A stretch of 64,000 bases of DNA from Echinarachnius parma. Its lineage: Eukaryota; Echinodermata; Echinoidea; Clypeasteroida; Echinarachniidae. Where the stretch lies: contig JBAMJV010008069.1 in assembly GCA_037951105.1 (NCBI GenBank), forward strand, positions 22,417 to 86,416. The letters are read 5' to 3'. The translations under genes were made by a program, and so were the position numbers. This document shows, one piece after another, positions 1 through 64,000 of the stretch; positions within the stretch are counted from its first letter, which is position 1, and every line of letters starts with the position of its first letter. The notes beneath the pieces are model-generated. The model was given only the letters and a program-made list of their open reading frames with translations, was not told the origin of the DNA and did not search any database.

Positions 1-172
1 AAACAATCCATTTCATGATTTTGGCCGAATATGGAATACCTGCCCGAATGTGGAAGGAGTGTGCCAACATATAACATGAGTTTGACTAAATATGACATGC
101 CTTTGCCCGAAAATAAGATCATGGTTTTGCCCAAATTTGATATGATGCTTGCTCTTCATGGAACTCTCAGGG
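1..172. repeat. Diverged minisatellite of CCGAA/TTTGCCC units
   Basis: Irregular units with the core TTTGCCCGAA-TATGA recur through this stretch (for example at 32, 110 and 134), followed by a poly-G tract at 186-200. On the other strand it reads as TTCGGGCAAA plus CATGTTAT, the same repeat that occurs at 50.6-50.8 kb. Confidence 0.6.
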
Positions 173-185
173 GATGCAGTGGGGA

Positions 186-1150
186 AGGGGGGGGGGGGGG
201 TGAGTGATTACACTTGATAGACCTCACTGTCCTTTATTCGGAGGAACATTTTACAATCAAATAAACGAAATGTATCGCATATTTTATCCTTCGGGTTAGA
301 TACTGCCCTCATGTATTTCCTTTTATTTTGCTGACAGATTGATTACCCATGCTATATTACCAGTCGCGTAATGAGCAAGCATTTTACCGGAGTGGGGAGG
401 GTGGCGAGGGGGGGGGGGGGGGGGGGGGGGTGACAGGTCTTAAGAGAGAACGCGCAGCAACCGAGTAGTGGGTAGAGAGACCTCCTTTTTGAAATTTTGG
501 AACAAAAAGCAGAAATTTAAGTGTATTAGTTCGCATGACTAAACTGAACATTAAATGTGTTACTTATTGAGACAAAAAAAAAATAGAAAAAAGCATTTTT
601 AAAACTCAAGTAGCATCATTCCCAAGCCCACATTTGCAGCCCTGTGCTGATTTCAACGTTGACTTTTATTTCAAGTACTCACGATTGTAGTATAAAAAGT
701 GCACACAATGCCTGTCGCCAAAACGCATGCCCAAAGATGGACTCCAGTTACTGAAAACCAAAGAAATTTGATGAACAAATCATTAAATCAATACAAATCA
801 TTCATGTCATTATGACTTGATCCAGAGGCGTATAAAGCATAGGGTTAGGGTTAGGTAAAAAAAGCGAAAAATTAGGGGGGGGGGGGCACGCTAATGATTA
901 GGGGCACATCTTCTGTAATCTTCATTTTGTACAAATATTACCCATATGTGTTTTGTTTGGCCAATTAATCTTATTTATTTATCTATTTTATTCATTTATT
1001 TATTTATTTATGTATTTATGTATGTATTTATATATGTATTTATTTATTTATTTATTTATTCATTTATTTATTTATTTATTTATTCTTATTTATTTACTTG
1101 TATGATTATAATTTTTTTTGTGGGAGGGGGGGGGGGGGGGGGGGGGGAGG
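186..1150. repeat. Gene-free stretch with poly-G tracts and a TTTA microsatellite
   Basis: Poly-G runs at 187-200, 409-430 and 876-886 precede a (TTTA)n/(TGTA)n microsatellite at 970-1095 and a further G run at 1126-1147. The apparent open frame over the microsatellite is low complexity. Nothing else supportable is seen. Confidence 0.7.
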
Positions 1151-1179
1151 GCACTGACATGATCAATACATAGCCCATG

Positions 1180-2040
1180 ATGCTAACCACATACATAATG
1201 CATTATTAACCCTCACAGTGACGACTGAATTCCCACCCAGCGTCAAGTTCTACAAATTAATACATTTATTAAAATGTTCGAGCAAGTATTTCACATCCCT
1301 ATTGAGCCATTCGGTCTAGTGGTTGACTTTATTGGCTAAAACATATTGAAAAATGGGATTAGATTGCGGTAGAAAAGTCAAGAAAAATCAATAATTTATC
1401 CTTCTTTTGGGGGATTAGGAAGAATGGTTGGGTTTCTAGATGATAGACTAGGCATTACAGAAATCGAACTAAAGGGAGATTTTTGTATACAAAGATTAGG
1501 ATACCTCAACCGAATAAAAAGTTTCTGCAAAAGGATTTGGAAAATGTTGATCAGCGTACGTGCAGTGCAAAAATATATAGATTTATGGTATTATAACTCT
1601 TTGTCGATTTCAATGCGAACGAAGATATATACAAATAGGATTACGTTGCGGTATAAGAATGGCACCGAATATGACAAATGTCCGTCTAGTCCTCACACGG
1701 GGCCGGCTAAAAAAAAAAAAACGTACTACGTCTTAATGATAATAAACCAAACTCATTCAAAGATATGGATGCTGCGTCAGGACAAAACGTTTCTGCAAAA
1801 CGCATTCAGAATAGATAATGGATCATCGGGATATAATTTGGTGGCATGACAGCAAAAATCAGTTTGTTACAATTGGTTTTATACAAATTATTGACACGAT
1901 TCAAGTCCACCTTAATAAAGTCAGAGGATTGAACATAAGGATTATTGTTCAGTCTGTGAGATCGCTATTCATAGAGTGTACTAGCCCGCGGGTGACACTG
2001 GCTGGTAGGATAACAAGTGCACATCTATAATACATAACAC
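1180..2040. other. No convincing feature
   Basis: A 141-codon plus-strand open frame (1424-1849) has an irregular composition, crosses a poly-A run that encodes a lysine run, and matches no family I know. I treat it as chance. Confidence 0.5.
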
Positions 2041-2043
2041 TCG

Positions 2044-2952
2044 TTAAAGGGATAGTTGAGTTTTGGTAAAGAGAGTACAGTCTTGGTCAAACTGAATTTT
2101 AGTAACCAACACCTGTACCACTACATAACAAACTAACAGTTGTAACTCTACCATGTTCGAAAGGAATAAAACATTACAACATTAAAAACCCTCTTATCAT
2201 TACAAAACAGAGCCGTTAAATCTCAAGAGGGCGCTCTCTAAAAACTCATTGGTTCAACCATTTTAAATAAAATATTGTGCATGTGATGTTTTGTTGAAAT
2301 AATGATTAGATAGAGAACAACTAATTATATACCTCTTTGTAAGTTAACATCTGAACACTTCAATCGTAAATAACTTTTGAACGAAATGGAAATTTGAAAA
2401 ACGAAACCTGTCCCATGCTTGTATTGTTAATATGAATATGACAAGATATGAGAGAACCACTAGAGTTCCAAGTAAGTTTTGAGGATTTTGACAATGTTAC
2501 TAAGTCGCTTTAATGACAGAATAAACTTTATTTGATCCAATTCGGTTCAGAAACAGCTGAAATATAAATAAATATATCCGTTCGAAATAAATCTGGGGCG
2601 CCAGATTTATTCGATAATTTTAAACAAATATATCAAATGCTTACCCTTTTTCAAACAAATTCAAAAGGTTTTTAAATAGTTGTTGATGACCTATCTATTT
2701 AATCATTATTTTAACAAAGCATCACATGCCCAATTTTGAATATAAAATGGTTGAAACCAACGAGTTTTTAGAGAGCGCCCTTTTGAGTTTTAACGGCTCT
2801 TTGGAATGATAACAGGCTTTTTATTTATTTACTTTAATTTTTGTATACGTTTCGAGCACTGTGGAATTATAACTATTAGTTTGTATAGTTTGCAATGTTA
2901 TGGTGCAGGTTTTGGTTACGAAAATTTAGTTTGACCAAAACTATCCCTTTAA
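2044..2952. mobile_element. Family A element, composite with two left ends
   Basis: Starts TTAAAGGGATAGTTGAG at 2044 and ends ACTATCCCTTTAA at 2952. The right end carries the family's left-end sequence in inverted orientation (GTTTTGGTTACGAAAATT), so both termini are left ends. The middle (about 2330-2530) carries GAGTTCCAAGTAAGTTTTG, which belongs to another element family (B). Confidence 0.8.
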
Positions 2953-4831
2953 AATATGTATTCAATAGAGACATCATCCACCATCATACCAATTTTTAAA
3001 CCATTGTAATATAGTTTTAAAAAGTTAAGGAATTTTAAATACTTCCTTAAATTATTGAATAAAAGTTGGTGCCCAACATTTATTCAAATCGGATATACCT
3101 ATGAATATTTCAGCTGGTTTTCAACTGATTTGGATCAAACAAAGGTGGTTCTGTCTCTACAAATGTTTGCTTTTTCAAATTGAACTTTTAGTATTTAATT
3201 ATCTCATAAATTCGTTTTCTCTCGAAACGGCCGTAAACCGAAACTGAACTTTCTCTTTAAGATGATCCAATGAATGAAATGGAATAAATAAAATATATGG
3301 ATACCCGATTATTAGCCCAATATTCCATAAACTGAGATAGTTGCTCTAAATAGTTCAGTCTTTTAATACATGCATAATGTATAAAGTTGGTCTTGTTTAA
3401 TTGTATTGTATTATAGGTTTGTTTTTTATTGTATAATTTCTACAATTTCCATTTTATGTAGCTGTTATAATTTTGTGTAACATAACAGTTTTAATCTATG
3501 GATCTTTTGCAAATTAACCGAAATTAAGTTCAATACAAAAAATATAATGGTCTTGCTAGTTCCAAGATATAATATAAACCTGACAAAGCTTCTTATCAAT
3601 TTAAGGTTCAATTTAGGTATAAGTGCGAGTGATCACCCACATTTGATGAAGTTTGTTTATAAGTAAAAACAACAACAAAGAAAAGAAAAAAAGGATAAAC
3701 TGACCAGATATACATTAAATATATGACAACGAAAAAAGAAAATTGACTGCCCCAGGCATCGAACCCGTGACCCCGAATTGCAAGATCGCAACGATGTAGA
3801 AGCAAACAAACAACAAATAACACTAAACATACATATATTCAAAAGTAGCAATATTTAGTAGCGCTGTTACTTATTTTGATATGTACATTCTTTGTCCTTG
3901 AAAACTGTTGATTTTTCTTCAAATGGTTCGTCAACTACGTGAACCCGTTATTATCCGGCAGCTGGACAGATTCACTTCTGTTCGAACGTGTCTTAAATGT
4001 AGGGGATAGGTCGGCCAGAGCGTCGAGGAAGTGAACTCTATTGATTATGACGACTGACAGCCAGATAAATGGATTTAACAGGGATAGTTACTATAGGATG
4101 TATAGTGCAACAGTCAATGCCATCCCCCACAGGATTGAATAAAGATGCACGCGACTTTTATTACCAATATACGCATTCGACTTTGCCTTTTTTGTTGTTG
4201 CTATAACCGCTAAATCACAGGTTACACTTATTATCAATTTCCATGTATACAACTGACATGGATAGCTCGGCCACTTATCTAGTGTTTGTAACTGTCCTGA
4301 AGTACTAGTAAAGCAACCAAGCTGATATGGATAGCTGGGTCATTTATTTAACATGTTTAATGTTTGGAAATCTGAATAGTTAAGTAATCTATGCCAAATA
4401 TATATAGTTTACAAAGAAAAGTACGATTTAAAATCATCCAGCTTGTTGTAAATCAAATCGAGTTGTAGAGAAGGCCAGAATTGTTTCCAAAAATGACATG
4501 AACAATTTTGCAAACAATTAATGAGAAAGTGTTAAGTGTAGATCAATTCTTTAGATTCTACAACATTTGGTAGAAGTTTCTAAGAAAATATATTTCGTAC
4601 AAATACATGAATATCTTTACTTTGGAAAAAATATATTAAAGAGAAATGGTTTAACAACATTGAAATGTCACACATGAATGTGGAAACGATATTAATGTAA
4701 ACAAAAAGAAAAAAAGACAATTAATAGTTCTCATTTCAAATTGTTTAAATGTTCAATGTTATTTAAATTGTCATTGTATCAGCCTAAAAATATGCGTGTA
4801 CAATAAATTACATTCTTAGTCTAGTAAATTG
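2953..4831. other. AT-rich DNA with no gene seen
   Basis: Apart from the tRNA-like fragment near 3.8 kb I find no coding frame, repeat family member or structured RNA here. Confidence 0.5.
3755..3815 (-). repeat. tRNA-like fragment, possible SINE relic
   Basis: On the minus strand the stretch GGGTCACGGGTTCGATGCC resembles a tRNA T-arm and RNA polymerase III B box. No cloverleaf can be completed on either side, so a tRNA-derived SINE fragment is more likely than a gene. Confidence 0.3.
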
Positions 4832-5182
4832 CTGGGGGGTGTTTCACAAAGATCTTAAGTTGATCTTAGCACTAAGATGGTCTTAAATATTATGGAAAGC
4901 CATTAGTGTTTTTAAACAGTTTTATAAAAGTTATGTTGAAATGCATAAAATGTTGATTCAAATCATATATATTTTCTAATTATCAAAGAGATTCATAATC
5001 TTCACATAAAATTCATGAAATCTCTTTGATAATTAGAACATATATATATGATTTGAATCAAAATTGTATGCATTTCAACAGAACTTTTACAAAAATGTTT
5101 CAAGACACTAATGGCTTTCCATAATATTTAAGACCATCTTAGTGCTAAGATCAACTTAGGATCTCTGTGAAACACCCCCCAG
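4832..5182. mobile_element. Foldback MITE, 351-bp near-perfect hairpin
   Basis: Arms starting CTGGGGGGTGTTTCACA and ending GTGAAACACCCCCCAG pair over about 160 bases on each side with a short AT-rich centre near 5005. There is no coding capacity. It is a miniature inverted-repeat element; the superfamily is not assignable. Confidence 0.85.
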
Positions 5183-5267
5183 ATGTAATAGCGTCAGGTT
5201 ACCTTGATTCAGGGCCTGGGCCGGGGTGTATATTACTATTGCCAGGTACATGATCTGTCGAGAAATG

Positions 5268-5345
5268 GGAATTGAAATTGAAATTGAAATGGTTTTATTG
5301 AAAATAATATCATTCGCAGCTACATGGCTGAATTGCAGATACTTT
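5268..5345. repeat. (GAAATT)n tail of a retroelement
   Basis: A short GAAATT array is followed by TGGTTTTATTGAAAATAAT. The same arrangement recurs at 16.97 kb. On the minus strand both look like the 3' end of a non-LTR retroelement or SINE ending in an (AATTTC)n tail. Confidence 0.45.
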
Positions 5346-5742
5346 ACAAAGACAATACATAATTAAAATAACATAACTTTAAAACAAGGAGCTCCTTAAG
5401 TTGACAATTCAATATTGAACATAATAAACATGGTACGGTTGAACAAGGGAAAATACAGTATTACAAAGACGATGAACATTTAACACAGAGAGAAAAGGTA
5501 TAATTGCTAAGATTAAGTTGCAATAACATATTTTTAAGTAGCCCATCATACATTCTAATTATACTAACATAACAATTATTTGATTTTACTTATATAAATA
5601 TCATATTCTATATTCTATATGTCATCGAAATTATTCATCATTAAGAATGCGATTTGGGCAATTATAATTTATGAGTAAGTGGTTAGTATTCACGAAACCC
5701 CGCTAGTTTAGGTTCATGGTAAGTCTGATTTTCGATGAAAGG

Positions 5743-6286
5743 GTTAGAGGGGTAGTTTAGTTTTGGTAAGGCTGAACTTAAGTAGCTAAAACCTGCACAG
5801 TAACATTATAAACTAATAGTTATAACTCCACCATGCTCGAAAGGTATACAAAATTACAAACGACTAAGTAAAAAGCCTGTTATCATTCAAAAAGAGCCAT
5901 TCAAACACAAGAGGGCGCTTTTTTTAAAAGGCATTGGTTTCAACAATTTTTCATACAAAATTATGCATGTGATGTTTTATTGATATAATGATTAAATAGC
6001 GAGATCATCAACAACTATTTAAAAAACGCTTTTGAAAATTTTTGAAAAAGTGCAAGCATTTAAAAAAAAAATTCTAAAAATCATCTAATTATTTGGGCCC
6101 CAAATAATTATAAGATCAGATATATTTATTGATATTTCAGCCGTTTCTGGGTCGATTTTGACCAAATAAGTTTATTCTGCCATTAAAATTGCATGTTCTC
6201 TCAAATTCGACATTCAGTTTTTCATTACCTCACAAAACAATTGTGATGTGCAGCGCCCTCTCTACCAAAACTAAACTACCCCTTTA
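5743..6286. mobile_element. Family A element, full length
   Basis: Left end GTTAGAGGGGTAGTTTAGTT, right end AACTAAACTACCCCTTTAA. The interior shows the family landmarks in order: CCACCATGCTCGAAAGGTAT, AGAGCC-GTT, GAGGGCGCT, GATATTTCAGCCGTTTCTG, and AGCGCCCTCTCTACC at the right. Confidence 0.85.
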
Positions 6287-6306
6287 AGCTATGAGTAGCT
6301 GTCTTA

Positions 6307-6528
6307 AGCCCTCCGCACACAGAGCCAACTCGACCCAAACCGACTGGTTTCAGTCGGTTCAGCTCAGTATACGTAGCATCATGACTCCTGTTTTGCCGGT
6401 CAAGAGCCAGTCGGAGATCATTCGAGGCCGATTGAACATGTTGAATCGGCTACGACTGAGCGAAACCGACTCTAGCCTGACTGAAAACCAGTCGGATCGG
6501 GTCGAGTCGGCTCTGTGTGCGGAGGGCT
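6307..6528. mobile_element. Palindromic MITE, 222 bp
   Basis: Inverted arms AGCCCTCCGCACACAGAGCC and its complement close a GC-rich hairpin. CCGACTGGTTTTCAGTC-type motifs repeat on both arms. No coding capacity; it abuts the family A element. Confidence 0.8.
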
Positions 6529-7400
6529 GAGTTTAGCCTTTGTCAAATACAATGTACTAAGCTAACCCTAGCTGGCAACTAAAACGAACATTATTTTGTT
6601 GCATACTATACTGATAGCCTCATCATCTTAAACATGTTAAATTGACCTATCATGAAACTAAGCTAGCGTTTAAAAAAAAAAATCAATATCGGCTCCAGTG
6701 CATGGTAGATTTTTGTCCCATATCGTAAAAGGCATTTCCACTAGAAACTGTTGTTTAAAATGTCCACGGTTTTATAGACCATCGCATATTCGTTTCATTT
6801 CAAAAGTAAGAAATATAATTCGACTGTTTAAACTGAATTTAACAATTATGAATTTGTTGTAAAATGACTTTTTTCAGAGAAAAACAGTTATTTTCAATTC
6901 ACAACTTTATCTTTAAATTATAATCCATATTAACACAAACAAATAATAATACATATGTTATAAATACATATATATATAGTCGAAATGAACCTTAAGCATT
7001 ACATTTATAGTACACCCTTTTACTATATATGAAACATCAAAGTATAATTAGAACAGTAGATTATTCAGTTATCATGGTTATCGTCCTCTTCATGAATTAC
7101 ATTTTCAGATTATTATAAACTTTATTGACTACATTTCAATATCAACAGATGCAATTATTTTTGTGTGAAGGAATGCTATAAAGAATTTATTCCGTAATCA
7201 TAATATTTATGAAAATAAATATTTCTAAAATTGTCGACCTCAACATAATCATTACTTGTAGAGAAGAAACTTTAAAAGTAGAATGTAATTTAGTTATTGT
7301 TATCTTCAATATTAACTGATTTTATTTTGTTAGGGAAATAATTTTATAAACAAAAGCATCGACACACTGGCCTAATTTTGCCGGAGAGGAAGGTATGAGA

Positions 7401-7478
7401 GGGGGGGGGGGGGGGGGGGGGCAGGCAGCATGATATCAAGGCAAACAACTATAGCTTTTGCCTTGATATCATGCTGCC
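7401..7478. repeat. Poly-G tract followed by a perfect 22-bp hairpin
   Basis: Twenty-one G residues (7401-7421) precede GGCAGCATGATATCAAGGCA (from 7424), which pairs perfectly over 22 bases with 7457-7478 across an 11-base loop. Neither a transposon end nor a gene is evident around it. Confidence 0.7.
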
Positions 7479-10168
7479 AGATTTTCCTTTCAAGCAAATA
7501 ATCTGCCCTATATGAAATATAGATTCCTCAAATGTAAGGCGCTATATGCTGAAATATAACATTTTTAAACAAGTGGATTGATTGACTTACTAGTGATATG
7601 AACGATATGTAGGTCCCGACTAGTCTCATTGTTGTATTGAATCTCAGTTGAAGATACTGAAAGGAATAGACAGAACGAAACAATTAAGTGCATAACAAAG
7701 TAAGAGATACAATAAACAAAAATCAATGATCTAACTATGAGGATCCTTTTCTTATATTATATAATATTTTCCCTTTGCCCGGTATGCCCGGTCCCTTATT
7801 AATCCCATCCCCCTCTATATTATGAATCAATACTACATTGCTTTAACTTCAAAATCGAAAATTGACAACAACTACAACAACACCACACATTGCAACAATC
7901 TAATTACTGGCAATAACACGACTATGTCAATGATACACGCTTGTACAACCTCTTCTCTCTTCTTGCCCCAGAACGATTTGATAGCGGTCTGTGATGGGAG
8001 TACAGCCGGGTGTCATGGGGTAGATAGAGCGAGGGCACCGCATTATTTATAATTTATTCATGGTATCTATTTTTAACACGTATGGCAGCAAACAAGCTGT
8101 ATTGCACGTGCTAAACATTAAATTAAAACAAACAATGTAATTCATATCAACGCGAACAATGTATATACCTTCAATGTGAAAATGACATAATAAATTCAAA
8201 TATTAAAAGTTTAATTATTGCCCTTGCAGTCAACCAGATGGTGGTCACGTTGATGTTAGCTTAGTTTGACTATACAAATGTAAATTCATATTTATTTAAG
8301 AAGTTTAATAATAAACATTATTGGTTAACATTTACTTGAATGCACTGTAATGCTTTATTGGACAACAATGTCCTTTATCTTACTGTCGATATCATTTCGT
8401 CAGACTTACTCCCTTAATTCTTACTACGCACACTCTCTACTATCTAATACTTACACTGTATATTCTTATTTATTATTTTATTTTTTTAAAATGACAATAT
8501 GACAGAAACATGTAACACAACAATCCATAAGTTGCAATAACACAACAGCTATATTCCGCTTTACATCTAGCAACTTCTACTGGCATGACTGTCTCGTCCC
8601 CGGAACGATTTACTAGCGGTCTGTGACGGGGCTCCAGTGGGTTGATCGAGCGAGGGCACCGCATCAGTATCTCCAGCAGGTTGAGACCATGGTGAAGTAG
8701 GTGTAATTTCACTATGAAAATGAACAAATTCTGTTTTATCTATTGTTTATATTAAGTATTTTTTGTAAAACTGTCTTTAATGCATTTCAATGCTTTATTG
8801 TAAAAACGGTTTCGCTTATCTATCGATATCCTTTCATCATACCTTCTCCCTTCGCATTTATGTTCCCTATACCTCGCTCTATAAATATATGTATTTGTTT
8901 ATTTATATTGTTTAAATAACATAAATAAAACAAAAATAATAACAAAGAATAAACACGTAACCCAATAATCATATATGTTGCAATAACGCAACGTTATTTA
9001 TTCAGTTATACACTAAATAACCTCTTATTGTCCCTGAACGATTTGTAGGAGTCTGCGATGGCGTACAGCCGCTGCCGCCGCCGAGGTCCTGGGGGGAGAT
9101 AGAGCGGGGCATAGCATAGAGCCCGCAGGTGGTGGGGATGGTGATATATGTAGGCCTACTTTGACTTTGGAAATCAATATGTTGTATCTTTTTAGGAACT
9201 TTTATGCGAAGTGTTTTTGTTTAACATTTACTTAAATGCATGTAGTGCTTCATTTGAAACAATAACTAGTCTTTATTTAAGTGTCGATATCGTTTCATAA
9301 ATAGACCTTCTCCCTTAGTCTCACTCCCGCACCTTTTGTTTATTTATTATCTCCCTACCTTCATGATGTCCATGAGCTTGCTGTATGTTACAGTTATGTA
9401 TATATATTTATTTATTTATTTTTAATTTTTTTATCAAAATGTTAACAAAATGGAAACAATTACAATTAGTACAACAGTCTATCAGTATCAATAACACGAC
9501 TATATTTAGATATACACCTAAAGTAACCTTTTCTTCTATCCGAAAGGATTGGGTAGAAGAATATATATATATATATATATACGGGTACAGCTACCGGGGT
9601 GTCCTGGGGGTAGATAGGACGAGTACACGGCATGCATCTTACAGCAACTATGTAGCAGCAGGACTTGGATCATGGTGTTGCAGGCCCAATATGATGTATT
9701 ATATTAAGTATTATTCATTAAAATTCTAGTGAATGCATGTTAATGCTTTATTTGAAGAAAAGAAGAACCCTTTATCATGTTTATCTAACTGTCGATAATT
9801 ATCATTAAATCAGACTTTCTCCCTTACCATGCTTATTTCTCCATTCGCATACTCTCTTATTTATTTCTCCCTATACCTCGCTCTATATAAAGTATATTAA
9901 AATTAGTTTTATTTTTCAAAACGGAAACAATTACTACTTTAACAAACAATGCAACAAATTCAATGACACGGTTTTATTTATCTATACACCTAGCACCGAG
10001 TTCTTGTCCAGGTACGATTTGAGAGCGGTCGGCGATCAATGGCGATGGGGGTAAAATATACGCCGAAATTCTGGGGATAGATCGAGCGAGGGCACCGCAT
10101 GCAGCCCGCAGGTGATCATGTTGTAGGCCTAATTCAGCCATGAAAGTCAACATTTAAATCATTTTAAC

Positions 10169-10729
10169 TTATAGGGATAGTTGAGTTCTGGTAAGGAGAG
10201 TACAGTTTTGGTGAAACTGAATTTTAGTAACCAAAACCTGCTTCATTACATTACAAACTAATAGTTATAACTAGAAAGGAACACAACATTACAAATGACG
10301 TAGTAAAGAGCATGTTATCATTTAAAAAGAGCCGTTAAAACGTAAGAGGGCGCTCTCTAAACACTAATCGGTTTCAACCATTTTGAATAAAATATTGTGC
10401 ATGTAATGTTTTGTTGAAATAGTGATTAGATAGAGAAATAACCAACAACTATTTAAATACCTATTTTGTAATTTTTTGAAAAGAGGAAGCATTTTAAAAT
10501 TTTTTTAACGGCTGGTTCAAAATTCTCTAATAAACCTGGGGCCCCAGCTTTATTACAAATTGTTATATTTATGGATATTTCAGCCGTCTCTGAACCGATT
10601 TTGATCAAACAAAGATGATTTTATTATTTAAATATTATGCTCTTTCAAATTTTACGCTCAGTTTTTCATTACCTCACAAAAAATAAGTAGTCTAGCGCCC
10701 TCTCTACCAAAACTCAACTATCCCTTTAA
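10169..10729. mobile_element. Family A element inside the 7.8-12.4 kb array
   Basis: Ends TTATAGGGATAGTTGAGTTC and CTCAACTATCCCTTTAA, with all interior family landmarks including a CCTGGGGCCCCAG palindrome near 10535. It lies between array units. Confidence 0.85.
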
Positions 10730-11222
10730 GATGCTGTATACTTTACTTGTATACGCTCTATATTAAGTATATCATTGGCCTATTTGATTTTTTTAATGGA
10801 CAAATGACAACAGCAACAAACAAAACAACAAAACATGAGGTGCAAAAATACGGCTACATTCAGCTTTACTCTTAGCTACCTCTTCTTGTGCTAGCGCGGT
10901 CTGCGATGTGGGCATAGCCGGGGCCCTGGAGTGAGAAAGAGCGGTGGCATCTGGGTATCATGGTGATGTAGTATCGATTATGCAAATCAACGTTGTTTTT
11001 TATTTAAGACGTTTTATACTGACATTTTGTACAACTATATGTATCTTTACAGCGTTTTAACGAATCCAAATTCGTAAAGTCATTGAAGATGTCCGAATAT
11101 ATCCAATTGTAATTGGGACTTTATGATTTAATGTTTTTTTCTTTCCATTTTGATATTTATGACATGTATGTTATTTTATCGCTTATTATTCAGTTTATGC
11201 CATTCAATATATGTTTATAGCT

Positions 11223-11335
11223 ATGTATCTATAATCTATATTTATCTATCTATTTATCTAGTATCCATATATCTATCTACTTTTCTATCTATTTCTCTAT
11301 CTATTTTTCTATCTATATCTATATATTTATTTGTA
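11223..11335. repeat. (TATC)n/(TTTC)n microsatellite
   Basis: Imperfect ATCTATCTAT and TTTCTATC repeats run for about 110 bases. The open frame across it is low complexity. Confidence 0.8.
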
Positions 11336-11652
11336 GATACAGATAGTTCTGTATGCATGTATTTTTTTTTTGGTAAATACATTATATATATCTCTTTATA
11401 CATATATTAAAAGTTGTTATAGCCTTCATCTAAACTAAAAAATAAAACAATAATACAATGTATATTGAAAAGGTTCTATTATAAAATATCACCGCTTTTC
11501 AAGAAGCGATTCAATAACGGTATATGATGCGGACGGGTCTGGGGAAGATAGAGTTAGGGAAGCTCTTCAGCCAGTCTATAGCGTCTGACAGTCCGTCGCT
11601 GATTTACTTTAGGCGTAAATCCGTCAATGTGTATATGGAAATCAGCTTTTAT

Positions 11653-11912
11653 ATGTGTGACCGGCTATATCAAAACCCTGCACGTGTCGTCGGTAATTCA
11701 TGTTTTGAAGAAATTGGCATTTTAAGTTCACATAATGTGTGTTAAAGACTTATGATTGTAAAATTGAAACAATCATATCTTCGCCAATTATTGACCGAAT
11801 TGTTAGAACAAAGCATGAAATGATAGCCTGTGATGAGGCCTTTCTAATGGTTTGAACATCTACATTTTGCTTTTTACCGACAAGTGCAGGGTTTTGCTAT
11901 AGCCGGTCACAT
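11653..11912. mobile_element. 260-bp inverted-repeat element inserted in an array unit
   Basis: Inverted ends ATGTGTGACCGGCTATATCA and its near complement GCTATAGCCGGTCACAT. The neighbouring array unit at 12.4 kb lacks it and reads straight through CAGCTTTTATATTTATCAA, which gives an empty site for comparison. Confidence 0.8.
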
Positions 11913-12399
11913 TTATCAAGAGAATTTGTATAGTTCTATTTTTGAAATACAACTGTTATATCCTTCTTTTTGTTGATATGAATACTAATGTTGATTGAAA
12001 TATTATAAATTACAAAAGATTTAGGATACGTAACATTTCAGTATAATCCAATGATTTACAAACTTTCGTTACTCAAACATTGTGTTGACCTTCCATATAT
12101 TTATGCTGCTTTATTTGATATTAAAAATTACATTATAAGCTTCTTTAATTGGAAACAGACTACACAATGTTTTTAACGTTTTGTTTTTAAATATTACAAA
12201 CATGCATTGTTATACAATGTTCACAATGTTTCTCTATCCTTTACAGTAAATGAAGAAGCTTTCAAGAATTGATTCGATAACGGTCTATGATGCGGGCATG
12301 ACTAGGGAAGATAGCGTTAGGAAAGGGCTTTGAACAGCCAATCTAGCTTCCGTCGGCGATATTACTACTTTAGGCGTAAATCCGAAAATGTGTAGGCCT

Positions 12400-14307
12400 A
12401 TATGGAAATCAGCTTTTATATTTATCAAAATAAATGTTAAAGTTCTATTTTTGAAATAAAACTGTTCTATTTGTCTGTATTTGATATAAATGATAAGGTT
12501 TAATGAAATATTATACATTGTAACATGCTACATTACATTTAGGCTACGTACAGATATGGACATATCAGTATTATGCAATGATTTACAGACTTTCCATACT
12601 GAACTATTTTGTTGACCTTCCAGTTACCTATTATGCTGCTTTATTCGATATTAAACAAATTACATTAATGAGCTATGAATTATGAGCAACCATAATTGAA
12701 AAAAGATTACACAATATTTGTAAATGTTTTTGTTTGTTATTCCAAATATACATTGTAACTGTTCACAGTGCTTATCTATCTTTTCTTTAAATACAAATGA
12801 AAAAAGCTTAATAACTTTTTGTATCAATATCTAAATGTTATTTTCTTTTAAAAATCTTGTGTACGCGTATTTTCGCCACGGCGCGGCGGGAGTTAAAAAC
12901 AAATAATAATGTGAGATATACACGTAAGTCGTTATAACAATTTGATTAAGAAAATCCTTTTCATTTAATTCATATCCTATACAAAATCAATAAATAAATA
13001 ATTGATAAAGACAACATTTCCCATGGAGGAAATACCTTTATAATTCAAGTACCGTTTTGTGATATCCCTCAAACAAAACTTTTGAAATAAAACCTAACTG
13101 CGAAGATTATGTAATAGGCCACATGTGTTTGTAAGGAGTCTAGAGTTGACAAAAAATCCTTGAAATTGAATATTTTCTAAATCCAATGATATAATTTGTC
13201 GGTACGCACAATAAATCTCATCCGGACATGAAAATCACCTCTAAAGATACCTCACAGAGTCACAGTGATCTAAGCGTGTGGTCACAAACACATAGCCGGA
13301 TCGATACGGGTGAATACATTGTAAATTGATGATAACATCTCAGCTGCGAGGATGAATTTGCATTTTTCTTAAATTCAGATTTTGCCATCTAAATCCTGTT
13401 TTCATACTATGTCAACAGATAAGGCAATACACATGTTTCGCCTAACTTTTGCTTTTAAAGATTAACCAACTGTGGATAATAAGTATCGAGTTGATGTTAT
13501 GTTTTCTTAAGCTGGGCGATCTATAATCTACAATATTATGGTAAAATTTGACAATCGCTACCTTATGTGTAAGTCTCACTGCTATATAAGAGTTACAATT
13601 TGTATGTGTCTTTTTGAATTTAGTTATGTCAGTGAGTATTTTAATATGCAGGCTCGTGTCTCAGAAACAGAGCCAAATATATATACCCGTTTTAATATAA
13701 CATATTTCAATGTTTGATGAGAATATGTAATTTACATTTTTATATACCATTATTTCGTTTTTGTAATAGCCCTGGATGTTTTTAATGATTAATATCGTTG
13801 TTTTCTTGTTAAACGTTAAATGTATACTTGTTAAACGTATACTATAATATATACGTATAATGATAACAAATTATATATATCGTCTTTACATTGCCTCTCC
13901 CCACCTCAAAAATCTTTATTTTAATGAACAAGTCTGACAGCAGAAAGATGTTAAAATAATGAAGTGCTTAAATCTTCTAATATAACCAACTGCAATAATA
14001 CTGTAATTTCTTCGCAATGAGTCAAGAGAAAATAATACTTATTTTAACTCACCTAATGTTGACGATAATACTCCCCAATTTCTTTTATAGAAGATTTTGG
14101 TCACTTGATCAGGAAATAGTTTAAACAGTTATGTTATATACAGAGACATGCAATAGTTTTGGTCTTCTTTAGTACCATTCTTATATACAAAGTTATGATG
14201 ATAAACGGCGTAATTACTATCAATTATGAAAATATCCATAATTACTGTTTCTATCTATAATGTTAAAGAATTTGTTTAAATCTTAATCAAATAGTTAGAA
14301 ACAGAAG
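12400..14307. other. AT-rich DNA with no feature seen
   Basis: No coding frame of note and no repeat family end. A small GC-rich spot, GCCACGGCGCGGCGGGAG, at about 12875-12892 is isolated. Confidence 0.5.
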
Positions 14308-14795
14308 TTAAAGGTATAGTTGAGTTTTAGTAAAGAGGGTACAGTTTTTGTCAAAGTAAATTTTGTCAAAAACCTGCAACAAAACATTACAAACTAATAG
14401 TTATAAATCCACCATGCTCGAAAGGTATAATAATTACAAATGACTAAGTAAAAAGCTTGTTATCATTAAAAAAAAAGAACCGTTAAGACACAACAGGGAG
14501 ATCTCTAAAAACGCATTGGTTTCAACCAATTTGAACAAAACAATGTGCATGTGATGTTTTCTAAAAATAATGATTAAATAGAGAGATCATCAACAACTAC
14601 ATGTATTTAAAAACATCTTTTGTAAATTGTTGAATAGTGTAACCATTTTCTTTCAACGGCTAGTTCATAAGTATTGAATTATGCTTACATTTATGGATAT
14701 ATCAGCTGTCTATAAACCGATTTTGGTCAAATAAATTGTAATTAAAATTGTCTGCTCTTTCAAATTTGACACTCAGTTTTTCATTACCTCACAGA
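14308..14795. mobile_element. Family A element, right end lost
   Basis: The left end TTAAAGGTATAGTTGAGTTT and interior landmarks are present up to TTTTTCATTACCTCACAGAT. The terminal AGCGCCCTCTCTACC and the right inverted repeat are missing. Confidence 0.8.
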
Positions 14796-15828
14796 TAAAC
14801 TTAATAAACTAGCTAACCTAGACTAATTTATGCAAATAAAGTCTTCATATAATTGTTCACAATTTAGCAGTTTGTCCCAAACTTTTCTTCTCATTAGAAT
14901 GACTGCTGCTCCCCTGAGTAAGATTTGTTATTATTTATCAATTTACACTTTAATTTTGTTTCTCCGCATATTGAAATAATCCCAAAAATATTTATGAAAG
15001 CTGAATCTCAATTTATCATGAGCCCATAATAAATTATATTTGAGATCAAACTGCATTACAAATTTAAAAAGAAAATGTTGAGAACAATATTCAATATTAG
15101 CCCGGTTGACATTATTGACTTTTGTTTTTAAAACTTTGAAGGCGCAATTTTAAGAGCTTGCTTAATGTGCTCTAAAATTATACTACTGATCTCGAAATAT
15201 TTTTGGTTTCATTTACAAATCGGCAACCCTACACTTTGGTAATTCCATTCCGACCAAAGTCAACCTGGGCATGCAGCAAATAGCCTGTGGTGACTTTGGT
15301 TACGGTCATTTTTTTAAAACAAATCTGAGAGAGAATTGATATAGTATGTTTATTTGTTAGTGTTCACTATCTGACATAATATGCATGCCTTTTCGAATGT
15401 GTTATTCCGTCTAGACTCGACATTTTGACCTCTTTATAAAACATGCACTTTATTTGCCATGCACAAATCACCAATACGAACACAGAAGGTAATCCATTAT
15501 GAAAGAATAGTATGCATACTTATAATTATAAGAATACTAAACGAAATTAATTTTTTTCGGAAGTTTGTTGAAGTGAGTGAGACACGATTAAAACATTTAG
15601 CTGCTCAAAGTCACCCCGGTTGATAGTAGAATGTCAATTATCTCAATTCAATATGGCAACTTTCTGAAGGGTAACATATCAAATTATATGCTTACATTCA
15701 ACTGGAAAATGCCGGACTTAAGACCCTTTTTGAATTTGTCATTGTAATTGTATTTGAGGAAGATTATGAAGATAAACATTATGTAACTAAAAACAAACGG
15801 TCATATAACTAGGTGCCGACTTTTCATT

Positions 15829-16372
15829 TTAAAGGGATAGTACATTTTTGGTCAAACTTAATTTTAGTAACCAAACCTGCACCATAAAAAAAAACTAACA
15901 GTTATAACACCACAATGCACGAAACGTATAAACAATTACAAACGACTAAGTAAAAGGCCTGTTATCATTCCAAAGGAGCTGTTAAAACACAATAGGGTGC
16001 TCTCTAAAAACGCATTGGTTTAAACCATTTTTCGGATAAAAAACTGTGCATGTGATGTTTCGTTGAAACAATGATTCAATAGAGAGATCATCAGGAAATA
16101 TTTTAAACCTCTTTTGTAAAATTTTGAAAAAAGTGTAAGCATTTCATTTTATTTCATTTTAAATCATCGGTCAAACCTGGGGCCCTGGTTTACTCCGATC
16201 GAATATATTTATTGATATTTCAGCTGTCTCAGAACCGATTTTGATAAAATAAAGTTGTTTCTGCGAATAAACTAGTATGTTCTTTCAAATTTGGCACTCA
16301 GTATTTCATTACTCCTCAAAAAGATTATTTCTTGAAGCGCCCTTTATTCAAAAACTGAACTACCCCTTTAAA
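15829..16372. mobile_element. Family A element, first of a head-to-head pair
   Basis: Left end TTAAAGGGATAGTACATTTT, right end AACTGAACTACCCCTTTAA. The right-hand TTTAAA is shared with the next copy. Confidence 0.85.
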
Positions 16373-16914
16373 GGGATAGTTGAGTTTTGGTAAAGACGGC
16401 GCTACATAAATTTATTTTTTTGTGAGATAATGCAAAACTGAGTGTCTAATGCAAAATAGCATACAATTTTAATGGCAGAATAAGCTTTATTCGATCAAAA
16501 TCGGTTCAGAAATGGCTGAAATATCCACAATTATTAGATAATTTTAAACCAGCCGTTACATTTTGTTTGAAAATGCTTCCACTTTTTAAAAATTTACAAA
16601 AGAGGTTTTAAAATATTTACAAAAGAGGTTTTAAAATATTTGATGATTATCTCTCTTCCCATCACTATTTCAACAAATCATCACATGCACAATATTTTAT
16701 TTAAAATGGTTGAAATCGATGAGTGTTTAAAGAGTACCCTCTTGAGTTTTAACGGCTTAAAAAAAATGATAACAGGCTTTTTACTTAGTCATTTGTAATT
16801 TTTGTATTCCTTTCGAGCATGTTGGAGTTATGACTATTAGTTTGTAATGTAATGGTGCAGGTTTTGCTTACTAAATTCAGTTTTACAAGAACTGTACTCT
16901 CTCAACTATATAAA
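16369..16914. mobile_element. Family A element, second of the pair, inverted
   Basis: Begins TTAAAGGGATAGTTGAGTTT but continues with right-end sequence (GACGGCGCTACATAAATT), so it is inverted relative to its neighbour. It carries a short internal direct repeat (AAAATATTTACAAAAGAGGT) and ends in a decayed CTCAACTATATAAAGG. Confidence 0.85.
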
Positions 16915-16966
16915 GGCCTAATACAAAATAAAGTTTTAATTACTTAATGGTAAGCCTATATTTAGA

Positions 16967-17060
16967 TTGAAATTGAAATTGAAATCGAAATTAAAACTTT
17001 ATTCTTCATTCCATCAAAAACATTACACGGTACATACACAAGAAAGTAAACAGACGACAT
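16967..17060. repeat. (GAAATT)n-tailed retroelement 3' end
   Basis: ATTGAAATTGAAATTGAAAT is followed by AAACTTTATTCTTCATTCC. It has the same arrangement as at 5.27 kb but differs in downstream sequence. Confidence 0.45.
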
Positions 17061-17571
17061 AACATAAAATCAAAAAGTACACTTGTAATAGAATATATAT
17101 ACAAAGATTGAAGTGCAGCACATTTAAGCATGACAATTGATGGACCTTCTAAAAGTAGCAAATGAACTTATGAACAGCAGATCCCAAACATATTATTATC
17201 ATTTAACAGTCGTGCCGTTCTCTTTTTGAGGCTGATCTCAAAGCAAAGAAATGGAGTGCTCTTATATCAGTAAAAACAGAGGATATGCGTGTCATAATTA
17301 CACAACCTTATTCCTTAGAATAAGAATCAACTTTTTATTACTCGAGGTGCACTTTTAATATGACATTGAATTCGATACAAGCAAGTTGTGGGCATAAACT
17401 GTTGACAGATAAGTACAACGCAATGCAATGCAACGAGAAAACGAACTTGAAAAGGCGACAGGTTAATTCCTCAGGTAAAATGCTTCTATTAGAAAACAAA
17501 AAGAAAAATCCGACTTGATAAACCTCATTAAACTAGTTTATTCAAATAAGAAACGAAATATGAAACGAAAT

Positions 17572-17890
17572 ATTTACCCATATTTGCGCTCCTGATCATG
17601 AGACGGACGAACACTGGTAGCCCAGCAAAGGAGGTATTAATATACCTCCTTGGCCCAGCTAAGATCAACTCAGGACCATACAACCAGATGAAATTGAACC
17701 GAAGAAATAGACTTCGGTAACAATCAAAATCTTAAAGAAATGTAATGCATTCATACAAAACAAAAAAGATATTTACCTAAACTAAATCTTGAGGCGGTCA
17801 AATATTGGGAGGAACAGACTGATTATTAGCCCAAACAAGATAAACTCGATGCAATACGACATGAGGAGATGATCCAGAAGAGTAGACTTC
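17572..17890 (-). pseudogene. Two decayed tandem copies of the 3' half of the SLC5 exon 1
   Basis: Directly downstream of the intact exon, two copies of its last ~120 bases plus the start of the intron recur at about 17770-17890 and 17572-17730. Each keeps recognisable blocks (ACCGAAGTCTA near the start, TTCGTCCGTCTCA or similar near the end, and the GTAAATA donor), but reading frames are broken by small indels and a stop. Spacing is about 170-200 bases. They look like local tandem partial duplications, not alternative exons. Confidence 0.75.
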
Positions 17891-17946
17891 GGTTTCTATT
17901 ACAATCTTAATGAAATGACTTGTTTTAATACCAGAGAGATATTTAC

Positions 17947-18294
17947 CTCATTAGCGCTTGTGACCTTGAGACGGACGAATATTGGTATGAAGAGGCTGCT
18001 TATTAGTCCAGCGAAGATCAACGCGATGCAGTACAGCCAGAAGATGGACCCGAAGAAGTAGACTTCGGCCGGGGTGCCCAGCACAGTGATGGCCGAGACG
18101 AAACTAGCAACAAGGGAGAATGCGACGGGTATGGGGTTTGCCCGGCGATCGGCCAGGAGGAACTCCGCCGTCGTCCGCTGCTTGCCGCCGCTGCACGCGA
18201 AGAACAGCCCGATGCAGGTGGAGAGGAGGAGCATGGCAGCGAGCACTACGTAATCCCACACGCCGAAGGTTCCGGCGGAGGCTCTGGCATCCAT
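17947..18294 (-). CDS. First coding exon of an SLC5A8/SLC5A12-like sodium-coupled monocarboxylate transporter
   Basis: The family couples Na+ to uptake of lactate, pyruvate, butyrate or related solutes across the plasma membrane. The exon encodes 116 residues: TFGVWDYVVLAAMLLLSTCI begins membrane helix 1 (about 13-34), the conserved loop AEFLLADRR follows (43-51), then PVAFSLVASFVSAITVLGTP (56-75), the sodium-symporter signature ending in AEVY, and helix 3 (about 84-106). I chose the ATG at 18294 because it puts the WDYV motif at the position usual for this family; the frame is open for seven more codons upstream but has no ATG there. The donor is AATGAG/GTAAAT, phase 0. No second exon was found in the 17.5 kb to the left, so the rest is probably outside the window. 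Other SLC5 members (SLC5A5, SLC5A6) are less likely alternatives. Confidence 0.85.
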
Positions 18295-18338
18295 CGCGGT
18301 ATGATTTGATTCCAACTGCTGCTGTTTTTGCTTATGTC

Positions 18339-19351
18339 GCTGATTCTGCTGATGCTGCTGCTATTGATGGTGATGTTGTGATGATACAAAATCCGCTACA
18401 GTGGCGAGATTTTCACAAAGATTTAATGTATTTCAGTGGTGTCGCGTTCTGCTTATAATCACATGCCGTATTTCGAGCCGAATGTACATTCAAACGCTGT
18501 TCACATTGTCAAGGCTGTTATGCCTCCACGCATCTAGCTACTAGTGCTCGATATCTAATAAGCGGTTTGTATAGTTTGTTTTGTTTATTGAAAAGGCATA
18601 CTTTAATCACATTAGCTGCTGATGATTAACATAGCCTACAAAGTCGTTACGCTCTCTATTGCCTGAATCCAATGTGCTAGATTTTGTACTGTCAGATAAA
18701 TGTCAAGATCTTCTAGGAAGTATGATTCAAGCGTATTACTATGGTAGACCTGTATAATTATGTCGAGGTGAAAAATCTTACTCTTTCTGATATCAGATAA
18801 ATTTCAACCTAATCTAGCAAGAGGGAGCCAAACGTACATCTATAGCTGATTCTGCTGATGCTGCTGCTATTGATGGTGATGTTGTGATGATACAAAATCC
18901 GCTACAGTGGCGAGATTTTCACAAAGATTTAATGTATTTCAGTGGTGTCGCGTTCTGCTTATAATCGCATGCCGTATTTCGAGCCGAATGTACATTCAAA
19001 CGCTGTTCACATTGTCAAGGCTGTGATGCCTCCACGCATCTAGCTACTAGTGCTCGATATCTAATAAGCGGTTTGTATAGTTTGTTTTGTTTATTGAAAA
19101 GGCATACTTTAATCACATTAGCTGCTGATGATTAACATAGCCTACAAAGTCGTTACGCTCTCTATTGCCTGAATCCAATGTGCTAGATTTTGTACTGTCA
19201 GATAAATGTCAAGATCTTCTAGGAAGTATGATTCAAGCGTATTACTATGGTAGACTTGTATAATTATGTCGAGGTGAAAAATCTTACTCTTTCTGATATC
19301 AGATAAATTTCAACCTAATCTAGCAAGAGGGAGCCAAACGTACATCTATAG
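18339..19351. repeat. 506-bp tandem direct duplication upstream of the SLC5 gene
   Basis: Bases 18339-18844 and 18845-19351 are near identical, with only a handful of substitutions seen (for example CACATGCC against GCATGCC). The first copy starts 45 bases upstream of the SLC5 ATG, so the likely promoter and 5' untranslated region are duplicated. Near identity means either a very recent duplication or a collapsed/uncollapsed allele in the assembly. Confidence 0.9.
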
Positions 19352-19823
19352 CCTCTGACAACGGGGGACTTGCATTGAACTTGGAATGATGTGTTTGCTG
19401 CTCCGACTGGTGATATAGCTTGTTAAACACAGGTTGCTTCTGCACATGATTATGTTGCGAGCTGATTGATATGTTATACTCAGTTTATTCCTCTATAGCT
19501 GATATCCGATATAATTTCCAATCAATTCTAGCTAGTGTTAGTCAAATCCATGCCCATGTTTGACTTACAATCTTTGGTAATGTTTGCATGTTATGGTAAC
19601 TTGTTAAACACACAAATTGCCTCCTTCACCATAATATGACGTCGTTTCTAGTAGAAGAATCTGTTTTCACTAGATTTCTTCTCCGAGCTGACATAACTTT
19701 CAAACAATTATATAGCAAGTGTTAGTGAATTACATGCTCACATGTGTCTTACAAGCGGTGGTATACTAGCTGCTACTAAAGATGACAACAAATCCGAAAC
19801 ACGGGCAATTAGGCCCAACACAT

Positions 19824-19984
19824 GGGCCCCGTTGCAAAAAGAGATTGTAAGTTGCAATTAATCGTAAGTCAGATCGCGTGTTCTAGATGCGTAAATCTGA
19901 TTGCCTGGTTGAAACGCGTAAATTTTCTGACTTACGATCAATCGTAACTTACATTCGATTGTATCTCTTTCTGCAACGGGGCCC
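19824..19984. mobile_element. Palindromic MITE, 161 bp
   Basis: Inverted ends GGGCCCCGTTGCAAAAAGAG and CTCTTTCTGCAACGGGGCCC, with internal CTTACGAT motifs on both arms. Confidence 0.8.
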
Positions 19985-20680
19985 AGGACACATACAGAAC
20001 CAACACCTATTCCGATCACGGTGCTAGCTCGTTTTCCCCGTTAAAAGCCTGAAGAGATTGTTGTGATCTGTTCCTGGTGCCCGGTTCTGGATTCTGGAAT
20101 TTCACCACCACCTTTAGTCCTGAAGATTCTCACAGTATTGAATTAGGCGTGATATGTCGCTTTGAGGTTCATAATCATCAAGTTCTGGTGGTTCTACATA
20201 AAGCGGTGCTGTGGAGTTCACGATAGTACGCAATACAACTCTATCTTTTGTTATCTGATTAAAAAGTTGTCACATTTTCTTCAAATAATGTCACAGAAAT
20301 TCCAACATAGGCCTATATAGTCAAGCATATTCTATAGTCAATCGAACATGTACGTATTATCAAAGCAATAGCTGATTAAACCGGATTTATAATCGGCCAC
20401 TTGTCCATATATCCGATGTCAAATAATTCTAATCTGCATGCTTTGTCTTGATTCTCAAAGTAAACATGATATAACGATGACGGTTATGCTGTGCCAAAAT
20501 ACATTACCAGTTGTACCGTTGTAAAATACATGACAATATTGGAGTCAGTCATGCAAGTGAGCAGTAAACATGGCATGGGTTCATTCCCCACGTAGCACCC
20601 GGACTGAATTGTATGCATTCACGTGGTTTCATTGACATGACAGTATTCTGGGCTTTGAGGCTCGCAATCGGCCCAGCCCA

Positions 20681-21177
20681 ATCAACAAGGTGATGAGAAA
20701 TTTGGCAACATTGGTGCTAGTTCGTCTATGATAATATCGCAGAATTTATCAATATTATTTTGAATTTCGTAGACAAAGGACACGCACATCAACACACACC
20801 CTGTACTTTTTCGGCCATACAATTATCCATGTAAATATTATAGGGATATAGTAACATTACTCAAACTCTACTTACTTGGAATTCGAGAGGTTCTCACATA
20901 CATCATTGTAGTTGCATTACAAGTACGAGCATCAACAAGGTGATACAACTTGGGACATGGTTCTAATTCGTCTATGGTGATATCGCAAAATTGATCAATA
21001 TTATTTTGAATTTCGTAGACAAGGGACACGCACATCAACACACACTCAGCACTTTTCTAGCCATACAATTTTCCATGTAAACATTTAAGGGATCTACTAA
21101 CTTTACTACAACTCTACTTACTTGGAATTCAAAAGGTTCTCGCATACATCATTGTAATTGCATTAGCAGTACGAGCC
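20681..21177. repeat. 250-bp tandem direct duplication
   Basis: Bases 20681-20930 and 20931-21177 both start ATCAACAAGGTGAT and end GCAGTACGAGC or similar. Divergence is clearly greater than in the 506 bp duplication. Each unit includes the left end of a family B element. Confidence 0.8.
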
Positions 21178-21466
21178 CGGAGCAGGTCTCGGTGTTCCGA
21201 ATTTATCTTTTGTTATAAAGGTATTTTTGGTTGTAGTGTTTGTATTGATTTCTCCAAGGGGTATTGTAATTGTGTAAAAAGTAAGTGCAGAGAGTAAACA
21301 AATACCACTGTTCATTTCCGCTCACTACTCGGTCCAATGATATTTATTGACCGTGGAATTTTCACTTATCACTCAGTGGACATATAAGATCACAACAATA
21401 TTTCATCAAACTATCAAACATTCCTAAGATTTTGCACATGTCAACAATTTAACTACAACCCTTTAA
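21085..21466. mobile_element. Family B TTAA element
   Basis: Left end TTAAGGGATCTACTAACTTT, right end CAACAATTTAACTACAACCC followed by TTTAAA. Imperfect terminal inverted repeats; it overlaps the 250 bp tandem duplication. Confidence 0.6.
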
Positions 21467-21892
21467 AATCATTGGGTCGGAGTGTTGATAAACAGGGGCT
21501 AGTTACGAGATAATAGTTTTCAGCAAACATAAAATCGACATGACCATCTTACACAATTGATTTCCAACTACAACATTATATTATCTAGAAAATTGTATCT
21601 TTGTCATGAAACTTCTGACACTTGTTATAGAATAGTGTCCATGTTTACAACTAAATCTACAAAGTTATTACCTAAAGGTCAAGGAAATATTCAAGAAACT
21701 TCTAACACCTGTTTTTAGGCACCATGTTTTTAAATAAATCGAAAAAACCATATCCTATAAAATGTGAGCTTTGTCAGGAAACTTCAGTCACTTTTGTTGA
21801 CATTGGTAAAGACGCGATCGACTACTACTGTTATGTGCCTGGTTCTCAGATATGAGTTGCCCTTTCGTGTTTCCGGTTTCAGGGCAGTCTAT

Positions 21893-22283
21893 TTAAAGGG
21901 ATCTATTTACTTTGTTGACATTTTCAAATTTGACGAAGGGATAATAAAATGTTTTTTTCTGTAATCTAATATGTACACTGATTGATTTGTGAAAGTTCTC
22001 TGGTAAATATATTTCATATGACCGAGTAATGAGCGAAAATGCGAAGAGCTTTTCACAAACTCAAAGCACTGACTTGGTACACTGTTAAAATTCTGCCTAT
22101 AGAGAATAAAAAAATTTAAAAAAACACTTCAATCATGCATATCTTTTTAACAAAATACACATTTTGAAAACCGAGACCTGATCCATAATTCTATTGGTAA
22201 TACCAATATAACGAGGTAAGTGGGAAACATTAGAGTTCCAAGTAAGTTTGGTGGACTTGGACAATGTTACTAGATCCATTTAA
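21893..22283. mobile_element. Family B TTAA element
   Basis: Left end TTAAAGGGATCTATTTACTT, right end GGACAATGTTACTAGATCCA then TTTAA. The sub-terminal motif GAGTTCCAAGTAAGTTTGG is shared with the middle of the 2.0-2.95 kb composite. Confidence 0.7.
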
Positions 22284-22629
22284 GTACAGGTTCCTTACAT
22301 ACACCTGGAGCTGGTTCTGGGTCACTGTCGAGTCATTACCCCGTAACATTATTCTAGTGAGCTTGTCATGCAGGGTATTGACTCCACGCTACAAAGATTT
22401 TTTCTGTATATTGATATGATAGAAATATTCACGGGACAGCGCATTCTCATAATCCTCTGCACTGGCATCATTTACCGCGCAACCTTGATTAAGTGCTTCT
22501 GAAAAGATAATTGCCGTATCAAAGTACGCACGGCAAGCGGAACATCATTGAAGTAACCCGACCAGCTTTGAACAAGGGTTTTTATGTTTATTTAAGAATA
22601 ACACTGCGGCTAAGCATTATCAACAATGT

Positions 22630-23361
22630 CATTTTACATCAGGGCCATGGATGACAAATTATTAAGAGACGCCAAATAATATTTGAATACTTGAATCAAA
22701 ATTATTATCCGCTAGATGTGTAGTTAAAGGATTAAAACAAGTAGTAAAAAGGAGGCTTATAATACAACTTATGATATGATTAGAGTTAGGTTTCGGCTTA
22801 TGGTTAGGTTTCCAGTTGGGGTCAACTTTGGAGTGTGAAATAGAAGAGACACAACTATGGCATTATAAACACGGCACATTGTCATAAAGAAGTGCAAACA
22901 AAACACTAGATTAAAATTTGTATCCCAGAGGCCTTGACCAAACGCCCAATTATCTGGGTATTTCAGATGATAGCCCGATGGGGAGATTAGCAAATGTGAA
23001 TTAAATGCATTGAATGTCTTGCTGAATGACTTAATTTAACCCTTCTACGTGTTCATTGTACAAATCAAAGATCTAGAGCTGACTTACGGTTTATGTGTTT
23101 TTTGGATACTCTCATCTGGTCTATATCTCTCACTACTAGGTGAAACTTCTATTTCAAACTCCAAATTTGACCCTAATTTTAAACATAACCTTAACACGGA
23201 TCATATCCTAAATTGTATTCCTAGGACTCCTTTTTACTCTTTTTTAATCATTTGACTAAACATCTAGCGGGTTAGATAATACTGTTAATTCAATTATTCA
23301 AATATCATTTGGTGTCCCTTAATAAACGTTCATAGTTCATACATGGCCCTGATGTAAAATG
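22630..23361. mobile_element. Degenerate inverted-repeat element, 732 bp
   Basis: Perfect 20-base outer repeats CATTTTACATCAGGGCCATG and its complement at 23342-23361. Interior arms pair imperfectly (for example GATTAGAGTTAGGTTT against AAACATAACCTTAACAC). Weak pairing extends outward to about 22590 and 23390. Confidence 0.75.
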
Positions 23362-23394
23362 ACACTGTTAAAACGCTTAACTGAATATTACAAA

Positions 23395-23606
23395 AGGCGC
23401 TAAATCCACTTTCCATAAAAATTGAGTTAACGATATATCTACATGTATAATCTACGTAGCTATCTAGGAATCCACATTTTACGACAAATAACTCACTCAG
23501 AATCAAAATATAGAAAGTTCAATTTTTATATTCCCATAGGTACGTGTACAAAGTGGGACAAATAACCTGTTTTCCTCGGAATTTGAACAAGTGGATTTAG
23601 CGCCTT
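23395..23606. mobile_element. Short inverted-repeat element, 212 bp
   Basis: Ends AGGCGCTAAATCCACTT and AAGTGGATTTAGCGCCT form 17-base inverted repeats. It abuts the previous element. Confidence 0.75.
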
Positions 23607-23859
23607 CTGGTTGAAAGAAACACATTATGCAACATGACGGAAAACAAAGATACTACTCTAAACTGGTAGCTTTTTATCATATATGTGAATTTATTATAGT
23701 ATCTGCATGTTTATATGGTTACGCCCATGAATATATTTATAGTGATACTGATTATTCATACAAAACACCCAACACATTTCCCACAATTTCAACATTGTTA
23801 CAAGATTTACAAGTTTTATACTTTACTGATTATTCTGATTATATACACAGTAAGTGATG

Positions 23860-24110
23860 ATAGGACTGAGTTTTAGTAACCGAAACTTATTAAAATAGTT
23901 TGAATTCAATTATGATTGAAAGTTACTGGAAAAACATATACTGCTAAGTTACAAGGCCGTTTTCATCAACAAATCAGCCGTTACTTCAAGAGGGCACCTT
24001 CTAGACACCTACAAGTTTAAACGATTTGAAATATGAATGTGATGTTTGGTTAAAATAATACATCACTTGAGAGATCTTCAAAAACAACTTAAAGGTGTAT
24101 TTTCATACAT
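23860..24110. mobile_element. Decayed family A fragment
   Basis: TGAGTTTTAGTAACCGAAAC, AAGAGGGCACCTTCTAGA and GAATGTGATGTTTGGTTAAA match family landmarks in order. The termini are gone. Confidence 0.55.
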
Positions 24111-24129
24111 GTGGAGGATTTATAAATAA

Positions 24130-27100
24130 TTTATTAAATTATTTAACGACACATCATTACGATCATTCTCAATAGTTCTTAACATTAAGTAAATAAATCT
24201 ATTTTCCAAAGAAATCAAATACAATATTTAGGTTTGATATAACATAACATATTAACAAGATGTCCATGTTAATATGTTAATATAACACAGATTAAAAAAT
24301 ATACACATATTTTTCATTCATTGAATTTGTAATTTCTGTCAATTATTCCTTGTGCAGTATTATATACGCAACTCTTCGAGTAAAATTCCAAACAAATATT
24401 GTAAGAAAATCAGAAGTATGAACATTATGTAGCATTAGTGGCTCTACTAGAGTTAACACAAAATAAAACACATACACAATTTATACGTATTTTTATCAAA
24501 CCTGTTATATGGGAAGTACATATGAGATACGGTGAATATCATAAAGGTCGTTATTTGTAGTGCAAAATGGCCGCCTCACTTCTTTCAACATATTCAAAAG
24601 TGGCGTTAAAGAGCGTTTTGCGGCAAAACTAGCATTGTCTTTTAGAAATAGAATACGCATTTAAAATAAAAATCGAATGATATAATGTAAATTCCTATTT
24701 TCACAAATTCAAAGATTCACAATCCTTAGAAAAATTGCTTATATAGTACAGTAGTATACAAAATGAATGATTTTTTTAAAAATAATTTTTTGTTATAAAC
24801 ATAAACTATTTCTTCCAAATACACGAACCAGTGGAACATAGATTGGTTTCATACACCATGTACACTGTTTCTTATTTAACTTTCGATTATTCCTTTGTCA
24901 ATGGATATTATAAAACTGAATACTTCAATTTAAGTGATGCATTATTCTCAAATAAGTCATGCAGGTACGATTGAATGTACTATAACGAAATTTCACGAGA
25001 CTATAAACTGCCGATGATGCATTTTCAACAGAAGCATATTACATGTTGCATTTATTGCGTGTGGACTGGTAGTATCAACTGTTATAACAAGAACATAGCA
25101 ATATTAATATGACGACGACATGTGATCGATTTATACAGTACATGGAATATAATTACGGTAATTGTTTATTACATTGGTAAATCAACAATCTGTCCCAGAT
25201 CTTCTAGTATTTGTTTTCCCGAATGTACATATTATAGTCCCTTTTACCGAAAAACGTAATACAGAGGTGTTGATGTTTTATATCAGTTATGGTACAAATT
25301 ATATTTCAAATTTAGGTACAGAATGGAAAACAGGTTATGAAGAAATTCAGATTTGTTATATATTTTAAACATTATTGTAAACAAATTCCTGCAAACCAAT
25401 TTGAACACATCGTAAGAAAGAAATGTTTATCTTCAATATGTTGCAAAAATGCTATTTTTCAAATTCATGCACATACATGTAAATACATAAGCACACACAA
25501 AAAAGTTCCAAGTCATAATATTTTATATACATTTTATAATATTTTGAAAATGTATTTGTTGAAACATTAGCCGTTTCACCATTACCTCTAAAGCCACTTT
25601 AAACATGGTATACGATAAAGTTAACTCATTGCTTACCAAAAATAACAGGTTCGTAGAGACTATTTACAGGTATCATACACAAAATAAGGAACTGTTTTGT
25701 AAGAATAGTGCAATGATACGGTTTTAAATCGACAAACATTGGCGCCAAATGATTATACAAATGTAGCACAATATATAATTTTGTTTTAATTGTTCTATAA
25801 TCATAGTTCATATTTAATATGCCTTTAATATGTTTGATAAGTATATCATTGTTGCAAAATACCATGTACTCATTGTGACTATTAGCTACGTAGTGGTTGT
25901 TATTTTCAAATAACAAACAAAAATAAGGTAATACAACATCTATAATAGAAACAAAATGATACGTAATTCACACCCAAAACAACAATTTTAATTCTAATAC
26001 ACTCAGTAAATTAACCTCGTTGAATATGATAGCCACTCTGTACAATTATATAACTTGTAACACGTTACGTTCTCGAGTTGCTATAAAATAATATGATAAA
26101 TGTGTCCCTCTAAATTAGTTATTATTCAATAATATTAATAAACAAGAAATCATTGTGATAATCGAGTCATTACATGAGGCTTCATTCCCCTGTTATGCGT
26201 CGATGACAACGTATATAAACCAATTCACGAGGAATTGATTGCCTAAGTGTATGTACGATATTATATTAGTGAAAGCAACATAATTGAATAGTCTTTTCAG
26301 TGAATTAAATGCATTTTACAACATAAATGGCCATACCACCGCAATAAATATACGCCAGATTACGGTATTCTGTTAAAAATAAAACAGATTTAGTTATGCA
26401 ATCTTCTAAAAAAAGTCATATACTGTATGACAGTAAGGTTTGTTCACTACACGGTACACTACAAGTGGAGCATGCATTTTCTGCAAAAAAACAACAACAT
26501 AGTTTGTATATGATACAAGTCGATTGATATGCAATTTAGCTGAATTCATATGATTAAGTCCAGTGTTTTTAAACAAAGAATACAAACAGTGAAACATTGT
26601 ACACAAATGAAATAAATTGTACACAAATGAAATAAAAATCATAAATAAAAGGCAATAGTTGTAAGGCTTGTTGGTTACATGGTTACATGGGATTACATAC
26701 ACTAATACATGCACTTAAAATGCAGCATAAATATTAACACTGCAATATTGATAAACTGATACAAAATCATTTAAATGGGCATGCACATTTTCTGTAATCG
26801 TAGTAATAATTCTTAACAATGTAAATTCAATATTTCGCCTTGGGTCGTCGTTTATCCAAAGTTATTTTTTCGAATGTACGTAGCATTAATTCGTTATAAA
26901 TTAATTCATTATAAAGATTATAATATTAATAATGTAAATATGATATTTTGTACAAATTATGTTTTTTGCGTTATATAAAGTGCGCCAATGTATATACATA
27001 CGCATGGTCACAGAAATGTCATAATAAGTCAGTGTGCCACCGTTCGTCAGCCAAGCTTTATCATTGCCTTTAACATTAGCGGAAGTTATACAAACCATAA

Positions 27101-28160
27101 TTACTCTCTCCCACGTTATAATTTGTATATACAATATATATTTTGAAATGTAATAAGTTGCAAAAATATTGCATACAAAAGTAAAATGCTCATACAGCCG
27201 TAACATTGAATAAAACGTTAACTAAATATTGGATGATCTTGTGTCAATGTATCCACAAAAACCTCATGAAGTTACTGAATGAAAAGCTAAGACAATGGAC
27301 GAGAATGAATGACTTTATAAATGTATGTTCTATTTCACTGGCATATTTCTAAACGTTTTCTGTATAAGGTTAATATTACTTAGTAATTATGTTGAGTATT
27401 GATCATATTGATTGTAAATGATCAGGAAAATATGACACGTGATGAACTCTGCAACCATCTCCTTAATTATTGGCATTATCCGTGCCATTCTCTTTGAATA
27501 ATTAACAATAAACAATGCTAACAGTAGTGTTGAACAACCATTACCACATCACCAACAATTTAATATGTATTTGAAAATTCAGAAATACCAAAATGAGAAC
27601 AATTTTGACTTTATAATGTAAGAACTTTGAGCTGACAAGTCACCTATGAGGACAGTAACATGATTAAACACTATATCAAATTATATTTTATAGACATAAT
27701 TAGTTTTCTCTTGTATGTGTTTTTCTGGTTCAATCTGTTGTTGATACGTATATAGGTATAAAAGTTACAAGGTCATTAGAACACCGTTCATTTTTGTCAA
27801 CTTAATACAAAAATGGAAAACATACAATTAATACAACCAGAAGGCTGTAGTTGTACAAGCTCCGACAGGTTTATAATATATTCATAATCTTTCTAAATAA
27901 TGCTGTTTGCTAGAAAGTGGTGTACTTTTATTTTGCATGAAGTAATGTTCTTAAACGTGTGATATAATACAAGGCAACTTAATACCAAAATTGATCATTA
28001 AACAGATGTAATATGTATGCCAGATAACCATTTTTAAACGTCTATAAACATCAAATTCATCACTGAAACACCTATTCACATCATCTTTTGATATATTCGT
28101 CTTTTTTATTTAGTCTTAATAATAACAATAACATAGATATTCTTTACATAAGGGTAGATT
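24130..28160. other. Four kilobases of AT-rich DNA with no gene seen
   Basis: Several open frames of 60-100 codons exist, but their composition is that of AT-rich DNA (rich in Ile, Asn, Tyr, Lys) and none shows a domain, a signal peptide or splice context. No repeat family end was found. Confidence 0.5.
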
Positions 28161-28166
28161 TCCTGC

Positions 28167-28556
28167 TAAAGGGGTAGTTCAGCTTTTTGGGGAGATATTG
28201 AAAAAATTAGTGTAAAATTTGAAAGAGCATAGGGCTTTTTACCATTTTAATGGCAGAATATACTTTTTCAAAAATGTTCAAAAGAGGTTTTAAAACAGTT
28301 GTTGATGATCTCTCTATTTAATCATTATTTTAGAAAGTCACATGTATAATTTTGTATGAAAAATGGTTAAAGCTAATGCTTTTTTTTAGAGAGCGGCCTC
28401 TTGTGTTTTAATGGCTCTTTTTGAATGATAAGAGGTTTTTTACTTAGTCGTTTGTAATTTTCCATACCTTTCGAGCATGGTGGAGTTATAACTATTAGTA
28501 TGTAGTGTTATTGTGCAGGTTTTGGTTACTAAAGCCCAAAACTGTTTTACCCCTTT
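28167..28556. mobile_element. Family A element with internal deletion, inverted
   Basis: Starts TAAAGGGGTAGTTCAGCTTT and ends AAAACTGTTTTACCCCTTT. The interior is in inverted orientation and the CTGGGGCCCCAG centre is missing. Confidence 0.8.
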
Positions 28557-29220
28557 CATGTTCAGTTGAACAAATATTTAAAAAGAAAGTTGCACCAAAA
28601 TCTACAAGATGATGCCGAAGTAAGTGCATGATTTTTTTGTATCGACATTACAATCCCTGGTCACTGTGTATAATTTGACCGCACACACACGCATATTGTT
28701 TTGCATTATTTCTAATCCGGAGGGGGGGGGGGGGGTAAATATGAAAATGTCTTTTCACACCCACCAGGTTACTCATTACAAACAACATCAGTAATGCAGG
28801 ACTTGTTGAAAGATACCAGGCTATTGATAGGTGCTATACTCGGGACCTCTTGATTAAAAGATATACGTCCCATTCCTTAACATCGCCTTATATGTGTGTA
28901 TCCAATATCTGGAAATTATCTTCGACTTTTCAATCGCCCTCAATTCCGTTGGACTTGCTGGTGGTCGCTGTAATTTTTTTTGCTGCAGTATGTTGGTGTC
29001 CATTTTCCTCAACTGCGTATGTTAACAAAGCATTACACTTCATTAATTGCCAGGCTCGCAGCAACATGAGTCGTTTCACATTTTATTTATTACGGCTTCA
29101 TTTCATATAAACGTTTTTCAAAGAAATCAATGATTATACTGTAAATAAAAGAGGCTACACTGAATTCATGTCAGCAGAAAACATGTTTTTTACATTACTA
29201 TTCCTGTTGACGAGGAAACA

Positions 29221-29856
29221 TAAAAGGGACTGTCCGCCTTTTACAAATCGTCTGAACAGTTTCCAGTAGACGGATGAGGATGACTGTAACACAAACACAC
29301 ACACACACACAAATTAAGATCGAACAGCCCTGTAATTTGGATTCTACGAATGAAAAACGAATGCGCCCCTCCACCTAACTATATATCGGTCAATAAAGGA
29401 GTTTAACTGATTAAGTATACAACAATATTGTACTTATTCTTGTAAAGGTATTGTGAAGCCGACATTTATAAAGGTATGTCACGGAAAAAATCTCGAAAAT
29501 GAAGAATATACAATTACATGTAATCAGTTTTAGCGAGTTTTGGTTATTTTGTTTAGTGTTCGCTTACGCCGTTGTTCGATCACATTCTTTGCGCGGGTCA
29601 CGTAGTGGTCACGCACAGCAACGTGGTACTCTGTGGAATGCGCTGTGAGCGACATTTCGCACGGGGTGAATACTCGTATAATGCACAATTAAACGCGCTG
29701 TGTCGTTTTATTATTTTGAGGTTTATAACTCCACGAAAAAGAGATTTCAAGCCCTAATTTGTTCAGGCATGCTGTTAAATTACATTTTCTTTTATATAAG
29801 ACAATAACCTCGCAAATTTTGAAATTTGGCTTGCAAAAGGCGGACAGTCCCTTTAA
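29221..29856. mobile_element. Family G TTAA element, 636 bp
   Basis: Terminal repeats AAAGGGACTGTCCGCCTTTT and AAAAGGCGGACAGTCCCTTT. A GC-richer core includes TGCGCGGGTCACGTAGTGGT. A second copy lies at 53.6-54.2 kb in the opposite orientation. Confidence 0.85.
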
Positions 29857-30684
29857 ACCCCGCAACAGTTTTCATTTAGCCCGGCATTTGGTGTTGAGTC
29901 CCCGTCATTTATGTAGACGGCATTGTTATGTGTGATCAATGCATGCCTTGGTGAGAGAGTCCGGTACACCGGTACACCATGTTCAGGTTTTTAACTTGGG
30001 ACCTCTTGATTGGAAGATGTATCGGAAATCTAGAAATTATCCTAATTTATCCTTATCAATTAACGTATCATTCTTCACCTGTAGCTCCGGTTGTATTTTT
30101 GGTCGTTATCTGAGGGTATATAATTGTTCTGCAGTATCTTTCTCATTTTCATTAGCTTCGCCGGGTAAACAAAACAATACATTTCATCAAGTGTCATAAT
30201 TGTAGAACATGTATCATGTAACTGTGCTGTACCTATGATTACAGTGTCAAGTAATTCAAAGACGCACATTATCAAAGTAAAACTAAAAGTCAAAGTCAAA
30301 TTTGCAAAAAAACATGTTTTAATGCTGCATATTAGTCTATATCAAGTTAAGACTATAGTAATATATGTCATATAATTATCATTGACTATGCTGATCTTTG
30401 CCGATTTAAATATTTTCATTAGCCCCCAAAAAACAAATCTAAGATAGTAATTTTGTAAGCTTGGCGTGCAATAGTGATTTTGTGTAATATGTAATGAAGG
30501 CGTTGGGAATGGTTAATGCCTTTGCAGATGTCACAATTTGTGTCATTGTCCACGCGGAATTTCTCTCAATTAAAAGAGAATAACCAATCAAAAGTTTAAA
30601 ATTGCCTTCTTTTCTACATGACCGTACTTTGGATAACAAATCGTACAGTACCACATTTCATGTTATTATGAATGTATATTATGA

Positions 30685-31640
30685 ATGTCGGGCTGTCCGA
30701 CTGATTATTGGATTTGGCCGCAAAACACCATCTGTACCTCTTCTTCATGAACTCAAGGTTACCTTATTATGAACGAATTAAATTTAAGATATGTTTGATG
30801 GTTTATACAGCTTGAATACCTCTGCCATTAACTGAAACCGAACACAAAAAGTTACTACCCCCCTAAATAAATGCCTATAATTTCATAAGAGATAATTCTC
30901 TCAAACTGTAATTTAACCAGAATATTTACTTAGCTGTTGTTAACAATACGTGTGAAAATCAGAGATATCCATCACTTCATGGCTGAATGAGCTCAGATTA
31001 AAGACAAAATGACCCACTTTTAAAAGTCAAAAGAACTTGCGCATGCCTGTACATTGTTGTGAAACAGCACATGTGACTAAATGCATTAATTATGGTCTAT
31101 GAAACAATGCCGACATCCTTTTTAACGGCACATGTGGTTAAATGTATTAATTGCAATTGTAAAACAGTGCAATAAGATATTTTCAATATACAATAAACTG
31201 CATTATTAATAAAACTTTTGCGAATTTTGAAAAATGACTTTTTTCTCTTAAAATTGTGCTCAACCAACCATGGATTAATGGTTCCATTTACTTTTAAACT
31301 ATTGTTTTCTACCTACCATATACATATTTTGGCGAAACAAAATATTGAAACGATTCTTGGTTATGAAATTATGAGCTGTTGTTTAGGGGAGTAGTTACTT
31401 TTTGTGTTCGGTTTAATATGTCAAATTGTATTGTACGTTATATACCTCCTCGCCCCTCTGTTCATCAAAAGATACCACTAGATTGATTATACCCACTTCA
31501 AATTATGTTAATTGTGGTAAAAGATTTGAAATATTAGCCCCAACGATTTGGAATAGTTGAATTTACCAGAAATAATAAGAGAACTTGAATCTATCACTTC
31601 ATTTAAAACACACTTAAAGACCCACCTTTTTCCTGTTTTG
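30685..31640 (+). pseudogene. Non-LTR retrotransposon relic: C-terminal end of a reverse transcriptase frame
   Basis: With frameshifts and stops, the plus strand reads CRAVRLIIGFGRKTPSVPLL, LPYYERIKFKICLMVY, then after an inserted element SSKDTTRLIIPTSNYV and GKRFEILAPTIWNS. This is the conserved tail of CR1/L2/Rex-type reverse transcriptases (ARLI-G, RI-FKI, LR-S-D---L-VP, G-R-F---AP-LWN). It has no catalytic core, several stops, and is inactive. A family H element at 30828-31416 splits it. Confidence 0.7.
30828..31416. mobile_element. Family H inverted-repeat element inside the retrotransposon relic
   Basis: Ends GAAACCGAACACAAAAAGTT-ACTACCCCCCTAAA and its near complement at 31380-31412. 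TTAA is present at each border. The retrotransposon sequence resumes directly on the far side. Confidence 0.8.
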
Positions 31641-31759
31641 TGATTGATTATTAGGTAAATTTTTTATGTATGTAATCATTACGTTTTGGATTGTATAATT
31701 GTATTTTCTTTTGTAGTTACTGTATGATGCTTATGAGCGTTCATTAACGCTCTTGAGCT

Positions 31760-31915
31760 GAATGATAGATATCGTCATACTAAAGGGGCATTTGAAAAAA
31801 AATATAACCCTATTTTATTATTCTCTTACCATTAACTATACGACACGGTAGAAGAGAAACGAGGAAGCTCCAAGTAATTTTCGTGGAGTAAGACACTTTA
31901 CAGGCATCCCTTTAA
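31760..31915. mobile_element. Family C fragment
   Basis: AAGAGAAACGAGGAAGCTCC and AAGTAATTTTCGTGGAGTAA match the right 155 bases of the element at 54.6-55.1 kb, ending in CATCCCTTTAA. An AATAAA on the minus strand at 31814-31819 is part of this repeat and could serve as a receptor polyadenylation signal, which I cannot test. Confidence 0.65.
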
Positions 31916-31970
31916 TGTAAATACTATGTCAAGGTATAGACAAATGTATTTAAATTCCATGGCAATTTAC

Positions 31971-32056
31971 CTTGGAGAGTAAGAGTTGTATCGGTTTCAG
32001 CACCATCACCTGCTGTTCTTGGTTCTTTTTCCATAGTCACTTTCCCCGGTTTAAGC
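31971..32056 (-). CDS. Receptor exon 17: putative C-terminal exon (two readings)
   Basis: With the strong acceptor TTCTTTTTCAG at 32056, the frame adds GLNRGK and stops at 32037-32039, ending the protein right after death domain 6. The rest of the exon is open in another frame (VTMEKEPRTAGDGAETDTTL), and reaches a good donor CAAG/GTAAAT, phase 1, at 31971. A weaker acceptor (GGGGAAAG) at 32039 would place that acidic linker in the receptor frame, in which case the gene continues further left and its end was not found. The sequence alone does not decide. Confidence 0.45.
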
Positions 32057-32478
32057 CTGAAAAAGAAATATTAAAGCCAAACAACAGTGCTGGAAAACGC
32101 CCCACACACAAACAATGACAAAATATGCCTTCATTACCTACCACGTAAAATAATATATCAAAACTACAAGCCATCTCGTGAATTCTCTATTTCCGAAATA
32201 AACAGATTATGCACATCACTAGTTTAATGATATACATTTTTCTTAAGGTTTTGTGTTGTAAAAAAGCGTCAATCATGTAATATAGATATCCCCCCCCCCC
32301 CCAACAAAAAAATAAAAAATAAATAAAAATATCCTATATCGTTTGATTAGCGGCATAAATCTGGGAGGGGTGGATCGGATTATAATACAATATACAGTTT
32401 AGCATATTTGTCGGTGGTACGTTTACCATGCACACTATTTTACGATACGTTTGTTGAACGCATACATTTTGTATTTAC

Positions 32479-32715
32479 CTTCCATTATCTCGACGGCAAG
32501 TTCGTAAAAATCGTATTTTAGGAGTTTGTCACTGAGTCTTTGGGGATTGAAACGCTTCCTTGTATGTGCCCATTGTTTGAGAACATCGAGGGGCCGAACG
32601 CCATCCTTGTACTTGACATCGAGTGCTTCGCACAGTGACCTCGTTCTATCAATATATATTGGATCGGCCAGCAGTTCCAAGACACGAGGTGAGATTTCTT
32701 TCTGTCTGTGATCGC
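32479..32715 (-). CDS. Receptor exon 16: death-fold domain 6
   Basis: The acceptor TTTTTATCCAG and donor GAAG/GTAAAT are strong and phase 1; 79 codons. This is one of the clearest death domains in the gene: RVLELLADPIYIDRTRSLC (helices 1-2), LDVKYKDGVRP, then LDVLKQWAHTRKRF with the helix-4 tryptophan at exon residue 49, then LSDKLLKYDFYELAVEIME. A C-terminal death domain is the usual place for an adaptor-binding module. Confidence 0.82.
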
Positions 32716-33145
32716 CTGGATAAAAACAAAAGTTAAATATATGAATTCAAACGATGTCACGATTTGTTAGTGTGATTTTATAACTTGGCGAGACAAAACT
32801 TTAAACATATACATTAACAGTAATGCATGTTTTCTTGTTTCCCAAAATAACTGAGCATCTATCATACAACAAAATATATCATGTAAGATTGACCAAATTC
32901 AGCACGATTGCAGGAATCAAGGACAGCTGCCCTCCATTGGTGTCTAACACATACATAGGTAATCAAATCATCTGAAATGACAACTATAACCAGTTATCCG
33001 AACGTCCGCATTTTCCCTGTTTTTCACGATAATAATATCTGATTTCTGACGCTTGTTGGTGATTGCTATAATCATTTAAAGACATTTGTTTTAAAATAAT
33101 CTATAATTCATTGACGTCGGAGGAACCATCATCAACGAGACCTAC

Positions 33146-33538
33146 CTGAAAGAATCTTCAAGGCTAGTTTCTTTTCTCCAGAACTAGCTATCACATCAAC
33201 TAACAGATGAATTTGGGCAAGCGCCGGGTCTGCAATGCTATTCTTCCATCTCAGAAGCTCCTTGGTCGCATTCTCATCAAAATACGGACGTTTTGTTTCA
33301 TCTTCTGACACTTTGCTTTCCATGGGTATGAGGTTGTTCTTTTCAAGTCCTGGAGTTTCTTTTTGTGTGTCCTCATGCGGTGCAAAGATACTTTGTGAAG
33401 CGTCATTGTCATTCTGTGCGGACTGGATGTCTGTATCGCCCCCTCGAGATTTGTCGCCGTAGATGTCGGTCAAGATCTTTCTGCCCATCTTGGCATCATC
33501 TACTGCAAGAATGTCAACGATACCCAGGCCGATTTGTT
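33146..33538 (-). CDS. Receptor exon 15: death-fold domain 5 with long polar insert
   Basis: 131 codons, donor TCAG/GTAGGT, phase 1. Two in-frame acceptors exist: at 33538 after a long pyrimidine run (CCTTCAAATTCAAAG, used here) and at 33502 (CATTCTTGCAG). The start, GLGIVDILAVDDAKMGRK, may be the first helices. A hydrophilic stretch of about 60 residues follows (rich in Asp, Glu, Ser, Thr), and the end, ELLRWKNSIADPALAQI plus LVDVIASSGEKKLALKI, matches helices 4-6 of a death domain including the tryptophan. The insert is longer than in typical death domains, so this may instead be a linker plus a partial domain. Confidence 0.7.
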
Positions 33539-33925
33539 CTTTGAATTTGAAGGGAAAAAAACATACATATAGTATTACTTCGTTTATATAATTTTACCAT
33601 CTGAGTGGTACAATTTGTAGTCTTCTTCTCAAAGAATAGACTCATAGATACTACTCAAGCTTGAACGATGTGTGCTACATAATTTCACACTGCTCGCATG
33701 TTAATTTTAGTTAAATTATGATTTAAATGTAATGTGCAATTCAGCTTAGGCTATATCTAGAAGTGAACAGGATAAATGTTGACTGGAATCTATTGATAAG
33801 TGTGGAATTGTGATCTTTCTCATACTATTTATTCTAAGTTATAATTAAGCTATTTAAAGGTATCTTTAACAATATTTTGGTGTGACATATGAAGGCAACA
33901 CTATAATATACAATACTAATTGAAC

Positions 33926-34230
33926 ATAAAGGGAGCAAGTAAGATTGTCAACATCCGCACACTTGGAACTATAACGGTTCCAACGTTCTGTTTCGTAATA
34001 AAGATATGTATGATTGTAGTGTTGAGATTATGTTTGAGGAGAATTACAACTGTGTACAAAGTCAGTGAAATGAGTTAGTGAATATCACTTTGCATTTCTG
34101 CTCATTGCTCTGTAAGTTAACATAATCATCAAAAAATGTCCACATCACTTATTGGACACATCAGATCACAAGAATACACACTTCATCAACACTTAGTTTT
34201 GGCACATGCCAACAAAGTAAGATCCCTTAA
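33926..34230. mobile_element. Family B-like TTAA element
   Basis: Left end ATAAAGGGAGCAAGTAAGAT, right end CCAACAAAGTAAGATCCCTT then TTAA. The interior resembles 21.2-21.4 kb (CATTTCTGCTCATTGCTC against CATTTCCGCTCACTACTC). Confidence 0.6.
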
Positions 34231-34350
34231 ATTTGATAACATATACAGGGTGGCCCCCAAAAAACGGAACGGGGCACTTCCCAAATTATAGTAACAAATG
34301 TATTGTGTCCATCGGATAGGGTGTCTTTTCAAATGAACAACGATACCAAG

Positions 34351-34669
34351 AACAGTGATTTTGGTCTTGTAGTACTTGTTTTAGGGCGCTGTGAGTGACA
34401 CCATGTCAGGTTCTCTTTTTTGTCAAGTTTTACCGAGCCAGTGCTTGATAGATCGCACGTACCGCCTTTCATATCGTTCAACGAGGCGCACCATTGTTAG
34501 TGTTCACTCAGCCGTGTGCCGAGAGAATGGGCGTGTTCGTTGAATGGTATTACGGGCAGGTGTGAATTTTAACTGGCATTGACTAGGTACAAATTGACAA
34601 AAATAGGCACCTGACATGGTCTCACTCACAGCGTCCTAAAACAAAAACTACACGACCAAAATTACTGTG
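34351..34669. repeat. Palindrome near the left end of the foldback element
   Basis: AACAGTGATTTTGGTCTTGT and TTAGGGCGCTGTGAGTGACA pair with CTCACTCACAGCGTCCTAA and ACGACCAAAATTACTGTGG on the other side, with a non-palindromic centre of about 150 bases. Confidence 0.75.
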
Positions 34670-34834
34670 GAAAAGACTTTGAAATGGACATAAATATGTT
34701 GGTACTTTATTTTTAGTGGGGGCTCTTAGGTCATGGGGTGTGCACTTCTGGAGAAAAGCATGAATTTTGGCACACAGATAGTTTAGACCTTCCTCTTCAA
34801 GAAATTTGATGGAAGCAATTTTGCACGGCCCATT

Positions 34835-35520
34835 CTTGGCCGCCATCTTGAATTTCAAAATGGCCGCCATCTGGCACCTGTTTTCATCAATATCTCAGCA
34901 ACTAAAACAGCTAGAGAGTTATTTTCAGTGGCTATACCCACATAATGGGGCCAACGAATCACCTGAATCGAATATCAAGACTTCAAGTGGCAGCCATCTT
35001 GATTTTCAAAATGGCCGCCATCTGGCACCTGTTTTCATCAATATCTAAGCAACTAAAACAGCTAAAGAGTTATTTTTAGTGGCTATACCCACATAATGGG
35101 GGCCAACGAATCACCTGAATAGAATATCAAGACTTAAAATGGCAGCCATCTTGAATTTCAAAATGGCCGCCATCTTGAATTTTAAGATGGCCCTCATGGG
35201 AAGCCTACATTTAACTCCATCTCAGAAACTAAAGCAATTACGGAGTTCATTTCAACTGATATGCCTATCTGTTTGTGGTCAACTTACAACAAACAATTTA
35301 CCAATAGATGGAAGCAATTATGCACTTCCCATTTTAACCGCCATCTTGAATTTCAAAATGGCTGCCATCTGAAACCCTATTTTCTCCAATATTTAAAAAA
35401 CTAAAACAGCTGGAGAGTCTATTTCAGCCGGGTACACTCACATTTTATGGGTCAACGAATCACCTGGATCGTCTTTATAAGCTTCAAATAGTAGCCATCT
35501 TGAATTTCAAGATGGCTGCC
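34835..35520. repeat. Left arm: repeated GCCGCCATCTTGAATTTCAA units
   Basis: At least five self-complementary cores like GCCATCTTGAATTTCAAAAT followed by GGC(C/T)GCCAT recur near 34842, 34993, 35145, 35340 and 35493, spaced about 150-200 bases. They are separated by a shared segment (CAATATCTCAGCAACTAAAA... CACATAATGGGG). Each half-core contains GCCGCCATCTTG-like sequence, the known vertebrate YY1-site consensus. Confidence 0.8.
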
Positions 35521-36470
35521 ACGAGTAGCCTATTCAATTATGTATCTCAGAATAAAATCAGTCAGTGCAATTCGATGGGTATGCCAATCTTGGGTTGGAA
35601 GCAATTGAGCAATGTTGCTGATATATATTGATATAAATATAATCTGAACAAAACAGAAGTCTACTTGACCGTTCGATTGATTCAACAAAGTTATTGGGTA
35701 TGAGGTAGTTCAAAAGAGAATCGATCCTACCTTTTGAAAAGCAGTAACATTCATTCGAGAATTATTTGCAAATGTTTCAGTCCCAGCTAATGAAAACTAA
35801 CTAAATGGAAAAATTTTGAACATTTCGTTGACCATACAAATGTTCACTTCCTAATATCAACAGCCTTCGTCAGCTGTGCATGACCTGACTGTTGACCTTT
35901 CTTACAAAATGATACATTTTCTGAACGTAGATGTCATCAGGTACAGCAGTTTGTTTCGCGCACTGTCTCTGTTCAGTGTGGGTTGAAATACCAGGATGTA
36001 TACATGCAGATATCTTCCTTCACCCTTTTTGTATTGTGCCACATTTCCGAAATGCAGACCTTTTGCCAGTCCGACCTGATGGTCGGGAGACTCAATGTGG
36101 CCTGTTTCGAGACACTCCAGAGGGACGAATTGGCGTCGGTGTTCCAAATATCTGGTCTTGGGAGACTGCTACATTTCTTTCACTTATGATGTATTGCATA
36201 GGACTGTTGTTTGATTCCTTGCAGCCAAATGGCTAGTAGTCCACCCTTGGTTATGGAATTACAATGTATATACTACGCCCCACAATTATTTTTGATGTTG
36301 TCTTTAGGCGGTACTAAGATTTGGTGTTTTGTTCTTGTCGGTTTAAGATACACCCTAATGCCCGATTAAATAGAAATTTTGTTAATTGCATCTGAGACTT
36401 CTAATATCAGGTCGGGTGTCATTTGGAGCATTGTGTGTTCCTCTCAGTGGGGTGATCCGTCTATAGCTTT

Positions 36471-37035
36471 TTAAAGGACAATGAAATCCAGACAAATTGT
36501 TGTATGCACTATAAGACACTACATATAATGAATATTCTCTGAAAATTTAAGCACAATCGGTCAAGAAATAAGAAAACTATGGCTCATTGAAAAGAGCCAT
36601 GTATTTCTTCGAGTGACTCAAATTGGCAACGCACTCTGGCAAAGTTGTGGACAACTCCCCATACATTTTGTACACACAATTTCAGTTTTGTTCAATTTTC
36701 TCAAAATTTATGTTTACCCTTCGTTCGAGTTCAACATATATTTTGTAGAATGCTTTTATACATAACATATCATGAGTTGGGGGAATGGAAAAATGTGACG
36801 ATGAAGAAAACTGTAAAAATTTGAACATTTGTGTACAAAACATATGGGGAGTTGTCCACACACTTATCAGAGTGCGTTGCCAATTTGAGTTCCCCATAGG
36901 AATAAATGGACATCTTCAAAGAGCCGTAGTTTTCTTGTTTCTTACCCGATTATGCTCTAATTTTCAGAGATTATTCTTCTTAATCTCTTCAAGACTATGA
37001 AAGCAACATTTTGCTTGGGTTTCATTGCCCTTTAA
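36471..37035. mobile_element. Family I TTAA element within the foldback centre
   Basis: Ends TTAAAGGACAATGAAATCC and GGTTTCATTGCCCTTTAA. A nested inverted repeat (ATTGGCAACGCACTCTG against CAGAGTGCGTTGCCAAT) spans 36622-36890. Confidence 0.75.
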
Positions 37036-37732
37036 CCCTAAAAAGACTGGGCTATTTTGAACCTTTAAAAGACTGGAGGGGAGGCTAAAAGGGCCCCCCC
37101 CCCCCCCCTAAGATCTCGGCAACCGAAACTCCGATCGACTCCAAGTTTGGCATCGTGATAGATGTCCATAAGGTCTACAATATTGCGTAGTTAAACAAAA
37201 AAATTAATTAGAATATGCTAATTAGAGCTAATTAATTATGCCAAAATGGTATTTTTTTGTATTTTTTTTTACTTTTCTCGGCAATCGAAACTCCAATCGA
37301 CTCCAAATTTGGCATGGTGTTAGATGTCCATAAGCCATACTATATTGCATAGTTAAATTTTTTGTTTGAATTATAATATGCTAATTAGAGCTAATTAATT
37401 ATGCGAAAATTGCATTTTTTGGTTGTATTTTTTGCATTTTTTAAATATTTGTTACATATTTTTTAGATGGAGTAAAATATTAACCATTATTCAACTATTT
37501 GTAGCGCAAAATTAAATGATTGCAGTGATCAGAATGAAAAAGGTCACGTAACTTTAGAACGGTACACCCGGTCGTCGCAAATTTTGTATCAAAAGTTGCG
37601 CAAGACCGTAAGGAAAAAGTCGTGAAGTGGCACCGTAAAATATTTAAGCGTTGCGAAGTAATCGCGAAAATAGAGGAGGGGGGGGGGGGGGGGGGGGCTA
37701 AATCAGCCCCCCTCCAGTCTTTTTATGGTTAA
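37032..37732. mobile_element. Family J TTAA element within the foldback centre
   Basis: Ends TTAACCCTAAAAAGACTGG and CCAGTCTTTTTATGGTTAA, each flanking a poly-C or poly-G tract. It contains two direct copies (about 37112 and 37276) of a roughly 150 bp unit with CGAAACTCC(G/A)ATCGACTCC. Confidence 0.8.
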
Positions 37733-38939
37733 GCCCAAATATAGTTGCAACACACATAAGAGAGACTAGTAACTGTATGTTATCATCTGGACAGCCAAGG
37801 GATTGGTGATTACAATGATGGAGCAAAGTAACAGTCACTCCTAATGTTTGTTCAAATAGGTAATTAGAGGTGAAATGAGACATTGGACAGTGTGAGTTGC
37901 TTTCCGATAAATCTTAAAGTTTAGGCTACAATCAAGTTTGATCACTATCATGACTATATGAAAGTGTCAAGGAACACTAACGACTTATCCTTCCCTTTGT
38001 TAGAGAACTAAAAGTGTACTCATGCACAAATTGTTTCTTGCGTTTGGGATGAGTGTCATCCATGTAACAATACCACCAAATTTGTGCATTCGGTGCATTG
38101 TCAATGTCTATTTTTTCAAGTGTTTCATTTACTAATTTTATAGGATGGGAGTGAGAGGGAATACTATTGCTGCTTCATGGATTTGTTGGTAAAAGATCCA
38201 TTGTAGCCAATGTATGTAGACCCTGTATGCGTACATGTTCTTTCAGGGGTTAGAAACCTGGCTCACAGACAAACTGGTCCAGACCTATCCTATCATATCT
38301 CCTATTGTGTAACAGACATGTCACCATGTAGCAAACTCTCGATTAAGCGTAGAATTATCCATCGAGACTGACTTTACGTACATTACCTACCTTAGTTCCC
38401 ATAGACAAATCAACACTTGAGGACACAATTATCTAGAGTATATATAGGACCAGCATGTCTGAATTATATTGTCCAACTCCTGGAAGAATGTCTACGCTGC
38501 GCAAACCGATACTTTGACTATACAGTGACACTTTTAGCGAGCAGATTCATATAGCGGTATGACACTCAACACCAAATTCAAGAAATAATTAGCACAGGAG
38601 TTTATTAATCACTTGAACTCCATTTATCCGGACTTAGCATTCCCTATTGAGGAGAAGGAGGGCATGTGGGCACTTAATCATGGTAGCTTGGAAGATTTAT
38701 CGGAGAGAAATTCACGCAGTTGGTTTATATAATATGTTCACCTCCAGTCACCCATGTGAACATTTGAAGTGATCCATACTTTGTCCATACCGATCCATAT
38801 CAATCCCTTGACTCTCTCCACTTGTGGCTAATCTAATTGGGCTTTTAAAATGGACCAAAGCCAAGATAAACCCACACTATTAACCCCTTGCTTAAGTAAA
38901 GGATAAAGGAACTGAGTGTGCTATACGTACAACATATAT

Positions 38940-40330
38940 GGGAATGTCAAAATTTCGAAGCGAAAACAGATTTCAGGGGGTGACCATTTTGAAATTGAAG
39001 ATGGAGGCAAAAATGGCACTTGCTAAATTGCTTCCAACCACAGTGGGTGCATCTGACTTAGGTCTTTCAAATGTACTCCATGTTATTTATTGCGAACATC
39101 AGACTGCATACCCACAGAACGCACTCTGTTGCTTTGTTAGTCTCGCAGATTTGAATCAAATCTATATAGACTTATCATGGTGGCCATATCGAACTTCAAG
39201 ATGGCCCAACCATTTCAAGTCTTTTAAGTCAATCCAGGTGATCTGTTGACCCCCAAAATGTGTTTAAAGCCACTAAAAAGAACTCTCCGGCCATTTTAGT
39301 TTCTGAAATACACGCAAAATAGGTTGCAGATGTCAGCCATAATAAAATTCATGATGGTGGCAAAAATGGGTCTTGCTTATTTGCTTTCAACCTCATGTTT
39401 CTTTCAAAGACAGATAAGTCTTTGGCCCCAACCAAAAGGCATAGCAACTAGAAAGAACTTTGCACCGTTTTTAGTTTCTGATATAAAGAGTTAAATATGC
39501 TAATCCCCATGGCGGCTATCTTGAAATTCAAGATGGATGCCAATTGACGCTTTTGAGGTGGATTCAGCCGATTCGTTGGACCCAATTAAATGGCTATAGC
39601 TGCTAAAATAATGCTTTAGCTGTTTTAGTTTCTGAGATAAAGGAGATAAATTGGAAGTGCATAGTTGCTTCGAACCATCTATTGGTAAATTGTTGCATAT
39701 TGACCACAAACAGGCCATCTTGAAATTCAAGATGGCTGCCATGTTAAGTCTTGATACGCATTTGATTCAGGTGATTCGTTGGCCCCCATTATGTGGGTAT
39801 AGCCACTGAAAATAACCCTCTAGCTGTTTTAGTTGCTGAGATATTGATGAAAACAGGTTCCAGATGGCGGCCATTTTGAAATTCAAAATGGCTGCCACTT
39901 GAAGTCTTGAAAGGTGATTCACGGGATTCGTTGGCCCCAATAATGTGGGTATAGCTGCTAAAATTAACTTTATATCTGCTTTAGTTTCGGAGATATTGAT
40001 GAAACAGGTGCCAGACGGCGGCCATTTTGAAATTCAAGATGGCTGCCACTTGAAGTCTTGAAAGGTGATTCATGGGATTCGTTGGCCCCCAGAATGTGGG
40101 TATAGCTGCTAAAATTAACTTTCTATCTGCTTTAGTTTCGGAGATATTGATGAAAACAGGTGCCAGACGGCGGCCATTTTGAAATTCAAGATGGCGGCCA
40201 AGAATGGGATGTGCAAAATTGCTTCCATCAAATTTCTTGAAGAGGAAGGTCTAAACTATCTGTGTGCCAAAATTCATGCTTTTCTCCAGAAGTGCACACT
40301 TGGTCCCATATATTGACTTAAGAGCCCCCA
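38940..40330. repeat. Right arm of the foldback element with the same units inverted
   Basis: GAAATTCAAGATGGCTGCCA-type cores recur near 39522, 39722, 39876, 40029 and 40182, separated by ATTATGTGGGTATAGCCACT and TTTTAGTTGCTGAGATATTG, the complement of the left-arm spacer. Confidence 0.8.
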
Positions 40331-40398
40331 CTATTTGGGAAGTGCCCCGTTCCGTTTTGTTTTTTTTGGGCCACCCTGTATAAAGAAATGGTATTTAC

Positions 40399-40695
40399 CG
40401 AAATACAGAAGTCTTGCAACAGCCAAAAAGTTACATTTGTGTAGCAATACGCTCATATCTTTTCTCTTATTGACCGTTGATGCCTTTCTGACGCAATCTC
40501 GTACAAGTCCAAAGGTCCCCTTGTCACAGGCAGCATGGGTGTATGATACGCAGTATTCGGAAAAGCTTCCCTCATGACATAATGCGGAAGCAAAGGAAAA
40601 CATGTCATTCATGAAGACTCGGAAAGCTACTTCGACCAGTTCTACCTCGTAGACATCGGATCTGGTATTATATTCCATGAGCGGCATCAAACATT
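40399..40695 (-). CDS. Receptor exon 14: death-fold domain 4
   Basis: The acceptor TTTGTTTGTAG and donor TTCG/GTAAAT are phase 1; 99 codons. The pattern resembles a diverged death domain: VELVEVAFRVFMNDMFSFAS (helices 1-2), then GLVRDCVRKASTVNKRKDM and LLHKCNFLAVARLLYF for helices 4-6. The core tryptophan of helix 4 is absent (VRDCVRKA where xxxWxxx is usual), and the domain is unusually Cys-rich. Its donor lies only 12 bases from the end of a 6.1 kb foldback transposon. Confidence 0.7.
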
Positions 40696-41255
40696 CTACA
40701 AACAAAATCATAGGACATATAGAACATGATGAAAACTTATATTCCCCCTTTGTATTTACATAATTAGCAGACGGTATGATTATGGCTATGCCGATTAGAA
40801 TCTTAATATAAGGAAACAAAAGTTATCTGGTTAAAACAGAAGATATAAAATAGGAGCTATCTAGATGAAGCAAAGCTCTAGTCTAGCAAAAGATCGGAAT
40901 AAGAATAACTGTTTTATACGTATGATAATTTGCTTATATGAACAACTTTCCTATGGCCTATTTTTTCTTGTATTATATATTTTTGGTTGTTGTTTTTGTT
41001 AATTTTATTTAGTCTATGTAATTTATGCATTTTGTCAATTGTATGTATGCTTAATGTGTTTGAATACAGCACGCATATGTAAAACCCCTTTTCAACTTAT
41101 GTTGCCTACCCTGTTTTACAAACAAAAACAAAATAAATAATTTGACATAACACCCCATTGGTTATCATCCGTCCAATATGTTTCGCAGTATCCAACTGGC
41201 CTACATATGTGTTAAGCAATAAATAGAAAGTACTTTTTTCAAGATTCATATTTAC

Positions 41256-41435
41256 CTAAATTCCGATCATGTATCATCAATATTTCTCGTATTTTTCTTC
41301 GTGGATTCTTAACAACGACGACATAACTTCCATCTGTAGCCTTTTTGATGACCTTTTCGTGAAGAAGTAGATTCATTGCTTTCTCACCTGCGATTCGTTC
41401 TATCCGTGCCAGCTCATCTGATGTAATGTCATTTA
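41256..41435 (-). CDS. Receptor exon 13: unassigned alpha/beta segment
   Basis: The donor is TTTAG/GTAAAT, phase 1. Two acceptors of the same phase are possible: at 41435 (CTGCGAAG, used here) and at 41417 (ACATCAG). The 60 codons read as two helices (SDELARIERIAGEKAMNLL, HEKVIKKATDG) followed by a strand pair (SYVVVVKNPRRK) and a helix (IREILMIHDRNL). I do not recognise a death fold in it. A winged-helix-like or degenerate domain is possible but unsupported. It lies directly before death-fold domain 4. Confidence 0.6.
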
Positions 41436-41992
41436 CTTCGCAGAGTAACAAAATAGACAAAACATAGACATTTTTTTTTAGAATATGCATAAGACGTGTT
41501 CACCATAATAAAATACGAAAATACCAAATAATCAATACTTTTAAATAAAAACAGCAGTATTATGTATTTCTGAGAACAAACTACTTGTTATAATTATCAC
41601 TATTCTAGATAGATGACTAGTATTGTTATCAATTGAATATACAGGGAATATGGACAGGAAAAATAATGTAAACATACCAGTGGAAAAAGAATGTCAGAGG
41701 AAGTAATATCACTGGTAAAAACGTCAGTGGAAGAAACGTCAGAGGAAAAAAATGTCAGTGGGAAACATTGCAGATTGGTAAGTGCCCCCTCCATACGGAT
41801 ATATTGATAATACTGAATTACATGGGCGTGTAACAATTAAAATACTTATCCTGAACCATTATCATATCTACTAAGTTGACGCTGTTGACTGTTATAACCT
41901 AATATCCTCGTCTTTTTGTAACATCATACATCAACTCATCAGTCAATCAATTAATAATTGTATATTAATGAAACAATATAGCCAGTATGTAG

Positions 41993-42264
41993 TTAAAGGG
42001 GTAGTTCAGTTTGTGTAGAGAGGGCGCTGCACAACCCAATTTGTTGTGAGGTAATGAAACTCTGTGTGTCGAATTTGAAAGAATCTGCAACTTTACTGGC
42101 AGAATAAACTTTATTTGGTTCAGAAATGGCTAAAATATCAATAAATATATCCGATCATAATACAATTGAGCCCCAAATTTATTCGATAATTTTAACAAAA
42201 AATAAAAATTGCTTACACTTTTTCAAATATTTTCAAAAGTGTTTTTTTAATTGTTGTTGATGAC
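41993..42264. mobile_element. Family A element, truncated, inverted
   Basis: TTAAAGGGGTAGTTCAGTTT is followed by AGAGAGGGCGCTGCACAA and GGCTAAAATATCAATAAATA, stopping at TTGTTGATGACC where another repeat begins. Confidence 0.8.
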
Positions 42265-42810
42265 CGGGGGAAACAAATCGTTCTCAAGCGTTCTGCGGTG
42301 TACCGCGCCCCGCCGATCAGCCAGGCTCGGGCCCAAGCGGGATCCCGCGGTAGGACGCCAGTGATAATTTTGACGCCACCCCTGACAATCGGTTCTTGAA
42401 ATATCGTGACAACGTGCTGTTTTTGCATATATCGTGAACTCTGTTACATTTTTCCTTTGACCTCATGACCCAACAATCTAATCACTTCATTGGCTTGTAA
42501 AGATATACATTTACCAAGATTGGTGGTAATCCGTCAATTTGTTATCGAAATAATGAGACCTCAAGCTATATTCGCATAAATATATTACAAGCCCTTTTAC
42601 CTTTGACCTTATGACACCAAGAGTTAATTGGCTCCCCAAGACACATATGTACAACATTTAATGACAATCCATCAATCATTTTGTTGGCTCCTGAATATAC
42701 ACCAAGTTTGATGGCAATCCCTCGATCGATTTATTTTTAGATAACGCGTCCAGATGAACGGGACGAAATAACTTACGGACTAACGGACGGATGGACAACA
42801 GAAGTTGGCT
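42265..42810. repeat. Interspersed repeat with a GC-rich block and ACGGAC tail
   Basis: A GC-rich block (CGCGCCCCGCCGATCAGCCA) is followed by CCTTTGACCTCATGACCC and GGTAATCCGTCAATTTGTTA, with second versions of both about 175 bases on, and an ACGGACTAACGGACGGATGG end. Such tails are common in marine-invertebrate dispersed repeats. No coding frame. Confidence 0.55.
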
Positions 42811-42898
42811 CCGGCAACTTCGTTGAGAAGGCATACAAAACCTGCCAGAACAGGTCTGAATACAATTCATACAATTCATTGAATCCACAATTACTTAC

Positions 42899-42985
42899 TT
42901 TTTTCAGTGGCTTCCGCATCGGCTTTTTGATGACTCTTGTTTTCCTTTCTGTTGCCATTGTCCTCGACGCGGTCAAGGAGAAGCT
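42899..42985 (-). CDS. Receptor exon 12: charged linker
   Basis: Acceptor TTAACTTCGCAG and a perfect GTAAGT donor, phase 1, 29 codons beginning ELLLDRVEDNGNRKE and ending Lys-rich. An alternative in-frame acceptor (AAGTTTAG) at about 43051 would lengthen it by 22 residues (ASSPCNEDSGNYD...). The composition suggests a disordered cytoplasmic linker. Confidence 0.5.
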
Positions 42986-43106
42986 CTGCGAAGTTAATGT
43001 AAATGGAGTTAATGCGATCGTAATTACCCGAATCTTCATTGCATGGTGAACTGGCTAAACTTACATGAGCAGGACCGTAACCAGGGGGTGCGTTGGGTGC
43101 ATACGT

Positions 43107-43683
43107 ACCCCCCCCCCCCCCCCCCCCCACCTATTCAGCAATCGGTCTCGGCCGTCCCGTTTTGGTAATACGGACTTTTCGCACACTGAGGACGACGAAT
43201 AGTAGGGTGGTTAAGGGGTCCGTGACTGCATTTTTGGCTACGATTGTTTTACTTGACATACATACTCCTTTGATCAAAAGAAGAAAATTCGTCCAAAGAG
43301 ACACTCTGTATCTATGCAAATTAGGCCTAATTTCCATAATTGAATATGATCTCTCAAATATATCAATAAAAACACCACTTTTATAGATATCCCATATCCC
43401 AAGTAAAAAAATTGTACCCCAAACTGCAGTTAACACCCATATTTGTGGCCCCTACTGGAAGAAATGACGTCATTTTGGAGAGAAATTACGTCACTTACGT
43501 TCTGTTCTCTCTCGTCGTCTGGCCAATCTGAGCACTCATTCATGCCCGATTTCAGGTTCGTCGGAAAATCCAGTACGCCGTCTTCAGAATGACGTAATCA
43601 GAGAATTATCAACATGTATGTGTGTGTGTGTTTTATACGTGTGTCTATGTTTATGTCTATGTGTGGTGGATTATGTAACTGTG

Positions 43684-43722
<39 letters not shown>

Positions 43723-44300
43723 TGTATGTGTGTATAAGGGTGTGTGTGTGTTTGTGTTTGAGTACTTTTGTGTGGGTGTTTATGTTGTTGTGTGTATGTG
43801 GGTGTGTTTGTGCGTGTATGTTGGAATGCGAGTGCCTGCGTGAGTGTGTCTATATGCGTATGTGAAAGGGTGTGGGTTTTTGTTTGAGTGCTCGCGCGGA
43901 TGAGTGTGCGTGCGTGTGTTTGTGTGGATGTGCGTGTGTGCGTTCGTGTGTTTGTGTTTGTGTGTGTTGGGTATGTGTAGGGTATGTGTGGGAGTTTTTT
44001 TTTATTAATGTTGTGTTTGTGTGTATACGCGTGTGAAAGGGTTTGTGTGTGGGGTGTTTGTGTGAATTTGTGTTTGTTTGAGTGCGAGTGCGTGCGTGTG
44101 TGCGTGCGTGCGGGAGTGGATGTTTGTGCGTGTGTGTATACGTGTGTGTGAGTGTGTGTGTGTGTTTGTGTGATTGAATGTGTGTATGTGTGTGTGTGTG
44201 TGTCTGTGTTGGAGTTTGAGTAATTAAGTGGTCGTGTGTTTGCGCATGTGTATGTGTGAAAGTGTAAGGTGTTTGTGAGTGTTTGTCATGATTGTGTGCG
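43107..44300. repeat. Poly-C tract and long TG-rich microsatellite
   Basis: A poly-C run at 43108-43128 is followed by unique DNA, then imperfect (TG)n over 43615-44280. Both strands stay open for 80-155 codons across the microsatellite because of low complexity only. Confidence 0.9.
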
Positions 44301-44394
44301 GAAGGGAATGACGTCATTGTGAACGCGCGTTAACTAAAAACGAAAATGGTTCAAAGGCAGCGAACAGGTAGTGAACAGCAAGGGTTGACTACAT

Positions 44395-44838
44395 CCAATA
44401 GACCGCTTCTGTGATGTATGCAAATAATATGCGTATGACGTATAGACTCCCCGTTGGCAAGCTTAACAATAGTAACTAGGTCCGGCAGGCTAAGTATGCC
44501 GGAGCTTGCCGGACCTAGTTACTATTGTTAAACTTACCAACGTGGAGTATTACGTCATACGCATATTATTTTCTTATACAGGGTGGCCCAGAAATAACGG
44601 AACGGGGTACTTTCCGTTATAAAGAAACACAGAGACTAGGTTTACTTGATAGATAATCTTTTAACAAGAAATTTGATATCAACAACAGTAATGTTTTGTT
44701 TGGGTGTTCGGAATAACGAATTTCTTTTTAAAAGATTATCTATCCAGTGAACATATTATGTACGTTTCTTCATAATGGCAAATACCCTGTTCCGTTATTT
44801 CTGGGCCACCCTGTATACTTACAGAAACGGTCTATTCG
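44395..44838. mobile_element. Palindromic MITE interrupted by a later insertion
   Basis: Left arm CCAATAGACCGCTTCTGTGA through AATATGCGTATGACG and GGTCCGGCAGGC pairs with the complement on the right. The right arm is continuous only if 44577-44815 and one TA are removed. Without the insert it is about 203 bases. Confidence 0.8.
44577..44815. mobile_element. 239-bp element with the same ends as the 6.1-kb foldback
   Basis: TACAGGGTGGCCCAGAAATA-ACGGAACGGGGTA forms near-perfect terminal repeats; TA flanks both sides. The inner AAAAGATTATCTATC motifs also pair. A deletion derivative or miniature relative of the foldback family. Confidence 0.85.
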
Positions 44839-45314
44839 CATCGTTTGAGGACGGGAAATTCGTTCTCGTCCACACTTGCGAAAATACCCTAATTACACGC
44901 CTCTAACCTAACGTAACCCCCCCCCCCCCAAGGAAAATCCTGGATACGGGCCTGCATGAGTGAATGAATTCGTTAAAATGTGTTTGTTTTGTTATCACCC
45001 GATAATGTAGTATATATGTAATATGCCATTTTAAAAGCACTGCCCAATTGTTCCACATATTTTGATTAAAAGAGAGCAAAGAAAAATGGAATCCAACGGG
45101 ATTCATATTTTAGGGTGCTTAAATTTTGGGTAAAATTATTTTTACCCCAAATTTAAACCTACCGCATATCCAAACAACTTTAAGTCGATTTTTACCAGAT
45201 ATGTTTACGTACATTTTATCAAACATTCCCCCTGTTAGTACTCCAAGATTATCCTATTAAAAGTTACATTGAAATAAACGGTGTTTATGCTTTGTGTTTA
45301 GAAACAGTTCTCAC

Positions 45315-45386
45315 CATTTTCATTACTTTCCACGTGATCATCGTGTGCTCCGAAGGTTGTTGAATCTTTGCCTTGTTCATTAGTAT
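45315..45386 (-). CDS. Receptor exon 11: acidic linker
   Basis: A 72-base phase-1 exon with acceptor CATTTCTAG and donor AATG/GTGAGA. It encodes 24 residues rich in Asp, Glu, Asn and His (DTNEQGKDSTTFGAHDDHVE). It is probably a disordered linker between the two groups of death domains. Evidence is limited to splice signals and frame. Confidence 0.5.
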
Positions 45387-46407
45387 CTAGAAATGAATGG
45401 GTAAACACGGTAATATATACGTATTAGCAGTCGGTAAACATATCAGTTTTAGTATTGAGAATCTAAAAACGGCGCTTCAGTTCCCTCCCCAAACGGTTGA
45501 ACAATGCATCTCCATGATATGCACCGTCCGGGTCTTTCTGTGCCGAATTTTGAAGAGGACAAACATAATTGACGACCTATGACAACACAAATGCCAATTG
45601 TAATTTTGTTGCGTTTTGTATTGTACAATTAATATCCCGGAAAATGATTTACCCTGCAAATTACATATTTAATTTCATGACGGGTAATTTCAAAAGGGTG
45701 ATATTTAGACATTATAGTTAAATGTTTTACCTTAACCACCGTAGTACACCCATTTTCGTTGTTGTTTTTTAATCATAATCAAATCCTATTTACTTTGTTA
45801 TTATTCTACATGTCTAGTAGTCTTCTGAATGGATATCTAATCTGTTATTTAACTTACTAGTAGCTTTCGAATCTTTACTGCAATTGCCCTAATTTTCAAA
45901 ATGTGCACTCTGTCCTGCTGCAAAACATGAAACAGTTTTAAATTGCCTTACATTGTCATATCTTGTTTCTTACAATAACATAATTGTACACATGATATAC
46001 GCGTCCACAATATTTAAATATAATGTTAGAATGCCATACATTTACAAAAGTTGAATAAAGTTAATCTGAGAAACATATGTTATACGGAGACCTAATACCA
46101 TAGGCATTTACCTGTCGTTTTTACAGCAGCAGAGTCAGCAAATCATACACAGAAATATAATTCTCCTGCGGGTTGACTTTACTTAGGAGTAATAGTTTTG
46201 AAAAGCTAATCTGATTTACATTTGGTACGTCTATTTTTATTTGGGGTGGGGTGGTCGGCATACACATTTGGATAAGTACATAAATAAACATTTACACTTT
46301 GGTGGATGGTATTGACAGCTAGTTTTACCGGATTGAAACATAAGTGTGTCATGATGCACAACTGGGAAATTATTTACTTCTTTTAGGAGCATGTTTAGTA
46401 ACCAAAC

Positions 46408-46491
46408 CTTTATGACTGTGTAGCTCTGCTTCTTCCAGGACTGATTTCGCGTCATGTACCAGTTTATTCTGGTCTTCGGAAATAACACTTC
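46408..46491 (-). CDS. Receptor exon 10: polar linker
   Basis: This 84-base symmetric phase-1 exon has acceptor TTTCACAACAG and donor AAAG/GTTTGG. It encodes 28 charged, helix-prone residues (for example DAKSVLEEAELHSHK). There is no domain resemblance; it is supported by frame continuity and good splice signals only. Confidence 0.5.
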
Positions 46492-46743
46492 CTGTTGTGA
46501 AAAAATAGGAAATTGTGTTTACTCAAGATTATGAAGGATTTTTGTTAACAGGAAACATCAATTTCGTGGCTATTAAATTATTACAGATAGATATTCACCA
46601 AAATATCAAACAAATGTTGTTTGTTTAATTATTTTCGTTAATGCAGTCAGAGAATGATAATTATAATCAACTAATATGTTCTTATTACAGATGACCTGGT
46701 GTCACATATCATTTCTGTCTAGAGACGTGCCCTAGAGTATATT

Positions 46744-46744
<1 letters not shown>

Positions 46745-46776
<32 letters not shown>
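46745..46776. repeat. (TG)n microsatellite
   Basis: About 28 bases of alternating TG, within a receptor intron. Confidence 0.9.
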
Positions 46777-46778
<2 letters not shown>

Positions 46779-47586
46779 ATGCGTATTTTCAGGTTGGGTG
46801 TTTGTGTATTAATGTTTGATATCGAAATGTTGGGGTCACTTTATGTTCAGCGAGCGCGAAATGGTAACAAATTAAAAAGTCACTGTACGCGAGTATACAA
46901 ACTTACTTTTCAAACGGCTCTAGCTCCTGCAAATTGTATCGTATACAAAATGCACAAGCTGGTATGAACACATTTACATTCTCAGCTTTCTGAAAAATCT
47001 TTCTTTCATTTGATTTTGATAAAAAAGCTCCGTCAAAACATGGGATATAAAATTCATCCCTTCTATGATTGTCCTCTCTCGCGTACACAGAATGTATGAA
47101 ATTGTTTGCCCAGATTGGCACACGATTCAATTCTTTCTGTCTAGTTCAAACAATATTGAAGATAAAAAAGGACATACCGGCAAATGAAACTAGACAAGAA
47201 AACCTTTCCATATATGATACGGTCGCTGTGATTGGATCATTTTGACCTCCGTCACTTTTTGACATCAAATCAAGCTGTCTAAACCAATTTCATCAAGTTT
47301 TGGCTTGTTTGCGCAAATTCACAAAATGCAGTCGTCTTCTTCCAAATACTATACGATTCGAGTAATGTTTTAGGTAGGATATTTCCTGTTATTTTGCCTC
47401 AACCTCCAACAAAATAATATCTATTGACTATCACTAAGAATGTACAATGCACGCTGTCATTTATTAGGGTTTCTTAATGTTCAAATTCGCTGAAACAAAT
47501 CCATATGTCACATTAGAAATCCCCTGCTCACCCAGTATACCTTTACGTGAAATAATAATATACGAAAAATATGTAAAATCACATAC

Positions 47587-47862
47587 TTGCAACGTTCGCT
47601 CTGTCTAATTCCTTTGCCATTTCCATCAGTCTGCATCTGATCTCGTAGCTGCTGCACTCTTTCTGTTTCTGATGGGAGCACCAGTCCTCGATCATATTAT
47701 CCGTTTGGAACATGATTGCAAGATCTTCCTTGTTTCGCTCTGCGATTTCGTCATGTTTCAGGTTGAGTAGGCCTCCCAGTTTCGTGCAGTGGGGTAAACT
47801 AACTGCCATAGCTATTTTTCTAAAGTTAACCTTCGTCAGTTCTTTCTTGTTTTTCTCATGGA
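47587..47862 (-). CDS. Receptor exon 9: death-fold domain 3
   Basis: The acceptor is TTATGTTCAG and the donor GTATGT, phase 1, 92 codons. Death-domain features in order: VNFRKIAMAVSL (helix 1), LGGLLNLKHDEIAE (helices 2-3), MIEDWCSHQKQKE with the core tryptophan at exon residue 61, and RLMEMAKELDRANVA (helices 5-6). The helix 5-6 region is more polar than in domains 1 and 2. Confidence 0.78.
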
Positions 47863-48377
47863 CTGAACATAAGATATGCAAATACAAAGTTTTTGTTTTT
47901 AAAACGGTATTTAATCATGAAAATTTACTGAGAATATTACAGGAGGTAAGAAAGTGTAATTCTAATTAAACATTTATATGAGAGTCAATATAGGGCCGAC
48001 ATTTTCGATCCTAGCAGAATCTTCTTGAGAGGCTATAAAGTGACGATTATGCAAACAGAAACAACTTGTACATACACATATAGGTACACATGTAAGCAAA
48101 TGGGGCGGAGACATGGAACAATGAAAAGGCTGTGAGTGGCCAATCAGACTGGGCTGGGATTGGAGGAAATACGCACAAAGAGGATGTTATGTAACAAGGA
48201 TCAAGGGGTTGGAGTGTGAGCCATAGAGAGATAGAAGGATGCATGATCAAAGAAGTACCATACAGGATGGTAATTAATAACATGAATGGTTAATGGAGGC
48301 TAGATGTGAATGGAGGCGAGATGAAAGGGCTTATACTAAAGGAGGCCAGAGTAGCCACAACATAATAAAGAGGGAGG

Positions 48378-48401
48378 TGGGGGGGGGGGGGGGGGGGGGG
48401 T
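48378..48401. repeat. Poly-G tract in a receptor intron
   Basis: More than twenty consecutive G residues (interrupted upstream by GAGGT). On the transcribed minus strand this is a C tract in the RNA. Confidence 0.9.
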
Positions 48402-48779
48402 GAACAAAGGGGAACATTTATATGATATGATGACGTTATAATTAGGGAAATTTAGGTTGAATATTTGTTGATTACCGTTGCGTAGTTTGCTATAATGAAC
48501 ATTGATATAAGTAATGTTAAGGTGGGCGGAAGGGATTATTGCTACCAACATATGATACGCTGGATATCGCCGAAAAACTATGCTTCGGCCGGGAGCATTC
48601 AGATTTACAAACAATTAAACAGTCAATTCAAATATTGCGACATTCATTTGTATGACTTTTTGAAGTACCGGTCATAAAATAATGCATCATTAAGTTGTCG
48701 TTTTAAATTGTAATAAAGTTTGATATTTGATTAAGGTAACTGTTTGCTATTACATGATCTGCCAAATATTCATACTTAC

Positions 48780-49049
48780 TTCTATAGTATGTCATAGCTA
48801 GAACGTTGAAGCCAGCTTGTTCAAGTGCACGACAAAGTTCGATTTCTTGGTTGATATATGTCTTCGCTTCTCTCCAGGATTTCATTCGCTCAAAGATGCT
48901 GGTCTCTTTTCCCTCAGAATCCTGGCACTTGGCTGTTCCGAGTTTTCCAAGGAAGATCTGTATTTGTCCCTTTGTCCCTGAATAACTCACTGAGTCAGCA
49001 ACGTGCTTCAGATCGACTTCACTGATTTGCGTTTTCTCTTTTCTATAAT
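48780..49049 (-). CDS. Receptor exon 8: death-fold domain 2
   Basis: The acceptor CCTTCTCAG and donor GTAAGT are both strong and phase 1; 90 codons. The frame shows a death-domain pattern: VDLKHVADSVSYSG (helix 1), QIFLGKLG, then IFERMKSWREAKTY with the conserved tryptophan at exon residue 59, then LCRALEQAGFNVLAMTYY for helices 5-6. It is probably a duplicate of its neighbours, since each death domain here is one symmetric exon. Confidence 0.8.
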
Positions 49050-49379
49050 CTGAGAAGGAAACGTAATTGACGACGAGAAAGTAATTTGAACTTTCCATGA
49101 AAAAAGAAGAAATTATTTTCACGCAACATGCTGGTATTAAATGGTGTGTGTTAGAAGTGTTTTAGATAAACCGTATAATAACTATTCATATTGTATTCTT
49201 TCACAATCTAAAACAGTAGGTGAAACGAAATTTTAAGAACGACTCGTAATACATTGAAGTAATTTTAATGTGTCTATTTCCACATAGAAATATCAAATTC
49301 AAGCCAAAGTCGAACAAAATAGCTAGATGTTTACGAACGTTCAAATACTCCGAGCACTTGGCGCCTGAACGGATGGATA

Positions 49380-49790
49380 TAGGGGGTCATCCGTACCCTA
49401 CCGTTGCCCCCCCCCCCCCCTCGGCTACGCCAAAGATCATATCCTGATTAATGAACTCCATTTCACTTTCGGAATAACAAAACTTTTTTCATTTTCGGGT
49501 TGACGAACCTTTAAAATAACACTATTTCTTTTACGGAAAAAAAAACTTTTGGTTTATTTGATGTACAAAGCACATCTGGAATAACGAACCTTCGGGCTTA
49601 TGAGTCTTCTTGATCACTAGCCTTCGGATTAATGGTGCATATATTCGGATACACGAACCCTATTTAATTTTCGGATTAACAAGCTCCGAAGTATACGGAA
49701 TATTTGTGTTTGGAATAACGAACCTTTGGAATAACGAACCTTCGCAATAACAAATCCTCTGAATAATGAGGATCACCCACACTTCGAATG
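49380..49790. repeat. Degenerate minisatellite of CGGAATAACGAACCTT units
   Basis: After a poly-C run at 49408-49420, units like TTCGGAATAACGAACC recur irregularly (near 49469, 49577, 49654, 49714 and 49729). Within a receptor intron. Confidence 0.65.
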
Positions 49791-50067
49791 ATAAAATACG
49801 ATATCGGATCAAATGGGAAGCTGTCTAATTCTGATATCGCTTTTTCCAGCTTACAAGTTCAATTTGTAGTCATATCAATAACGTATTTCATCAAAATACT
49901 AGCAAAACAACCGCCTTCTTATTACTAGCTATAGGAAGCAATACAATTCACCTAGTAACACGCATTAAAAAACCGACTGAAAAATTACAATCAAGCAGAA
50001 AGACGTGTCACCATCTCTCTTGAAATTCTTGGTAAGACAAAAAAAAAAAAAAACATTTAATGCACAC

Positions 50068-50385
50068 CTTCCAGTCTCGCTGCCTCTACCTCCAGACCTT
50101 TGTCTTGCAATGCCTTGCCTAGTTCGCTCCCTTGATACCTCTCAGACCCATTTGTGTGTACTTTCCAGATGCACAGTTCACGAAATAGTTCCTGACGCCT
50201 TAATGCAATAACCATGTCATCCGCTGACGCCTGCTCATTACCACGGAGTTTTTCCACAGCCTGCGTAAGCTTAGAATAGTCTGTGTCGTTGTTAAGATCC
50301 AAGAACTTCCAAATTTCGATGAAAGTGATAGGTCCGGGGGTTAGGAGTGGTGGAGCAAGACACTCCATCGGTACGCCTTGATAGT
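50068..50385 (-). CDS. Receptor exon 7: death-fold domain 1
   Basis: The acceptor is CCTATACAG; the donor is GAAG/GTGTGC, phase 1 at both ends, 106 codons. After a short proline-rich lead the exon shows a death-domain pattern: FIEIWKFLDL, DYSKLTQAVEKLRG, then ELCIWKVHTNG with the conserved helix-4 tryptophan near exon residue 74, then ELGKALQDKGLEVEAARLEG matching helices 5-6. The length suits one complete death domain in one exon. It is the first cytoplasmic domain after the juxtamembrane exon. The assignment is by pattern, not by search. Confidence 0.75.
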
Positions 50386-50529
50386 CTGTATAGGGTGTAT
50401 TTTGTATGCAGGATTAAACATAGGCCTATCATTCAATTGTTAACAGTAACCAAATGTTCACAATTTATGTGTATCTATCTAATTGGACAACTATATTGCT
50501 TATCCCATAGAATCATAATTATGCGTAGG

Positions 50530-50800
50530 AGGCGAGAAGGGGGGGGGGGGGGGGGGGTGCAGCAGCTACCCCCCCCCCCCCCCCCGGAGTTTTGCAAGCC
50601 ACTATTTTCGGGCAAAAGCATGTTATATTCGCCGGGCAAAGTCGTTTCTTCTTCATGGTATTTGGCCAAACTTATATCATATTCGGGCAAAATCATGTTA
50701 TTTTCGAGCAGCAGACTCACATCATGTTCGGGCACATTCGGGTATTAAAGGCATGCCATTTTCGGGCAAATTCATGTCCTATTCAGGAATTTTACAAAAA
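50530..50800. repeat. Poly-G/poly-C pair and TTCGGGCAAA minisatellite
   Basis: A G tract (50539-50557) and a C tract (50569-50585) could pair as a hairpin around TGCAGCAGCTA. They are followed by units reading TTTTCGGGCAAAATCATGTT, the reverse complement of the minisatellite at positions 1-172. Confidence 0.65.
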
Positions 50801-51963
50801 CCACTTTTCTGTCTTTTTTTCGTGTCAGTTAAAAATGAGTAAGAGGGTGCCGGGCAATAGACTTCAGACCCCTGGGAAAATGTGAAACTACGTTAATACA
50901 TAAAATTATACCATGCTTATGAAATGACCTATCAGAATGTTACTTTCTTTTATTTTGTACAAAATACTTTTTCTTTCGAAAGTAACTTTGTTATTTCATA
51001 TCTCATTATCATACAAGTACAAATTTGGAAACCACGAAGGATTTCTTATTGCTGGATTGAATATATATTATATGTCCTTAAGACCCTGTCCCACGTTAAC
51101 GAATTTGATCACGAATCGCTGCGATATATGTGTCTTGATAGTTCTTGTGGGTGTTTTGGTGGCGTCGGGAGGTACCACGAATAGTCCCGACAATTTTGAA
51201 AATGTAAAAAATGTCGTGACGTCTCGACAGGACTTGTCACTTCTTGACGATATCTTGATCCGTCTTAACGCTATATCAGCGATATCGTGATGGGTTCTTG
51301 TCGATTCATGAGTATTCGTGGTGATTTGTGAAGTCAGGAATTGGTGAAGAACCGAACCGTCAAGTTATAAAATTCGTATCGATTTGGCTTGTACGATTCT
51401 TGAACGTTGGACGGAGCCTTTAGATAGAGCGAAGTTATCTCTAAATTTGTTCATCATTACATGTATTATAAGTCACCATGATTACAAATATGAAACAACC
51501 AATATTAAAATATTAAATAATCTACGCCGGTTTCAAGGCATAGCGATTTGGTCTTACTTAAGTGAATCTAGGCTATATATAACATATCAACAACAATGAC
51601 TTCATATAAAATGCCAGAAGTACTGGTTCTATCAATGTTACTTGCTAAAGCGTGCACGCTATCATTGAAAACTAATATTTTATCGTTAATTCATGCTTGA
51701 ATTTGTATTGCAGCGCCCAAGCAGCGCCAAAATCCTAAGACAGCTGCAGTACCGGTTGAAAAGTCGTTTTCGTATTATGACTCGACGGACACATTATAAC
51801 ATACACTTTACAATACACACAATGTACAAGCTGAGAAAAAATATACCCGGAGCGCTCCAACGAGATGAGCTATAATGATCAAATATCTTGTTCAACTTGC
51901 ACTTTTCTCATTCTCTGATTTTGTATTAAATTATAAATATTTCTAATGATTCAACTGACGTAC

Positions 51964-52005
51964 ATTTTTCCACTTTGTGTAGTCTCCAACGTCGTACACA
52001 CTTCC
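51964..52005 (-). CDS. Receptor exon 6: basic juxtamembrane segment
   Basis: The exon is 42 bases, with acceptor ATAATTTCAG and donor GTACGT, and joins in phase 1 to both neighbours. It encodes WKCVRRWRLHKVEK, seven basic residues in fourteen, the expected stop-transfer sequence right after the membrane exon. Its tiny size makes the call depend on frame continuity and composition rather than on homology. Confidence 0.6.
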
Positions 52006-52517
52006 CTGAAATTATCAAAGTAAATATTACACATTTTAAAAGAATCAAATATAATAGAGAAATATGAATAAACGCAAATTTCCTGTTTTTCTATCACATA
52101 TGTGACCTTACACCACAAAACAACCAATAAGTCTGGGAAAATGATTATGCTGATTCGCACATGACATTACAGTAGAGTTCATTACCTTTAAAATAGAACA
52201 TAATATGTCATATTCAGACAAGGCAAACCCTCAGAAAATTAGAGCCAAAGATTTGGAAAATAGCTGAAGCAGTTTTAAAACAAGGGATAAACAGGCCACT
52301 TCAAAGATGTATATCTGATAATTTTTATTGGATGACTAAATAATATTTTTAAACATGATTTCTGACGATCAAAATTTCACAGAAGGCACATTAAGATACT
52401 GTACCTTCATTCAAGAAATACAAAAATCCTGAATCTCATATTTCAAACCAAATTTGACTATTATTTTCAGCTCATAACAGAGAAACTCCGTGACATAATG
52501 GTCGTTTGGTGGTGTAA

Positions 52518-52971
52518 TTAAAGGGGACCACCAGGCAAAGGACAATACATAATTATATGTTTTGGTACCGTTTTGTGATATCAAATAGATACCCAACATT
52601 TTGCAAAGGGCTGTGTAATTCATAAACAAAGCAATTAATTTCCCTACGGAACCACTGCTATTCCCTGGTTCCATACGGGCCAAGCATTTGCGAGTGCGCC
52701 TATGCTATTCACGCGTACGTCAATAGAATCCCGGATGATTCGTTCGCTCTGCACAGAGCGCTCTGGCTCTGCATAGTTATGCAGTCTGCATAGTCTGCAT
52801 AGTCTACGCAATTCAGACCGCATAAACGCATGGTTGAGAATGGTGATGCATTTTCCAATTATATATTTTTTTCTGAAAACATATTTTTGTGAACTTGTTG
52901 AAGGAATGGAATACTAAAGATGTTACCTTTCTATAATAAAAATATTATTTTTGGGTGGTCGTACTCTTTAA
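52518..52971. mobile_element. Family K TTAA element
   Basis: Left end TTAAAGGGGACCACCAGGC, right end GGGTGGTCGTACTCTTTAA. Contains a TCTGCATAG direct repeat near 52784-52803. Confidence 0.6.
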
Positions 52972-53561
52972 GGTCACATATTCGAAACCGGGAATGCAAT
53001 ACAAATTAGTTATTCTTGTCGTAATTGTATTGCTTTGTTTTTCTGTTGGGGGGGGGGGGGGGGCTTTTAGTATAACAAATTAACTCTAGGCGTATTAAAT
53101 GCAAGCCGCTCTAAAGCCTCCGTCACAAATCCAAGAATTCAAGAATGTATAGATCGACAGAGAATCGCCTAGTAATCCACCAGGAAGTCGAGCGTATTTT
53201 CTTTTGAAATCTACCCTGTCACATATTGGACAGGTTTCGGGAGAACCCTATTAACATCAGTGATCAGAAATCCGGCGCCCGTCAGTAGTCGGCCGACCCT
53301 TAATAATCGCGGCAGAGCCCGAAGTGATCGAGCAGACACCGGCCGTATTCATGGCGAAGATGCCCTTTTGAGCTTGCAGAGTCGGGCGGGCTCCTTTTTG
53401 GATATGTGACGGCCCCTTACGAACTAGGGACACTGCCCATGTACCCTGTTATTTTACAAATTAATACCGTGCAGTATTCCGGAAAAATGCGCCTGATTTA
53501 CATTCCTATACAAATTTAAGGGCAAACTCAGATTAAGTTCGGAAAATTCAGCTTATTTTAG

Positions 53562-54228
53562 TTTAAATGGACTGTCCCCCTTTTGCGAGCCATATTTCAA
53601 AAGTTGCGAGGTTATTGTCTTATATGAAAGAAAATGTAATTTAACAGCATGCCTGAAAAAATTAGAGCTTGAAATCTCTTTTTCGTGGATTTATAGACCT
53701 CAAAATAATAAAACGACTGGCAGCGTTTAATTGTGCATTATAGGAGTATTCACCTGGTGCGAAATTTCGCACACGGATTCCACGGAGTACCACGTTGCTG
53801 CGCGTGACCCCTACGTGACCCGCGCACAGACCCGCACTACGTGACCCGCGCACAGATCAAACAAAGGTATTCAAACAAAGGTAGATTAATCAAAGGTAAG
53901 CGAAATATCCAAACCTCGCTAAAACTGACTACATGTAATTGTATATTCTTCATTTTCGACACCTTTTCCCGTGACATACCTTTACAAATGTCGGCTTCAC
54001 AATGCTTTTTCAAGAATAAGTATAATATTGTTGTAATATTATGCTAAATCAGTTAAACGCCTTTATTGACCTAAATATAGGCTGGTGGAGGGACGCATTC
54101 GTTTTTCATTCGTAGAATCCAAATTACATGGCTTTTCGATCTTGATTTTTGTATGTGTGTTATATTCATCCCCTTCCGTCTACTGGAAACCGTTCAGACG
54201 ATTTGTAAAAGGCGGACAGTCCCTTTAA
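53562..54228. mobile_element. Family G TTAA element, second copy, inverted
   Basis: Left end TTAAATGGACTGTCCCCCTT, right end AGGCGGACAGTCCCTTTAA. The interior matches 29.2-29.9 kb in reverse (AAACGACTGGCAGCGTTTAA against ACGCGCTGTGTCGTTTTA), with an added short direct repeat near 53820-53856 (CACTACGTGACCCGCGCACA). It ends 35 bases before the receptor membrane exon. Confidence 0.85.
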
Positions 54229-54263
54229 GACTAGAACGAACATCTAGATTAAACGTTACTTAC

Positions 54264-54308
54264 ACGCTAGGCAAATCAGACCAACCAGAATAAAGATAGG
54301 CACGATAA
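54264..54308 (-). CDS. Receptor exon 5: transmembrane segment
   Basis: This 45-base exon has a strong acceptor (TTTTCTTTGCAG) and a perfect GTAAGT donor, phase 1 at both ends. It encodes VIVPIFILVGLICLA. With the preceding GIIAV from exon 4 it makes a single hydrophobic helix of about 20 residues. It follows the Ig stalk and precedes a basic exon, so the protein is predicted as type I. Because the exon is symmetric, skipping it would give a soluble form without changing frame. Confidence 0.7.
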
Positions 54309-54584
54309 CTGCAAAGAAAATGTCATTAATTAAATACATGTTGATAGAAATAGGTAATGATCAATAAGCACGAGTTTGGCGGCCATTTATGGGTCTTCAG
54401 CCGAGGATAAATATACATCATTTTGAACTTGTTTCATTAGGTATAATTATGGTCTTGTTGCCCCTTCACGAATTTGCTTCAATTTGTTTCAAATCTCTCA
54501 TTCGTTGTGTAATACCAACTCTCATCTTGGGTTGTATTTCGATTATATTTGTATTATATAATTTACATAAAAGTTAAGCAAATG

Positions 54585-55146
54585 TTAAAGTGATCCCTGT
54601 AAAGTGTCAGATATTGCACAAAATGATATTTGAGACTTCAATCCTATATCAATATCATTTTAAAATACAATTGAAAGATTTGTGAAAGTTTGAAAGAAAA
54701 CGACCACTGTTTACCAAGTGAAAAAAAAACGAATATTGAGTTCATATTTTATAACCGTATACTGATGGCCTGCCGTAGATTTGTCGCAGTAATAATCGTC
54801 CGTTTGACGATATCCGCAACCGGCGTGTATACAGACGGTACAGAATTTGCGCGCGCTCGGCTCAACAGTCGGGTACATCGATCGCGTGGCGCGCCGTCCG
54901 GACGTGTTCAGCTACGGCAATTGTACTTTTTACAAAAAGCGTTGGGCAACGCTTTTGAGATGATGATTTTTAAATGATAATTATCTTCATACTAAAGTGG
55001 CATTTAAAACAATCTAACCCTATTTTATTCTTCTCTAACCCTATTTTATTCTTCTCTTACCATAAGCTAAACAACACGGCAAAAGAGAAACGAGGAAGCT
55101 CCAAGTAATTTTCGTGGAGTTAGACAGTTTACTCGGATCACTTTAA
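54585..55146. mobile_element. Family C TTAA element, 562 bp
   Basis: Ends TTAAAGTGATCCCTGTAAAG and GTTTACTCGGATCACTTTAA. It has a GC-rich core around GCGCGCTCGGCTCAACAGTC and a duplicated CTAACCCTATTTTATTCTTC. Located between receptor exons 4 and 5. Confidence 0.8.
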
Positions 55147-55183
55147 CATTTCGGGGTTCATACGTTTGACTTTTTCCTCATAC

Positions 55184-55606
55184 CTTTAACGGCAATTATG
55201 CCTTTGTTCGATGATTCTGGTGGCATGGAAACTGCCTCTGTTGTCGTTGTCAATGCTGGTGTACTTATTCCCAAAGGAGCAGTAACACTCACAGACTTAG
55301 TTGATACTCCAACTCGTGTGGCAGCTAAAGTCGCCTGGCACACAAAGTCATGCACGCCAGGGCACTGCTGGAACGTAATAGTTGCACTGACGTCCTCCGT
55401 ATGACCGCCAGGATGTGGCGACCTAACGATAGGTTCATGGTTTATAGTGCAGCCTGGTGGTGAGGTCCATGCAAGCGAGACAAGCCCCACCGATGCGCCT
55501 TCCACTCTACATGTAAGATTTGCAGTCATTTCTTCCAGTAGGTCAATGGAGCAATCTTGACTGCTGTCGCATTGGTCTACAGTAGGGTATGGATCTACAG
55601 GTGGCA
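55184..55606 (-). CDS. Receptor exon 4: Ig domain 2 and Thr/Ser-rich stalk
   Basis: The acceptor follows a T-run (TTTTTTTATAG) and the donor is AAAG/GTATGA; both are phase 1 and the exon is 141 codons. After a proline-rich lead (VPPVDPYPTVDQC) it shows an Ig-like pattern: NLTCRVEG, then LAWTSPPGC, then HDFVCQATLAATRVG, with ITF before strand F. Extra cysteines suggest a second disulfide, as in C2-type or CD80-like domains. The last 35 residues are rich in Thr, Ser and Pro (STPALTTTTEAVSMPPESS), typical of an O-glycosylated stalk before a membrane helix. NLT is one potential N-glycosylation site. Confidence 0.75.
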
Positions 55607-56220
55607 CTATAAAAAAAGACATATATAGGGAATATGGGATTACATGTAACAAACGGGAACCCGCTCAATCTTCGAATTATAAGTTCTTATCGTCGATGAT
55701 TAATAATCACAACTCATTTCATATGTACACAGTGTACATAAACCTAACTTTGAGTATTTCAGCTATTAAATGTTATAAATCATTTATTTAGTCGACATCG
55801 CACGATGCAATTGATACGTGAATTATATACAATTGGAAAAAAAAAATTGCAGTGATCAAAGCAACATGGGCATAATGTGACGAGGCGAGGTGAGTCCGAC
55901 CAGACAATCCCCGCATGCGAGCTGTAGGTAAGTGCCTGCCCTGCTAATTTTGGTTGAGGCAGACGAATCTCGCTCGGCGAATCATGTCCGCCACAACGAG
56001 AAGCGCTGGCGCGCTGCATCTCATTCGGCTCCAGCAGTCTCCCCTTTTTGTACAAGGGGGTAGAATGAGCGGTCTTCCCTTACTTGTCATGACCAGTGGC
56101 GTAGACAGGTTCTTACACCTGGGGGATGATTTGCCGTTCACTGGAATGAGACCAATTTGTTCGCGGCCGAGACCACCACAATTGTTCGAGACCGAGGAAA
56201 TTGCTTGAAAGTCCTCTCAG

Positions 56221-56222
<2 letters not shown>

Positions 56223-56257
<35 letters not shown>

Positions 56258-56332
56258 GTCCGTCGCCAAATTTTTTCCCGGCCGAGACCGTCTAATTTTG
56301 TTCGAGACCGAAAGTGGGGGGGGGGGGGGGGG
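56223..56332. repeat. Long poly-G tracts
   Basis: Thirty-four consecutive G at 56223-56256 and seventeen at 56316-56332, each next to TTCGAGACCGA-type repeats. The open frames here are glycine or proline runs and not genes. Confidence 0.9.
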
Positions 56333-56642
56333 CTCGTCAAATGTTTTTCGCAGCCAAGATCATTCATTACGAAGGTCGAGACAAGGCGCGCCGGAAGCAG
56401 TTTTGGATTGGGGGGGAAAAAACCTAAGGGGGCTCACGATTTTGTGTGTGTATGGGCTCATGCGCGCCAACTTTGAGCCAGATGTGAGAGTGAGACATTG
56501 CGTGAGAGCGAAGTGACTGAGCAGGGGGGAGGGTGTGGGAGGGGGGTGTCCCCCTCCCACGGTATGGAGGTTTTGCATTTTTGGACTTTAAATTGTGCAA
56601 TATGGTGCTTAATTACCTAGATATGAAATTCGGACTAAACAT

Positions 56643-57372
56643 TTAAAGGTAAACTTGAGTATTGGTAATTTCCATAGTGCCCCCCAAAACTAATTGTAAC
56701 GGATTCGGTTGATTTCAATTCAATATGAAAGATCATCGAAAAAAAATGGGAAATAATAATAATTCCCATTAAAATGCTCTCGTTGTTGTGAAATTTGCTT
56801 TCAAAAATTATATAAAAGTGGTTGACGCCCGGGTATCACTTTTTAGAGAACGCTAGTGCGAGTCGCTAGCGATCTAGGTCCTCCTGATAGAAAACTGAAA
56901 CTAAATATTTGTGTGCACGCTAATTGTGCTTAAAACTATACATATGAAACGGTACTTACCAGCAATTCACTCTCCAATATGTGATCCAACTTTCGGGTGG
57001 ATTAAGATTATGTTTTTTCCCTCCATTCCGCAAAAAATCAGTGATATATGCGCCTCATGGACTAATTCTATCCGTGTGTTAGCGCGAACGAAAGGCGATC
57101 GAACAGGGATTGCGGTACATACTATACACGTACTATCACCGTGCACTGCACTATTATATACAGTCCCGTATTACGACCTAGAGCGCTAGTGCTTCGCGTA
57201 GAGTTAATTTGACACTTCGAGTTGTAACGGCTCTTTTTGAATGATAACAGGGGTTTTACTTTGTCGTTTGTAATTGTGTATACTTTTCAAGCATGGTGAA
57301 GTAATAACTAATAGTTGGTACCGTAATCGTGCAGATTTTGGTTACTAAACCAATACTCAACTTTATCTTTAA
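56643..57372. mobile_element. Family A-derived element with foreign centre
   Basis: Left end TTAAAGGTAAACTTGAGTAT, right end ACCAATACTCAACTTTATCT then TTAA. The last 160 bases match the inverted family A left part (GTAACGGCTCTTTTTGAATG). The middle is unrelated and GC-richer. Confidence 0.7.
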
Positions 57373-57511
57373 TGTATTTGAAAAAGCGTGTTATGATTAG
57401 ATCGACCTGGAATTTTAAATATATTTTCACGAAGAAAACAAATAATTTACACACTAATAAATATGAACCCCAACGCACACACAAATATTGTATTTATATT
57501 TTATAGTCATA

Positions 57512-58269
57512 GGCCGGTATTCTGAAGTCGTGTCTAAGTCCTGTTTAACTAAACAGTTGTTTAAGTCCTGTCTAAGTCCTGTCTTTTTTCGTATTCTGAA
57601 GTCGTGATTAAGTCAAGTTAAACACGTAGTCCTGTCTAAGTCCTGTTTAACTTTAGACGACTGCGCGGGGTTGTTTAAGTGCTGTTTAAGAGCGCGATTC
57701 TGCTGCTTTTCAACCTACAGCACACTCTCCTGTACCCTACCGGGAAGTTGCGGCGGAGGATAACTGTACGTGCACCCTCAACATTTCAAATAAGAATTGC
57801 AGGATTTGTTCACGTGTTGCCCTATCATTTGTTTCGATAATATCAACTAACCTTATCATCTGGTGACGTCTTGTAAATTCCTTGGTCCAAAGTGAAATAT
57901 CCAGCTTGTAAGAGACTTTTTTCTGCTTGAATTTTAATTTTTTATACGATTGCGATCAGCGTTACGGTATCGGCGATATATGCAATCGATAGCGTGAATT
58001 GCGCATGCGCAATCTGCTTATCGTCTGCTGCGGCTATCTAGCGCAAATGCGTAATAGCGCGAAAACGTCACAAATGCCTACAGAGCATGCGCGAAAGTCC
58101 TGTTTAAAGTTAAATAAGTGTTTAGTTAGTCACGCCTTAGACACGACTTAAGAATACGAAATTTAGTTAGACAGGGCTTAGACACGACCTCGTGTTTAAG
58201 TCCTGTCTAACTAAACAGTTGTTTAACTTTAGTCATGACTAAGTTAGACACGACTTCATAATACCGGCC
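57512..58269. mobile_element. Inverted-repeat element built of TAAGTCCTGT motifs, 758 bp
   Basis: Ends GGCCGGTATTCTGAAGTCGT and ACGACTTCATAATACCGGCC. Sub-terminal GTCTAAGTCCTGTTTAACTA-like motifs repeat many times on both arms. The middle has no frame. Confidence 0.8.
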
Positions 58270-58799
58270 ATAGTGTCAATAGTGTCATACCTACACAGTT
58301 CCTACATACACCATATGCCACATTATGTATGATCCAACATTATGTATATAGCCAAGAATGAGTCCGGAGTGGGCGAAGCAACCGAGGGCTGGGGCAGAGC
58401 CACATAGGGAGGGTTTGGGAGGGGGTATCCCCCTCGCAAGATTTTGCATTTATATACTTGAAATGGTGCAATTTTGTGCACGTTACGGTCACACGAGCAG
58501 CCAGAGCACTGGAACTGCGTGGCCCGGTACATAAAACAATACTCACCCCAGACCATACACAAGTTACACAACAAACTGAGATATTCTGTTCGCGCGCGAA
58601 GCGCGCAGCGAAAATTTATGTGGATGTATAAATTACTTTTTGAACGTGAAAATTAGTCTTAGAAAAAGTCCTTGCTCATACCATTAATTTTTTCTTTCCC
58701 ACTCGTATACAGATACACACACACACAACAAAAATATCCTTCCCTAAAACTTGGGGGGGGGGGGGGGAGGGGGATGATTGTACATGTCATCCCCCACCT

Positions 58800-59790
58800 T
58801 GTCTACGCGCCTGGTCGCGTGAGCTGTCTCCCCTCTTAATAAGGGGGTGGCGTGAGCTGTCTCCCCTTAATTGTCGTGCGTTGTAGTGATAGTGGTATAG
58901 GGGTAGCGTGAGCTGTCTTCCCTGTCTTGATAGCGTATAAAGCGGGTTGCGTGAGCTGTCTTCTTTTAATTGTCGTGCGTTGTTGTAATCGTGTATAAGT
59001 GAGTGGCTTGAGCTATCTCCCCTTAAAGTGGCCAGGCAAACTAAACGCATGTTATCTTCTATTCATCTCTATTAGTGTACACATCAACTATTTGTAAACC
59101 ATTTGACCCAAACATATTTTGTTTATTTTTAAAAATGTTAGTAATTATTTTTCTCCATATTGTGAAGCCCCCACTTCTGAAAACTTCTCCAAGAGTAGAA
59201 TTCTATTGTTGACCTGTTGTGACATCATCAGCCACTCACTACTCAGTTACAAAGAAGTTACCTTCACCCAAGCTGAGTGCCTAATCACAATAGCGTCACA
59301 CGGTTGAATAGAATACCAACTCACACACCTTCAATTTCAATAGCTGTTGCTATGTCAGAAGAAAAGCACTGTCTGAGCTATTGCATGGAGGTATGCAGGG
59401 CATGCTTTTGTGTGGATGTTCATCTTGTGTTAATCTCATGGTAGCTGATCAGTGATTGACAGATGATGTCACAACAGGTCAACAATATAATTTACTCTGG
59501 AGGGATTTTTACGAGGTGGGGCTTAGCAACATGAAGAAAAATAATTGATAAAATGTTTTAAAATATACAAAACATATTTAGGTCAAACCGTTTACAAATA
59601 TTGAATGTGTACACTAATACAGATGAACAGAAGTCAACATGCATTTGGTTTGCAGGGCCCCTTTAATTAATGTGCGTTGTATTGATCGTGTATAAGTGAG
59701 TGGCTTGAGCTGTCTCCCCCTGTCGTGATCCCGTGTATTAGGGGTAGCGTGAGCGGTTTCCCCCTAATAGATTCGTGTGATAGTGAATTA
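58800..59790. repeat. Minisatellite of GCGTGAGCTGTCTCCCC units, split by a MITE
   Basis: Units of roughly 50-60 bases with GTGAGCTGTCTCCCC, TTAATTGTCGTGCGTTGT and GTGTATAAG-GAGTGG run from 58809 to 59022, stop at a TTAA, and resume at 59667-59760 after a 640 bp inserted element. Confidence 0.8.
59023..59666. mobile_element. Family M TTAA element inside the minisatellite
   Basis: Left end TTAAAGTGGCCAGGCAAACT, right end GTTTGCAGGGCCCCTTTAA. Arms pair again through GTACACATCAACTATTTGTA and ACAAATATTGAATGTGTACA and through GACCTGTTGTGACATCATC. TTAA flanks both sides. Confidence 0.85.
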
Positions 59791-60860
59791 GGGGTTCAAG
59801 CGTTACTCTTTATGTCCCTTTTTCACAACTTATCATGGCAAACATATTTTTCAATTTTGTTCAGTGGTTGTATTCTATCTTGCCAATATGTTACTGATAA
59901 TGGATTAAATTATTGTTTTTTATCATATTTGTAACCTTAGATTTTACCCTTTTATCAACGTCTGGTTGAAACTAAACATTTTATACCATAAACCTTGAAA
60001 TATAAGGCGTTGTATGAGCGCCTTTGTAGTATGAACGCCTTTCTTTACACTTAATTTATCTTAGTTTATGCGATTTAAATTATCGTTGTTCCTGCTCATT
60101 AATTATTCATAGAGCTCCAAGGCGTGTATATTTGCTTATAAATGGGAACCTTTGTTGGTGCTCTGCGATCTCACTGACTTAAATATTTGGTCCGACTTTT
60201 ACATGAAATAAACGTTTAGCCACTAGAAACGATGTAGGTGAATATTGCCTTGCAACATCATACAGACTTGAATTGTGGAACTATGCAATAATCTGTGTAC
60301 AAATCAAACGTAATGATAATTTCTCAATCAGTTAATAAAACACAAAACATCTTCCTGACAACATAAACAAACGTTATTGCACCACCTCAAAATCGTAAAG
60401 GCACATTTCATACTCCAAATAAGATGATAATATGCCATTGACGTTTACGCAAGGCAGACTGAACATCATTCAGAACACTTGATTCTCCCAACCAAAGGCG
60501 GATACACTGTTGACAATATCAATGCATTTTGCAACATTAACTTTGCCTCATATTCATATTTACAACAAATGTCATATCAATGTAATGGGGTGAAAACAAG
60601 CATTCCAATGATACTAAATTTATGAACGGTAATATAGTAACAAGATAGATATGAACGCTCAAACTTAAATTACGGAACTTTTTGTGAGGGGTGTATTACT
60701 CATAGCATGGATAACGATACATAGTAAATTTCTTGTGAATACATCTTCGATAACTTGTACAATATGACGATACACTATATATTTTATGTCAGGCATGCAC
60801 TTCGAGGGCCATTACAGTAACGCGCTGTAACAATGATGATAAATGCAAACATATGATTAT

Positions 60861-61073
60861 CTTTGACGCTAACATTGGTGTGATTGGTGGTGAGGTAACC
60901 CCTGGAGTCCGAGACCCGACAGAAGTAGCTCCCGGCAGTCTCCGCGGTCACTTTGTGAATGACTAGGTAATAGTCATCTCTCATGTCGAATAGACCCTCA
61001 TTAGCGGGGTTAGGTATTCGTGTTGTCCCTCTGCTATACACGACCAACACTTTAGCAGGGACGAATGTTTCAC
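60861..61073 (-). CDS. Receptor exon 3: Ig domain 1, C-terminal half (3' end uncertain)
   Basis: The acceptor CTCTGCAG is followed in frame by the second half of the Ig domain, with the motif TAETAGSYFCRVSDSRG: the tyrosine-x-cysteine of strand F, near residue 110, pairing with the cysteine in exon 2. The domain should finish at VSVK, which is where I end the exon. No good GT donor of phase 1 lies there. The open frame runs on to a stop at 60784-60786, adding a short tail with a weak hydrophobic patch (MFAFIIIVTA). The exon may therefore end a short secreted isoform, use a nonconsensus donor, or carry a mutation or sequencing error at the donor. Confidence 0.6.
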
Positions 61074-61506
61074 CTGCAGAGGAAGTGACCGCAAAATATA
61101 TATGGTTTTAACATAAAGATTACGGCTCGTTTTCTCATGTTTCTAAAACTTATTGCAAAATTCATATTTAAGAATATAGGCATTTGTGTGTAGGTTATAC
61201 ATTATTTTAGTAATGATACAGGATTTGATACCATGGGGCCGATCTCAGGTAAGTCTCTTAGCTATTTTCGGTTCAAAACTTGGACATAACTTGACAGTAA
61301 AAAATGTATTTACACAGATAAGAACTGTATTTAATAACATAATGCATTGTTAAAGCAACGCTGACCATATCTACGATGATAATTTGATGACAAGGGAAGT
61401 TTAAATAAACGTCAGCCTATATTCAACATCGATATTTATTTTACCAGCTTCATATCTTGATCTATCGAAATATATAACGTTTAATTAATGAATGCACGCC
61501 GTATAC

Positions 61507-61626
61507 CTTGGCCCCACCAGACAGCGGTCGGGTCGCCCCTAAACCGGCATTGAAGATCTCCTTGACGACCAAGAAGAAGAACGGGGTTCTCATCCATGAT
61601 GACTATGTCAAATGGGATATTATTAT
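61507..61626 (-). CDS. Receptor exon 2: Ig domain 1, N-terminal half
   Basis: The acceptor is TTTCTTAG and the exon ends CAAG before GTATAC, phase 1 at both ends. It encodes 40 residues including GDLQCRFRGDPTAVWWGQ: the B-strand cysteine (about residue 45 of the joined protein) followed about ten residues later by the core tryptophan pair. This is the first half of an Ig fold; the matching cysteine is in the next exon. Splitting one Ig domain over two phase-1 exons is known in several Ig-superfamily genes. Confidence 0.7.
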
Positions 61627-62570
61627 CTAAGAAACGAAAACAAACACATATATATATTACGATAACAACATAATATCTTCAGTTTACTGTTTATTTTTTC
61701 AGTTCACAAAATAAATGTGCAATTCGTTAATATAATGTAACATAATATGGGTAACCAATACAAAATAAATACAAATGAACATTTGTTAACAGCATAATTA
61801 TGATAATTGAAGTGAAAAAGGGAGGGATCTGCTGTGAAGCAAAGCTTGTAACTTATGAAATTATGAGGTGCAATGAAGAAACAAGACAAACAACTACAAG
61901 CGTCGTTATCATCAAACACACCAGCGGTTTAGTCGTACCGTGGTTGCATGATTATTATTGTCTTGGTTCATTCAACTATGGCTCTTTATCATATCGGCGG
62001 CTTGAATCTAGAATTTTATGAGAGGGCCTTACATTTAATTGTTGGAAGATTATCGGCCTTGACGTATTTTTGTAAAAATCGCTTTTGCTTAATTTATGTC
62101 ATTCATATATTTACCTAACATAACTCAAAACGAGCAGATAATTAGACCGGATTTAACATGATCATGTTCATATTTAATTGTATAAAGGAAACCCAAACGC
62201 TGGAAAGTAAGTTTACTGTTACTGACAATTTTATAAATCATGTCACTTCTAGCTCGTTGTAATTTTCTCTTGGGTATTGACACGAATGTTTTTAGATAAC
62301 TATTCGTTGTTTTGACAAACCACAAGAGGCTGCCATGTATTTCCAACGGTACCTTCTTTCTCGCCAGCTAAGCGTGCACTTACATAAGTGGGTAACGTAA
62401 CCACTTGAGCAGACTCAACAGCATTGGATGTAGGTGCCACACTCCATGCAGATCAGTGTGAAAAAATTAACACTATGACCCGGAGCTCTGAAAACGATTA
62501 TGCTTCATTTCAGATTGAACCATAAAGTGTGGAATTTTAAAATGCGTTTAATCCACCAATTGTAACTTAC

Positions 62571-62625
62571 CACATGCAGCGAGCAACACGATGTTCATCA
62601 CAATGAGCAGAATAAACCTTGCCAT
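62571..62625 (-). CDS. Receptor exon 1: start codon and signal peptide
   Basis: The exon encodes an 18-residue hydrophobic leader, MARFILLIVMNIVLLAAC, and ends with the first base of the next codon before a GTAAGT donor at 62565-62570. The ATG lies in a good context (GCCATGG). The leader has one Arg followed by a continuous hydrophobic core, as expected of a signal peptide. A pyrimidine-AG at 62667-62670 suggests that 5' untranslated sequence in this exon begins at 62666 after an upstream noncoding exon, which I did not locate. The phase-1 end after the leader is the usual arrangement in Ig-superfamily receptors. Confidence 0.7.
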
Positions 62626-62666
62626 GGCTGTTTGCAGATCCAAAACACTCGTCAGCTTTCGAAAAA

Positions 62667-64000
62667 CTGAAATGAAGATTTAGATCAGTAAATATAAAAA
62701 GTTGCATTCACGTGCATGCGAACTCAAAATTTTAAGAAGATACATTTTTTAATAATATACGTGTATGTACAACGCTTTGATACTCAAGTAAATATTGCTT
62801 GATAAACAGTTCAGCATTATCCCGCAAACGAGCGCTAGCCTGTAGTTTTGCTTATGCGGGCTTCTTCGCACGGTGCTGAGCGAAGCTCATGAGGCAGCTG
62901 GTCGAATATATTCTCGTTTCAGACCGTATGAATGATAAGACTCCTTAAAGGTATGGTGACAAGAAAACTGCCTCAAAATTGGGTTTTACTGTATCTAAGG
63001 TAGATTTTCATGAAGATTACTAATACAAACATATTTTCCTCGTGGGAAAACCCGGTAAAATAAAAAAATCAACTTGTAAATTCACTTTCGGAACCCCCGT
63101 AAACAAAAAATGACGTCATCATTGTGACGTCACCTGCAGGCAATCGCAGTTTAGCTCGGTCATAGACGTACACGCTGAGTGCAATACTCACGTTGACACC
63201 GAGATATTATTTCCATTTGTTTCAATATTTGCAAACATTTGTTCAGGTTTATATCATGGACGATATACACTCAGATGTGTAGCTGCATCCTGCTACAATT
63301 CATTTCTTAGCAATTCTTAAGCATTTTCAGTAAAACCTCAATTTACAAGCAAAAACGAGTTTGTTTTACAAGCAAGTCATAGCCTCTGCATGTAAACAAT
63401 GCACATTCCTCCGCGTTGCGGTCTGCATGTGATGTCATGAATCGGGTGACACGTGCGCACATTCCCGCTCTGCTATAAATTACTTTTTTTAGGAGCATGG
63501 AACGCCGATGCGAAATAAAGCAAAAAAGTTGCATGAAATTTATCTTTTTTCCCCAACTTAAGGATTTCTTAAGAGTGTGGTATATCAATAAAGGCACATA
63601 TTTAAAGCTATAAACCTGAATCAAAGCCGGGATTTCCTCCCTCCTTTAATGCCAACAGTTGGGAAATCCACGTGCGCGCAGCGATACAATGCATACACTG
63701 ATGAAGCACCGCGCAGTAAACAGGAAAATATGGCTATTGTTGCATGCAGCTATAGACGCTTGGCGATTCTGGCTTTCCCTCATCCCCCCCCCCCCCCCTC
63801 CATCTCCCCCTTTTTCTCCCGCTCTCTCTCCCCTTCCCCTCTCTCTCTCCTCTCACCCCCTCTCGCTCACTGTCTTTCTCTCATTTCTCCCCTTTCGTCT
63901 ACAGTTATTTCAGGTTTCCTCAATTTTATACCTTTCCTTGTGTACGTAGTATTTTCTCCTCCACCTCGCCCCTTTATGCAATTTTCGTCTTAATCCTCAT
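62667..64000. other. Upstream flank of the receptor gene, no gene seen
   Basis: Contains TGACGTCATCATTGTGACGT at 63111-63130, two CRE/ATF-type palindromes that could be regulatory. A poly-C and CT-rich tract at 63785-63900 makes the right edge low complexity. No further exon was recognised. Confidence 0.4.
63111..63132. promoter_or_regulatory. Paired TGACGTCA-like sites upstream of the receptor gene
   Basis: TGACGTCA and TGACGTCAC lie 14 bases apart, about 450 bases upstream of the first receptor exon start at 62666. These are consensus CRE/ATF sites in animals; function here is inference. Confidence 0.35.

Follow-up and report, generated by a model that had tools for sequence, protein, structure and literature searches.

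A putative Ig-superfamily receptor with six death-domain-like modules and its paralogs in Echinarachnius parma

The window analyzed here is a 64,000-nt stretch of Echinarachnius parma contig JBAMJV010008069.1, and it carries a gene whose product is probably a single-pass Ig-superfamily receptor from a multigene family, with a multi-death-domain tail and signaling seeded by clustering. The gene has a consistent exon structure, coding constraint and collinear paralogs in the same genome. The predicted protein would start with a signal peptide and continue through a V-set Ig domain, another Ig-like domain, a short stalk and a membrane helix into a cytoplasmic tail with three death domains, a module that we call X, three further death domains and a charged end. 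Its exons lie on the minus strand from 62.6 to 32.0 kb (Table 1), and all are open with plausible splice sites on their flanks, several of which are weak. When joined by hand they give a spliced protein of 888 aa with no internal stop and with phase 1 at every junction; in this model the end of Ig1b was fixed from phase, GT being absent there. Addition of module X, which was found later, brings the expected length to ~948 aa by arithmetic. The exons named in the initial annotation were open where it had placed them, and its proposal that a signal peptide, an Ig ectodomain, one transmembrane (TM) helix and six death-fold-like exons belong to a single gene is supported by the gene modeling and the collinear paralogs. 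Its exon inventory was incomplete in that module X, which lies between its modules at 47.6 and 40.4 kb, had been missed.

Table 1. Positions of the predicted exons and of one insertion in the window.
Feature	Positions	Strand	Description	Evidence or remark
Exon 1	62571..62625	-	Start codon and signal peptide MARFILLIVMNIVLLAAC, donor phase 1	
Ig1a	61507..61626	-	V-set Ig domain, first half	76% identity to C1243
Ig1b	60861..61073	-	V-set Ig domain, second half; in-phase end without GT donor	Pfam V-set when joined to Ig1a
Ig2	55184..55606	-	Second Ig-like domain and Ser/Thr stalk	Cysteine pattern by eye
TM exon	54264..54308	-	Transmembrane exon VIVPIFILVGLICLA	Top hydropathy in spliced protein
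DD1	50068..50385	-	Death-domain-like module	5' end uncertain; paralogs, hhalign
DD2	48780..49049	-	Death-domain-like module	Paralogs, hhalign to sister modules
DD3	47587..47862	-	Death-domain-like module	Pfam match of C5121 copy, hhalign
Module X	41256..41435	-	Module of ~60 aa	Between DD3 and DD4; end placed by eye
DD4	40399..40695	-	Death-domain-like module	Paralogs, hhalign
Insertion	34738..40299	.	Repeat-bounded, in DD4-DD5 intron	Inverted 213-nt arms, 93% complementary
DD5	33146..33538	-	Death-domain-like module, long polar loop	hhalign
DD6	32479..32715	-	Predicted death domain, C-terminal module	AlphaFold model
Tail exon	31971..32056	-	Follows DD6	In-phase stop at 32039-32037 (GLNRGK, stop) in window copy

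Candidate exons were scored with splice-site and codon tables, and on the gene strand the class with acceptor frame 2 and donor phase 1 accounted for 5/5 of the region's best candidates at a score of at least 30, 6/8 at 20 or more and 10/21 at 12 or more; the same class was absent, at each of five thresholds, from the opposite strand and from positions 1-31.9 kb on either strand. The phase-consistent chain scored 210 on the gene strand vs 36, 76 and 63 in three controls (penalty 10), a chain that included exons later rejected and omitted Ig1b, the TM exon and part of DD1, which were placed by hand. Four candidate exons (53810-53754, 46491-46408, 45386-45315 and 43054-42899) fit in phase but had no counterpart in place in the paralogs C1243 or C7757 among the matches listed, and were rejected; the 53.8 kb candidate sits inside a repeat. 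A search of 33.5-40.4 kb for an additional death-domain exon upstream of DD5 found none. The DD4-DD5 intron owes its size mostly to the repeat-bounded insertion of ~5.6 kb. We also considered whether DD4 itself lies within a transposon and abandoned the idea, as the CAGGGTGGCCC ends at about 40379 and 44578 face away from DD4 by eye. The window gave no Rfam or tRNA hits, and a viral-contig scan found no relative.

A search of the window's own genome, which comprises 14,790 contigs and 1.2 Gb, recovered C1243 and C7757 as collinear paralogs of the six-exon tail (45-60% identity), together with a more diverged fourth gene (C5121). The Ig part was also seen in two of these three, C1243 and C5121. 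Using tblastn, 17 window exon queries were compared to 60 kb of C1243 and 40 kb of C7757. Ig1a, Ig1b, Ig2 and DD1-DD6 matched C1243 in order at 49-76% identity, with no tblastn match there for the TM and tail exons; the C1243 counterpart of exon 1, MANFTYLLLLHTILLGAC, is a weak match (E 0.01) with an identical donor phase. C7757, where the sequence starts 6.4 kb before DD1, matched DD1-DD6 in order at 45-57% and part of the tail exon (E 0.001). Exon boundaries in C1243 and C7757 are identical in phase and fall at the same or an adjacent codon. C5121 contains Ig1a, Ig1b, Ig2, DD1-DD4 (DD2 partial), X and DD6, with DD5 recognized by eye in translation; its tail is more distant, at 20-34% identity to the window over DD1, DD3, X and DD4. 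When open segments of the window were compared to C1243 and C7757, the matches listed included the exons and X in full. Of the 31 exon pairs for which dN/dS was computable, 30 had a value below 1 and one, DD1 of C1243-C7757, had 1.14; 11 pairs were saturated, all of them involving C5121, whose DD2, DD5 and DD6 were left out of the count.

The first Ig domain is identified most clearly after splicing. The Pfam V-set cut-off of 26 bits was passed only when Ig1a and Ig1b were joined, at 27.7 bits in the full protein and 30.7 bits in the ectodomain, and Ig1b alone scored 22.6 bits. The Ig2 exon had no match in Pfam, and shows Ig-like cysteines and a tryptophan by eye. It is a multicopy exon, with 13 matches in its own genome including itself, and eight other copies cover 137-139 of 140 residues and are stop-free. 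A hydrophobic exon in the same frame-2, phase-1 class follows Ig2 in 4/11 distinct other copies, most of which were searched over 1.5 kb only, and a TM exon candidate is present in C1243.

Two features set the window copy apart from its relatives. The window lacks GT where Ig1b ends in phase 1, a dinucleotide that is present in 10/10 further distinct copies aligned as far as this point (the alignment of an eleventh, L031, stops short of the exon end). After DD6 the in-phase reading ends promptly in the window, while in C7757 and C1243 it remains open and begins with related sequence. With no GT donor at Ig1b and the frame lost past the last module, the window copy may be decaying or mis-assembled, and the sequence would fit either decay or an error of the draft assembly. 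It is thus a realistic possibility, although not our leading one, that the family is real and that this copy is a decaying pseudogene in which splicing fails past Ig1b and the frame is lost past DD6. Stops do occur in other copies of the receptor family, and L033, one of the ten with GT, itself carries stops in Ig2. Against decay, the remaining exons of the window are stop-free with dN/dS below 1 relative to the paralogs, and two small differences could be sequence errors in a draft assembly.

The join between ectodomain and tail also requires consideration, and the DD1 acceptor at 50385 is weak and uncertain (score -2.2). Two or more adjacent genes, one for an Ig membrane protein and the other or others for soluble multi-death-domain proteins, would be compatible with the 22 kb that separate Ig2 from DD1 in C1243, with four polyadenylation-like signals in the TM-DD1 interval of the window and with a Met near the start of the window DD1 exon. 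We consider such a division very unlikely, as the TM exon has a fair donor (score 3.1) in phase with DD1, the window, C1243 and C5121 share the order of Ig followed by death-domain exons, and polyadenylation-like signals occur in the window at a background of 1.4 per kb. A single gene remains the preferred reading.

The initial annotation had read the tail exons as death folds, and the evidence for this differs by module. The best AlphaFold (AF2) model of DD6 has six helices and a pLDDT of 78.4, and the ten best structural rows for it, ranked by VIA-align over Foldseek's list, are death domains, with UNC5H2 third; the model supports a death fold for DD6. DD3, the other module modeled, was predicted with too low a confidence for its model to be informative. 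The Pfam Death profile (PF00531) did not bear out the reading, as none of the six window exons matches it. It was the sole match for two paralog modules, C5121 DD1 (E 0.018, 15.6 bits) and C5121 DD3 (E 0.012, 16.1 bits), with the gathering cut-off at 22.6 bits. Searches of PDB sequences with window exons DD1 and DD6, and with a four-copy profile of DD3, returned no death domain. When window exons were compared by BLOSUM score with one another, with FADD and with a consensus, shuffled sequences mostly scored as well; the exceptions were DD3 vs the consensus (4/1000 shuffles), DD2-DD3 (5/300) and DD2-DD6 (9/300).

Profile comparisons were more informative. Aligned by hhalign to known death domains, DD1, DD3, DD4, DD5 and DD6 gave E values of 8.5e-5 to 0.015 per comparison (DD1 0.0014, DD3 0.0019, DD4 0.005, DD5 8.5e-5), with reversed comparisons at 0.28 or above. 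DD2 gave E 0.062 directly (reversed 0.2), and it aligned with sister modules DD4, DD6 and DD1 at E 6e-4, 0.0034 and 0.0076. It is conceivable that death domains are limited to DD6, perhaps along with DD1, DD3 and DD5, and that the rest are unrelated helical modules acting as spacer or scaffold. Module scores are individually weak, and besides the Pfam result the C7757 copies of DD2 and DD4 score at chance with the HMM. We judge this unlikely, since the exon-end blocks of DD2, DD4, DD5 and DD6 align gap-free at a score reached by 0/3000 shuffles, DD2 pairs with DD4 as given above, and the C5121 copy of DD2 reaches 10.1 bits with the HMM (0/300 shuffles as high). Death-domain ancestry of DD1-DD5 is supported. 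The 33.1 kb exon, DD5, looks like a single module with a long loop, because its C5121 copy reads without the loop. Weak self-similarity within DD5 (45/2000 shuffles) was dropped from consideration, the C5121 alignment making the start of DD5 its own first part.

Module X is located between DD3 and DD4 in C1243, C7757 and C5121 as well. One of the four copies matches the DUF6293_C winged helix (E 0.0072), and the best PDB row is ScaR (E 0.088); X is perhaps a winged-helix module. If so, it could serve as a spacer or a binding module.

Several known proteins share parts of this architecture. UNC5 netrin receptors consist of Ig, TSP1, TM, ZU5, UPA and death domains. Like the window gene they combine Ig, a TM helix and a C-terminal death domain, and UNC5H2 is the third structural row for DD6. 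A Pfam search (E<=10, filters on) of the 888-aa protein without module X detected no thrombospondin (TSP1), ZU5 or UPA domain, and extra death modules, giving six death-domain-like modules vs the one of UNC5, stand in place of the UNC5 domains; a diverged UNC5-type receptor is therefore highly improbable. The spliced 888-aa protein likewise had no TNFR or TIR match in Pfam, and the preferred Ig receptor with a multi-death-domain tail differs from the TNF-receptor-type death receptors (Fas, TNFR1, p75NTR) in its Ig rather than cysteine-rich TNFR ectodomain and in having six modules rather than one. Tandem death folds are found in RIG-I and MDA5 (CARDs) and in caspase-8 and cFLIP (DEDs). These proteins also have more than one death-fold domain per chain, but are soluble, have two copies each, and use CARD or DED rather than the death domain. 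MALT1 shares a death domain and Ig in one protein, but is a cytosolic paracaspase with the order DD-Ig and no TM helix.

A search of the open-access literature found no Ig receptor with a six-death-domain tail among the matches listed, which does not prove its absence in print. In amphioxus and other invertebrates, immune proteins with shuffled death domains and new combinations of sensor and death fold are described in the accessible portions of two papers (PMC2575513, PMC2246300), one of which also reports that some Apaf-1 homologs carry C-terminal double death-domain repeats (PMC2246300). The putative receptor would likewise join a sensor to death folds, and those portions describe no multi-death-domain Ig receptor (PMC2575513, PMC2246300). 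The architecture is also not described in the accessible portions of the set as a whole (PMC2246300, PMC8195603, PMC9646362, PMC4346834, PMC5094078, PMC2575513).

Ectodomain and tail differ in how they diverge among the paralogs. C1243 and C5121 are identical at 194/247 ectodomain positions and at 96/319 positions of the tail (DD1, DD3, X, DD4), and are thus nearest to each other outside the cell and far apart inside it. The corresponding values for the window and C1243 are 169/247 and 181/338. The C1243-C5121 contrast, seen in a single pair, could arise from ectodomain gene conversion, from an exchange of tails or from a difference in constraint. Since every module of the tail occupies a separate phase 1-1 exon, gain, loss or skipping of a module could leave the frame intact. 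We tentatively suggest, as a somewhat doubtful extension, that the family is built of exchangeable cassettes, Ig ectodomains on one side and multi-death-domain tails on the other, with ectodomains staying alike and tails diverging or being swapped via phase-1 introns, so that one ligand system would be coupled to different polymerizing death platforms. The C1243-C5121 pattern is opposite to that of a fast-evolving recognition end.

In vertebrate death-domain signaling, receptors and adaptors mostly carry one death domain each and are assembled into helices, as in Fas-FADD and the Myddosome; in Fas, TNFR1 and MyD88, one death domain seeds assembly. For the E. parma receptor we infer that ligand or cell contact would cluster the Ig ectodomains, and that the clustered multi-death-domain tails would seed helical death-fold assembly. 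Each chain would bring as many as six subunits, so that few receptors might suffice. Soluble adaptors with death domains would then be recruited to the assembly, and caspases or NF-kB-type signaling would follow. The putative surface location, clustering, partners and outcome are all read from the architecture, as is a presumed role in cell death or innate immunity. Taken together, the Ig receptor with its six-death-domain-like tail may represent a new cell-death or immune signaling platform. If the cassette model is true, a multigene family whose ectodomains are alike and whose tails differ would invert the usual pattern, in which immune receptors change fastest at the recognition end. If the tail is as predicted, six death domains per membrane receptor would constitute a pre-made seed, making the number of subunits needed to nucleate signaling directly testable.

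Between the third and fourth death-domain-like exons of the receptor gene lies an exon of ~60 amino acids, module X (41256-41435), which is conserved in four genes at 33-59% relative to the window copy. Module X was left without a confident family assignment, and two weak hints suggest that it may be a winged helix.

Repeated elements were found in and beside the gene (see table). The insertion with long inverted arms looks like a foldback-type mobile element; it contains tandem units of ~151 nt with the motif AAAATGGCCGCCATCTTGAATTTC. An end related to the small palindromic element is located at about 40379, and the AATAAA signal at 31819 falls within the tail-exon copy of the 111-nt repeat. 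A second SLC5-type symporter exon is presumably present at 5203-5254 on the minus strand, judged by resemblance.

Repeated elements and symporter exon in the window
Feature	Position	Strand	Details
Sodium/solute symporter exon, SLC5 type	17947-18357	minus	Pfam SSF 24.3 bits (cut-off 22.8)
Insertion	34738-40299		inverted arms 213 nt, 93% complementary
Small palindromic element	44575-44817		arms 105 nt, 85% complementary; start CAGGGTGGCCC
Repeat pair, 111 nt, 88%	31805-31915 and 55036-55146		a short way downstream of tail exon and Ig2 exon (second Ig-like domain), respectively

Elsewhere in the same genome (G000), Ig2 copies L031 (contig C14569) and L033 (C13774) carry in-frame stops, two TGA in the former and two TGA plus two TAG in the latter, and the receptor family thus comprises both open and broken members.
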